Below, piece by piece: positions 1 to 64,000 of a DNA stretch of 64,000 nt. The number at the start of each line of letters is the position of its first letter. The first letter of the stretch is position 1. The notes under the pieces were generated by a model that saw only the letters and a program-made list of their open reading frames with translations, searched no databases and was not told the origin of the DNA. The position numbers and the translations under genes were made by a program. The DNA is from Siphonodentalium dalli (Eukaryota; Mollusca; Scaphopoda; Gadilida; Siphonodentaliidae), in the NCBI GenBank assembly GCA_032622095.1, contig CP136068.1, positions 158,925,465 through 158,989,464 of the forward strand, given 5' to 3'.

Positions 1-29
1 CAAGTTGGAGAAGAATTATTATCATGTTA

Positions 30-235
30 CCCATATGTATGTATGTATGTACGTATATGTGTATGTACGCGGGTATATGTATGTATGTGTATGTATGTGC
101 ATGTGTATGTATGCATGTGTATATGTATATGTATATATATATGTATGTATATATGTATGTATATGTATATGTGCGCATGCATGTGTGTCCCTCTTGTCTG
201 CACCTCTTGACATTGAATGTGTTATGTTTTTCATA
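30..235. repeat. (TATG)n-type microsatellite
   Basis: Imperfect tetranucleotide repeats of the TATG/TATA/TGTA kind fill this stretch. The overlapping open frames on both strands consist almost only of Tyr, Val, Met, Cys or His/Thr and are products of the repeat. From 236 to 455 nothing further is recognised. Confidence 0.85.
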
Positions 236-455
236 TATATATGGCTTTATTGTCGCATTATACTTGTATATATGTGATTTATGGGCAATAAAACAGTGAA
301 GAAGAAGTCGCGTGTCAACTCTGTACAAACATAATATATCTGCCAAATACTTCCAAGTTATATAATTTTGGAAATGGTATGGTATATAAATATGTTCATG
401 CTTACATTATATCTCTCCAAGTATTGACATAATAGACAAAAACATAACCCTCCTA

Positions 456-630
456 GAGGAGCGGCCAAATCCAATAAGGGCCTTAGTTTTCGAGATACCC
501 CTACCCTCGGTAGAACAAGTTGCGAACGGTTTTATTTTGAAGATATTTATATAAGAAGTCAGAAAATGGATCTTGGCCTTGCCGGAATTGGTGGCAGGTA
601 TGTATGGTATGACTATTTATGAAGGTACCA
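456..630 (+). repeat. Left terminal inverted repeat of the 7.8-kb transposon
   Basis: Three blocks (454-470, 494-521, 571-597) plus ATTTATGAAGGTACC near 615-629 recur inverted, in the mirrored order, at the right end. The spacers between blocks have diverged, so this is an old, mosaic terminal repeat of about 170 bp. Confidence 0.9.
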
Positions 631-2273
631 TAATGTTTTTTTGAAAAATACGATATGTTGCATTAGGTCGTATTGTTTGTAAACTCAACATTAGGTTTTA
701 TCAAAATACCCATCAATTGGTTCACAGCAGCACACATTTCCCCGTCTCTGTAGCAAAATTGGTTCATTTACTTGATATTTTATGCATTTTTTTCGGATTT
801 TAATGGAAAAAATCGACTGAAATGTTTTTTTTTTAAATTACAACGTCGATAGTTAGCAAAATAATAACTTTTAATTTCACAATTTTGAAATAAATTATAT
901 TAGTGAAAAAGTATTGTCAATTACCAGCAATTTGATACAAAAACGAAACATATTGGTGGTTTATTATCGGTGTAATGACAATTCTCCTACACCTACCCCA
1001 AAACAGGATATCGAAAATGAAAACGCGTCGCACTGCGATTGTCATAATTTGTCGTTCCGTACGTAATCAATGGGAAGTAACTCTTTGTATTAGTTTGACA
1101 GAATTAAATAAGAAAATAATTATATTAAATTACTTATTCATCGAAAGTCTCATTGGACATTTACAACTGAATGCTGAAATATATCATACACCTGGTGCTA
1201 CACATAAGCAACCTGACATTTAAAGGTAAATACTATTGGCAGTCATGCAAATATGTAAGACATTCGTCGAGCAGTAGATATTTACGGGAGTTCGTACTTG
1301 ATGGTGCACTAAGTCTTGGCACGTGTATTGCGGTAGTGGTTTTCAATCCATTCAAATTACTACGAATTTGTGCATTAAATAATATTAATTGATTGGTACA
1401 TTTAAAGCTATAGAGGACGCCATTTCTTGTCCAATTTGCAAATTATGAAAAAATATAGTCAATTTGAAGTGGAGTGCTGACAGTTTTTAAAAAGTACGGA
1501 AAGCCGATGTGACAACAAATACGGATTTCTTGTATAATGAAGTAGATAACTGCTTCATTGGGAAACTCTACTTTGTGAAAACTAACATCATGATTGCATA
1601 TTTATAGCAAAATGCGTACTAGTTTTCAACATGTGGTATAATATGGAAGGATTTCCATTCCAAAATAACCAAGTTTCACTTCGCTTTATTAATAAATTGT
1701 CTACCCGCTAACTTAATTCAGTGCCGTCCAGTGTGCGTCGATTATATTGTTTGGTTTATTAATATTGTATGCAGGATCCAAATTATATGGTTATAATTAT
1801 AATTTCTTGGGTGTAATTATGAACAATCAAGGGCGTGGTTATGCATATATGGGTATATTTAATTTATGCACAACACACTTCTGTGTATGTATTGAAGGGA
1901 ATTATAGATATATAGATAATTTAGAGAGATAATTAATGTATACAATAGAAACAACACAAGAATGAATTGGCTCGTTGTGAGAGACCACGCCATTGAAGCT
2001 CGTAGAGCCGAAACGTAGTTGTCTGTCCCAGCGAGCCAATTTAGATGAGTGTTTTATCTTTCATAAAATCATCTATGCCACAATGTACATGTACAATAAG
2101 CGATACCATAAGCGCGTGAGCATATGGTGAGCAGAGTAGTTTGAATCGCACAAGCTTGATTAAATACCCCTAAAACAACTTATTGCTTTATGCTCTCTCT
2201 ATGTGCATCCATTTTACCCTTGATTGCTAATGAGTATATTAATTTCTCCTAATTTAGTTTGTTATTGTTTCAG

Positions 2274-4241
2274 ATGGAGCCGCCGTCAGCAGCCAAAGTG
2301 ACAACGTTGGACTCAGATCACTGCGTTATCTGCTTAGACAACCTCACCGGAAATTTGAGAGGAAAAGCGGTGTCAAATCCAAAATCAGAGGGACTGCGTG
2401 GCGTAATGGAAGCAGCAAAGTTTTAAAATGACCATCTTCAAGGTGTCGATTTGGTACATTTCGAATGCAAACTATCGTATCACATAAAATGCAGAGAGTC
2501 GTACACACGGAATAAGCGAACAGCTAGTGACGCAGAGGGCCCAGAATCTCCCAGCAGCCCAGTAGGTAACTACCCCAAGAGATCCAGGAGAAGTGATTCT
2601 TCATTATTCGACATACGAAAGGATTGCATTATATGTGGACATGCCGAGAAACGTCTACCCAACAAATCACGCGAAAAGCTGACACCGATATCTACTGGGA
2701 CTGGAGAGTCAACATGGCAGAAGTCCAGTGAAGCGGCTGTAATGAGAAAGGACAATGTAGTCTACAATAGATTATTGACATATCGAGACCTATTTGCATT
2801 CGATGCTAAATATCACCGCTCTTGTTATTCACATTTTATTTCGGAACGAAATATAAAAGCAGCTGAAATAGAGGCCACGTGTGATCCATCATTATCGGCT
2901 CACGATAAAGCATTCTACAAACTTACCAAAGAAATTGAGAGAGACCTTTTCTCTAGCAATGAACCGCGTGTAATTGTTTTAGCTGATAAGCATTCTAGGT
3001 TTGTCGACCTTCTCCTTGATCACGGAATAGATGCGTCTCATACAGAGTCATACAGGTCATGGAAGCTGAAAGGGCGACTGAAAAGCTATTTTTCTGATAG
3101 ACTTTCATTTATTCGAAGACCGGGCTTCTCTGATTTAATGTGCGCGAGTTCGATAACGGTTGGTGATGCTCTTAGAAAAGCGACTGAGCTCGAAAGTCAA
3201 CTAAGTGATTGTATCCACGAAGGTGATGAGAATGAACTAGATGTAAATGCGAGCGGCGTTGCATCTGCTAGTGTTATATCGGACGAAAAGTTGATTCTGC
3301 ACCGAGCATCCGGAATACTGAGAAAGAGCATTCGTAATGATGTCAAAACCTTCCCCGATTCTTACGAAGCACCATCGGAGATAAATGTTGATAAGTGTCG
3401 TCAGTTCATTCCAACACACCTGTATGACTTCGTCAGGTGGATCACAAGTGAATCAGATTATCAAAATGTAATTACAGCTGACAATGCAGAAACAGACATT
3501 AAAGTTGTTTCAATTTGTCACAACATTATCGCACTCTCACTTCGTGTGAGAACTGCGCTGACATTAGCAACCGCACTTTACATACACCAAACGGTCGGAA
3601 GTAAGCAACTAGTCGATGCAATGCATAACCTGGGCCATTGTGTTTCATACGACGAAGTGAGGCGATTTCTGTCATCGTCTGCAAGTGATCAACTTTCTCG
3701 ATCTGGGGACATTTTTGTCCCGCAAGGAATTCGAAAAATCAACCCGGGTGACGCGATGACATTTATTCATGCATCAATAGACAATTTCGACCAAAACGAA
3801 GAGAATCTAGACGGAAAGCAAACTACACATTCGATGGCTGCTGTGTTGTTTCAGCATGCGGACCCCAATGACAAAGCAGTAGAGCGCCCACTTCCCAGGT
3901 TAAAACAGAAAGTTATAGCCGCGTCAAAATATTCTGATGAACATATAGATCGCTTTCCTCTCAGTCACAATAAGCCAGAGCCACCAGAATTTCGCGATAA
4001 AAACATACTTGATATAAGCTTTGTCTCGGTTTCGACTGCAGCAAAGAAAGACATAATTTGGCGGCTAGCCCGAACAGTTTGCGATAAACCTACTCAAACC
4101 TCTGGCGTTCCTGCTTGGACATCATTCAACGACACAGCTTCAAAGGAGACCACTATTCCGATTACAATGGTACGCTACTTGCCTTTCATAAGAGCACCCC
4201 AACTGACTTGTCGACCATTTATACCACCTTACATAAACTAG
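2274..4241 (+). pseudogene. Transposon protein, N-terminal part (Cys/His zinc-binding modules)
   Basis: The ATG at 2274 follows an acceptor-like TTGTTTCAG. The frame (MEPPSAAK...) runs to 4241 with one in-frame stop near codon 51. Two similar Cys/His modules are visible: CVIC followed by SYHIKCRESY, then CIIC followed by KYHRSCYSHF. This is the CxxC...HxxC arrangement of zinc-binding fingers, probably for DNA binding. The middle is helical and charged with no motif I recognise. The last ~35 codons look out of frame: the family-like sequence continues in another frame from about 4115. The mutations suggest this copy makes no full protein. The family is known only as uncharacterised repeated ORFs in invertebrates; the zinc role is inferred. 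Confidence 0.7.
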
Positions 4242-4975
4242 TTAAAATAGCAACAGCATGCGGACAAGACCACATCGTTGTTACGGCTGATCTGGCGATT
4301 TACAGTAAAGCTCAGCAAATCATTTGGAGCAACACTGATAACTTAGATGGGAGAGTGACCATGCGTCTTGGTGGTATGCACCTCTTAATGGCATTCATTG
4401 CAAGCATTGGGAAGTTATTTGGGGATGGTGGTGTAATAGAACTCTTAACAGTCACAAATATGTACGCACCCGACACCGCGCGTATGATGCTGGAAGGAAA
4501 ACAGCTTAATAGAGCAGTTAGAGGAATCAAAGTTTTATACGAAGCTTTATCGTGTCTGTTGTTGTGTTCAGCAAAAACGTGGGCCGAACAAAATAACCTT
4601 CCATGGATAAACGAATGCACACAGGACACCATTAGCGACATACAGCAGAGTTTCACACTCGACTCTTCGTCGTCCATAAAAAACAATTATGAAGCAATTG
4701 ATATGTCGGGGTTCCAGCAAACGTTGAATGAATTTCGCACCACCGGAAGGCAGCATTCGGCGACGTTTAAATTTTGGGACGATTTTATAGAAGCTGCTGG
4801 CGTTATGCTGCGTTTAATTAGAGCGGAACGAGCTGCGGATTTCGAATTGCATCTCAGTGCTATATGTGAAGCAATACCGTACTTCGTGATGGCAGGGAGA
4901 ATACACTATACGAAATATGCCCCAGTGTATGTCGGAGAAATGAGGAACATGAAAACAAAGCACCCCAATTCATAG
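4115..4975 (+). pseudogene. Transposon protein, middle part (RNase H-like transposase region)
   Basis: This frame carries the most family-like block: VVTADLAIYSKA (Asp at residue 59), RLGGMHLLMAF (His 89), then a Met/Gly-rich helix, the segment LEGKQLNRAVRGIK, and near the end HYTKYAPVYVGEM. The spacing of an Asp in a beta strand, a His-containing GGMH motif and a downstream helical segment recalls RNase H-fold transposases, but I cannot identify a full DDE triad by eye. The frame shifts relative to the neighbouring segments at both ends. This part likely corresponds to the catalytic or dimerisation region of the transposase; that is inference from the transposon context. Confidence 0.6.
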
Positions 4976-4976
4976 A

Positions 4977-6402
4977 ACATTTAAAGAGTGGAGGATTTGT
5001 TGTTCGTCGAAGCGATAAGCAACATTTTAATGCTGTTCCTACAGACCAGGCACTTGAGCAAACTGTGAACCGTGAAGCAAAAAGTCCAGGAGGTATTATA
5101 GGGTTCACTTTGAAAAAAGCAGCGTTATTGCGATGGCTAATAACCAGACACGTAACTGCCTCATACTCGGAAAGCTTCAAGGGGTTGGTCGTTTCGCGAA
5201 AAAATGCTCGCGTACCCGATGAGATGTGTCGTTCGCGATTCCTTCGCGACGCTACAGATGTTAATACAATTGTGGACAGCATAAAAAACCAGTACGAGAA
5301 TCCGTTTGATGTAGATACTGTCCCGTCCTCCCTCATCAATATAGTAACCGGGCGTGTAGCTTCACAAGAAGTGGAAAAAAGTCTCGATAGCATTGTAGAC
5401 ACCGGTAGAACGCACATGAAAATATTTGCAGAAAAAAGACTTGTTTCAACACGAGCGGTCAGTTTTTGGGAGAAGCAAGCAAAAGTGAAAACACTCACAT
5501 TCTCTCATATGAGAAAATCCGCGACAATTGACAAGCAAACGAAAATCACATGCAGTAATGAGGTCCCTTTTCGCCGGTTGTTATCTGTGTCGAAGACGCG
5601 AGATATCAGCCTGCAAGATGTGTTGAAGTTCGAATTGGCTGCTGTACCACCAGCACTCTTCCACGACGATGGCTCGGTACGGAAGAGCAACAAGTCAGAT
5701 CTTGTTAAGAAATTGGAATCCATGTGCGATGAAATCCATAGCTTGGAAAGTAAAACGGGGCAACAAACTTCGTATATTATCGATGGAATGGCTATGCTGC
5801 AAGCACTTAATGAGTCATATTTCACCAAGTTTGACGATATCACAGAACAGATTAGGAGAAAGATAAGTTATTTGTTTGGAAACAAGGAACTTTGTCTAAA
5901 TTCTATAGTATTCGTGTTTGACAGATATGACAAGACGCAATCGGTCAAGTCTCTAGAGCGACAACGACGTGGGGCGGATTCTGTGGGGGAAATGACTCCA
6001 AGTCACCAAGTAGCTGGTGGCAGCGATGTCCCAAATTATCGTCTCTTCCTCAAAGGCTCTGCTAATAAGGCTGCACTAGCAGCATTCATCTGTGATTCGC
6101 TCTGTGCAAAACTACCATGTAACATTCCAGTTAACAAATACATCGTACTTGCAGGTGGTTTCACTGATGGAGCGGTAGTTAAAAAGGTATCCGCTTATGG
6201 TGTAACAATGTTGCCCCACCTGTTCTCGTCTCAGGAGGAAGCTGACACCAGAATAATTCTGCATATTATAGATGTTGCGAAGAATAATTCTAGAGTTATC
6301 GTTCGATCAGACGACACTGATGTGTTAGTTTTAATGATTCACTATTACGCCAAGGAAAGTGGACCGGACGAGCTATACATGCACGCCGGCCATGCATGCT
6401 AA
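4977..6402 (+). pseudogene. Transposon protein, FEN1/XPG-like nuclease region
   Basis: The family-like sequence resumes in this frame just after 4975 (EHLKSGGFVVRRSDKQHF), well before the first ATG-like start at 5065. Counting from 5065, the 445-residue frame shows IIDGMAML (Asp 240), FVFDRYDKTQSVKSLERQRR, EEADTRI (Glu 392, Asp 394) and RSDDTDVLVL (Asp 416, 417, 419). The order of an Asp near the start, 'VFD...K...R', an E-x-A-D block and a terminal SDDTD block matches the metal-binding layout of PIN-like FEN1/XPG nucleases. The helix-hairpin-helix expected next lies in the following segment. Activity is unknown because the frame is broken. Confidence 0.65.
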
Positions 6403-7132
6403 TAAATCGGTAACTCGTGAGCGGTATATTCCAGTACACACAATCTCGACAAGCCTTGGCTCAAATGTATGCAAATGTCTTCCAGCAGCTCATGCGTTGA
6501 CAGGGTGCGACACGACTAATGCAATTTTTAAACTTGGGAAAAAGACAGCACTAAAAAAACTTATTGATAACATCGATGCCGTACTCGAATTATATATGTT
6601 AGGATGTGTCTCGTCGTTTACGAGTTACATATCTCATGCACGCGTGTTTATTCTCCTGCTATATGGTAAGAAGGGTAACAAATGCAAGACTCTCAACGAG
6701 CTGAGATGTACCATGTCTTCAACATCGGATGCTGTTGGGGCCAACCTCCCGCCTACCGATGACACATTCAAACAACACGTCCTCAGGGCTCATTACCAGG
6801 CGACAGTTTGGCAGCACAGTCATGTGGCTGAGGTGCCTGATCTTAACCCGTTGGAATTTGGTTGGCATACAGCTGAGAGTGGACAACTTATTCCAAAAAT
6901 GTGTGAACTGGCCTGTGCACCCGTGCAACTAAGAGACAATACACACCTGTATTGCAAGGATAAAACATGTGTCGTTCCCGGAAAATGCCCATGCGTTCTT
7001 GCAGGTTTGCCTTGCATTGACTTGTGTGCTTGTGAGGACTGCCCAAATATGCCAAGTATGTCCGACGAGGACACAGATGAAGAGCCACACGACGCCAATG
7101 ATTTGAACGATGATTTGGACGACATGGACTAG
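6359..7132 (+). pseudogene. Transposon protein, C-terminal part (FEN1-like HhH and CXC-like Cys cluster)
   Basis: The segment AHALTGCDTT...LGKKTALKKL near residues 44-68 resembles the 'LLGCDY...GIGPKTA' helix-hairpin-helix of FEN1-type nucleases, completing the nuclease fold begun upstream. Then come LPPTDDTFKQHVLRAHYQA and, near residues 200-232, a dense cysteine cluster (CKDKTC, GKCPC, LPCIDLCACEDC) like the CXC/tesmin-type zinc motif. An acidic tail ends at the TAG at 7130-7132. This segment overlaps the previous one in another frame. CXC motifs occur in other transposases such as the KDZ group, but membership there is not established by what I can see. Confidence 0.65.
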
Positions 7133-8098
7133 TCATATTTGTGACACTTAACTGATTTTGAACATACATAATCGACAGTGTTCTTGAATGGTTCAATTGT
7201 GTTGTTTTTTCTTTCGCTTTAAAAAAGAAAATTTCCCGTTTTTACACTCACTATTCCCCTCCCACTAAATGGGAGCTAAAGCTTGATAACTGGTGGTTAT
7301 CGTGACGATGACTTGAAAGTAAATATTCCTGTCAGTCAAAACATCATGTGTGCGTAATAAGGGAATCTTGCCCCACACTGATGACTCGGTCGCAGTTAGT
7401 TTTTTAGATAAAGTTAAAATGTAAATAATATTGGAGCAATAATGCAAAGCATACATCAACATAAAGAAAGACAGACAATCTGATCAATAAAAGGACGTAA
7501 AATTGGACATACTTCTTGTCTGGATATCGTACACTTTGTTCACAAAGTTTTAAAATAAAAAAATGGCCGCCACATTGGACGCCATCTTGGATTTTTCTAT
7601 TATTCTAAGACGGTATATGAATAAAGTTACACACATCCCATTTCTTTGGTGTATTTTACACACAATAACTCCGAAGCAGTTCATTATTCTCTTAGTTTTG
7701 GTCATATTGGCTAATTATGCATTTGTTTTAGAATTTTATGATTTTGGGGGAGGGGTAAGTTTTTGCCGATTATTTCTTCAATTGAGGAGATAGATTACCG
7801 ATTTTAATAAAATTGTATAGCATATATACTACCATTTACAAAAACATATTACACGATGGGCTAGGTGCAGCATTATTTATTTGTAAAGAGTTGACGCGTG
7901 ACTGTTTGTCTGAATCGTCATTATATTTTTACGCAAAATGTCATATTCTGTACCATGACGTCTAAGATAAGTTCGGCCCAATGTCGAGTTGTTTACCAAA
8001 TACGCACGTATATCACTCTGTTTGTCGTTATTTTGATGTCCGAGTAGCAACTTACATATTATCGGTCAACCACTCAAAATAGCCCATTTTTTGGGTCG

Positions 8099-8263
8099 GG
8101 TACCTTCATAAATCGTCGTACTATGCATAGCTGCCACCAATTCCGGCAAGGCCAAGAAACGTTTTTGTAAATTACATACATTTATTTACCAGAACAAGTT
8201 GGTTTCAACTTGTTCTACCGAGGGTAGGGGTATCCGACCACTTTTGGCATTTGGCCGCTCCTC
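8099..8263 (-). repeat. Right terminal inverted repeat of the 7.8-kb transposon
   Basis: This is the inverted counterpart of 456-630. It also contains a short local palindrome, AACAAGTTGG followed by CAACTTGTT (8192-8214), not present at the left end. The non-coding stretch 7133-8098 between the stop codon and this repeat shows nothing I recognise. Confidence 0.9.
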
Positions 8264-8576
8264 TATTAGTCGAGACTATAAGATATTTATAGCGAATTAC
8301 GATGCGATAGAAATAAACCACTTTATTGTCCTTATAGACACGATCTTCAGTTGTGAATGTACTTGATACACAATATTGCTATATGTAGTATTTAAATCGC
8401 AATTTATAAAAAAAAATAAGTTTTGGTTATAATTAATTGATAAGAATTACGAATAGCTGATAGTCAGCTGATAGCAGTCGTAAATGTGTGGGATAGTCCA
8501 CAAATATTTCGCAGAATAATTGACGACTGCGGGTCCGTTTGAGAGAAACATAGTGTCGCTCAAACTTCTCTCCACT

Positions 8577-8635
8577 CACATAGATGTGATAGAGTTTGGT
8601 TTGCCGTGATTATTTTGTACTTATAGTTATGTTGA
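8577..8635 (+). repeat. Direct repeat copy 1 (partner 11262-11320)
   Basis: About 55 bp starting ATGTGATAGAGTTTGG recurs in the same orientation at 11262-11320, bracketing the transposon cluster between them. The rest of 8264-8768 holds only a short (ATGA)n run near 8704. Confidence 0.8.
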
Positions 8636-9524
8636 TACCAATTCATAGTCAGTGGTAGGCTCGATGAGTGTATGCAAAGTCGATTTTTTTACACCACTGT
8701 GCCAATGAATGAATGAATGATGCTTTAATCTCAGCCATTTTTACATGGAACATGAGCATTCTCTTATACCCCTGTCACACTCAGGCCGGCGCTCTCACTG
8801 CGCTGCAAAAGTACCAACATACGAGTAACACGCAGGAGGAGCTCCGAAAACTGTCGAAAATTGTCAAACTTTTAAAACAAAGTAAGCTCCTATTGCGTTC
8901 CTACTTTGTCAAGTCTCACGCTCTTAGTGCGTTCAAGTCGCTGTCATTGTGATGCTAGTACGTTCTCAATAAGTTCGCAAAACGTTCTCTGCGCGGGCAC
9001 GGAGAGTATAGATAGCGCCTCCTGCGTTCTCCAGTCATAGTCAGTTTTTATGTTGTGAGGAAAATACCCAACACTCCGCAATAGATTAGCTGTCCGATTA
9101 AACTACTGTCACACTCTGCTGCGACCAGGCCGGCGCTTGCATTGCGCTGACAAATAATCAAAGCGCCAAGCAAAGCGCAGTAAGGTATCCAGGAACGTAT
9201 TGGCGACGCAGTGGACGCTGGCTAGGACGGGAGAGGGTCTCCGTGATCGCCCCAGAGCGCCAGAGCGCCGCGCTTGTTTTGTGCATGCACAAAACAAGCG
9301 CAGAGGTTCGGCGTTCTGACCAGGCGTAGTACCGTCGCCATGACAGCGCAAAGCGTACTAACAACGCAATGACAACGACTTGAACGCATTAAGAGCGTTT
9401 ACGGCGTGGAGGAAACGCAGTGAGAGTGCGTGAGAGCGTGAGAATTGACATGACAAAGCAGGAACGCAATGGGTCGTACAAAGAGCGCGACGAAAACGTG
9501 ATAAGCGGGATAGGAGCATAGCTT

Positions 9525-10012
9525 GTCACGCGCGCCGCATGTATAACTGGTGGGGAAGTTTCTCGTTTCGCGTGCGGGCTGACATTATCAATGGGTATTT
9601 TATTAGTTTTATTTATAGAATGGGAATTTTTGGGATGATTAAAAGTCAAACTGCAAGCTGGAGGCCGAGTCCCGTAAAAGGTGCATGTAGTTGGGGAAAT
9701 TCACTTTCGTTTATTGTGTTAATCAACGTTGATTAATGTTGATTTTTGGTTTGTGATAAACTATATGTCAATTACAAATAAAAGAAATTTCAGCAGCCCA
9801 CTGGGGGTTGTGGTCGGAGACGGTCGAGTCGGCCACCGGTTCGTTAATTAGGTGCTGGTTGTTATTGTTATTTAACGGAATTCTGAGTTGGTCATTCGCA
9901 AAACCACTATATTTTATAGTCTACAATTACATTCTTGGGTTTATAATATATGATCTTGAGCGTGTTACCATTTCTGACATTGGTTCTCTTGTTTTAACAG
10001 ATTGAAAATATC
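9525..10012 (+). repeat. Repeat family F, copy 1
   Basis: About 490 bp starting at CGCGCCGCATGTATA and containing TTTATAGAATGGGAATTTTTGGG, GAGGCCGAGTCC and GGTGCTGGTTGTTATTG. The same blocks occur in order at 14378-14601 plus 16206-16480, inverted at 34456-34958, and as an inverted half at 44861-45078. No open frame and no clear tRNA-type promoter boxes are seen. Confidence 0.8.
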
Positions 10013-10082
10013 TGACAATTTTCCGCGCTTCTACTGTGCGTTACTCGTATTTTGATACTTTTTCAACTCAAATCAAACGCCA

Positions 10083-10262
10083 GCCTGATCGCAAAGACAC
10101 ACGCAATACAACTATATAATTCAGACATAACATAAATCTACCAAAGACACACGCAATACAACTATATAATTCAGACATAACAGATACCTACCAAAACACA
10201 CGCAATACAACTATATAATTCAGACATAACAGATACCTACCAAAGACACACGCAATACAACA
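10083..10262 (+). repeat. 50-bp tandem repeat, about four copies
   Basis: The unit AAAGACACACGCAATACAAC followed by TATATAATTCAGACATAACA recurs with few changes. It lies inside the foldback transposon cluster. Confidence 0.85.
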
Positions 10263-10869
10263 GTTGGTGTGAGCAGACCGCATTTCAAAGTGGGATCGTA
10301 CTGTAAACCTGCTGTAAACGCCGAAAGAACGCCATGTGTAACGCTTGGGCGTAAAGCGAGAGCCAGAGTCGCAGTGGCAGCACAATGTGGACGTTCTATG
10401 AGCGGGAACCAGTCCATAACACCCCATGACAGCGCAGAAAGAGCGCAATAAGTTTTGGACAGAGCCTCATTGAGCGTATTAAGGACGGGAAAGGCACGTA
10501 GTGAGAATTTGATTAAGCTTACTGTAGTCGCAAAATACAAGATTAATTCCTTGCTGCGACCACGAGAAGCTAATATGCGCTTTTGCTACGTCCACATAAC
10601 GCTCACGTCGCTCGCTTGGCGCTTTGCTTTGCGCTGTCACGGCGACAGTACTACGTCCTGGTCAGAACGCCGAGCCTCTGCGGTTGTTTTGTGCATGCAT
10701 AAAACAAGCGCGGCGCTCTGGCACCTATGTGCGACCATGGAGATCCTCGCCCGCTGTAGCCAGTGTCCACTGCGTCACCAATCGGTTATTGGAGACCTTA
10801 GTGCGTTTAGGTGGGCGCTTTGATACTTTTGCAGCGCAATGAGAGCGCCGGTCTGAGTGTGACAGGGGC

Positions 10870-11263
10870 TTTATATATGCGAGTCGACCATAGGTCGCCT
10901 CGCATATATAAGAGAATGCATTGGCCTAACAATTTTTTATCATGTTTTTTAAATAAATGTATCTTACAATTTTTAGGACATAACATAAAAAACATCCATT
11001 ACCCTGCAGGGATTCCCACATATATATAGAAGCATATAGAAGAGTGTCGTCTGCTCATGTTTGTCTGGGGCTCTGTATGGGTGAAATTATAAAATTGTTA
11101 AAGAATACAAGAAAAAATTATTAAAATTGTAAAAAATTGTTAGGCCTATGCATTCTCTTATATATGCGAGGCGACCTATGGTCGACTCGCATATATAAGA
11201 GAATGCATTGGCACAGGGTAAAAACAATCCCGACTTACGACTGGATTTGATATGGCGGGTCAC
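10870..11263. mobile_element. MITE family B, copy 1 (left end missing)
   Basis: Two palindromic hairpin modules (about 10872-10923 and 11146-11213) flank a spacer that includes the conserved internal part GTCTGGGGCTCTGTATGGG. The right end reads ...GATATGGCGGGTCA, the family B terminus. The left hairpin is cut within its arm exactly at the end of the foldback transposon at 10868, so that transposon probably inserted here. Confidence 0.75.
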
Positions 11264-11320
11264 ATATATGTGATAGAGTTTGGTTTGCCGTGATTATTTT
11301 GTACTTATTATGTTGCCCCT
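11262..11320 (+). repeat. Direct repeat copy 2 (partner 8577-8635)
   Basis: Near-identical to 8577-8635. The following stretch, 11321-12802, is unique-looking, AT-rich DNA in which I see no gene. It should contain the promoter and 5' UTR of the Pif-like gene, but no convincing TATA box or initiator stands out. Confidence 0.8.
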
Positions 11321-12802
11321 GCTTTGCTTCTCGAAACGTTAATCGTAAATATGAATATCGCAAAACGACAACTGACAGAAAGAATACAATTTCTAGTGAC
11401 GTAATGCCCTATATTCGTAATTCTTATCTGTAGTAGTTCATTGTGAAAAAGGTGTCCACTGCCGTGACACAAGCGTGCACTCATAAACGGAAGGCCAAGG
11501 AAAAATAAAAGTCTGGTTGGGGTTACAAAATTTTACGCTGCAATGCACCAAATCCCGCGCCAAATTGTGACCCGCTCATAATGTGTCCGCTTCGCAACAC
11601 TCATGCGTTAAAAGAGTGTGGGGTAATTCAGTATTACCCCACATATTATATACCACTCTATTATATATACCAATTCAGCATCATCTATACAGATTTAAGC
11701 ATATTATATAAACCCCAAAAGACTGTGCCGACTTCATAACCCCACAAGAGTACCAGTCAGTTTGTCAGATACTGTTGCATATCAGATCATGTAAACGTCA
11801 AACTAGAGCAGCGCCTGCAATGGCTGCAGCTCAGTTGGCTTGTACACAACGCCAGGGGTAATATTGTAATGTTTAAAAGCGTGTTAGGGCAAGTAATTGG
11901 TTAATCGCTATAAAAAACTGTCATTATATTATATTATATATGTATTATATTACATGCCAGAACAAATTAGGATATAAGTAGGCGTAAAACTATATTTTTT
12001 TTAATTATTTTTTGTTTGTTTTGACATATTATCGTCGCCTCGGTGCTAAAATTCTCTATATCCATTATGGCGGGAAAATGAGATAACGGTATACAGTTCG
12101 ATTCGGCGCGGTATTTTCTGTCCAAAAAACACACGATATTGAGTATAGCATATACCAGATATGAATGAGAGACTATGAAAATACGTTCCATCTCCCGAAT
12201 TTTCGTTGATCTTAGTAGAATGATACATTCCCCAGGTTGGCATAGCGCATAGTACTAACTTATAAGTTTATCGCACTCGACCAAGTCCATAATATGTCTT
12301 TAATTTATATTTTCTTTGTATAAAGAGTCATAAACAAAATGCTTTGACAGATAACCCATTCTGAACAATGAAAATAAATTTTATTTTTTATAAAAAAATC
12401 AGAAAAAAATATTTTAAATTGAAGTATAAATTTACTAAAACGTTCAACCATGTCGCAAAAATTATTACAAGTTGAACATGTATTTTGGACATTCGTTGAT
12501 GTCGTTCCGATTTTGTCTAGTCATCATTTTCACTTCTGGACACACACACACGTCTCATATTCCTTCATCAACCCCAATTGCTACTGCAATATATTAGCAC
12601 AAACGTCAGAGGAGAACCTGACACTACAGACCTACGCTGAATCTATCAGTTGAACAACGATTAGCCTGAAAATACATGGAACAAATCGAGTGTTTAAAAT
12701 AGGGTATAGGTAGGGAAAACCGAACCACACATATTGATGGGTTTGGCCTAAGAAGATCTTTCTTATCTGGTGACATGTAGAGAGATAAGACTGTATTTCT
12801 AT

Positions 12803-13063
12803 ATGCCGTTGGAGATAATGGGCGCTATGGTTGTGTTCCTTCTGTTTTGTCTCTGCGGAGTCACAGTGGCGCTACATGTAGATCTAACAACGAAGGCGTA
12901 CGCGAGGGGAAGTGATGTTGTGCAGGCCACTGTGGACAGACTGCATGGTGAATGTATATTCGGAAACGACCGGCTGTTCCTTCGTAGAATGGCGTACGTG
13001 GAGTCGAGAGATGGAATGGCCCCCCATACATATCGACTCGGATATTATGGCGGGATATGGCAG
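12803..13063 (+). CDS. Pif-like gene, coding exon 1 (signal peptide and YGGIWQ domain)
   Basis: ATG at 12803 opens MPLEIMGAMVVFLLFCLCG..., a typical signal peptide with a hydrophobic core and a likely cut near VTVA|LHV. An alternative ATG at 12818 (MGAMVV) would also leave a complete signal peptide and matches the MG start of the downstream paralogue. Earlier in-frame sequence lacks an ATG. The exon ends WQ|GTCAGT in phase 0. The mature part (GSDVVQATVDRLH..CIF...LFLRRMAYVESRDG) is about 60 per cent identical to the exon at 59512. Confidence 0.85.
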
Positions 13064-16000
13064 GTCAGTCTACCTGTTACACACGAACTAATTATTGTCC
13101 ATATAAATTATACACGACAGTGTTAAAGGTACTCAATCTACAGCAGCGTAGAACCGTCACCTCCTCTTTTGTTACTAACTTGTTTAAACAAGGTACTAAC
13201 TTGTTTAATGTTTTTTAGCTAACTTGATTAAATAAGTTAGCATCTGACCCAATCACGGATAGCCATTTTCTACAACAGCGTGGAGCCACCACATCCTCTT
13301 ATGTTACTAACTTGTTTTAACAATTTAGTAACTTGTTTAAACAAGTTAGCTAACTTGTTTAAACATGTTAACTTGTGTAAACAAGTTAATTAACTTGTAT
13401 AAACAAGTTAGTAACTTGTTTACACAAGTTAGGTAAATTGTATAACCAAGTTAGTAACTTGTTTACACAAGTTAGGTAAATTGTATAACCAAGTTAGTAA
13501 CTTGTTTACACAAGTTAGGTAAACTGTATAACCAAGTTAGTAACTTGTGTACACAAGTTAGTTAACTTAAAAAAAAAAGTTGGTAACGTGTTTACACAAG
13601 TTATTTCTACGCTGCCGTTTCAACCGATTCGATGGTCCCCATATCATCAGATTCCAACATAAACAATTGTTTGAAATGTCGCTTCAGTTATCGGAATCGA
13701 TTAATTGCCAAAAAATAATGCTAACCACCATCAACTATAGTACAAAATCGCCCAAAACCTGTTATTTTCAACATTTTGTTCAACGAAATTTTGCCGGTTT
13801 GTCAAATATCTGACACAAAAAAAAAGCCACTTGATGTTAGAGGTATCCACCTTCATCCGCAATTTGGTCCGAGTCATTCTTCTCGTCGACTTTTACTGGG
13901 CCACTAAATATTCCAGGTGGTGAAAAATAATTGATTTAAAAAATAAATATCTGATTACTTTGAGCTTTGATGGGAGGGTTCCTCGACTCGAATCAAATAT
14001 TTGTTTACCCACCGAAGCCAAATAAATAGTAATTGAGGGGCGCTTAATCGGATTGAGTACATTTAACTACAAGTCTCGCCGGCGATAAGTTAAACCGATT
14101 TGAACTGCAAATGGTCAATTTTCGTTTAGAACGTCACCCCATGCACTATTTGGTAAAAACAAAAGGACCATTTTCGTATATTTTCGAAACAGAAATCCTG
14201 AATTTCCACAACTGCCCCACAAAATAAATCAGCAGCATACAAGTATAACTGTCCTTCGAATCGAGAGTGTTGCAAAGAATTAAATCTCGATATCGAATCT
14301 CATTCCAGTTCTAGTTAAAACGAGGTACGTAATTTTTCTAAATTAGCCCAAAATCAACTCATATCGACTATCATTTATTACGCGCGCCGCGTGTATACTA
14401 ATGTAGTGATTCCTGTTTCGCCTGGGCGCATGGGTGTTTTATTTATAGAATGGGAATTTTTGGGAGGATTAAAAGTCGAACTGCAACCGGAGGCCGAGTC
14501 CGGTAAAAGGTGTAGTTGGGAATTTCCATTTCGTTTATTGTCGTTAACATTATGTCAATAATGTTGATTTTTAGTTTGTGAAAAGCTATGCCAATTAGTC
14601 CAGGAGATATTGGTCGACCTCTGCACCCCCCCCCCCCCACTGGACTTAACTTCACCCCACTAATTTCCTTCCTTATGGTCTCCTCTAATTTTTTTCACTT
14701 GTTAACAAGAAAAAAAAGTGGCCGCAGAGACTCTAGACAAGATGGCGTCCATCGTGGCGGCCATTTGTTTTAAATGCACCAGGTCTCTTTGATCGCCATT
14801 ATAGTAAAGTTAATAGCACATGCGGTCTTGTTTTCCGCTCGATTCGTTATGCTAATATACAACCCTTACTAATTAGCCAAAAATCCGATACCAGAATCCA
14901 ATATGGCGGCCAAAATGGCCGCCGAAATGTAAAAATATGCTAGTTTTCTGACATGTTACCACCTTTCGTTTGTCTCTGTGGGAAAATGTTGGCATCTTTG
15001 CGTTATGTTATACATTTATCATATAGAGGAGTCATTGGCGACCACATGGGGTCCATAATATACATTCATTGCGGGATATTTTTGTCCGATATCACGTTTT
15101 CCCAAATACCGGTGTAATAGGTCAAAGCCGAATCTACGTTAATAAAGCGATGTAATGTTTCGAATCAATGAATGTTATTGCAATTATAACAACACCCATG
15201 CATATATATGTGCAGGAGATACTCAAGTTAGGATTCCTCTTTTACCTAAGTTGAGGAATATTTACCCAAATCCAAGATGGCGACCAAAATGACCACCAGA
15301 AATAAAAAGTCGCCGAAAATCGCCTATTTTAACATCAGTGAACATTACTGTCATGAAAACTCCACACCTGCCTACTATTTGGAGTTGGGAACACTTGGGC
15401 GAAGAACTTTCCTTCTACCATATCCAAATAAAAGTCCCCCAAATCCAAAATGGCGCCCACAATGGCGGACATATTTTGAAAAATCGGCGATTTCTGGTGG
15501 CCATTTTGGCAGCCATCTTGGATTTGGGTAAATATTCCACAACTCAGGTACAAGAGGAATCCTAGCTCGAGTATCTCCTGCAAATATATATGCATGGGTA
15601 TTGTTATAATAGCAATAACATTCATTGATTCGAAACATAACATCGCGTTATTAACGTCGATTCGGCTTTGATCTATGATACCGGCATTTGGGAAAACGTG
15701 ATATCGGACAAAAAGATCCCGCAATGAATGCATAGTATGGTCTCCACGTGTTCGCCAATGACTCCTCTATATGATAAATGTCTAACATGACGCAACAATT
15801 CTAACATTTTCCCACAGAGACAAACGAAAGGTGGTAACATGTCAGAAAACTAGCATATTTTCACATTTCGGCGGCCATCTTGGCCGCCATATTGGATTCT
15901 GGTGTCGGATTTTTGGCTAATTTGTAAGGGTTGTATATTAGCATAACGAATCGAGCGGAACACAAGACCGCATGTGCTATCATCTTTACTATAATGGCGA

Positions 16001-19000
16001 TCAAAGAGACCTGGTGCATTTCCAAAAAATGGCCGTCATGATGGACGCCATCTTGTCTGGAGTCTCTGCGGCCACTTTTTTTTCTTGTTAACAAGTGAAA
16101 AATATTAGTGGAGACCTTAAGGAAGAAAATTAGTGGGGTGAAATTAAGTCCTGGTGGGGGGGGGGGGGGGGTTGCAGAGGTCGACCAATATCTCCTGGAC
16201 TAAATTACAAATAAAATAAATGAAAAAAGATAATTTGTAAGTCTTATATTTCAACTTTTATAGACATTTTTCTTTCTGCAGCCCACTGAGGGTTGTGGTT
16301 GGAGACGGCCACCGGTTCGTTAATTAGGTGCTGGTTGTTATTGTTATTTTAACGGATTTCTGAGTTGGTCATTCGCAAAACCAATATAGTTTATATTCTA
16401 TAATTGCAATCATGGGTATATAATATATGAGCGCGTTACCATTTCTGACATTGGTTTTCTTTTTCTTGTACAGTATGCTATTTGTCTACTGATCCATCTA
16501 TAGGCTCATAGATCAACCGAAAAACTATAATTACAATCATGGGTATATAATATATGATTTTGAGCGCGTTACCATTTCTGACATTGGTTTTCTTGTACAG
16601 TATGCTATTTGTCTACTGATCCATCTATAGGCTCATAGATCAACCGAAAAACGACGACGATGGCATATTATTTTACTGGTCAATGTTAATGAAACTTGAT
16701 ATATTATTACCACCATGGCAACCTATGCACATGCGATTACCAAATTGAAGTATTTTAGCTGAGTTATCACCATTGTTGACTTGGCATTTTGAAACGGTTG
16801 ATAGCTTTCGTTAACTTTGATTTTATCAGAATAAATAGTCTGTATGGTGATATCTTTTCTTCAACGTACATGTATATGGCCTCTGCTACTAAATCACGTA
16901 TAAATAATTTTGGGATCGAAAGAGCCATCACCTTTTAATGTGATTAACCCCCGTGTGTCATATATCTTGACCCGGTTATCGATAAGGCACCAGCTCTATC
17001 TATATATGAATGTGTACAGAAAGTAAATGTTATCCCACGCAGAAAGACATTGCACGTCTCACTGTCTACTCATACACGCCATCCATGATCATACAGCTAA
17101 TCCGTATACACACACCAATGGTAATACATACACGACATATATATATATACATCCCATCCTTTACCACAAAGGAACTCCCTATATACCCACACGCTCGCCA
17201 ATGATCACCCACTTACTCCATGTATATGCATATACACTTCAAGCATGACTGTACGTTCATTCCATGTATACCTTTACACATTACCCATAGCTATATAATG
17301 ACTCCCTATTTATCCAGACAAATGATCATACAGTCAGCACATGTATACATATACACACACCCGTCACAATACAGCCACATACGGTACACGTGTACATCCC
17401 ACCATGACCTTAGACATAAACAACACACATATGACCATGTAGCTACTCTCGTTATATCCATACACCAGATCAATGCTCATACAGCTACGTCGGGTACACC
17501 CGTACTGGGTACACATAACCGTACACCATACATTCACTCTGTATACCGGTTCAGCTCGCAGATGACCATACAGCTACATCGGGTACACCCGTACTGCGTA
17601 CACACACAACCATACACCATTAGTCACTCCATGCACACCGTTTCACCTCACACACGACCGTGACCACTTGCTGTATACCTATACATTCACTCCTTGTATG
17701 CCTATTCACATAATTCACGACCATACAATAACTTCCTGTATACATATTCACCACAGCTATGATCATACAGTAAATCCCTGGCTGCCATCTTGGCATCCAC
17801 CCTGTATACAGTTGATCAATTTAATCCTAATGGGACAGAATAGCCAAAGATTGTGGTTCATATCAGTCCCGTCTCAAAGTTTTGCCGATATCTTTCAATA
17901 ATATGGCCAGAATCACAAAAGAGGTTCTCGGCAAAATTCCATACCGTAACTTTAAAATTAATTTGTCATGCCCCATACGGAACTGGGACAACCAGAATAG
18001 AACATGTAGTTGTCAGTTAATTATCTAACACGTATAATAACCAAGTGAGTCACAATTTGCTGCGTTTTCTGAAAACGCAGAGAATAATGTTCGGGATATA
18101 TGTAAAAAAATAACTTTTTACTAAATTTGGTTGCCATTTTGGAAGCCATCTTGAGCAATTTGGTCTCTAAACACCGTAGTGTGACACATTTAAGATTGAC
18201 AAAAACAATAAACACCATTCATACAAAAGATAGTTACATTTTACTTGAAAAAATTGTCCAAACCTGAAAAGTAATTTTCGTCAAGTTTGTGAGAGAAAAA
18301 TCCAATATTTCTGGTGATATTAGTGGTGACAATAGTAACAATTAACCATGGTGCGTCAGACATGTTAGTATTCAATGTATAGAAGGCAGAATAGCCAATA
18401 GTATACATCAACCACAATTTGTAAGCGATTGCAGGGCACGCTGGGGCAATATCTACCATTTTCTATATTTTGGCGACCATTTTGGCAGCCATTTTGAGCC
18501 AAAGTCACAATTTTGGACCCAATAAGTTGGAATATTCATAGGTAATGATATACCTCACTTATGTTACAAAGTTATGTTCATTTCTTGTTGAAATATGACT
18601 AGAATCCCAATTGTGATTTTTTGGTGAAATTTTATACCGAATTCTGTAAAATCGAATTTTTGAGGGATTGGAAGCGGCTGGGATCCCAATAATTGCACAT
18701 CTCATTGCTCCAATGGTCCGTTATTATACAACATACAAATAAAGTCACAGTTCTGAACCAGTTCCAAACAGAATAAACTGATATAGAAGATATAAGTGAA
18801 AAAACGTCATATTTTCAACTTCTTGGCGGCCATCTTGGATACGGAGTTTAAATTTTGCCCTATAAAAGTGTCATTATGTCTTAGCTTCACGAAAATATAT
18901 ACATTTGTATACATTTTGCTAGAGTTCCTGCTATAATTTGCATCAAACTGACTTAGGTCCTAGTCTAAAAAACGGCGGCCATCATGGCCGCAATCTTGTC

Positions 19001-22000
19001 TGGAGTCTACACGGCCAATTTTTTTTTCTTGTTAACATTGCTTAAAAGTTGAAGGACATAATAACGAACAAAATGCGTTGGGTAAAGTTAAGTCCCATGG
19101 GGGGGGGGGGGTTCCTAATTGTTATGTGCTATATCCCATATAAACTGTAAACCTATCTCTATTGTTAATAAATTATCCTATGATTTGAACGTCCGTCTGT
19201 TGATATTTGAAATTTGACTCATTATCATCTGGGCGTTACCAAATGCGCGTTCAGTGCACATATATTCAAATTAGGTACACGCCCATTTGGCTTTATCCAT
19301 TCAACTTCAAAACACGCCAATTTATTAGTGATTTGACACCATTGTGGCGTAAGTGTAATGGCCGTCTATTTGTGTTTGTCCTTATACGCGTCTAGGCGCA
19401 AAAACAAACAAAGACAGACGATATCACCTCAAATAAACCATAGCGCCTATTGTGGTAATCCGCGTCATTAGTTACATGTTAAAACTCAACAGCTAGCACA
19501 CTGTAGTGAGTCTGGAGTATTTTATAATTTCACCCATACAGAGCCCCAGACAAACATGAGCAGACGACACTCTTCTATATGCTTCTATATATGTGTGGGG
19601 CTCCCTGCAGGGTAATGGATGTTTTTTTTATTTTATGTCCTAAAAATTGTAAGAAACATTTATTTAAAAAACTTGATAAAAAATTGTTAGGCCAATGAAT
19701 TCTCTTATATATGCGAGGCGACCTATGGTCGATTCGTATATATAAGAGAATGCATTGGCACAGGGTAAAAAAATGCCGACTTACGACTGGATTTGATAAT
19801 GCGGGTCCCTATTACCACAAACAAGTATGACGTCAGTCTCAACCAATCACAGCTTACATGTAATATCAGCAAAGTGAGTGTTGGACGCAGTTTTGTCACA
19901 TAACTTAAAGTGATGTGAAACACTCAGGTATGATGATCAAATAGTAATGGAGAATAACATTTTACAAATTATATATCCAAATTGACAACACACACCGTCG
20001 TTCTTATATATGAATTAAATGCAGTGACTGTCGATGGCGAAATCGTTTTCGTTAGTTTATCGCCGATAGATGCGTCCCGAATCGAGTAGTAAATATTTAC
20101 AATTGAGCGTAGTTCTGACGATGTTTTCTATGGATTGGTACGGTCGAATTGCTTCATATTTCGGTGATGTTAGTAGAATGTTACATTCCCCCAATTGTCG
20201 TATACAGCGCCTGAATACTAACTTATAAGTTTCACGCACCCGAACAAGTACATAATATGTCTTTACAATAGCGCCAGTTTGAAGCATCGAATAATAATTA
20301 TACAGGTGATATATGTCATTGGTACAGCTAGGTGTGTGCTGTGGCAACATACTGCATGGGTCGCATGAGAAGTTATTTATAGCGACACAGAGCTATTTGG
20401 TAATAGAACATGGCATGATTTTCTCCAGACCTAGTATTGCGTAGCTATGCAAGTCGGGTTTACCCAGAACTGATCTCATTCCTGATAAGGTAGACTGTTT
20501 ACCCAGAACTGATCTCATTCCTGATAAGGTAGACTGTTTACCCAGAACCGATCTCATTCCTGATAAGGTAGATTGTTTATCCAGAACTGATCTCATTTCT
20601 GATAAGGTAGATTGTTTACCCAGAACTGATCTCATTCCTGATAAGGTAGACTGTTTACCCAGAACTGATCTCATTCCTGATAAGGTAGACTGTTTACCCA
20701 GAACTGATCTCATTCCTGATAAGGTAGACTGTTTACCCAGAACTGATCTCATTCCTGATAAGGTAGATTGTTTACCCAGAACTGATCTCATTCCTGATAA
20801 GGTAGACTGTTTACCCAGAACTGATCTCATTCCTGATAAGGTAGATTGTTTACCCAGAACTGATCTCATTCCTGATAAGGTAGACTGTTTACCCAGAACT
20901 GATCTCATTCCTGATAAGGTAGATTGTTTACCCAGAACTGATCTCATTCCTGATAAGGCAGATTGTTTACCCAGAACTGATCTCATTCCTGATAAGGTAG
21001 ATTGTTTACCCAGAACTGATCTCATTCCTGATAAGGTAGATTGTTTACCCAGAACTGATCTCATTCCTGATAAGGTAGATTGCTTACCGTCGTTAAACCC
21101 AGCTCCATTGTTCTACCTCGAACCTCTATTTCCCAATTAGAAACTTTATTTACCATCCATGATTTCCCCTAATACCGCGTAATATCCTATATATCCCAAA
21201 TATTCCCAAGCATAACAATTCCCATATTATAATTATAGGATAGTACGTTGCATCGTCGTGCTGACGGATTTTATTCACTCCAACTACACATAATCATCCC
21301 ACTATAAAAAACAACACATTCCATCACAACAATATATACACAAGAACATTCCATCACAATTACATCGCCCATCTACATCTGTGCAGATGCAAGAACTTCA
21401 CTGAATGTTCTAAATAACACTCTATAGGACAATGCATAACTGTGTCTACGCCCTTCTGCACCGCTGAATGTTCCAAAGCACGCACTGTGAATGATAGTAC
21501 ATCACTGTGTCGACAACACACACGTACAGTCACACCGTGCACCACATGCAGCGCACCTCAGTGTACATTGAATCACACCACACAATGTACGGACCGCGCA
21601 TGCAATGCACATCAGAGTGTACATTGAATCACACCGCACAATATACGGACCGTGCATCACATACAGCACACCTCAGAGTGTACATTGAATCACACCACAC
21701 ACTGTACGGACCGTGCATCACGCGCAGTGCACCTCAGTGTGTACATTGAATCACACCACACAATGTATGGACCGCGCATGCAATGCACATCAGAGTGTAC
21801 ATTGAATCACACCACACAATGTATGGACCGCACATCACATGCAACGCACCTCAGAGTGTAAATTGAATCACACCACACACTGTACGGACCGCGCATGCAA
21901 TGCGCATCAGAGTGTACATTGAATCACACCACACACTGTACGGACCGCGCATGCAATGCGCATCAGAGTGTACATTGAATCACACCACACACTGTACGGA

Positions 22001-25000
22001 CCGCGCATGCAATGCACATCAGAGTGTACATTGAATCACATCGCATACTGTACGGACCGCACATCACATGCAACGCACCTCAGAGTGTACATTGAATCAC
22101 ACCACACACTGTACGGACCGCGCATGCAATGCACATCAGAGTGTACATTGAATCACACCACACACTGTACGGACCGCGCATGCAATGCACATCAGAGTGT
22201 ACATTGAATCACACCACACACTGTACGGACCGCGCATGCAATGCACATCAGAGTGAACATTGAATCACATCGCATACTGTACGGACCGCACATCACATGC
22301 AACGCACCTCAGAGTGTAAATTGAATCACACCACACACTGTACGGACCGCGCATGCAATGCGCATCAGAGTGTACATTGAATCACACCACACACTGTACG
22401 GACCGCGCATGCAATGCGCATCAGAGTGTACATTGAATCACACCACACACTGTACGGACCGCGCATGCAATGCACATCAGAGTGTACATTGAATCACACC
22501 ACACACTGTACGGACCGCGCATGCAATGCACATCAGAGTGTACATTGAATCACACCACACACTGTACGGACCGCGCATGCAATGCACATCAGAGTATACA
22601 TTGAATCACATCGCATACTGTACGGACCGCACATCACATGCAACGCACCTCAGAGTGTAAATTGAATCACACCACACACTGTACGGACCGCGCATGCAAT
22701 GCGCATCAGAGTGTACATTGAATCACACCACACACTGTACGGACCGCGCATGCAATGCGCATCAGAGTGTACATTGAATCACACCACACACTGTACGGAC
22801 CGCGCATGCAATGCGCATCAGAGTGTACATTGAATCACACCACACACTGTACGGACCGCGCATGCAATGCACATCAGAGTGTACATTGAATCACATCGCA
22901 TACTGTACGGACCGTGCATCACATGCAACGCACCTCAGAGTGTACATTGAATCACACCACACACTGTACGGACCGCGCATGCAATGCACATCAGAGTGTA
23001 CATTGAATCACATCGCATACTGTACGGACCGCGCATGCAATGCACCTCAGAGTGTACATTGAATCACACCACACACTGTACGGACCGCGCATGCAATGCA
23101 CATCAGAGTGTACATTGAATCACATCGCATACTGTACGGACCGTGCATCACATGCAACGCACCTCAGAGTGTACATTGAATCACTCAAATCAAAATGCGT
23201 CACTTTAACGACAGTGTACAATTCGTCATCAATGAACAGCTGAGAAGTGTTTTGGGGAAATATGTGTGGATCAATTCTGGTATGTGGGCGACAAATCAAA
23301 CCACCAACTTTCAGCGAAGTCAAGGGCAATAACTCCTGCCAACTAAAGGGAGATAACTCTAAAATGTTATAGTTTTCTGTCTGTATATAGTAAATTTGAG
23401 CTGTAATATCTTCCATGCTGTTATATGTATAAAACTATCCAGGATAGTTGAATAATTGATGTTTTATTGTAATTTAACCACTTAAAACATATAATAAGAA
23501 AACTAACATAATTTATACTTACATATATAGATGGGTCTGGCCTCCGCAAAGTCATGGGGAAATTGGCGTATCACACTTCACAACAGCAGTGTCTGCGCTG
23601 GACCGAAATTAACTTTTGCCAAATAAAGTAGCCAAATGAAAATATTATTTGCCAAATTATTTTAGCATTTGCCAAATGCTATCTCTGCTAGTACCATTTT
23701 CTGAAACCTTAAGTCTTATGTGTCGACACTCGCAGTTTGAACGACTTTTTTATTATCAAAGAAGTAAGTGGTTTATCATATAACAATAAGCCAATCGCCG
23801 AACTATACAATGACAGAATGGTTGCTTCACCAGAAGGCACATCACAGGAGGATTAGCTATACAACCACCACCACCACCACCACCACCACCACAGTAAATA
23901 CTAGTAATCACTTCAACCGTCGGTACTAATGCTACGAGATTATCTGCATCTTAATTGAGGTGTTAACTTTTCCTAAACCATATAAAACACCACTAATATA
24001 ATTATTTTGTAAGAGTTTCCTGAAATTAATGGTATTGATTGACCAATATTGTTCAACTTTCTTGAGGAATTAAAAAGTGACTTGCCAAAACTTTTGCCAA
24101 ATGAAAATATTTTTTGCCAAATGTGAATTATTTTTGCCATTGCCAAATTTGGCAAGTGGGTAGCGCATACCCTGCACAACAGCTCCATGTTGGTTTTTGA
24201 ATGACAGGACGGTTCGGTTATTTTGTATAAATTGCTAGGTCTATGTATATTATCATGGTGATATTTCCATTTCATGTATAATGAGTGTAGAAATTGAATA
24301 ACATAGTAAAGTAAGACAAGGAGTAAAATTCCCCAAAAAAGGCATTACTATCAGAATGGGCATTCTTCAGTATTTGAGGTTTCGCATCAATGATAATCAC
24401 TCGTCAATGAGTATTTAGTATATATAGTATGCCAACCCTTTACCCAACAGAACGGCCCTGTGTCAATGCATTCTCTTATATATGCGAGTCGACCATAGGT
24501 CGCCTCGCATATATAAGATAATGCATTGGCTTAACACATATTAACAATGATAAAATTGTCAAAGAATGTAGAAAAATATTATAAAAATTGTTAAAAAATT
24601 TAAGAAAATATTATAAAATTGTTAAAGAATGTAAGAAAAAATGGTAAAAAAGTGTTAAAAAAAGAATGTTTTTAGGCCAATGCATTCTCTTATATATGCG
24701 AGGCGACATATGGTCGACTCGCATATATAAGAGAATGCATTGGCACAGGGCATAACTGTAACCGTCACAATGTGGTCAATGAACCGGTTCCAATGATATC
24801 CATATTTGTATGGTGTTATTGAGACAGACCGAAGATATTTTAGGCTGTAGAAGCTTTATTTGGGGGTTTTTGGCCGGTTTGTTGGGTATTTAGTATATAT
24901 AGTATGTTAATTTGGCCGGTTTGTTGGGTATTTAGTATATATAGTATGTTAATTTGGCCGGTTTGTTGGGTATTTAGTATACATAGTATGTTAATTTGGC

Positions 25001-28000
25001 CGGTTTGTTGGGTATTTAGTATACATAGTATGTTAATAATGGCCGGTTTGTTGGGTATTTAGTATACATAGTATGTTAATAATGGCCGGTTTGTTGGGTA
25101 TTTAGTATATATAGTATGTTAATAATGGCCGGTTTGTTGGGTATTTAGTATACATAGTATGTTAATTTGGCCGGTTTGTTGGGTATTTAGTATACATAGT
25201 ATGTTAATAATGGCCGGTTTGTTGGGTATTTAGTATACATAGTATGTTAATAATGGCCGGTTTGTTGGGTATTTAGTATATATAGTATGTTAATTTGGCC
25301 GGTTTGTTGGGTATTTAGTATATATAGTATGTTAATTTGGCCGGTTTGTTGGGTATTTAGTATATATAGTATGTTAATTTGGCCGGTTTGTTGGGTATTT
25401 AGTATATATAGTATGTTAATTTGGCCGGTTTGTTGGGTATTTAGTATATATAGTATGTTAATTTGGCCGGTTTGTTGGGTATTTAGTATACATAGTATGT
25501 TAATAATGGCCGGTTTGTTGGGTATTTAGTATACATAGTATGTTAATAATGGCCGGTTTGTTGGGTATTTAGTATATATAGTATGTTAATTTGGCCGGTT
25601 TGTTGGGTATTTAGTATATATAGTATGTTAATTTGGCCGGTTTGTTGGGTATTTAGTATACATAGTATGTTAATAATGGCCGGTTTGTTGGGTATTTAGT
25701 ATACATAGTATGTTAATTTGGCCGGTTTGTTGGGTATTTAGTATATATAGTATGTTAATTTGGCCGGTTTGTTGGGTATTTAGTATATATAGTATGTTAA
25801 TTTGGCCGGTTTGTTGGGTATTTAGTATATATAGTATGTTAATTTGGCCGGTTTGTTGGGTATTTAGTATATATAGTATGTTAATTTGGCCGGTTTGTTG
25901 GGTATTTAGTATACATAGTATGTTAATAATGGCCGGTTTGTTGGGTATTTAGTATACATAGTATGTTAATAATGGCCGGTTTGTTGGGTATTTAGTATAT
26001 ATAGTATGTTAATTTGGCCGGTTTGTTGGGTATTTAGTATATATAGTATGTTTTTGGCCGGTTTGTTGGGTATTTAGTATATATAGTATGTTAATTTGGC
26101 CGGTTTGTTGGGTATTTAGTATATATAGTATGTTAATTTGGCCGGTTTGTTGGGTATTTAGTATATATAGTATGTTAATTTGGCCGGTTTGTTGGGTATT
26201 TAGTATATATAGTATGTTAATTTGGCCGGTTTGTTGGGTATTTAGTATATATAGTATGTTAATTTGGCCGGTTTGTTGGGTATTTAGTATATATAGTATG
26301 TTAATTTGGCCGGTTTGTTGGGTATTTAGTATATATAGTATGTTAATAATGGCCGGTTTGTTGGGTATTTAGTATATATAGTATGTTAATAATGGCCGGT
26401 TTGTTGGGTACTTAGTATATATAGTATGTTAATTTGGCCGGTTTGTTGGGTATTTAGTATATATAGCATGTTAATTTGGCCGGTTTGTTGGGTATTTAGT
26501 ATACATAGTATGTTAATAATGGGCGGTTTGTTGGGTATTTAGTATATATAGTATGTTAATAATGGGCGGTTTGTTGGGTATTTAGTATATATAGTATGTT
26601 AATAATGGCCGGTTTGTTGGGTATTTAGTATATATAGCATGTTAATTTGGCCGGTTTGTTGGGTATTTAGTATACATAGTATGTTAATAATGGCCGGTTT
26701 GTTGGGTATTTAGTATACATAGTATGTTAATAATGGCCGGTTTGTTGGGTATTTAGTATACATAGTATGTTAATAATGGCCGGTTTGTTGGGTATTTAGT
26801 ATATATAGTATGTTAATAATGGCCGGTTTGTTGGGTATTTAGTATACATAGTATGTTAATAATGGCCGGTTTGTTGGGTATTTAGTATATATAGTATGTT
26901 AATAATGGCCGGTTTGTTGGGTATTTAGTATATATAGTATGTTAATTTGGCCGGTTTGTTGGGTATTTAGTATACATAGTATGTTAATAATGGCCGGTTT
27001 GTTGGGTATTTAGTATATATAGTATGTTAATTTGGCCGGTTTGTTGGGTATTTAGTATATATAGTATGTTAATTTGGCCGGTTTGTTGGGTATTTAGTAT
27101 ATATAGTATGTTAATTTGGCCGGTTTGTTGGGTATTTAGTATACATAGTATGTTAATAATGGCCGGTTTGTTGGGTATTTAGTATACATAGTATGTTAAT
27201 TTGGCCGGTTTGTTGGGTATTTAGTATATATAGTATGTTAATTTGGCCGGTTTGTTGGGTATTTAGTATATATAGTATGTTAATTTGTCCGGTTTGTTGG
27301 GTATTTAGTATATATAGTATGTTAATAATGGCCGGTTTGTTGGGTATTTAGTATATATAGTATGTTAATTTGTCCGGTTTGTTGGGTATTTAGTATATAT
27401 AGTATGTTAATAATGGCCGGTTTGTTGGGTATTTAGTATATATAGTATGTTAATTTGGCCGGTTTGTTGGGTATTTAGTATATATAGTATGTTAATTTGG
27501 CCGGTTTGTTGGGTATTTAGTATACATAGTATGTTAATAATGTCCGGTTTGTTGGGTATTTAGTATATATAGTATGTTAATAATGGCCGGTTTGTTGGGT
27601 ATTTAGTATATATAGTATGTTAATTTGTCCGGTTTGTTGGGTATTTAGTATATATAGTATGTTAATTTGTCCGGTTTGTTGGGTATTTAGTATATATAGT
27701 ATGTTAATTTGGCCGGTTTGTTGGGTATTTAGTATATATAGTATGTTAATTTGTCCGGTTTGTTGGGTATTTAGTATATATAGTATGTTAATTTGGCCGG
27801 TTTGTTGGGTATTTAGTATATATAGTATGTTAATAATGGCCGGTTTGTTGGGTATTTAGTATACATAGTATGTTAATAATGGCCGGTTTGTTGGGTATTT
27901 AGTATACATAGTATGTTAATTTGGCCGGTTTGTTGGGTATTTAGTATATATAGTATGTTAATTTGGCCGGTTTGTTGGGTATTTAGTATATATAGTATGT

Positions 28001-31000
28001 TAATAATGGCCGGTTTGTTGGGTATTTAGTATATATAGTATGTTAATTTGGCCGGTTTGTTGGGTATTTAGTATATATAGTATGGGGTATTTAGTATATA
28101 TAGTATGGGGTATTTAGTATACATAGTATGGGGTATTTAGTATATATAGTATGTTAATTTGGCCGGTTTGTTGGGTATTTAGTATATATAGTATGTTAAT
28201 AATGGCCGGTTTGTTGGGTATTTAGTATACATAGTATGTTAATTTGGCCGGTTTGTTGGGTATTTAGTATATATAGTATGTTAATTTGGCCGGTTTGTTG
28301 GGTATTTAGTATATATAGTATGTTAATTTGGCCGGTTTGTTGGGTATTTAGTATATATAGTATGTTAATAATGGCCGGTTTGTTGGGTATTTAGTATATA
28401 TAGTATGTTAATTTGGCCGGTTTGTTGGGTATTTAGTATATATAGTATGTTAATTTGGCCGGTTTGTTGGGTATTTAGTATACATAGTATGTTAATAATG
28501 GCCGGTTTGTTGGGTATTTAGTATATATAGTATGTTAATTTGGCCGGTTTGTTGGGTATTTAGTATACATAGTATGTTAATAATGGCCGGTTTGTTGGGT
28601 ATTTAGTATACATAGTATGTTAATAATGGCCGGTTTGTTGGGTATTTAGTATATATAGTATGTTAATTTGGCCGGTTTGTTGGGTATTTAGTATACATAG
28701 TATGTTAATAATGGCCGGTTTGTTGGGTATTTAGTATACATAGTATGTTAATAATGGCCGGTTTGTTGGGTATTTAGTATACATAGTATGTTAATAATGG
28801 CCGGTTTGTTGGGTATTTAGTATATATAGTATGTTTTTGGCCGGTTTGTTGGGTATTTAGTATATATAGTATGTTAATAATGGCCGGTTTGTTGGGTATT
28901 TAGTATATATAGTATGTTAATTTGGCCGGTTTGTTGGGTATTTAGTATATATAGTATGTTAATTTGGCCGGTTTGTTGGGTATTTAGTATATATAGTATG
29001 TTAATTTGGCCGGTTTGTTGGGTATTTAGTATACATAGTATGTTAATAATGGCCGGTTTGTTGGGTATTTAGTATACATAGTATGTTAATAATGGCCGGT
29101 TTGTTGGGTATTTAGTATATATAGTATGTTTTTGGCCGGTTTGTTGGGTATTTAGTATATATAGTATGTTAATAATGGGCGGTTTGTTGGGTATTTAGTA
29201 TATATAGTATGTTAATAATGGCCGGTTTGTTGGGTATTTAGTATATATAGTATGTTAATTTGGCCGGTTTGTTGGGTATTTAGTATATATAGTATGTTAA
29301 TTTGGCCGGTTTGTTGGGTATTTAGTATATATAGTATGTTAATTTGGCCGGTTTGTTGGGTATTTAGTATACATAGTATGTTAATTTGGCCGGTTTGTTG
29401 GGTATTTAGTATACATAGTATGTTAATTTGGCCGGTTTGTTGGGTATTTAGTATACATAGTATGTTAATTTGGCCGGTTTGTTGGGTATTTAGTATACAT
29501 AGTATGTTTATTTGGCCGGTTTGTTGGGTATTTAGTATATATAGTATGTTAATTTGGCCGGTTTGTTGGGTATTTAGTATATATAGTATGTTAATTTGGC
29601 CGGTTTGTTGGGTATTTAGTATATATAGTATGTTAATTTGGCCGGTTTGTTGGGTATTTAGTATACATAGTATGTTAATAATGGCCGGTTTGTTGGGTAT
29701 TTAGTATATATAGTATGTTAATTGGGCCGGTTTGTTGGGTATTAAGTATATATAGTATGTTAATTGGGCCGGTTTGTTGGGTATTTAGTATATATAGTAT
29801 GTTAATTGGGCCGGTTTGTTGGGTATTTAGTATATATAGTATGTTAATTGGGCCGGTTTGTTGGGTATTTAGTATATATAGTATGTTAATTGGGCCGGTT
29901 TGTTGGGTATTTAGTATATATAGTATGTTAATTGGGCCGGTTTGTTGGGTATTTAGTATATATAGTATGTTAATTGGGCCGGTTTGTTGGGTATTTAGTA
30001 TATATAGTATGTTAATTGGGCCGGTTTGTTGGGTATTTAGTATATATAGTATGTTAATTGGGCCGGTTTGTTGGGTATTTAGTATATATAGTATGTTAAT
30101 TGGGCCGGTTTGTTGGGTATTTAGTATATATAGTATGTTAATTGGGCCGGTTTGTTGGGTATTTAGTATATATAGTATGTTAATTGGGCCGGTTTGTTGG
30201 GTATTTAGTATATATAGTATGTTAATTGGGCCGGTTTGTTGGGTATTTAGTATATATAGTATGTTAATTGGGCCGGTTTGTTGGGTATTTAGTATATATA
30301 GTATGTTAATTGGGCCGGTTTGTTGGGTATTTAGTATATATAGTATGTTAATTGGGCCGGTTTGTTGGGTATTTAGTATACATAGTATGGGGTATTTAGT
30401 ATACATAGTATGGGGTATTTAGTATATATAGTATGGGGTATTTAGTATATATAGTATGGGGTATTTAGTATATATAGTATGGGGTATTTAGTATATATAG
30501 TATGGGGTATTTAGTATATATAGTATGGGGTATTTAGTATATATAGTATGGGGTATTTAGTATATATAGTATGGGGTATTTAGTATATATAGTATGGGGT
30601 ATTTAGTATATATAGTATGGGGTATTTAGTATATATAATATGGGTATCATTGGAACCGGCTCATTGAGCACATTGTGATAGTTACAGTTATGCCCTGTGC
30701 CAATGCATTCTCTTATATATGCGAGTCGACCATAGGTCGCCTCGCATATATAAGAGAATGCATTGGCCTAAAAAAAACTTTTTTTTAACACTTTTTACCA
30801 TTTTTTCTTTAATATGTGTTAAGCCAATGCATTCTCTTATATATGCGAGGCGACCTATGGTCGACTCGCATATATGAGAGAATGCATTGGCACAGGGCCG
30901 TTCTGTTGGGTAAAGGGTTAATAATTGAATAATTTCTGCTCCTAGATCGATGAAGCTGAGTTTAACGCCACGTTATCATGCGCGGGACGACTAGCCCATT

Positions 31001-34000
31001 ATTGCAGCAAGGTACGGACCGTATTTGCCATCGATTGGACGAAGGTGACCTGGGCAGACTTGACCAAGCCCCTGTATTCGGCCCTCGCCGCTCGGCTCTT
31101 CATAGAACTCAAGCACTTCGATGTGCTTCCGGCGAGAATAGACGAGCAGGCAATGCTGTGGGCCATGCTGTTTAACCAAAACACGGACTATCTGAAATTT
31201 AGAACCGATACGCATGCTATTCCGAAAGGTGGGTGACATTTATAGCGGGAACCAGTCTATTCCGAAAGGTTGGTGAAATTTATGGTGGGGACCCAGGCTG
31301 TTCAGAAAGATGTGTTGAATTTATAGAGGGTACCAGGCTATTCGGAAGATGTGTTGAATTTATAGAGGGTACACATGCTATTCAGAAAAATGTGTTGAAT
31401 TTATAGAGGGTACCAGGCTATTCGGAAAGATGTGTTGAATTTATATAGGGTACACATGCTATTCAGAAAAGTGCATATATACGTATTAGGTCGAGGAACA
31501 GTGACAGTGTGACAGATAACAATAACCACTTCATGTCATGTACATGTATCACGACGAATAAATATGACATATAAAACAAAAATCTCACCCACCTATTCCG
31601 AAGGTAGGTGCAATTGATAGCGGGTGCCAGGTTATTCTGGAAGGTGGGTGAAATTGATAGCGGGAACCTGGCTATTTCGAAAGGGGGATGCAATTTATAG
31701 AGGGAACGGTGCTATTCATATCAAGTTGGGTGAAATTCACAGAGGGTACCCATGCTATTCCGAAAGGCGGGTGAAAACCACAGAGGGCACCCATGCAGGC
31801 TATTCCGAAAGATGGGTGAAATTTATAGCGGAAACGAGGGTATACCCAAAGGAGGATAGAATTTATACCGGGAACCAGACTATACCTGAAGGTATGTGAA
31901 ATTTATAGTGGGCACCGATGCTATAACGAAAGGTCCGTGAAGTTTAGAGCGAGCACCCAAGCTATTCCGGAAGTTGGATGGAATTTATAGGGGGAACCAG
32001 GCTATTCAGAAAGGTGGGTGAAATTTATACAGGGAACGAGGCTATTTAAGAAATGGATGTTGATTTCTTGCTTTCCATGGAAAGCGTTCCACCCATGAAA
32101 ATGTCAGACCAACTTGAATCCATACTCTGTGGAATACAGCAAAATCAACACCACCGATTTCTTATATGTGACCCGCCATATCAAATCCAGTGTTAAGTCG
32201 GGTTTCTTTTTACCCTGTGCCAATGCATTCTCTTATATATGCGAGTCGACCATAGGTCGCCTCGCATATATAAGAGAATGCATTGGCCTAACAATGTTTT
32301 ACAATTTTAATAATTTTTTCTTGTATTCTTTAACAATTTTATAATTTCACCCATACAGAGGCCCAGACAAACATGAGCAGACGACACTCTCCTATATGCT
32401 TATATATATGTGTGGGGCTCCCTGCAGGGTAATGGATGTTTTTTTATTTTATGTCCTAACAAATTTAAGAAACATTTATTTAAAAAAAATGATAAAAAAT
32501 TGTTAGGCCAATGTATATAGGTCGCCTCGCATATATAAGAGAATGCATTGGCACAGGGTAAAAAAAATCCCGACTTACGACTGGATTTGATATGGCGGGT
32601 CAAATATTTACATTCAGCCGATACGAGTCAACTGGCAGATTAAAAGAGTATTAATTGTCCATTTCCCACGTTATTCTCTTGACTTGACAATAATGATGCA
32701 AGTTGCGTCTGCACAAAAATGGATGCAAATTGGGGTCAGCCATCGACGTCATGTGACGTAATTTCGACCAACCAACGTCCTGTATTCATGTTCCACAACG
32801 CGAATGCATGTGTGAGTGTAAATATTCAGAAAGGTGTTTGAGATTGTTATTTTAAATGCCATATTTATTCGTCTTGATACATGTACATGACCTATACATG
32901 TAGTGGTTATTGTTATGTGTCACTTTCCTTGGCCTTATACGTGCACCGTTCACCAACTTGTAATAATTGACCTACTGACCCTGAGGCGGAATAGCGGGTT
33001 ACGTAGCGTTTTTCCGAAGACCCATAACTCCGAAGGTCCGATTCTCCGAAGGTCCGATTCTCCGACGCCCCGATTCTCCGAAAGCCCATAACTCCGATGT
33101 CCCGATTCTCCGAAATCCCATAACTCCGAAGACCCATAACTCCGAAAGCCCATAACTCCGAAGGCCTATAACTCCGAACGCCCATAACTCCGAAGGTCTA
33201 TAAGGCCGATTCCCCGAAGGTCCGATTCTCCGAAGGTCCGATTCTCCGAAGATCATGTTTTATCGCTTATTAAATAGTTGACAGTCCATTGGCGGGGTCA
33301 ATGGGGCCCTAGGGAAGACCGCCCCCAAAAAACATGTCAATTGTCATGTAAACGTCAGGAAATCCCTCCTAGGCATTCAAATATTCACAGTGTTCCTGCC
33401 CAGGGAGCCCCCGGACCAACGATTGGGGGCGACCCCTCCCATGTATGCGCTCCCCAAATCAGGCCTTCGTGATATGCTTTCGGCATATCCACTGTCGGAT
33501 ACCCGTTTAGGTTCGGACATTCCAAGATGGCGGCACCCACTTAAGCAGATAAACGGTAAGTGTATATATTGTCTCCAAGCGGCAATCAACGACATCTTTT
33601 GATGATACACCTTGAAACAGTTATGTAGGAATCTGTATGCCCAACACATACGTAACACGCCTTTCGCATGACAGGCATGTGAATTGTTGTATTTGGCGTG
33701 TCAAGTCGTCATAATTTTTAGAAATTTTATCGAGGCGGCGAAATGTTCGCTTTTTCGTATTTTTCTGGCCCTGGGCTCATGCATCCGCAAATTTATGTAT
33801 TGTTGTGGGTAGATTAGGTCACCACACATCTTCGGAATGCAAAACCGGCGATATTTTTATTGTCTAACTCCGAAAAACGACCTTTGAAAATTTCAAAATG
33901 TTCAGGTTCGGATTCGCAACATTCGTGATGATTTTGTTCAGGTTCAGACACAATTTTCGTTCAGGTTCGGACGCATCAAAAACTTCGCATAAAAATGACA

Positions 34001-37000
34001 CGCCGAGGAACAGTCGCGTTCTTATTGCGTTTTTGTGCATTTGGTTATCTTCCATTCGTAAAAGAAACGATAAATGGGGAACACGAGGCATGGTTTTAGC
34101 CCACTCGTGAATAATTGGGCGGACTTTCTTATTTTATGCGTGTGAGATTTATGCGATCACGTGATTCTCCTCCACATCCACATACGATGCCACGAAGGTC
34201 GCCGCACGTAGATGAGCAGAATCTGGTCTTCGGAGTTGTGGGCCTTCGTAGTAATAGGTCTTCGGAAAACCGGTCTGACACCGAATAGCGAGGGTTATTG
34301 TCTACGTTGGCCATACCGTAGTTTGATTGGACGAAGTGCGATCACGTGCCACATATAGTAGTATTGAGCATTGCCCGGCAAGCGAACTATCGCGAGGGTT
34401 AAATTCTTCGAAGTCTTATCCGCCTGTTGGCGTGAGCCGATAATTATGTCAGCTATAACAAGAAAATCAATGTCGGAAATGGTAACACGCTCAAGATCAT
34501 ATACTATATACCCATGATTGTAATTATAGAATATAAAATATATTGGTTTTGCGAATGACCAACTCAGAATTCCGTTAAAATAACAATAACAACCAGCACC
34601 TAATTAACGAACCGGTGGCCGACTCGGCCGTCTCCGACCACAAGCCCCAGTAGGCTGCAGAAGAAGCATGTCTATAAAAGTTGAAATATAAGACTTACAA
34701 ATTATCATTTTCATTTCTTTTATTTGTAATTGGCATAGCTTATCACAAACCAAAAATCAACATTATATGACATATAATGTTAACGACAATAAAACAATTG
34801 AAATTCACAACTACACCTTTTACCGGACTCGGCCTCCGGTCGCAGTTCGACTTTTAATCCTCCCAAAAATTCCCATTCTATAAATAAAACACCCATGCGT
34901 CCATGCGAAACAAGAATATCTACATTAGTATACACGCGGAGCGCGCGTAATACACACATATTGACCCTTTCATCACTGGAGCTTCCTGAATTTTTGCGAA
35001 AACCCGCTGCCAATGCATTCTCTTATATACATGTATGCGATTCGACCATAGGAAGCCTCGCATATATAAGAGAATGCATTGGCCTAACAAAGTTTTTTTT
35101 TATAAATGTTACAAAATTGAAGAAAAAATGATTGTTAAAGAATGTATGAAATGATGATAAACAATGATAAAAATTGTAAAAGAGTGAAAGAAAAAATAAT
35201 AAAAATTGGTAACTGATGTACGAAAAAAATGATAAAAAATGATAAAAATTGTTAAAGGTTGTAAGAAAAAATGATAAAAAAAAGATAAAATTGTTAAATA
35301 ATATAAGAAAAAATAAAACAAAAATGATAAAAAATGATAACAATAATAAAAATTGTTAAAAAATATATGAAAAATTGTTAAAAAACTGTAAGGCCCATGC
35401 ATTCTCTTATATATGCTAGGCGACATATGGTCGACTCGCATATATAAGAAAATGTATTGGCACAGGGTCTTAAATGCGCCATGTTGGGATAGAATAGCGA
35501 GAATTATGTTCACGAAGTGATGTTTTTTGAAATGTTGAACAGCAAGCGAGACTATTAACCGAGGCTGCAGGGTAATAGTTCTAAAACTGTAGCCTGGGGC
35601 GATATTTCGCTTGCCAGACATTGGTCAAAACTACACTCTGACTCTTGATCGCGCATGCCAAATCGATTATACTTAAATTGTGCTGTAACAAGTTTTTATA
35701 GATTTTATGTATTGTGGGGAGCGCGAGTCCACCTTAGTGACAAATATGTGTCATCTAATCCCAACATCTCTGTATTTTATCTACCGTTAAAGATGCATAA
35801 TCCGATTAAGCGCCACTCAATTACTATTTATTTGGATTCGGGGGTAAAAACTATTTGATTCGAGTCCCACCTATCAGACCTCAGAGTGATTACATATCAA
35901 TTTTTAAAATCTATTATTTTTCACTATCGATACTTAACCCTTTACCCAACAGAACGGCCCTGTGCCAATGCATTCTCTTATATATGCGAGTCGACCATAG
36001 GTCGCCTCGCATATATAAGAGAATGCATTGGCTTAACACATTAAAAATTATAAAATTGTTAAAGAATGTAAGAAAAAATGGTAAAAAGTGTTAAAAAAAG
36101 ATTTTTTTTAGGCCAATGCATTCTCTTATATATGCGAGGCGACCTATGGTCGACTCGCATATATAAGAGAATGCATTGGCACAGGGCATAACTGTAACTA
36201 TCACAATGTGGTCAAGGAGCCGGTTCCAATGATATCCATATTTGTATGGTTCTATTGAGACAGACCAAAGATATTTTAGGCTGTTGAAGCTTTATTTGGC
36301 CGGTTTTGGCCGGTTTGTTGGGTAAAGGGTTAATAGTGGCCCAGTAAAAAGTCGATGGTCTCAGACAAAGTTGCGGATGAAGATGGATAACTGTAAAATC
36401 AAGAGGCTTTGTGTTGATAATAAGACCAAATTTCGTCGAACAACAACAACAACACAATTTCGGGCAATTTTATACTATAGTTGACAGTGGGTAGCATTAT
36501 TTTTGGGCAATTATTCGATTCTGATAACTGAAGCAGAATTTCTAAATATGTTGTTGTTTTTGGAATCTGATTATATGGGGACCATCGAATCAGATTGAGT
36601 ACATTTAAAATACGTTTTAATCAAACTCATTGTATTGAATAGTGACGTCAGATGTGGTAGGGGGGCTGGCACACTAACCATTCACTCTCCTTTTATACCA
36701 TATATCAAACAGTGCATATAAATGTAATTTGCATATAACATGACATAACATATACAATAGCTTCGGTTGTCAAATACATGTATCCAGAGGCATTTCAGTG
36801 ATTCTATGTGTATGCCTATATCACTGAATAGTTTTTTTTATATCTTACTTGCAGAGAACTGTGACACGAAAATCGACATAGCCTTTGTCGTTGACGCATC
36901 TGGAAGTATCACGTTTCCGAATTTCGTCATCGTAAAGGACTTTCTAAAGAACGCCACAGCCCTTCTTAACGTAGGCGAATATAACACGAGGCTAGCCATG

Positions 37001-40000
37001 GTGAAATTCAGTAGAAGCGCAAACGTAGAATTTTACCTCAACACCCATTACAATAAATCTAACATCTATGCTGCTATTGACGACATGATTTACGACAAGG
37101 AGAAAACCAACACGGCTGCAGCTCTCGATTTGACAACAACTCGCGTGTTCCAGTCGAATGCAGGGTCACGTGATGACGCAGTAAAGCTGATCCTACTCAT
37201 AACGGACGGCGAATCGGACGTTCCCAGTGAGACACTGAAGGCCGCTCAACGGGCAAAGGATTCTGGGATAATTATATTCTCTCTTGGGATAGGTTTACCA
37301 AACTTCGACGAACTGAATGCGGTATCCACGCCCCCGCAATGTACACACGTGTCGGCCATTAATAATTTCGACGAATTGGACAGCATATTGGACGAAGTGC
37401 ATAAAAGCGCATGTCGAGGTGAGTTATCGCAATCACATGACCCAGTGATTGTCATGAGTTGAGTTTACTCATGGGCGTTGGATGTCATCATAAGTTGAAT
37501 TGGCCCCATGCACCTTACCAGCTGAGTCGCCGTGGGTCCACGATACGCCTTTTACTAACATATGTGCCATATTATATACCATTTGAAAGAGTAAGCTCCA
37601 AAGCATTGTATTATCAACTTATCCGGCGTAATAAACTGTGAACATGTTGTTTTTGTTGAGTTACCGACTTTTTGTGTACTTAACTTTCATCTATTTTTCA
37701 GTTCAAAGTGTTTTATTTTCAATGGAGAGGGAATAACACTATATCTTAAAGATAGAGTTATTCCCCTTCCATTGAAAATACATTTTTAGTCGGATTTCTG
37801 TTGATTCTGGGGGTCATAACGGGGGAATATTTCTATGATTTCGGCTATGTTTTCTATTTCTATATGGGCATCTTCTGAGACACAGACGTTTCAAACTATG
37901 ATGAATTATAGTATTTTAATAATATTTTATGGCATATATTGTTATTAAAACCGTATATTTCAAGGTACTATAAAAAAATAATCGGGGACTCCAAAATTAA
38001 GTGGGTCTTGAAGCATTAACACCAGCAATTCCATTCAGATTGAGATTCAGATTGAGGTTCAGACATTCGTGCGGACAGACACATGTCAACTTTTCGATAT
38101 GAACAAAGAGCAATAACCTAAGAATGGATTGTGCAAACAAAAACAATTAATCAAGATCAAGATAATATGTTGTTAATTAAAATAACTAACTTGATTAATC
38201 AGGATAGCTAAGTTGATCACTGAAAATAGCTAAGTTGATTAATCAAGATAGTTAAGTTGATTAATCAAGGTAGCTAAGTTGATTAATCAAGGTAGCTAAG
38301 TTGATTAATCAAGGTAGCTAAGTTGATTAATCAAGATAGCTAAGTTGATTAATCAAGATAGTAACTAAAAGTGGTACGTAAAAATAGACGTATCGGTCCG
38401 CAAAGTACCATCCTTGTGGCAGTGATCTATACACATCGCAGTGATAGCGGGGAGGGCGCTGCGTGGAGTCACGTTACACGTTTTAGAGATGTTACTCACT
38501 CTCTAGTCTAAAAGCAAGTCCCAAATAATATTAACACAAAATGATCCTACCATAAACAGTTCTTTGTCTCCACTATTATTTACTTTGATTGGTCATCATG
38601 ATATCTGCTAATGAATCGTGAGATGAAAGAGGGAACGAATGACGACACATGAAATGTGATTAAGACGGTATGCATGGAACAATGACTCATACATAAATTC
38701 ATTAGCCATTGTCTTGAAATAGATTTCTAACAAAGACAGTTAATATTTGCTCAAATTATGAACATGGGGGTCATTGTGAGTCCTGAGTCCCAACTGTCTC
38801 CATGATTTTGAAGTAATAGATTATTGGCGGACAACTCGCGTGTTCTCACAATGATGCCTTAATTTAGAATTATTACCCAGATGTCCGTATTCCCGACGAT
38901 CTGAACATCTTACACATGTTCGTTTTGGTAATAATGGTTTAACCCTTTCAGTGCCAGGTCCGAATTTTGTATCAACCCATATACCCCGTGCCAATGCATT
39001 CTCTTATATATGCGAGTCGACCATAGGTCGCCTCGCATATATAAGAGAATGCATTGGCCTAACAATTTTTCATCATTTGTTATTATTTTTTACAATTTTA
39101 ATATTTTTTTCTTATATTCTTTAACAGACTTATTTTGTAGGTTTAGTGCCAGGGAATCTTACGTTTTTCATGGGCATCAAAATTATTACTATGAATACTT
39201 GGTATAGTTTTGAGTTATAACATGCCCCTAAGGTTTTATCCAGTTTGTTTTTAAATTCGCTATAGCTTGCTTAAGTATACCCAAAAAAAATTCAACCCCA
39301 ATTATTTGTTTTAGGGCCGATTTTACAGACCGTAAATTCATCGGCCCCTGGCACTGAAAGGTTTAAAGTGATGTGAAACATTCCGCTGAGGTTTTCATAG
39401 CGGAATAATAAAATAATCAGACCAAAATAAGTTATTTTCAGACATTTGATATCAAAATAGTAGTAGTTCAACGTTGCGTTCTATAAAACTGTAAAGTCGA
39501 TGCAGTTGACAATTTAGACAGCATCATTTGATTGCTATATGTTCTTGTAGTGGAGATACTGTTTGGATACTAACTTTTCGGTTTTAGTCACTGAAGCAAG
39601 TCCACAGTATGTCTTTAACACACGTTTTATCATGTTTCCCGGGCGCTGTGTCCATCGCGAACGCAATGGATGCACTTTAATGTTGATGTCATTCTATTCA
39701 TTTCAGCTTCACGATGGGTGTCACAAGGTGAGACGAATCATTATGAAATAAACAACACAAACCAGTCAACCATCGTCACTGCTGTCATTCCACCCAACAC
39801 AAATAATACAGGAATAGTGGTGAGTATCACGTGACGCCACAACAACCAATCAACTGTAGTTACGAATACTATTGTGATAGTGGTGAGCATCACGGGACCG
39901 ACAACAACCAATCGACGACTGACATTAGAGCACAATCCAATTGTTGCAATCGTTCCCTGATTTTTGGTAAAGCACACAAATTCCATAGGCTGGCGAAGGA

Positions 40001-43000
40001 ATAGTTCAGTGATTATCCCATTGTTAGCCACACACCTCGTAACAGACCAATAGCACGGACGCTTCAAAGTGGGACCAGTCCGTGTTCACATTCAACGGCG
40101 ATCAGTTGATGTTAGTCACGTTGTTGGGCTATTGTGTTCAATCGCGGCCAGCGCACGGATTATGCGTCGTGGTCAAATCAGTTGATTGCATTATGTGGGA
40201 TCAATTGTGCTTTAAGTCGGTCAGAGCACGCAAATAGTTCTTTACCAGAATAAATATCGCCTTCGACTCGATTGATTGTGGTAAAGAACAATTATTATCT
40301 TCTCACCCTTACTTAACCCTTTACCCAACAAACCGGCCAAAACCGGCCAAATAAAGCTGCAACAGCCTAAAATATCTTCCGTCTGTCTCAATAGAACCAT
40401 ACAAATATGGATATCATTGGAACCGGCTCCTTGACCACATTGTGATAGTTACAGTTAGCCCTGTGCCAATGCATTCTCTTATATATGCGAGTCGACCATA
40501 GGTCGCCTCGCATATATAAGAGAATGCATTGGCCTAAACAAAATCTTTTTTTAACACTTTTTACCATTTTTTCTTACATTCTTTAACAATTTTATAATTT
40601 TTAATGTGTTAAGCCAATGCATTCTCTTATATATGCGAGGCGACCTATGGTCGACTCGCATATATAAGAGAATGCATTGGCACAGGGCCCTTCTGTTGGG
40701 TAAAGGGTTAATGTACTAACATAAGGCGAATTATGTAGCTAACCACAAGCGTCGATTGTCATTTCTGTAGAAACTTCTTTGTTCTCACCTACACACTGCT
40801 TCGAAAATAAAGAACCCAAATTGAAAAGAACAACGGTTAGGAAAATTTGAAAATATTAACTCGCGTCTACCGTTATCGAAACACATTTGAACACACATTA
40901 TAACACACATTATAACACACATTGTAGCACACACAATAACACACATTATAACACACATTATAACACACATCACATTATAACACACATTATAACGCACATT
41001 ATAACACACATTATAACACACATTGAACGCGGATAATATCACACATCTGAACGCGGATTACAACACATATTTGGGGAACTCGACAGTTGAGTGCTTCGGC
41101 TTATGTATATGATGTTGTTAACACAGAATATGAATTCGTCGTCCGCCGGTGGTCTATTGAACTGTGCGTAACAGTGGCTAGACCGATTGAGCAACATGTC
41201 ACTGTAGATTCATATATACTGTTCAAATATCGCGCCAAAGTGTCCCTCTCGAACAAGTCGCAGTAATGCCCGAAATAATCTTAGTGAGAGCTTTCCGATG
41301 ATTGGCAACAAGCCATATTTCCGACTTAATCCTGAAAAATTACCCACAATTCTGCTGTGGTTAAGGAGTTGATTATTTAGGGCATTACTGTACTTGTCCT
41401 CGTGGTGACGGTGTCGTCGTACCCATAATTGAAATGGCCGGACTGAACACTACCATCATGTACACCGAATGTGAGGAAATCACTCTTGTCGGTTACAATT
41501 CATTCTGCCTAATTCTGAGAAACCGAACTGCCCATATTGATTTGAAAGTTGTCTCGATCGAGCCAGAATGAATTGTAACTGACAAAACATTTAATAATTA
41601 AAAAAAAATTTAATTACGAAATTATACATGATGACGGCGATCAGACCAGCGTAGGGAGGGGACTTAACTCTATCTTGCAGTTTGGTGAATATTCTGTAAA
41701 ATGGCTGCTCAACTATTGGTGTAATGATATTGAAGCGCTTAGTGCATCTTATGTCAGCGTGTTTAGAGCTTTATACACCTTATCCTTACACTGGTAAGCG
41801 CTACCAGCATAAATCTGTTAGAAATGTTAGGCATACTGGCACCGCTAACATTGAGATCCGATAGCCCCCTATATACTGGCACCGCTAACATTGAGATCCG
41901 ATATCCCCTATATACTGGCACCGCTAACATTGAGATCCGATATCCCCCTATATACTGACACCGCTAACATTGAGATCCGATACCCCCTATATACTGGCAC
42001 CGCTAACATTGAGATCCGATATCCCCCTATATCCCCCGATATCCCCCTATATACTGGCACCGCTAACATTGAGATCCGATATCCCCCTATATCCCGCGAT
42101 ATCCCCCTATATACTGGCACCGCTAACATTGAGATCCGATATCCCCCTATATCCCCCGATATCCCCCTATATACTGGCACCGCTAACATTGAGATCCGAT
42201 ATCCCCCTATATACTGGCACCGCTAACATTGAGATCCGATATCTCCCTACATACTGGCACCGCCAACATTGTCAACATTTTTAAAGAGTGTTTTTTTAAG
42301 AACACATTTTTTAAGAAGTGATGTTATCCCTTTCAGTGCCATCTCATCGGCCCTAATTTACGGTCTGTAAAATCGGCCCTAAAAAATAAAAAAATGTTTT
42401 TTTTTATATTGTTTTTTTTAGGTTGAATTGTTTTGGGTATGCTTAAGCATGCTATAGCGAATTTAAAAACAAAACTGTATAAAACCTTAGGGGCATGTTA
42501 TAACTCAAAACTATCACCAAGTATTCATAGTAATAATTTTGATACCCATGCAAAACGTAAGATTCCCTGGCACTAAACCTAAAAAATAAGTCTGTTAAAG
42601 AATATAAATTTGTTTTATTAAAATTGTAAAAAAAATTGTAAAAAATAATAACAAATGATGAAAATTTGTTAGGCCAATGCATTCTCTTATATATGCGAGG
42701 CGACCTATGGTCGACTCGCATATTTAAGATAATGCATTGGCACAGGGTATATGGGTTGATATAAAAATCGGACCTGGCACTGAAAGGGTTAAAGACCGTG
42801 TTGTAAAAAATCGATTTTAAAGAACGATTTTTTAATCGAAGAAGTGATGTTAAAGAGCGTATTGTAAATAATCGATTTTAAAGAGCGTTTTTTCTTTCGA
42901 AGAAGTCATATTTAAGTTGCTCACTTGTGGTGTTGTAAAATGTATCAGACAAATCCGTTATATAGTTTGAAGTTCGTTATATAATAGAGTTATAGCTCCC

Positions 43001-46000
43001 TTTGTTAACAATGTTAGTGGTGACAGCGGACGGAGTGTGGACCTTAGGCTATAAATATCAGATCTTATTAACGATGCCAGGGCCTAACTTATAAAACAGA
43101 TTTCCCACTGTAGCGTATATCATTGTAGGGATCGGGTGCTTTATAAGCATAATTATTATTATTGTACCAACTATAATCGCTTGTTTATATTACCGCTGCA
43201 ATGTTGGTTTATTAACCCTTTACCCAACAGAAGGGCCCTGTGCCAATGCATTCTCTTATATATGCGAGTCGACCATAGGTCGCCTCGCATATATAAGAGA
43301 ATGCATTGGCTTAACACATTAAAAATTATAAAATTGTTAAAGAATGTAAGAAAAAATGGTAAAAAGTGTTAAAAAAAGATTTTTTTTAGGCCAATGCATT
43401 CTCTTATATATGCGAGGCGACCTATGGTCGACTCGCATATATAATAGAATGCATTGGCACAGGGTATAACTGTAACTATCACAATGTGGTCAAGGAGCCG
43501 GTCCAATGATATCCATATTTGTATGGTTCTATTGAGACAGACCGGATATATTTTAGGCTGTTGAAGCTTTATTTGGCCGGTTTTGGCCGGTTTGTTGGGT
43601 AAAGGGTTAACAATGCACATGCATGTGTAACGATATCTTCATTTTTCCAGACGACTGTGGAATGCGGTAGGGTTGAAGTATACATATCATATACCACGCC
43701 CCATCCAGGACCAGCCTTACACGACACATTAGAAGTGGCCACGCCCGACCGACCGTCCGTCATTCACATCGAATCAACAAGCAATGGTCGACCAGTGTAT
43801 ATCACTTACATCGGAAGTCAAATACCGGGTGATATCACGCAATGTGACCAATCCAGCTTCAATATAACTTATACAGACGGAAAGCCAACCGGTGAGTATA
43901 GCCACGCCCTTATTCATCATCATAGCCACGCCCAAAGCATGCTAATTTATTTCCTTAGAGCGAAGATCGATGAGTGTATATCACTTACATGGGAAGTAAA
44001 ATGCCGAGTGACTCACAATGTGATAATTCCAACTTCAGTATAATTTATACAGACGGCAAGCCAACCGGCGAGTATAGCCACGCCCTAACTCATCACCAAC
44101 GTATAACAATAATTTACTTCAAACGCGACCTAACTCATCATAATTGCCACATTCAACGAACGTCAATTATTAACTATAACATCCTAACTCATCACCATAG
44201 CAACACCCATCGCATGTCAATAATGTGCATTAAAACGATGGTAGAAATATATACATATACATCGGAAGTAAAATACCAGGTGAAGTCACGCAACTCTAGC
44301 TTCATGCAGTATAACTTATACAGACGGAATTCCAAACAGTGAGTATAGTCTAACCCTAACTCATCATCATCATCATCATGACCACCATCACAACCAAACA
44401 CATGCACATAATTGGCTTTAAACACGCCCTAACTAATGATCACAGACAGCCCCGCCCAACGCATGACAATAACTGGCTTTAAACAAGCCTTCATTAATCA
44501 CCATAGCCTCACCCAACGCATGCCCATAATTTGCTTTAAACAGCCCTACTCATGAACATAGGCACACAAATGCATGTCAATAATTTGCTTTACACACGCC
44601 GTAACTCATCGTCATAGACACACCAACGCAATGCCATGTCAATGATTTGCCTTAAACGATGGTAAAAAAGTCTATTTCACTTACATCTTAAGTTGATACC
44701 GGGTGGTGTAAAGCAACTCCAGCTTCAGTATACGTATGCAGACGGAAAGCCAAGACAGCCTAACTCATCATTATAATCACGCCCAACGCATACACATAAT
44801 TTGCTTTGAAAACGCCCTCACACCAACGCATGCAATAATTTGCTTTAAACACGCCCTCACTAGCATAGCTTATCACAAACCAAAAATAAACATTATTGAC
44901 ATAATGTTAATAACGACAATAAACGAAATTGAAATTCCCAACTACACCTTTTACCGGACTCGGCCTCCGGTCACATTTCGACTTTTAATCCTCCAAAAAA
45001 ATCCCATTCTATAAATAAAACACCCATGCGCCCAGGTTAAACAGGAATCTCTACATTCGTATACACGCGGAGCGCGGAATAATGTTGGAAAGCGACACTT
45101 GTATCGAGATAGAGAGATGTGGCTACCCTGCGTATCCACGAATGTATGTTTTTAAAAGAAAGCGAAAGTAGATTTAATTAGTGGTGGTATTTGGACGGAT
45201 TAGACATAATTACATTGCACGTAGTAACATTTTCTTCCAGGAAACGACGTCAAATGTTTCGACAAGAACGGCACGGAGGTGGTGTGCACCCCACTGGACT
45301 TCCTCGTCAGCCCATATGGTCACCTTCTCTGTAAAGGTACGAGTATGAATTACCTTCCTCGTCAGTCAATATGTCCACCTTATCTGCAAAGGTACGGGTA
45401 TGAATTAGCTTCTTCCTCGTCAGCCCATATTGTCACCTTCTCTGTAAAAGTATCATTAAAGGCCCATTTGATTTTCGAGTCACCGATTATTTTTTTTATA
45501 ATGCCTTAATATACGCTTTTACTAACAATTTAGGACACACAATATGGTTAAAATACTATAATTCATCACCATTAATTTGGAACGTCTGTGTATCAGAAGG
45601 TGCCCATAGAGCAATAGCAAATATCTCAAATCATGGAAACATTTCCCCCGTCTCGCTCCCAGAATGCCACGGAATTCAAACTAATATGTAGAGTTATTCA
45701 CATTCCATTGAAAATAATAGACTTTACAGTAGTCCAGACGAAACTTAAGCACAGAAAACACATCGGTACCTCAACAAAATGTTCACGACCAACACCGGAT
45801 AAGTTAATAATACAATGTTTTGGAGCTTCCTCTTTCAAATGGTTTATAACATGGCATATATTTTATATAATGTGATCTGGTGATTCAAAATAAGTGGTCC
45901 TTTAACCCTTTCATGACTGGAACTTCCCGATTTTCTGTGAAAATCCTGTGTCAATGCATTCTCTTAGATATGCGAGTCGACCATAGGTCGCCTCGCGTAT

Positions 46001-49000
46001 ATAAGAAAATACATTGGCCTAACAAATTTGATATTAATTTTTTATAATTGTTAAAAAATGTAAGAAAAAATTATAAAAATTGTTAAAGTATGTCAGAAAA
46101 AATAATACGTGTCTTGTTATCAGGTCATAGTTAAAGGTAGTCTCGATAATTGCACGCGAGGTTCTCCTACCCATGCTTGAATTCTTGAAACCGTAATCGT
46201 CACTAAGGATATGGCAAAACCAATAGAAAGAACGAAAATTAAGTGGGCCTTTAAAGTTTCCAGACTATTTTTTGTGGAACATATTTTACTTTTACTTAGA
46301 TTCCAGTATATAAAATAACAAGTCTGGAACGACAAGTGCTATATTAAACATGCTATTTTGTTTGGTATGGATTTTCTATACATTTATTAATATTTGTTTC
46401 AATGTTGAGAGGAACATTATAAATTATTTTGCTTATTTTTCATAGCAAAATGATATTTTGTGATATTTATGGGTTCAATTTCTGAGACTGAAGTTCTTAG
46501 TACATAAAGAGGGAAACGTCATAATATTAAAACGTGTGTTTATAGTTTACAAATGATTACTGATTCTCACATTTTGAGTGATAATTTTCACAAATAGCAA
46601 ATTAACAGCAATCCATACGTATTGTGTGAAAATTCAATTGAAAAAATCTGGAATTTTAGACAAATGTTTTTACACGTATGAATATAGGCACGATCACAAG
46701 CTCAATGTCATTGACTGATTTGTTCTCAACAGACACAGAGGAAACCTTGCTACCGCCGAATCCCTGCACAGAAAACAATTTACAGAACTCTGTCTTATAC
46801 CATCCGTATCCCGGCGATACATCCAAGTTTATCAGGTTTGTTTAACCATCCGTATCCAGGGGATATATCCAAGTTTATCAAGTTTGTTTAACCACCCGTA
46901 TCCAGGGGATAAATCCAAGTTTATCAGGTTTGTTTAACCATCCGTATCCCGGGGGTACATCCACGTTTATCAGGTTTGTTTAACTACCTGTATCTAGGGG
47001 ATACATCCACGTTTATCAAGTTTGTTTAACCACATGTATCCCGGGGGTACATCCACGTTTATCAGGTTTGTTTAACCACCCGTATCCAGGGAATATATCC
47101 ACGTTTATCAAGTTTGTTTAACCACCCGTATCCAGGGGATACATCCAAGTTTAACAAGTTTGTTTAATCACCCGTATCCAGGGGATACATCCAAGTTTAT
47201 CAAGTTTGTTTAACCACCTGTATCCCGGGGATATATCCACGTTTATCAGGTTTGTTTAACCACCCGTATCCAGGGGATACATCCACGTGTATCAAGTTTG
47301 TTTAACCACCCGTATCTAGGGGATACATTCAAGTTTATCAAGTTTGTTTAACCACCCGTATCCCGGCGATAGATCCAAGTTTATCAGGTTTGTTTAACCC
47401 CCGTGGCCCGGTGATACATCCAAGTTTATCAGGTTTGTTTAACCACCCGTACCCAGGGGATCCATCCAAGCTTATCAAGTTTGTTTAACCACCTGTATCC
47501 CGGGGATATATCCACGTTTATCAGGTTTGTTTAACCACCCGTATCCAGGGGATACATCCACGTGTATCAAGTTTGTTTAACCACCCGTATCCAGGGGATA
47601 CATTCAAGTTTATCAAGTTTGTTTAACCACCCGTATCCCGGCGATAGATCCAAGTTTATCAGGTTTGTTTAACCACCCGTGTCCCGGTGATACATCCAAG
47701 TTTATCAGGTTTGTTTAACCACCCGTGTCCCGGGCCAATATACAGAACGCTGGTTTTACCACCCGTATCCCGGGGAGACATTCAAGTTTATCATGTTTGT
47801 TTAACAATCTGTATCCCGGGGATACATCTTAGATAAGTTAGTTTATCAAGTTTGTTTAACCACCCGTATCCAGTGAATACATCCAAATTGATCAGGTTAA
47901 GTTTAACCACCCGTATCACGGTGATACATCCAAGTATATCAGGTTTGTTTAACCAACCGTATCCCGGGACATATCCAGGTTTATCAGGTTTGTTAAAAGA
48001 GACCCAAGGCACTCGCAGTCGAGCCCCAATATATGGTGCCGAACAATTGCAGAATGAGGTCCACAGAGGGTGAATTTAGTGTTAGTGAAGCTGTGCACAG
48101 AGTCACACATTCTTCATATGGGGACCTCATTATTCATGGCACCATCGTTTGTTTTGGGAGACCTATACTCATATTTGGTGAATATGGTATTGTGCACCCA
48201 TTGGGCACATCGATTATGCTTTGCACCGTCTGCCAATTTCGTTAGTTAGCTTAATGAAAACCAGAGAACACGTCATGGCACGGTTCATAACTTCATTTTC
48301 CTCATTCTGGCTGTGTGGGGCAGAATCCAGACACGATTGCACAACCCATGACAATGCTTATCATGTCGTCTCCCCCGGGGCCGTTGCATGCTGTTACATA
48401 AATTATCCTTAGCGTTGTGTCGCCGATGACACAGCGTGTGTGGCTGCTCCGCTACGTGTCACGTATTTTTTCTTGTATAGTTTTCAAAATTTTCTCAAAC
48501 CGGGCCGAACAACCACTGTCATCCCGGTATGACCTGGTTTCTTGCCCGTAGCCGTGTGCATTTGTAAAGAGTTAGACCACTAGTTGTTAGGATTAATGCA
48601 ATTTTTCAGGTTAAAATATCTTAATGGTCTCATACCGGGAATTATGAAGCACGGTTTATGAATATATAGGATTAGGCCTGAGCACTGAGGTGCAAGGGGG
48701 TGCAAATGGAATTATGCAAAACTTAGCGTTGTGTCGCCGATGAAAAGCAAATTCGGGACACAGCGTGTGTGGCTGCTCCGCTACGTGTCACGTATTTTTT
48801 CTTGTATAGTTTTCAAAATTTTCTCAAACCGGGCCGAACAACCACTGTCATCCCGGTATGACCTGGTTTCTTGCCCGTAGCCGTGTGCATTTGTAAAGAG
48901 TTAGACCACTAGTTGTTAGGATTTATGCAATTTTTCAGGTTAAAATATCTTAATGGTCTCATACCGGGAATTATGAAGCACGGTTTATGAATATATAGGA

Positions 49001-52000
49001 TTAGGCCTGAGCACTGAGGTGCAAGGGGGTGCAAATGGAATTATGCAAAACTTGTATTTGGTCTGATTCTGATTCAAGGGGGGGGGGTGCATGGAATTTC
49101 AGTAGGTGGACACCCCCCCACCGGAGACCCTCTAGCCACGTCCCTGTTCACACGCATGTATATATCAACATGGGCATGTGGATATGTTAGTCTGCTATGA
49201 TGACGGGTTGTCCCTCTGAATTGCTATGATGTTGGGTTGTCCCTCTGAATTGCTATGATGTGTTGGGTTGTCCCTCTGGATTGCTATGATGATGGGTTGT
49301 CCCTCTGAATTGCTATGATGTGTTGGGTTGTCCCTCTGGATTGCTATGATGTTGGGCTGTCCCTCTGAATTGCTATGATGTGTTGGGTTGTCCCTCTGAA
49401 TTGCTATGATGATGGGTTGTCCCTCTGGATTGCTATGATGATGGGTTGTCCCTCTGAATTGCTATGATGTGTTGGGTTGTCCCTCTGGATTGCTATGATG
49501 TTGGGTTGTCCCTCTGAATTGCTATGATGTGTTGGGTTGTCCCTCTGGATTGCTATGATGATGGGTTGTCCCTCTGAATTGCTATGATATGTTGGGTTGT
49601 CCCTCTGGATTGCTATGATGTTGGGTTGTCCCTCTGAATTGCTATGATGTGTTGGGTTGTCCCTCTGGATTGCTATGATGATGGGTTGTCCCTCTCAATT
49701 GCTATGATGTGTTGGGTTGTCCCTCTGGATTGCTATGATGTTGGGTTGTCCCTCTGAATTGCTATTATGTGTTGGGTTGTCCCTCTGGATTGCTATGATG
49801 ATGGGTTGTCCCTCTGAATTGCTATGATGTGTTGGGTTGTCCGTCTGGATTGCTATGATTTTGGGCTGTCCCTCTGAATTGCTATGATGTGTTGGGTTGT
49901 CCCTCTGAATTGCTATGATGATGGGTTGTCCCTCTGGATTGCTATGATGATGGGTTGTCCCTCTGAATTGCTATGATGTGTTGGGTTGTCCCTCTGGATT
50001 GCTATGATGATGGGTTGTCCCTCTGAATTGCTATGATGTGTTGGGTTGTCCCTCTGAATTGCTATGATGATGGGTTGTCCCTCTGGATTGCTATGATGAT
50101 GGGTTGTCCCTCTGAATTGCTATGATGTGTTGGGTTGTCCCTCTGGATTGCTATGATGATGGGTTGTCCCTCTGAATTGCTATGATGTGTTGGGTTGTCC
50201 CTCTGGATTGCTATGATGGTGGGTTGTCCCTCTGAATTGCTATGATGATGGTAGGTTGTCCCTCTGAATTGCTATGATGATGTTGGGTTGTCCCTCTGAA
50301 TTGCTATGATGTGTTGGGGTGTCCCTCTGAATTGCTATGATGATGGTTGGTTGTCCCTCTGAATTGCTATGATGATGTTGGGTTGTCCCTCTGAATTGCT
50401 ATGATGTGTTGGGTTGTCCCTCTGAATTGCTATGATGATGGTAGGTTGTCCCTCTGAATTGCTATGATGTGTTGGGTTGTCCCTCTGAATTGCTATGATG
50501 TGTTGGGTTGTCCCTCTGAATTGCTATGATGGTAGGTTGTCCCTCTGAATTGCTATGATGGTGGGTTGTCCCTCTGAATTGCTATGATGATGGTAGGTTG
50601 TCCCTCTGAATTTCTATGATGTGTTGGGTTGTCCCTCTGGATTGCTATGATGATGGGTTGTCCCTCTGAATTGCTATGATGTGTTGGGTTGTCCCTCTGG
50701 ATTGCTATGATGATGGGTTGTCCCACTGAATTGCTATGATGTTGGGTTGTCCCTATGGATTGCTATGATGATGGTAGGTTGTCCCTCTGAATTGCTATGA
50801 TGATGGGTTGTCCCTCTGGATTGCTATGATGATGGGTTGTCCCTCTGGATTGCTATGATGATGGGTTGTCCCTCTGAATTGCTATGATGATGGTAGGTTG
50901 TCCCTCTGAATTGCTATGATGATGGTAGGTTATCCCTCTGAATTGCTATGATGTGTTGGGTTGTCCCTCTGGATTGCTATGATGATGGGTTGTCCCTCTG
51001 AATTGCTATGATGTGTTGGGTTGTCCCTCTGGATTGCTATGATGATGGGTTGTCCCTCTGAATTGCTATGATGTTGGGTTGTCCCTATGGATTGCTATGA
51101 TGATGGTAGGTTGTCCCTCTGAATTGCTATGATGATGGGTTGTCCCTCTGGATTGCTATGATGATGGGTTGTCCCTCTGGATTGCTATGATGATGGGTTG
51201 TCCCTCTGAATTGCTATGATGATGGTAGGTTGTCCCTCTGAATTGCTATGATGTGTTGGGTTGTCCCTCTGGATTGCTATGATGATGGGTTGTCCCTCTG
51301 AATTGCTATGATGTTGGGTTGTCCCTATGGATTGCTATGATGATGGTAGGTTGTCCCTCTGAATTGCTATGATGATGGGTTGTCCCTCTGGATTGCTATG
51401 ATGTGTTGGGTTGTCCCTCTGAATTGCTATGATGATGGGTTGTCCCTCTGGATTGCTATGATGTGTTGGGTTGTCCCTCTGGATTGCTATGATGATGGGT
51501 TGTCCCTCTGGATTGCTATGATGATGGGTTGTCCCTCTGGATTGCTATGATGGTGGGTTGTCCCTCTAGATTGCTATGATGATGGGTTGTCCCTCTGGAT
51601 TGCTATGATGATGGGTTGTCCCTCTGGATTGCTATGATGATGGGTTGTCCCTCTGGATTGCTATGATAAGATAATGCATTGGCCTAACAATTTTTTATCA
51701 TTTGTTTTAAATAAATGTTTCTGATAATGTTTAGGACATAAAATAAAAAACATCCATTACCCTGCAGGGAGCCCCACACATATATAAAAGCATATAGCAT
51801 TGTGTCGTCTGCTCATGTTTGTCTGGGGCTCTGTATGGGTCTTTAAAGCCACACCCATTCTGGCCACCAAATGCATATTATCGTGATTGGGATTTTTCAG
51901 TTATCTCAGTCAGCATTGAGAAAAGGCTTGAAAATATGGTGCTGGACATTTGCAGAATGAATTGCTAAACGAACAAGTACAGTTATTATTTTCTAAAGTT

Positions 52001-54584
52001 GTCATTTTCTTGGTGTTTGGCAAATCCGAGCGATTTGATAAAAAAGCCAGTGTCTGTATGAAATATTCAAGAACATAAATAAATATTTTTACAATGGCTA
52101 TGCTGGTGTATGCAAACGACGTGAATTATAACCGATTATAGTCGAGTTACAACACCTAATACATCCCGTATTAAAATTGATCGCAATATGTTTTTGAATG
52201 TTTGACACACACACATAATGGCCTTTCCTGGATATGTTCTCATTATCCGAACACCCAGAAATGGCGGTACAATATAACGGTACTGATTCTTAACACAGTA
52301 ACAGTTTGCCATACCAGTATCATAGCAATTTAGTTGGACCCACCATCAGCATAGCAAACAGCAGGACCATTTGACCAGTGGTGTATATATCACGGTAGTC
52401 TCACCAATCCACCCATACTTCATCACTCGTTGAAGCTTACTGCTTACAATTATTTGTGAACAAATGAAGTAAATTTTATGGTTCAAAATATTGTATTTTT
52501 TTTACAGAATTACCTTCCGTAAGTTTAAGTACATCATCTGTGAATGAATTTATGTCCGTAAAACAGTTGATGTCCTTACACGTGTAGTAAGTTTAAATAT
52601 ACTGTTCCGTTTCATTTCATTGTCTCCTTTATATTGCGACGTTACGTTGAACTTGGCAGTTTTGTACTAAGTTGAGGTTACGCTCATGATATTTCTCGTG
52701 AGCACATTTGTGTTGATTGTCTAAACTACAAATTATGGAACTATTATCCGTAAAGTAGACTTGCTCCAAGAAAATGGACTAATAATGGTTCCAATGCCCG
52801 AAGATTGGTCCGTTAAATATCCCCCCTTGGATCCATAGGTTTACGATAAATTTTAACAGTGTATATCGGTTCTTGAATTCAGATAATGGCCTTTTTTCGA
52901 TACAATCAGATAAGCCAAACACCGCGAAAACTTTAGATAAAATATCGGTGCATTTTCTCAACAGCATCAGTTTGTCATACCAACATAGCAAATCAGCAGG
53001 ACCACTTTACCAAGGGTGTATTTTTAACCGCAAGAGGTTAGATTATAATGAAGTGCGATTATTTCTTGATCAGGTGCGATTTCTCCGGACAGATGTTCAT
53101 AACACTCTGCCCACCCGGCCAGGTGTACTACGATCATGCGCACACGTGCGGTAGTGTGCACTCCGGACCGATAGGGAACGATTATAAGCTGCCATTAGAG
53201 ACCAACATCCAGAATCCATGTACGGTGATGTCCATAGCAATGAACCACTACTACTACCCGCATCCATTAGCTCAATTCTACATACAGGTAAGAACCCATG
53301 TACGGTGATGTCAATAGCAATGAACCACTACTACTACTACCCTCATCCATTAGCTCAATTCTACATACAGGTAAGATCAATTTAATCTACATACAGGTGA
53401 GATCAATTCTACATACAGGTGAGGTAAATTGTACGTACAGTTGAGGTAAATTGTACATACATGTGAAATCAATTCTACATACAGGTGAGGTAAATTGTAC
53501 ATACAGGTGAGATAAATTCTACAAACTTGTGAGATACATTCTACATACTTGTGAGATAAATTGTACATACATGTGAGGTAAATTGTACATACGGGTGAAA
53601 TCAATTCTACATACAGGTGAGATAATTTATACATACAGGTGAGATAAATTATACATACATGTGAGATAAATTATACATACAGGTGAGATAAATTATACAT
53701 ACAGGTGAGGTACATTATACATACAGGTAAGATAAATTCTACATACTGGTGAGATATATTATACATACAGGTGAGATAAATTTAATTATGCATACATGTG
53801 AGATAGGTTATGGCCGTTATGCCATGATTCTCAACTCTAGCTCAATTCTACATACAGGTGACACAAATGATATTCTACATACAGGTGAGATAAGTTATAC
53901 ATACAATTGATATAAATTCTACATACACGCGAGATAACTTATGCATACAGGTGAAATAAATTAAATCATAACTAAAGGTGAGATAAATTCTACATACAGG
54001 TGAGATAAATTCTGCATACAGTTGAGATACATTCTACATACAGGTGAAATAAATTCTACATACGGGTGAGATAAATTCTGCATACAGTTGAGATACATTC
54101 TACATACAGGTGAAATGAATTCTACATACAGATAAGATAAATTATATTTTCAGTGTGACACAGATTGAGACTTGCATTTGTTTAAACGTGTCTAATTAGC
54201 ACGTATAACGGTTCTATAGTACAGCATGGAAGGTGTCACGCATGCGCGCATTCAGATTCAGCAGCTAGTTCTTGCACTGATTTGATCATTGTTTTATTTC
54301 AGTGTGATACATGGGGACACGCCTGGAAGGTTCCATGCGCAGCTTCCATGGTTTGGTCCACATCACTGCAGAAATGCGTCTCGGAGAGCACCCACACTAC
54401 GGGGGATCATGTGCTGAACCCGTGCACACCCACAGCCATCGCAAACGGACATATGTTCCACGCGTACCCGGACAACATCCACAAGTTCATCCACTGTTCT
54501 CTCGGGGGACATCTGTATGTACAGGAGTGTCCCGGTGACCTAATATGGTCGCAGCCAGCCGAGACGTGTATATTCCGACGCTGA
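12803..54584 (+). CDS. Secreted VWA and chitin-binding protein, Pif/BMSP-like (nine coding exons)
   Basis: Joining exons 12803-13063, 30946-31228, 36855-37418, 39707-39819, 43651-43891, 45241-45336, 46733-46835, 53074-53287 and 54303-54584 gives 2157 nt, 718 codons plus stop. Every junction has AG/GT borders and matching phase. Order: signal peptide (1 to about 25); N-terminal domain ending SRDG...YGGIWQ, continued by IDEAEF... in exon 2 (to about 181); VWA domain (184-367) with complete MIDAS motif DASGS 195-199, Thr in NTAAAL near 268 and Asp 299 in TDGES; Asn/Thr-rich linker with three N-glycosylation sequons (exon 4); an unrecognised Cys-containing region (408-519); three chitin-binding type-2 modules (Cys 531/555/566/579, 603/626/637/650, 666/690/701/714). 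Proteins with this order are known in mollusc and brachiopod shell matrix, where they bind chitin and organise mineral. No LamG domain, unlike classical Pif. Secretion is expected; the shell role is inference. Confidence 0.88.
13122..14067 (+). mobile_element. MITE family I, copy 1, TTAA-flanked, carrying a minisatellite
   Basis: It begins TTAAAGGTACTCAATCT and ends GATTGAGTACATTTAA, inverted ends with TTAA outside. The body after 13615 (GATTCGATGGTCCCCATAT, TTTTTACTGGGCCACTA, GGCGCTTAATCGGATTGAG) matches, inverted, 35787-36608. In this copy an array of AACTTGTTTAAACAAGTT-type repeats sits near the left end. It lies in intron 1 just after the exon 1 donor. Confidence 0.75.
13160..13610. repeat. 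Palindromic ACTTGTTTAAACAAGT minisatellite
   Basis: Repeats of AACTTGTTTACACAAGTTAG are spaced by GTAAATTGTATAACCAAGTTA, giving a 43-bp period in the last part (13411 onward). Each core is itself a near-perfect palindrome. The array is bracketed by inverted blocks CTACAGCAGCGTAGAA and TTTCTACGCTGCCG. From 14068 to 14377 the intron shows nothing recognisable. Confidence 0.85.
14378..14601 (+). repeat. Repeat family F, copy 2, first half
   Basis: Matches the first half of the copy at 9525 up to GCTATGCCAATTA, where the 1.6-kb foldback element starts. The second half resumes at 16206. Confidence 0.8.
14600..16205. mobile_element. 1.6-kb foldback (palindromic) element with poly-C/poly-G shoulders
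   Basis: Arms of about 700 bp (14600-15305 and about 15485-16205) are near-perfect inverted copies around a loop of about 180 bp. Each arm starts GTCCAGGAGATATTGGTCGA, then a C (or G) homopolymer, then ACTTGTTAACAAGAAAAAAA, then several ATGGCGGCC-type motifs, and GGAGATACTC near the loop. It interrupts repeat F; AATTA occurs at both flanks and may be the target duplication. No coding capacity is apparent; the open frames across the loop are not supported. Confidence 0.85.
16206..16480 (+). repeat. Repeat family F, copy 2, second half
   Basis: Resumes with ATTACAAATAAAATAAATG and ends in the family's GTTACCATTTCTGACATTGG block. A roughly 125-bp tail is tandemly duplicated at 16480-16660 (CTACTGATCCATCTATAGG twice). 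From 16661 to 17000 nothing is recognised. Confidence 0.8.
17000..17790. repeat. Degenerate CA-rich tandem repeats
   Basis: Diverged units containing CATACAGCTA, ACCATACA and TATACACACAC recur about every 50-70 bp. Long His/Thr/Tyr-rich open frames here on the + strand follow from composition and have no splice or start support. Confidence 0.65.
17790..19115 (-). repeat. Long ATGGC-rich repeat family G, copy 1
   Basis: The whole stretch is, inverted, homologous to 62640-63960: shared blocks include TTCTATTCTGGTTGTCCC, ACAAATTGTGACTCAC, AAATCGAATTTTTGAG and several GGCGGCCATTTTGG motifs. The right edge (AGTCTACACGGCC, CTTGTTAACA, a G homopolymer near 19100) resembles an arm end of the foldback element at 14600-16205. 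From 19116 to 19500 nothing else is seen. Confidence 0.75.
19521..19810. mobile_element. MITE family B, copy 2 (partial)
   Basis: Contains the internal block CACCCATACAGAGCCCCAGA, the CTGCAGGGTAATGGATG block, one hairpin module (19691-19759) and a decayed end CGACTTACGACTGGATTTG. The other hairpin and outer end are absent. From 19811 to 20455 nothing is recognised. Confidence 0.75.
20458..21086 (+). repeat. 39-bp minisatellite, 16 copies
   Basis: Units of 39 bp containing CCCAGAACTGATCTCATTCC and TGATAAGGTAGACTG are almost identical. Because 39 is a multiple of three, the reverse strand stays open as a 13-residue repeat (MRSVLGKQSTLSG); no start, splice or domain evidence supports a protein. 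It lies in intron 1; 21087-21540 holds nothing recognised. Confidence 0.95.
21541..23185 (+). repeat. 56/61-bp satellite with higher-order structure, about 29 copies
   Basis: The basic unit is 56 bp (GTACATTGAATCACACCACA ... CGCATGCAATGCACATCAGAGT). A 61-bp variant has CATCGCATACTG and CACATCACATGCAACGCACC. The variant recurs about 341 bp apart (22268, 22609), equal to one 61-mer plus five 56-mers. From 23186 to 23600 the intron is unremarkable. Confidence 0.95.
23605..24160. repeat. TTTGCCAAAT-rich repeat pair with internal (ACC)n
   Basis: Clusters of TTTGCCAAATGAAAATATT occur at about 23615-23680 and 24080-24150 in the same orientation, with a (CAC)n microsatellite at 23863-23893 between them. 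The origin is unknown. Confidence 0.55.
24435..24886 (+). mobile_element. MITE family A, copy 1 (left of the giant array)
   Basis: It starts CCCTTTACCCAACAGAACGG, has hairpin modules at 24466-24530 and 24673-24742, and runs into the family body (TATTTTAGGCTGTAGAAGC) and GGCCGGTTTGTTGGGTA, where the array begins instead of the usual AAGGGTTAA. The left flank is TATTTAGTATATATAGTATG, the same sequence that forms half of each array unit. Confidence 0.85.
24887..30643 (+). repeat. Giant 42/43-bp satellite made of a MITE end plus flanking DNA
   Basis: About 130-140 units. Each joins TTTGGCCGGTTTGTTGGG (the last bases of MITE family A) to TATTTAGTATATATAGTATG (the MITE's left flank) and TTAA. Variants: 42 bp with TTAATTTGG, 43 bp with TTAATAATGG, and TATACATA for TATATATA. 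A homogeneous block of TTAATTGGG units occupies 29710-30370, and a 23-bp derivative lacking the MITE part (GGGGTATTTAGTATATATAG) occupies 30375-30640. In-frame 42-bp stretches leave long open frames on both strands; these are not genes. Confidence 0.95.
30644..30923 (-). mobile_element. MITE family A, copy 2 (inverted, right of the giant array)
   Basis: Reads TATCATTGGAACCGGCTC, hairpin 30699-30767, spacer, hairpin 30826-30894, then GGGCCGTTCTGTTGGGTAAAGGGTTAA. It is inverted relative to copy 1 and lacks the part replaced by the array. It ends only 22 bp before the exon 2 acceptor. Confidence 0.85.
30946..31228 (+). CDS. Pif-like gene, coding exon 2
   Basis: The acceptor TTTCTGCTCCTAG precedes IDEAEFNATLSCAG, which continues the WQ of exon 1 in phase 0. 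The exon encodes ...AIDWTKVTWADLTKPLYSAL and DEQAMLWAMLFNQ, the second half of the N-terminal domain seen in Pif/BMSP-like proteins, and ends AIPK with donor AAAG|GTGGGT in phase 1. The last ~19 exon bases recur many times in the array that follows. Confidence 0.85.
31216..32055 (+). repeat. 40-bp minisatellite copied from the exon 2 splice donor, about 18 copies
   Basis: Units run CTATTCCGAAAG|GTGGGTG then AAATTTATAGCGGGAACCAG. The first unit is the real exon 2 end and donor. Several copies keep AAAGGTGGGTG or AAGGTAGGTG; many have lost GT. A break of about 120 bp at 31480-31600 separates two blocks. Confidence 0.9.
32169..32602. mobile_element. MITE family B, copy 3 (complete, 434 bp)
   Basis: The ends TGACCCGCCATATCAAATCC and its inverse enclose a full hairpin (32217-32287), the internal CCCATACAGAGGCCCAGACA block and a second, shortened hairpin (32505-32551). 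No open frame. From 32603 to 33000 nothing is recognised. Confidence 0.85.
33005..33255 (+). repeat. CCGAAGGTCCGATTCT / CCCATAACT minisatellite
   Basis: About 16 copies of a roughly 15-bp unit of two alternating types, CCGATTCTCCGAAGGT and CCCATAACTCCGAAAG. From 33256 to 34450 I see no gene or repeat; a spliced exon there is not supported because exons 2 and 3 already join in phase. Confidence 0.85.
34456..34958 (-). repeat. Repeat family F, copy 3 (complete, inverted)
   Basis: Carries all family blocks in reverse orientation without the foldback insertion, from CAATGTCGGAAATGGTAAC to TACACGCGGAGCGCGCG. It serves as the uninterrupted reference for copy 2. Confidence 0.85.
34971..35480 (+). 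mobile_element. MITE family E, copy 1
   Basis: The left end TTGACCCTTTCATCACTGGA resembles TTAACCCTTTCATG. Hairpins lie at 35012-35083 (with an extra ACATG in one arm) and 35392-35460, with a spacer of about 300 bp made of degenerate AAAATTGTTAAAGAATG-type repeats. The right end is not clear. From 35481 to 35786 nothing is recognised. Confidence 0.7.
35787..36608 (-). mobile_element. MITE family I, copy 2, interrupted by a family A MITE
   Basis: TTAA lies at both ends (35787 and 36605). The body is the inverse of 13615-14067 and is split at 35934-36333 by a family A MITE. The intact sibling in intron 1 shows the uninterrupted sequence at the insertion point (CACTAAATATTCC). Confidence 0.75.
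35934..36333 (+). mobile_element. MITE family A, copy 3 (complete, 400 bp)
   Basis: TTAA at both ends, CCCTTTACCCAACAGAACGG at the left and the inverse CCAACA...AAAGGG end at the right; hairpins at 35963-36031 and 36112-36180. The terminal CCCTTT next to TTAA is the piggyBac-superfamily signature. No transposase. Confidence 0.9.
36855..37418 (+). CDS. Pif-like gene, coding exon 3 (VWA domain)
   Basis: The acceptor ATCTTACTTGCAG precedes ENCDTKIDIAFVVDASGS. The exon contains a whole von Willebrand factor A domain: DASGS metal site, NTAAALDL, LLITDGESD, GIIIFSLGIG, and the final INNFDELDSILDEVHKSAC. Two cysteines at the edges (residue 184 and near 368) could close the domain. All MIDAS residues are present, so metal-dependent ligand binding is plausible. 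It ends CGA G|GTGAGT in phase 1. Unlike most exons here, its donor is not followed by copies of itself. Confidence 0.9.
37540..38018. repeat. MITE family H, copy 1 (degenerate)
   Basis: Blocks CATATTATATACCATTTGAA, GTATTATCAACTTATCC and AAAATTAAGTGGGTCTTGAA match 45449-45904 and 58733-59174. It includes a 65-bp near-perfect hairpin (37708-37780, arms ATTTTCAATGG). From 38019 to 38160 nothing is recognised. Confidence 0.65.
38160..38362 (+). repeat. 22-bp TTGATTAATCAA minisatellite, about eight copies
   Basis: The unit AGCTAAGTTGATTAATCAAG contains a perfect 12-bp palindrome. From 38363 to 38938 the intron shows nothing recognisable. Confidence 0.9.
38939..39366 (+). mobile_element. MITE family C, copy 1 (complete)
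   Basis: TTAA at both ends; the termini CCCTTTCAGTGCCAGGTCC and the inverse closely fit the piggyBac consensus end. It has one hairpin (38991-39059) and a body with TTAGTGCCAGGGAATCTTAC. From 39367 to 39706 nothing is recognised. Confidence 0.85.
39707..39819 (+). CDS. Pif-like gene, coding exon 4 (Asn/Thr-rich linker)
   Basis: The acceptor CTATTCATTTCAG opens ASRWVSQGETNHYE; the exon ends TGIV|GTGAGT in phase 0. It contains three N-x-T/S sequons and no cysteine, suggesting an exposed, possibly glycosylated linker after the VWA domain. The end of the exon with its donor recurs once downstream (GATAGTGGTGAGCATCACG near 39880). Confidence 0.75.
40313..40711 (-). mobile_element. MITE family A, copy 4 (complete)
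   Basis: TTAA-flanked, 399 bp, inverted relative to copy 3; hairpins at 40464-40533 and 40614-40682. The stretch 39820-40312 before it contains only the exon 4 donor duplication. Confidence 0.9.
40885..41035 (+). repeat. ACACATTATAAC minisatellite
   Basis: About 12 copies of a 12-bp unit. From 41036 to 41830 no gene is seen; a small inverted repeat (GTTACAATTCATTCTG at 41491, inverse at 41563) is the only structure. Confidence 0.9.
41835..42265 (+). repeat. CTGGCACCGCTAACATTGAG minisatellite, about ten copies
   Basis: Units of about 42 bp, some extended by an extra CCCCCTATATCCC block to about 65 bp. The long open frames here on both strands are repeat artefacts. Confidence 0.9.
42324..42792 (-). 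mobile_element. MITE family C, copy 2 (complete)
   Basis: Ends CCCTTTCAGTGCCA and inverse, one hairpin (42673-42741). It lies in a short tandem repeat whose neighbouring unit at 42841 (GAAGTGATGTTAAAGAGCG) shows the unoccupied TTAA. From 42793 to 43211 only these 65-bp repeats and unremarkable DNA are present. Confidence 0.85.
43212..43610 (+). mobile_element. MITE family A, copy 5 (complete)
   Basis: TTAA-flanked, 399 bp, hairpins at 43241-43309 and 43389-43457; it ends 40 bp upstream of exon 5. Confidence 0.9.
43651..43891 (+). CDS. Pif-like gene, coding exon 5
   Basis: Acceptor CTTCATTTTTCCAG; encodes TTVECGRVEVYISYTT ... QCDQSSFNITYTDGKPT in phase 0 to phase 1, donor ACCG|GTGAGT. Beta-rich with two cysteines and one sequon. 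I do not recognise a named domain. The last 110 bp recur as degenerate copies downstream. Confidence 0.8.
43970..44780 (+). repeat. Degenerate copies of the exon 5 end and donor
   Basis: Three extra copies of the ~110-bp exon end with donor: 43970-44090, 44241-44355 and 44659-44770, each holding TATACAGACGG-like sequence followed by a CGAGTATAG or GTGAGTATAG donor region. Between them are ~60-bp repeats with AACTCATCACCATAGCCAC and ATTTGCTTTAAACACGCCC. Confidence 0.85.
44861..45078 (-). repeat. Repeat family F, copy 4 (half)
   Basis: Inverted first half of the family, from AGCTTATCACAAACC to ACACGCGGAGCGCG. Confidence 0.8.
45241..45336 (+). CDS. Pif-like gene, coding exon 6
   Basis: Acceptor CATTTTCTTCCAG; 96 bp encoding GNDVKCFDKNGTEVVCTPLD followed by FLVSPYGHLLCK, phase 1 to phase 1, donor AAAG|GTACGA. 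Three cysteines; the module is not recognised. Two altered copies of the exon end and donor follow directly. Confidence 0.8.
45297..45460 (+). repeat. Three-copy duplication of the exon 6 end and donor
   Basis: CTTCCTCGTCAGCCCATATG ... TGTAAAG|GTACG recurs at about 45355 and 45415; the second copy keeps AAAGGTACGG, the third has AAAAGTAT. Confidence 0.9.
45449..45904. mobile_element. MITE family H, copy 2 (TTAA-flanked)
   Basis: Starts TTAAAGGCCCATTTGATTTTC and ends AATAAGTGGTCCTTTAA, inverted ends with TTAA outside. The body matches 58733-59174. Confidence 0.75.
45902..46115 (+). mobile_element. MITE family E, copy 2 (left half)
   Basis: Begins TTAACCCTTTCATGACTGG; one altered hairpin at 45953-46019, then degenerate AAAATTGTTAAA sequence. 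It directly abuts family H copy 2, sharing its TTAA. From 46116 to 46732 there is a family H fragment (46130-46262) and otherwise nothing. Confidence 0.7.
46733..46835 (+). CDS. Pif-like gene, coding exon 7 (start of chitin-binding module 1)
   Basis: Acceptor TTTGTTCTCAACAG; encodes DTEETLLPPNPCTENN and YHPYPGDTSKFIR, ending in phase 2 with donor TATCAG|GTTTGT. It supplies the first cysteine and the aromatic strand of the first chitin-binding type-2 module; the remaining cysteines are in exon 8. Its end was the seed for the 46-bp array that follows. Confidence 0.85.
46790..47995 (+). repeat. 46-bp minisatellite copied from the exon 7 splice donor, about 26 copies
   Basis: Each unit carries CCGTATCCCGGGGATACATC, AAGTTTATCAG|GTTTGTTTAA. 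The first unit is the true exon end. Most copies keep the TATCAG|GTTTGT or TATCAAGTTTGT junction. Reading past the real donor reaches a stop (TTT GTT TAA) at once. From 47996 to 48410 nothing is recognised. Confidence 0.95.
48411..49056 (+). repeat. Tandem duplication of about 314 bp
   Basis: AGCGTTGTGTCGCCGATGA starts both copies (48411 and 48725); the second has a 15-bp insertion (AAAGCAAATTCGGG) and few other changes, so the duplication is recent. It is followed by a G homopolymer near 49080. Confidence 0.9.
49184..51667 (+). repeat. 29-32-bp minisatellite, about 83 copies
   Basis: Units GGGTTGTCCCTCTGAATTGC followed by TATGATG with a variable ATG/TGTT/ATGGTA spacer; A/G variants (CTGAATT, CTGGATT) alternate in local patterns. 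It ends directly in a truncated MITE hairpin at 51668. Confidence 0.95.
51668..51845. mobile_element. MITE family B, copy 4 (fragment)
   Basis: Begins inside a hairpin (AAGATAATGCATTGGCC) and contains the CATCCATTACCCTGCAGGG and GTCTGGGGCTCTGTATGG blocks, then stops. From 51846 to 53073 no gene is seen; a diverged direct duplication (GTTTGCCATACCAG near 52305, GTTTGTCATACCAA near 52970) is present. Confidence 0.75.
53074..53287 (+). CDS. Pif-like gene, coding exon 8 (chitin-binding modules 1 and 2)
   Basis: Acceptor TTTCTTGATCAG; completes module 1 (CDFSGQMFITLCPPGQVYYD, HAHTC) and starts module 2 (NPCTVMSIAMNHYYYPHPLA). Cysteine spacing C-x23-C-x10-C-x12-C is the short four-cysteine form of peritrophin-A-like modules. 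It ends YIQ with donor ACATACAG|GTAAGA in phase 0. The last ~75 bp are duplicated at once downstream. Confidence 0.85.
53288..54150 (+). repeat. Exon 8 end duplication and 22-25-bp splice-donor array, about 33 copies
   Basis: 53288-53372 repeats the exon end (ATGTACGGTGATGTCAATAG ... ACATACAGGTAAG). After it, the unit AATTCTACATACAG|GTGAGAT recurs to about 54150. Many copies hold a strong 5' splice-site consensus (CAG|GTGAGA, CAG|GTAAGA). Confidence 0.95.
54303..54584 (+). CDS. Pif-like gene, last coding exon (chitin-binding modules 2 and 3)
   Basis: Acceptor TTGTTTTATTTCAG; CDTWGHAWKVPC completes module 2 and NPCTPTAIANGH through ECPGDLIWSQPAETC forms module 3; stop TGA at 54582-54584 just four residues after the last cysteine. 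An ATTAAA near 54691 could be the poly(A) signal. The coding end and 3' UTR start are duplicated at 54600-54640. From 54641 to 55435 nothing else is recognised. Confidence 0.88.
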   Translation, partial: CDTWGHAWKVPCAASMVWSTSLQKCVSESTHTTGDHVLNPCTPTAIANGHMFHAYPDNIHKFIHCSLGGHLYVQECPGDLIWSQPAETCIFRR

Positions 54585-55435
54585 ACACACATGGAGCCCC
54601 TCGTGTAAATTCTGACGCTGAACCCACGTGGAGCCCCTCGGCGATATGAGCAGACAACACTCAGTTTGAGTTATAATGTTAAATTCTGATATTAAACCTG
54701 CTTATTTGTTAAATTCTGATATTATTACCCGGTCCGGTTGTGGGGACAAAACGAATCCCGACTACCAGTTAATATGGGCTATGAATCCCGACAACCAGTT
54801 AACATGGGGTATCACCCGAATGCCGCGCACCAGAAAATTTGCAACTGTAAAAAAATGGCCAAATTAGGGAGTGTATCACCCAACCCACCATGTCGTCACG
54901 TCCCTGATAATGTGCGGCATAGCGATATATAGAGGAGAGGTCTCACCCAAAGGGCGTCAACATAATTTATTTGTTTATTGAAATTTGAGCGGCTAAGCGA
55001 CAAAGTAGATTTTTTGGGGTTTGGAGTTTAAAGTCTTTTCAGTGGTGAAATACGTTTTCGACGTTGTCATTTTTGTTAGTGGAGAAACGACCGTGTATAC
55101 GATTAATATCACCGGAAAACTAATTAACTGAACGTAAAAAACACCGACCGCTGGATAGCAAGTGACATAACTTGCCCAGTTACACGAATCATTTTTACAC
55201 TTTACACACTGACAGTGACACCCACAGCCTAGCTCGAGAAATCTCAATGTCCCAGGAAGTGATGTTCGCAACTTTACAAGGGGGTAGTTTGTATTGCGAT
55301 AACACGATTTGATTAATGCAGATCGTGTATGCACAAGTGCATGTCACTATGCCTTTATCGGCTCGCTTCTTGGAATTGTTGTATGTCAATGATATCTTCC
55401 GGACAACTGAGATATCCAGACACTGATATCATATG

Positions 55436-55893
55436 TGACCCGCCATATCAAATCCAGTCGTAAGTCGGGATTTTTTTTTACACTGTGCCAATGCATTATC
55501 TTATATATGCGAGTCGACCATAGGTCGCCTCGCATATATAAGAGAATGCATTGGCCTAACAATTGTTTATCATTTTTTTTAAATAAATGTTTCTTACAAT
55601 TTTTAGGACATAAAATAAAAAAAACATCCATTACCCTGTAGGGAGCCCCACACATATATAGAAGCATATAGAATAGTGTCGTCTGCTCATGTTTGATACA
55701 TGGGGACACATGGGTGAAATTATAAAATTGTTAAAGAATACAAGAAAAAATTATTAAAATTGTAAAAAATTGTTAGGCCAATGCATTCTCTTATATATGC
55801 GAGGCGACCTATGGTCGACTCGCATATATAAGAGAATGCATTGGCACAGGGTAAAAAATCCCGACTTACGACTGGATTTGATATGGCGGGTCA
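55436..55893. mobile_element. MITE family B, copy 5 (complete, 458 bp)
   Basis: Ends TGACCCGCCATATCAAATCC and inverse; hairpins at 55487-55556 and 55776-55844; same internal blocks as copy 3. From 55894 to 56378 only three copies of a 29-bp repeat (CCACAGCTAATAACATG, 56033-56110) are seen. Confidence 0.9.
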
Positions 55894-56378
55894 GGTAGTA
55901 TTTTGTCTAGCGCTCAATAAGGATACATTCATACACTTGCACATTTGTCAGACATTATTTTGCATTTGTTTCGGATTAGAAAGCTATAAAGTGCCAGAAA
56001 GCGAATGCAAAATGCTTATAAAATGCATCTGTACCACAGCTAATAACATGAAAAGCTATGTACCACAGCTAATAACATGAAAAGCTATGTACCACAGCTA
56101 ATAACATGAAAAGTAAAAACTATGTAGTTCATCTAGAATCGGTGCTATCGAAATTTGCATGTAAATAGTATTCAATTATCTCGCAAGACTCAATCATACA
56201 GGTAATTTAAGGCAATGAGTCATTAGTACCGAAATTTACTTCTCATGTCGTTAGCTTTGGTAAATATTCATTGTATATGCATGTTGTCATCCATATTCTC
56301 ACACCACGCATAGAGTTTTCTGCGATAAAATGCATGCAAAAAATGTTGTGCAAACTTGCCAGTTTATTAAGGTATACC

Positions 56379-56748
56379 TTAACCCTTTACCCAACATAAG
56401 GGCCCTGTGCCAATGCATTCTCTTATATATGCGAGTCGACCATAGGTCGCCTCGCATATATAAGAGAATGCATTGGCTTAACACATTAAAAATTATAAAA
56501 TTGTTAAAGAATGTAAGAAAAAATGGTAAAAAGTGTTTTTTAGGCCAATGCATTCTCTTATATATGCGAGGCGACCTATGGTCGACTCGCATATATAAGA
56601 GAATGCATTGGCACATGGCATAACTGTAACTATCACAATGTGGTCAAGGAGCCGGTTCCAATGATATCCATATTTGTATGGTTCTATTGAGACAGACCGA
56701 AGGTATTTTAGGCTGTTGAAGCTTTATTTGGCCGGTTTAAAGGGTTAA
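56379..56748 (+). mobile_element. MITE family A, copy 6
   Basis: TTAA-flanked; hairpins at 56407-56476 and 56544-56612; slightly shortened near the right end (the TTGTTGGG part is missing). From 56749 to 57600 no gene or repeat is recognised. Confidence 0.85.
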
Positions 56749-57600
56749 AGAGTGAAGTACGCGTACGTTATCAGCCGATACGTCCTCGAGGGCAGGCGGA
56801 CCCACCTGTACAGATGTCGCGCATTCGACATGTTTTCGTGCACATCATTAAGGGGGTGTTTAAGTGACCAATTTTGAATGTGGATTTCCATGCAAACCTC
56901 CGCAGTAAATGTTATATATTAAATATTTGTCAAGGAACTAAAGTATTCAACAAACCCCAACATAATTAGCTTTTTTTATGGTTTTGCAGCAATATTAACG
57001 TAGACATGAACGATTGTTTTCATTTATATGTTCATGAATGTTTCCCACATATATTGATTTCCCCTCGAACAGTCAAGACTTGTCAATGTCCACAAACTGA
57101 TAATTTGAAATAAATAAACGGTCTTTTATTAACAGCGTTGATTTTCCACCACCAACACCATAGCAACGCCTACGAGTATAGGACCATTGCAGAAAGAAAC
57201 ATGGCGGTCTGTATACCAAGATACACCTGACAATTTTCACTTTTAAAGATTTCCCGGTATCGAAATTGGTCGACACATACATGAATACCTTTCTACTACC
57301 AATATACATGTATGTCACAGAAAGACGCATTCAAGTCATTATAGAAATAAAAATTCGAACACGATTTTCGGGACCGAGAAATTGGTACACGCCATATTTA
57401 TTAATTGAAATTCCTGAATTGCGAGCTGAATAATTCGATACTGTCCGGAAAATGTATATTTCGTTTTATTATATGCCTGCCTATAAAATAGCTGGAAATT
57501 ACTGCAACGTAGATCATCGTATTTACACAGTGAAATACGATGTAGTTTTAGATCAAGAATTTTTTCTTTTACATTTGGGGTTCGGACGAGCCGCGTCCTA

Positions 57601-57999
57601 TTAACACTTTACCCAACAAACCGGCCAAAACCGGCCAAATAAAGCTTCAACAGCCTAAAATATCTTCGGTCTGTCTCAATAGAACCATACAAATATGGAT
57701 ATCATTGGAACCGGCTCCTTGACCACATTGTGATAGTTACAGTTATTCCCTGTGCCAATGCATTCTCTTATATATGCAAGTCGACCATAGGTCGCCTCGC
57801 ATATATAAGAGAATGCATTGGCCTAAACAAATTTTTTTTTAACACTTTTTACCATTTATTCTTACATTCTTTAACAATTTTCTAATTTTTAATGTGTTAA
57901 GCCAATGCATTCTCTTATATATGCGAGGCGACCTATGGTCGACTCGCATATAGAAGAGAATGCATTGGCACAGGGCCCTTCTGTTGGGTAAAGGGTTAA
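57601..57999 (-). mobile_element. MITE family A, copy 7 (complete)
   Basis: TTAA-flanked, inverted; hairpins at 57752-57821 and 57901-57968. From 58000 to 58732 nothing is recognised. Confidence 0.9.
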
Positions 58000-58732
58000 C
58001 CAGAACTGACCACCTTAAAGATACAGAAGCATGTGTTATCAACGTGTACTGCAGTAAGATACATACCATACCCAGTTTAAAGTTTAACCCACAGGGAGCC
58101 TCACATAGATGGAAGCATGCACCACGGAATCGTCTGTTCCAGTCCATGTGAGTCTCTATAAATGGTTAATACAGATCGGGGAACACAACTATCTGAAAAT
58201 GAGTGATGTCCCCTCGTTTGTATACGTTATGAGATACATAAAGGAGGCATATGCAGTTATTATGTACACCATCTTGACATAAGATACATAATGGATGCAT
58301 ACATCTGATCATCCTCTTGACATGAGATATAGAGAATAATAGAATATAGAGATTTTTTTTGTTAGGATAGGATAGGATATATTATTTCAATATACGCACA
58401 TTAATACAAAGTAAATTTTACAAATATTGTATTGTATATTCGATGGGGTGGTATAGTCAGGCTAGACTGTGTTACTGCCACCCCATAAAGATGAATAGAT
58501 GATGTGATAGGCGGTCAAGAGTTATTTCAGAATGCACAGCTGTATAATTATGTATCACACAACGGTTGCATTTAAATTGATTATATGCATGGATGTTATA
58601 CATATAGATAAATATCTTAGGGGCTATTCGATGGTTTGTCTCTTCATAGAAAGTGGCCATATGTATTCCATAAAAGTCGAGTAGGAATGTATTGAGTTAG
58701 GTTTTTCGAATTTTCACGAGAGCCATGTCTGT

Positions 58733-59174
58733 TTAAAGGCCGACTTAATTTTCGAATGACCAGATCGCATTATACACAACATAATCCCATATTATATACC
58801 ATTTGGAAGAGGAACCAAAAATATATATATTCCACCAGAATACGGAACAGCTGTGGTCTTGGAGTGTCCACCAAGTGATAGAGATTCTCAGATTCATTCC
58901 AAGACTCTCCCCTTGTCAACCCAGAATGCATCAGAATTTGAACTAAGAGATAGAGTTATTCCCATTGAGAATAATAGACTTTATAGTACAGTCTGGATTA
59001 AAATTAATCACAGAACACACCTCAGAACATCGACAAAAACAATATGTTCCCAGTTTATTCGACCGTATCAGTTGATAATACAATATTTTTGAGCTTCCTC
59101 TTTCAAGTGGTATATAGTATAGAATATGTTGTATATAATGTGATCTGGTGGTTCGAAAATTAAGTGGGCCTTGA
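58733..59174. mobile_element. MITE family H, copy 3
   Basis: Ends TTAAAGGCCGACTTAATTTTC and GAAAATTAAGTGGGCCTTGAA-like; includes AGATAGAGTTATTCCC and GTTGATAATACAATA blocks shared with the other copies. The open frames inside are not supported as genes. Confidence 0.75.
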
Positions 59175-59346
59175 ACCACGAGTGATCGCCTTAAAGAGAG
59201 CGACGCATGCGTTATAACCGCAGTCAGAGTGCAGTAAGATAACACGTTATCAACCAGGAACAATCTTACCGAGATAACAGAGAGGTTGATTTATCAGTAT
59301 TGCATGTCAATGTGGTATACACGGATACACTTGATAACAGTTGGTT

Positions 59347-59354
59347 TATAAATA
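59347..59354 (+). promoter_or_regulatory. Candidate TATA box of the second Pif-like gene
   Basis: TATAAATA lies about 165 bp before the ATG at 59512, which would allow a 5' UTR of about 130 bp. A TATA-like word in AT-rich DNA is weak evidence. Confidence 0.35.
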
Positions 59355-59511
59355 CGGTAGCTGCACATGAACACAGTTGTCTTAACCTCTGTTCACGTTA
59401 AACAGGCATTGGTATAGGACATCCGTATCCGAATACACGCTAAAAACATTGTCTTTAAACATTATCTTAAGAGAAGAAAGGCGGCACATTGGACATAACA
59501 TTCAGTTGACA

Positions 59512-59775
59512 ATGGGAAATTTGAATAATGTATTACTGCTCATTGTTGTCATAGCAACAGCGTTAATGGATCCGTCATCTGGAGCTGGTGTTGATCAGAC
59601 TGTCGAGCCATACGCTAAAGGAAGTGACGTAGTGTTTGCCAGTGTGGATCGTTTGACGCATTCGTGTGTATTCGGTTATGATCAGCTGTTCATGCGGCGC
59701 CTCGCTTGGGTCCAGTCACGTGACGGGGGTGATACAGACACGTTCCGATACGGATTCTACGGAGGAATCTGGCAG
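59512..59775 (+). CDS. Second Pif/BMSP-like gene, first coding exon (gene continues past the window)
   Basis: ATG at 59512 opens a signal peptide (MGNLNNVLLLIVVIATALM) with a likely cut after SSGA or SGAG. It is followed by KGSDVVFASVDRLTHSCVFG, LFMRRLAWVQSRDG and YGFYGGIWQ, ending with donor GGCAG|GTAATC in phase 0 after 88 codons. Length, phase and about 60 per cent identity match exon 1 of the gene at 12803, so the two are tandem paralogues on the same strand. The matching second exon is not found before 64000. An earlier in-frame non-ATG start is not needed. Confidence 0.85.
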
Positions 59776-59934
59776 GTAATCACAATTTCAAGGGCTGCTA
59801 GAAAACACGGGTTAGGATGACAGAACGATCAGCACAATTTAAGTAGAGTAGAACAGAAATGGAGAAAAGACACATTGGTGCCACTTAAATAAATAACTAT
59901 TGTAACGACTAAAACACAGACAAGTTAACCCTTT

Positions 59935-60287
59935 CATGGCTGGAGCCGCAGATGCAGCATTAAAGACTCTGTGCCAGTGCATTCTAGTATATATGCGAGT
60001 CTCCCTATGGGAGACTGGCATATATAAGAGAATGCACTGGCTTACAATGTCAATGTAAATATTGTTAGGCAAATGTATTCTCTCATATATGCGAGGCGCT
60101 ATGTTGGAGACTCGCATATATAAGAGAATGCACAGACTTTCGAGGTCAATGTACATACTAGTATTGTTAGGCCAAAGCATTCTCTCATATATGCGAGGCG
60201 CCCTATGGGAGACTCACATATATAAGGGAATGCATTGGCTCAGGATTGTCGCAAATTTTGAGGAGGCTCCAGTCATGGAAGGGCTAA
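59935..60287 (+). mobile_element. MITE family D (three hairpins with a changed core)
   Basis: Ends TTAACCCTTTCATGGCTGG and CCAGTCATGGAAGGGCTAA. Three hairpin modules (59973-60041, 60067-60135, 60173-60238) share the outer arm GCATTCTC...TATATATGCGAG but have the inner stem GTCTCCC-TAT-GGGAGAC or relatives instead of CGACC-ATA-GGTCG. Confidence 0.85.
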
Positions 60288-60386
60288 AGTAAACTTAATT
60301 TCGGACGATCCATGCTGTCGCTATGATCACCCCGCAGATAAAGCGAAACATTACAAGGAGAGAGTGTTGGTGGGATGGGAGTGGCG

Positions 60387-60412
60387 GCGGGGGGGGGGGG
60401 GGGGGGGGGGTG
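60387..60412 (+). repeat. Poly-G tract
   Basis: A run of more than 20 G, which may be a sequencing or assembly length estimate. Confidence 0.9.
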
Positions 60413-60508
60413 CTAACACCGGCTTCTCGACCCCGGAATAATTACTTCTTCGCCTGCCCCTTTTGTGCAAATTATAAAATAATCTCAAGAATATACTAAT
60501 AGTATAGT

Positions 60509-60969
60509 TTGACCCTTTCAGTGCCAGGTCCGATTGTTGTACCAACCCATATACCCTGTGCCAATGCATTCTCTTATATATGCGAGTCGACCATAGGTCG
60601 CCTCGCATATATAAGAGAATGCATTGGCCTAACAATTTTTCATCATATGTTATTATTTTTTTAACATTTTTTTACAATTTTAATGTTGTTTTCTTATATT
60701 CTTTAACTCTTTCAGTGCCAGACTTATTTTGTAGGTTTAGTGCTAGGGAATCTTACGTTTTTCATGGGCATCAAAATTATTACTATGAATACTTGGTGAT
60801 AGTTTCGAGTTATAACATGCCCCTAAGGTTTTATCCAGTTTGTTTTTAAATTCGCTATAGCATGCTTAAGCATACCCAAAATAAATTCAACCCAAATTTT
60901 GTTTTCGATTTTTAATTTTTTTTAGGGCCTAGGGCCGATGAGATCGGCCCGTGGCACTGAAAAAGTTAA
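60509..60969 (+). mobile_element. MITE family C, copy 3
   Basis: Termini TTGACCCTTTCAGTGCCAGG and GGCACTGAAAAAGTTAA, one hairpin at 60561-60629, same body as copy 1 with a partial internal duplication of the end (CTCTTTCAGTGCCAGAC). From 60970 to 62124 only AT-rich intron sequence is seen. Confidence 0.85.
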
Positions 60970-62124
60970 TGATACATCTAGTATGAACGCGATATTATTC
61001 ACAAAACACACTTTGTGAGCTGAACGTTTGTTTATATACAGCACAAAAAGAGTGAGCGATAAGCAAAAACCACACCGTGGCGATTTATTTAGGAGAGTGA
61101 TTCACGCTGACCCATTTAGTCCGTGGGCCAAAACTAAAGAAGATCACGTTTGATCCATTTTGACCGAACAAAGATTTCTATATATCAAACCGAAGGTTAA
61201 TATCTCCGGCATGAGAAAATACATGTTGCCAGGCTGACAAAGTGTCATATGGCGAACATTACGGGAGATAACTCCTGCCGCTATTAAAATATAGGATTTT
61301 ACCGCCAACGGTGGCAGTCAATGAAGGACCACTTGTCTAACATTGATATATGTCGTTAAAAATATGATAATCTACGAAACGATATATAATTTCTTGACAT
61401 ATGGCCACAAATTTCGGATAAAATCTTATTCCAATTGTAGAATTGGTGCAATCAAAGAGCAAAATGATTTTTTATGATATTTGACACCATGCTATATAGC
61501 AACCTATCCAAATTATATGATGTTGTAATTATACTGAAAACATCAACATTGACTACACCTTACAACGAATCCAGAATCAAAAGCTGTGATAAGTTTAAAA
61601 TATCGAGTAAAACTTAACCCTACCCCAAAAAATCATGATTTTTCTTTAGGATTTTATGATATTTACTAATCCGCACAACTATTACATCACATCGAGTTTG
61701 ACTCGTTTTTATGTGATCAAATTTAGTCAGAATATAATTGTGTACACTGCCGGAAATATTATGTTTTGTTTTTGGATTTTTTAATAAAATGATGGAATTT
61801 CAATTGTTCCATTGTTGAAACTGAATGCAAAGTGATAAATACTCCGAGTATATCTACCATGCGGTATATTCCAAAAAAACAAAGTGGAAATAGCCTATTT
61901 AGGACAAAAACTAACTCCACCCGATTAAATGATATTCAACCCACACGCCACACTCCAATCACAATATGGCACCATGCAAACTTTACTAAATATTCAATGA
62001 TTATTCGACTTTCACTTTGCCCAGACACACATACGGAGTCACTTGCCGTATGTGTCAATGAAACCTTTTTAAAATAAATTTTAGCCCCATATCCACCCAC
62101 AAAGTCGTGGATAACAGCATTACA

Positions 62125-62525
62125 TTAACCCTTTACCCAACAAACCGGCCAAAACCGGCCAAATAAAGCTTCAACAGCCTAAAATATCTTCGGTCTGTCT
62201 CAATAGAACCATACAAATATGGATATCATTGGAACCGGCTCCTTGACCACATTGTGATAGTTACAGTTATGCCCTGTGCCAATGCATTCTCTTATATATG
62301 CGAGTCGACCATAGGTCGCCTCGCATATATAAGAGAATGCATTGGCCTAAACAAAATCTTTTTTTTAACATTTTTTACCATTTTTTCTTACATTCTTTGA
62401 CAATTTTATAATTTTTAATGTGTTAAGCCAATGCATTCTCTTATATATGCGAGGCGACCTATGGTCGACTCGCATATATAAGAGAATGCATTGGCACAGG
62501 GCCCTTCTGTTGGGTAAAGGGTTAA
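62125..62525 (-). mobile_element. MITE family A, copy 8 (complete)
   Basis: TTAA at both ends, 401 bp; hairpins at 62277-62345 and 62427-62494; nearly identical to copies 4 and 7. Confidence 0.9.
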
Positions 62526-62639
62526 TGCAGACCCCTAACATGCATCTACGCCAAAGTAAGGCACACATTAGTCTGGTCGATATAAGGTTTGACCTAGAAA
62601 AAATTTGGACTAAGTTGGTTTGTATAACATTTTGAAGAG

Positions 62640-63960
62640 GAATATATCCTCTATAACATATCCAAAATCCGCTAAAATCCGCTTTGAGAATTTTTTGTAA
62701 TTCAAGATGGCGTCCAAGATGGCTGCCATTTTCCTATAAGTCAGCTTGATGCAATTATAGAGAGTACATCTTGTCATATGTATACACATGTATACATGTT
62801 TGTGAAGCTAAGACATAACTCCACCTTTATGTGCCAAAATTGGAACTCCCCGTCCAAGATGGCCGCCAAAATGGCGACCTGAAATGGAATTTTTACGGTT
62901 TTTACTAATATCTTTAAGATAAGTTTATGTGGTTTGGAACTGGTTAAGGACTGTGATTTTATTTTGTATTTATCATGTTAACTGACCATTGGAGAAATGA
63001 AATATGCTGTTTGTGGGATCAACACCCCTTCCGATCACTCAAAAATTCGATTTTACAAAACACGGTATAACATTTCACAAAAGATCCCCATTGGGATTCT
63101 ACTCATATTTCACCAATAAGTGTGAAGAACTGTGCAATGTAAGTGATGCATTCTATATCTTATTGATATTCGAACTCAACGGTACCAAAATTGTCACTTT
63201 GGCTCAAAATGGCTGTCAAAATGGCTGCCAAAATGGCCGCCAAAATGGCCGCCAAAATATGGAAAATGGTAATTATTATCCCAGCGTGCCATGCAACCGC
63301 TTACAAGTTGTGGTGATGCACACAATTGACCATTCTGTCTTATATGGATTGACTACTAACAATTCTCATGCACCTTGGGTATTTGTTACTATTTTAACCA
63401 CTGAAATTACCAGAATAATTCGAAATATTCTGTCACAAACCTGATATCAAAATCGGCAAAAAATCGCTTTTCAGGTTTCAGCCATTTTTTAAAAGTAAAA
63501 TGGAACTATGATTGGTATCAAAGATGTTTATTGTTTTGATATGTGTTAGATGTGTCACACTGAGGTGTTTTAGACAAAATTACTCAAGATGGCTTCCAAA
63601 ATGGCAACCAAATTTGTTAAACATTATTATATACATATACATATGTGTATATACGTGGTGTATATGTATACAGACTCAATTGTGACTCACATGCTACTTA
63701 ATCAACTAAGTGTTCTATTCTGGTTGTCCCGGTACCCTACGAGGCATGACAAGTTCATTTTGAGTAATGCAATATGGATTTTGCCAAAAACTTCCTTGTT
63801 TTTGAACGGAAATGGGCAGAATGTTGAAACGGAACTGACAGGGATCATAATATGTGGCTTTTCTGGCCCATTAGCATCAACATTGATCAACTTAATACAG
63901 TGTGTATGTCTGTTGACTGTATGGTCATAGGCGAGGTGAGTAGGTATACATGGATTTATT
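62640..63960 (+). repeat. Long ATGGC-rich repeat family G, copy 2
   Basis: Inverse homologue of 17790-19115 with blocks AAATTCGATTTTACA, TTCTATTCTGGTTGTCCC and a run of AAAATGGCCGCC units at 63205-63260. A 146-codon open frame here has no domain and is not called. The repeat may continue beyond the window. Confidence 0.75.
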
Positions 63961-64000
63961 GTATTAATGAATGAGGTGAATATTTATACAACGTGTGACT

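Follow-up and report, generated by a model that had tools for sequence, protein, structure and literature searches.

Tandem repeats that run across exon-intron boundaries are known from lancelets, where they are called mirages and have been described in the genes for Adh3, troponin C and the globins BflGb6 and BflGb9 (PMC3087553). According to the accessible part of that article, the Adh3 mirages of B. floridae and B. lanceolatum have units of 10-72 bp (work cited therein) and the globin mirages have units of about 150-160 bp. Mirages can occur at 5' as well as at 3' boundaries, and regular splicing is undisturbed, also in BflGb6, where the mirages span acceptors. The same source reports that the length of the mirages varies, at Adh3 somatically too, and offers an intron-gain model with mirages as raw material. 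In the lancelet gene PGBD5, imperfect tandem repeats of 60 and 108 bp lie over 5' and 3' splice sites and splicing is, by the available text, not impaired (PMC3902484), and the introns of lancelet VCBP3 are stated to contain complete or partial exons that resemble the adjacent exons, some of them with canonical splice sites (PMC2632668, accessible part). In the Rogers model of intron gain, as outlined in the part of PMC4974935 at hand, an exonic segment with AGGT is tandemly duplicated and the AG of the later copy becomes the acceptor. Human segmental duplications contain internal tandem repeats that alter gene structure, sometimes at exon-intron boundaries and with new introns (PMC2812944, accessible part). 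The available portions of three further papers (PMC2206037, PMC12783039 and PMC5802833), one of which describes minisatellites in the first intron of earthworm metallothionein genes, report no donor-spanning arrays.

Here we analysed a window of 64,000 nucleotides from the scaphopod Siphonodentalium dalli (contig CP136068.1, positions 158,925,465 to 158,989,464; coordinates below count from the first letter of this window), which contains a gene for a protein with VWA and CBM14 domains. The defining feature of a mirage, i.e. tandem units across an exon-intron boundary, was found at six of the eight donors of this gene. As in the lancelet cases, minisatellite-like units lie over boundaries at several loci, and the unit lengths found here (22 to 176 bp) are bracketed or neared by the published ones. 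Unlike the lancelet cases, as far as the accessible part of PMC3087553 goes, six donors of one gene plus its stop codon are affected here; the lancelet work includes measurements of length instability and of splicing, whereas we read one sequence. PGBD5 differs by having both kinds of splice site affected and few copies (available text of PMC3902484). VCBP3 shares chitin-binding domains and exon copies within introns with our gene, but its data are not shown in PMC2632668 and the accessible part describes no tandem arrays. The Rogers model, as presented in the portion of PMC4974935 at hand, likewise involves tandem copies that could provide both donors and acceptors, whereas the existing acceptors of our gene lie outside the arrays detected by TRF. 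The human repeats resemble ours as minisatellites that are at times found at exon-intron boundaries, but, by the available text of PMC2812944, they lie mostly within exons of recent paralogues and consist of about 30-bp units in four copies. The kind of repeat is already described and the intron-gain idea is already in print (PMC3087553, accessible part); the additions made here are the number of affected donors in one gene and the stop-codon case. Neither a gene affected at most of its donors nor a duplication across a stop codon turned up in the literature search, a weak negative since subscription journals lay mostly outside its scope.

Results

The rebuilt gene model comprises nine exons on the plus strand (12818-54584), which are joined into a single open frame of 713 aa by eight introns, all of the GT-AG type. 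Exon 1 (12818-13063), an open frame followed by a GT donor, encodes a putative signal peptide and an N-terminal domain, and exon 3 (36855-37418) encodes the VWA domain (Pfam PF00092, E 1.5e-40). The remaining exons are located at 30946-31228 (exon 2), 39707-39819 (exon 4), 43651-43891 (exon 5), 45241-45336 (exon 6), 46733-46835 (exon 7), 53074-53287 (exon 8) and 54303-54584 (exon 9, based on the gene model and Pfam, with the stop codon at 54582-54584). Pfam recognized CBM_14 in three stretches of the product (E 1.4e-14), with coordinates reported for the best stretch only; by our own reading of the protein, the first CBM14-like domain would start in exon 7. The model begins with the ATG at 12818, and the in-frame ATG at 12803, taken as start in the original prediction, is equally possible. 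A lysozyme-like look of the N-terminal domain obtained no support from any search; a PDB search with the N-terminal 160 aa returned one chain at E 0.86, which is no match. A literature search by domain architecture yielded nothing naming this gene, and Rfam gave no matches in the whole window at gathering thresholds. A paralogous exon 1, which belongs to no Pfam family, lies at 59512-59775 and is followed by a GT donor at 59776 without tandem copy; exon 1 is all that is seen of its gene within the window.

In order to assess each junction, 80 bases around it were compared with the next 1 kb downstream or the previous 1 kb upstream, whereby a match was required to cross the junction and its score was compared with those of 200 dinucleotide shuffles. 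At six of the eight donors, namely those of exons 2, 4, 5, 6, 7 and 8, the downstream similarity exceeded all 200 shuffles, with scores of 72, 34, 102, 80, 124 and 87, respectively, versus shuffle maxima of 17 to 28 (17 each for exons 4 and 5). The donors of exons 1 and 3 scored 7 and 9 within the next 1 kb, and in both cases 88 of 200 shuffles were as high. Both the affected and the unaffected exons are those named in the original prediction. In the opposite direction, no match within 1 kb of any junction beat all shuffles. The donor-spanning duplications are thereby confirmed as real, and since their unit lengths differ (about 40, 63, 176, 55 and 46 bp for exons 2, 4, 5, 6 and 7, and 83 then 22 bp for exon 8), they are probably separate events.

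The array at the exon 2 donor (31214-32046, plus strand as all features below) consists of 18 copies in two blocks, one reaching to 31500 and the other starting at 31591, with corresponding TRF rows at 31209-31470 and 31593-32046. The exon 4 donor shows a two-copy duplication (39796-39917) with a second copy of about 75% identity, which is below the TRF threshold. Degenerate copies of the end of exon 5 and the start of its intron extend over 43780-44772, with the given unit length as the first offset and four copies, the last of them partial; a distinct 57-bp TRF array (44393-44636) lies within this region. Three copies were found at exon 6 (45299-45459) and 25 at exon 7 (46799-47997), in both cases by TRF and by junction copies. 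At exon 8, the array is nested (53206-54143): one 83-bp duplication is followed by the 22-bp unit, giving 31 copies by our search and 35.2 copies of the 22-bp unit by TRF, and the array makes up 856 of the 1015 bases of intron 8. The copy numbers of our search include the exon copy and span 2 to 31; given the TRF count at exon 8, the predicted range of one extra to about 33 copies is a fair one. Two of the copies, one each at exons 5 and 6, fail to align across the junction. The GT of the donor is retained in 8/18 copies at exon 2, 2/2 at exon 4, 2/4 at exon 5, 2/3 at exon 6, 25/25 at exon 7 and 27/31 at exon 8.

It had been proposed that the duplicated donors share the motif AG|GT. This holds for donors 2, 6, 7 and 8 but not for donor 4 (GTG|GTGAGT) or donor 5 (CCG|GTGAGT), and the array-free donors 1 and 3 are AG|GT as well. 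At none of the six donors does the ungapped repeated stretch start at AGGT, and its exonic and intronic lengths vary; a shared cause acting at AG|GT is not supported. The GC skew of the coding strand in five arrays (exon 4 excluded) was 0.29, -0.30, -0.25, -0.12 and 0.03; a clearly positive G-skew in one of five and the lack of a common sign speak against R-loops as the cause.

The stop codon carries a duplication of the same kind. A unit of 37 bp, comprising CG...TGA plus the following bases, has one further copy in the 3' flank (54565-54640; TRF 2.1 copies with 89% matches), and the score of 58 compares with a maximum of 20 among 200 shuffles. There is no splice site at this position, so a donor is not needed for such a duplication; it is, at the same time, a single two-copy event. 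Among the acceptors, only that of exon 9 beat all shuffles (1/8), with a score of 25 versus a maximum of 22 in 200 for a weak single copy 149 bp upstream (54154-54302). The acceptor of exon 8 is marginal with a score of 15 (8 of 200 shuffles as high). None of the eight acceptors lies inside a TRF array, even though they border the same introns as the donors. No similarity beyond shuffles was detected at the start codon or at the paralogous exon 1 donor, and the paralogous start codon is marginal with a score of 17 (13 of 200 shuffles as high).

The nine exons were then scanned, together with the paralogous exon 1, at points every 3 bases (765 points). Scores of at least 24 were obtained at 108 points. 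These are confined to exons 2, 4, 5, 6, 7, 8 and 9 and lie at most 112 nt from the 3' end of the exon, with no mid-exon site farther in. All four TRF donor arrays start inside the exon and then cross the donor, and no TRF array crosses an acceptor and ends in the first 100 nt of an exon.

Comparing donors with acceptors within the gene, 6/8 versus 1/8 gives a Fisher P of 0.041, and 6/8 versus 2/8, with the marginal acceptor of exon 8 included, gives P 0.13; for arrays of at least three copies, 5/8 versus 0/8 gives P 0.026. The predicted excess of duplications at donors over acceptors and mid-exon points is seen, with these P values for the acceptors, within this gene, and the mid-exon part comes from the exon scan. 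When all exon ends are considered, 7/9 3' ends compare with 1/9 5' ends, the latter comprising the start codon and the eight acceptors (Fisher P 0.015); with both acceptor copies counted, 7/9 versus 2/9 gives P 0.057, and 7/9 versus 0/9 gives P 0.0023. These P values are indicative only, as the gene was picked for its striking look.

Tandem arrays occur throughout the gene. By hand, 69 TRF rows were merged into 33 arrays, with outside rows dropped and one period chosen per array. Rotation of these 33 arrays along the gene left, on average, 3.2 donors within an array, and the probability of at least four was 0.41; there is no excess under this coverage null because the arrays cover so much of the gene. 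A donor array, however, has to grow out of a unit that lies across the donor. Under an even-seeding null (31 arrays, two pairs being joined), 0.28 donor-spanning seeds were expected versus the four donors found within TRF arrays (P 2.0e-4). A seeding excess at donors is hence suggested by the second null and absent under the first. Among random intron points, 265 of 565 scored at least 24. Site by site, the duplications are beyond chance; for the gene as a whole, the answer depends on the null.

Within the three arrays tested (exons 2, 7 and 8), AG|GT is middling and without special conservation: its similarity to the exon copy ranks 17/37, 28/43 and 14/19 among four-column windows, and the GT alone ranks 30/39, 8/45 and 9/21. 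Similarity does not decay with distance from the exon in these arrays (Spearman P 0.89, 0.93 and 0.94). By a hand-entered 5' splice-site matrix, 30 downstream donors in four arrays score no more than 1 bit below the real one, if not higher (4, 0, 0, 1, 11 and 14 for exons 2, 4, 5, 6, 7 and 8). When any of the 30 is joined to the normal acceptor, the frame is closed prematurely within 3, 4 or 7 aa of the normal exon end or, in the single exon 6 case, 80 aa past it, and they are therefore no source of normal variants.

With regard to intron gain, the donor junctions of introns 1 to 8 were compared with their own acceptor junctions, which gave scores of 5, 4, 4, 2, 4, 4, 15 and 6, against a mean of 5.5 and a maximum of 11 for 56 mismatched donor-acceptor pairs. 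No acceptor was found in a copy of its donor's unit, and only intron 7 has a weak match in register, ATCAG|GT at both ends, which may be taken as a weak lead rather than proof. Introns 7 and 8 (phases 2 and 0) follow SKFIR and QFYIQ, respectively, and theirs are the arrays with the highest copy numbers. Because both sit just before a cysteine of what we read as a CBM14 domain, the protein sequence suggests that they may occupy an older intron place shared by the two domains.

Several other repeats and frames were observed in the window. In intron 1, a 42-bp unit is repeated about 131 times (24869-30389), ending about 0.5 kb before exon 2 with no apparent link to an exon, and a 39-bp unit in 16 copies (20458-21088) is open for more than 200 aa on both strands. 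A palindromic element with the centre GTCGACCATAGGTCGCCTCGC or its reverse and ends in gcattggc, which resembles a small inverted-repeat transposon, occurs in several introns and near 60000 (e.g. 32215-32290, 38985-39060, 40470-40540 and 40613-40683); five k-mers taken from it had no match in the literature searched. The region 2427-7129 contains broken long open frames of 604, 510 and 264 aa with a transposon-like appearance; two of them matched no Pfam family and the third gave one weak TCR match below the cut-off.

Discussion

We interpret the arrays as minisatellites of the mirage type, i.e. as products of a general tandem duplication that survive where the first copy keeps the donor or stop signal, and we assign this reading a probability of roughly 0.6. 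According to it, tandem duplications would arise frequently throughout the genome, and their survival at particular places in a gene would be set by a filter. The first unit would combine the last bases of a coding segment with the non-coding bases that follow directly and would later be amplified to a varying extent, presumably by slippage or unequal crossing-over. With a unit over a donor or stop codon, the first copy would hold the real signal and the later copies would lie in the intron or the 3' flank, so that the protein would remain unchanged provided that the first signal is used; the first donor is probably the one used. With a unit over an acceptor or start codon, on the other hand, the real signal would be preceded by a competing one, and a unit confined to an exon would alter the protein. 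That copies are harmless on the downstream side is the simplest explanation of the pattern. That six of eight donors plus the one stop codon carry duplications speaks for this reading, and the stop-codon case, although one event, is the best single argument for the filter. The suggestion in the original prediction that extra donors are tolerated fits the duplications observed in six introns. Against the preferred reading, tolerance explains the sites of survival but not the seeding excess, which is absent under the coverage null; the complete retention of GT at exon 7 also counts against it. In addition, the acceptor-spanning mirages of BflGb6 (PMC3087553, accessible part) imply that the asymmetry between donors and acceptors may not be general and that the filter is not absolute.

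A first alternative, that exon boundaries fall into arrays by chance in an array-rich gene and that coding constraint removes the exon-internal ones, is doubtful but keeps some weight. It is in line with the rotated arrays and with the nearly half of random intron points that reach a high score, but it does not account for TRF donor arrays that without exception start in the exon and cross the donor, for the even-seeding result, or for acceptors that stay free of TRF arrays while bordering the same introns. Exon 3' ends, donors and stops alike, could also be hot spots of duplication beyond what tolerance explains, which we consider unlikely. A mutational cause tied to the donor itself, such as U1-bound nascent RNA, R-loops or slippage, was the shared cause put forward in the original prediction. 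Six affected donors in one gene with probably separate events, and the ratio of 6 to 1 over acceptors, would agree with such a cause. The stop-codon duplication arose without a donor (one case), donors 4 and 5 depart from AG|GT, the repeated stretches neither begin at AGGT nor agree in unit length, the GC skews have no common sign and the paralogous exon 1 donor has no copy. The evidence thus leans against a donor-specific cause, which we regard as improbable.

It is quite improbable, too, that the arrays are intermediates of intron gain by tandem duplication, with introns arising from, or turning into, repeat-unit introns. The share of the array in intron 8, the match at both ends of intron 7 and the proposal of mirages as intron material (PMC3087553, accessible part) point in this direction; the seven other introns score like mismatched pairs or thereabouts (2 to 6), all acceptors are outside TRF arrays, and the Rogers model takes an exonic segment as its starting point, but a working donor is already part of the units here. 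Introns 7 and 8, moreover, appear to lie at equivalent places of two CBM14 domains; this hints at an older intron and is a further point against intron gain. Finally, extra donors could be kept for their usefulness, for example because further U1 sites reinforce exon definition or because decoys reduce output. The retention of GT at exons 7 and 8 and the 30 downstream donors of about equal strength (by the hand-entered matrix) would be expected from such a use, but GT is kept in fewer than half of the copies at exon 2, AG|GT ranks as middling in the three arrays tested and the stop-codon copy has no donor; these ranks weaken the predicted usefulness, and we hold it to be very unlikely. Taken together, the interpretation given in the original prediction is partly supported.

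Mirages have so far been told gene by gene, and donor cases alone cannot separate a mutation tied to donors from general duplication combined with a filter on signal order. Six mirages and a stop-codon copy in one gene offer a cheap way of separating the two ideas. With copy numbers from 2 to 31, the arrays also provide a natural series in which the choice of the first among many equal donors can be studied. If exon 3' ends were indeed hot spots, exon tails would steadily be turned into minisatellites in this genome, and any gene end might seed new introns, new donors or longer reading frames.
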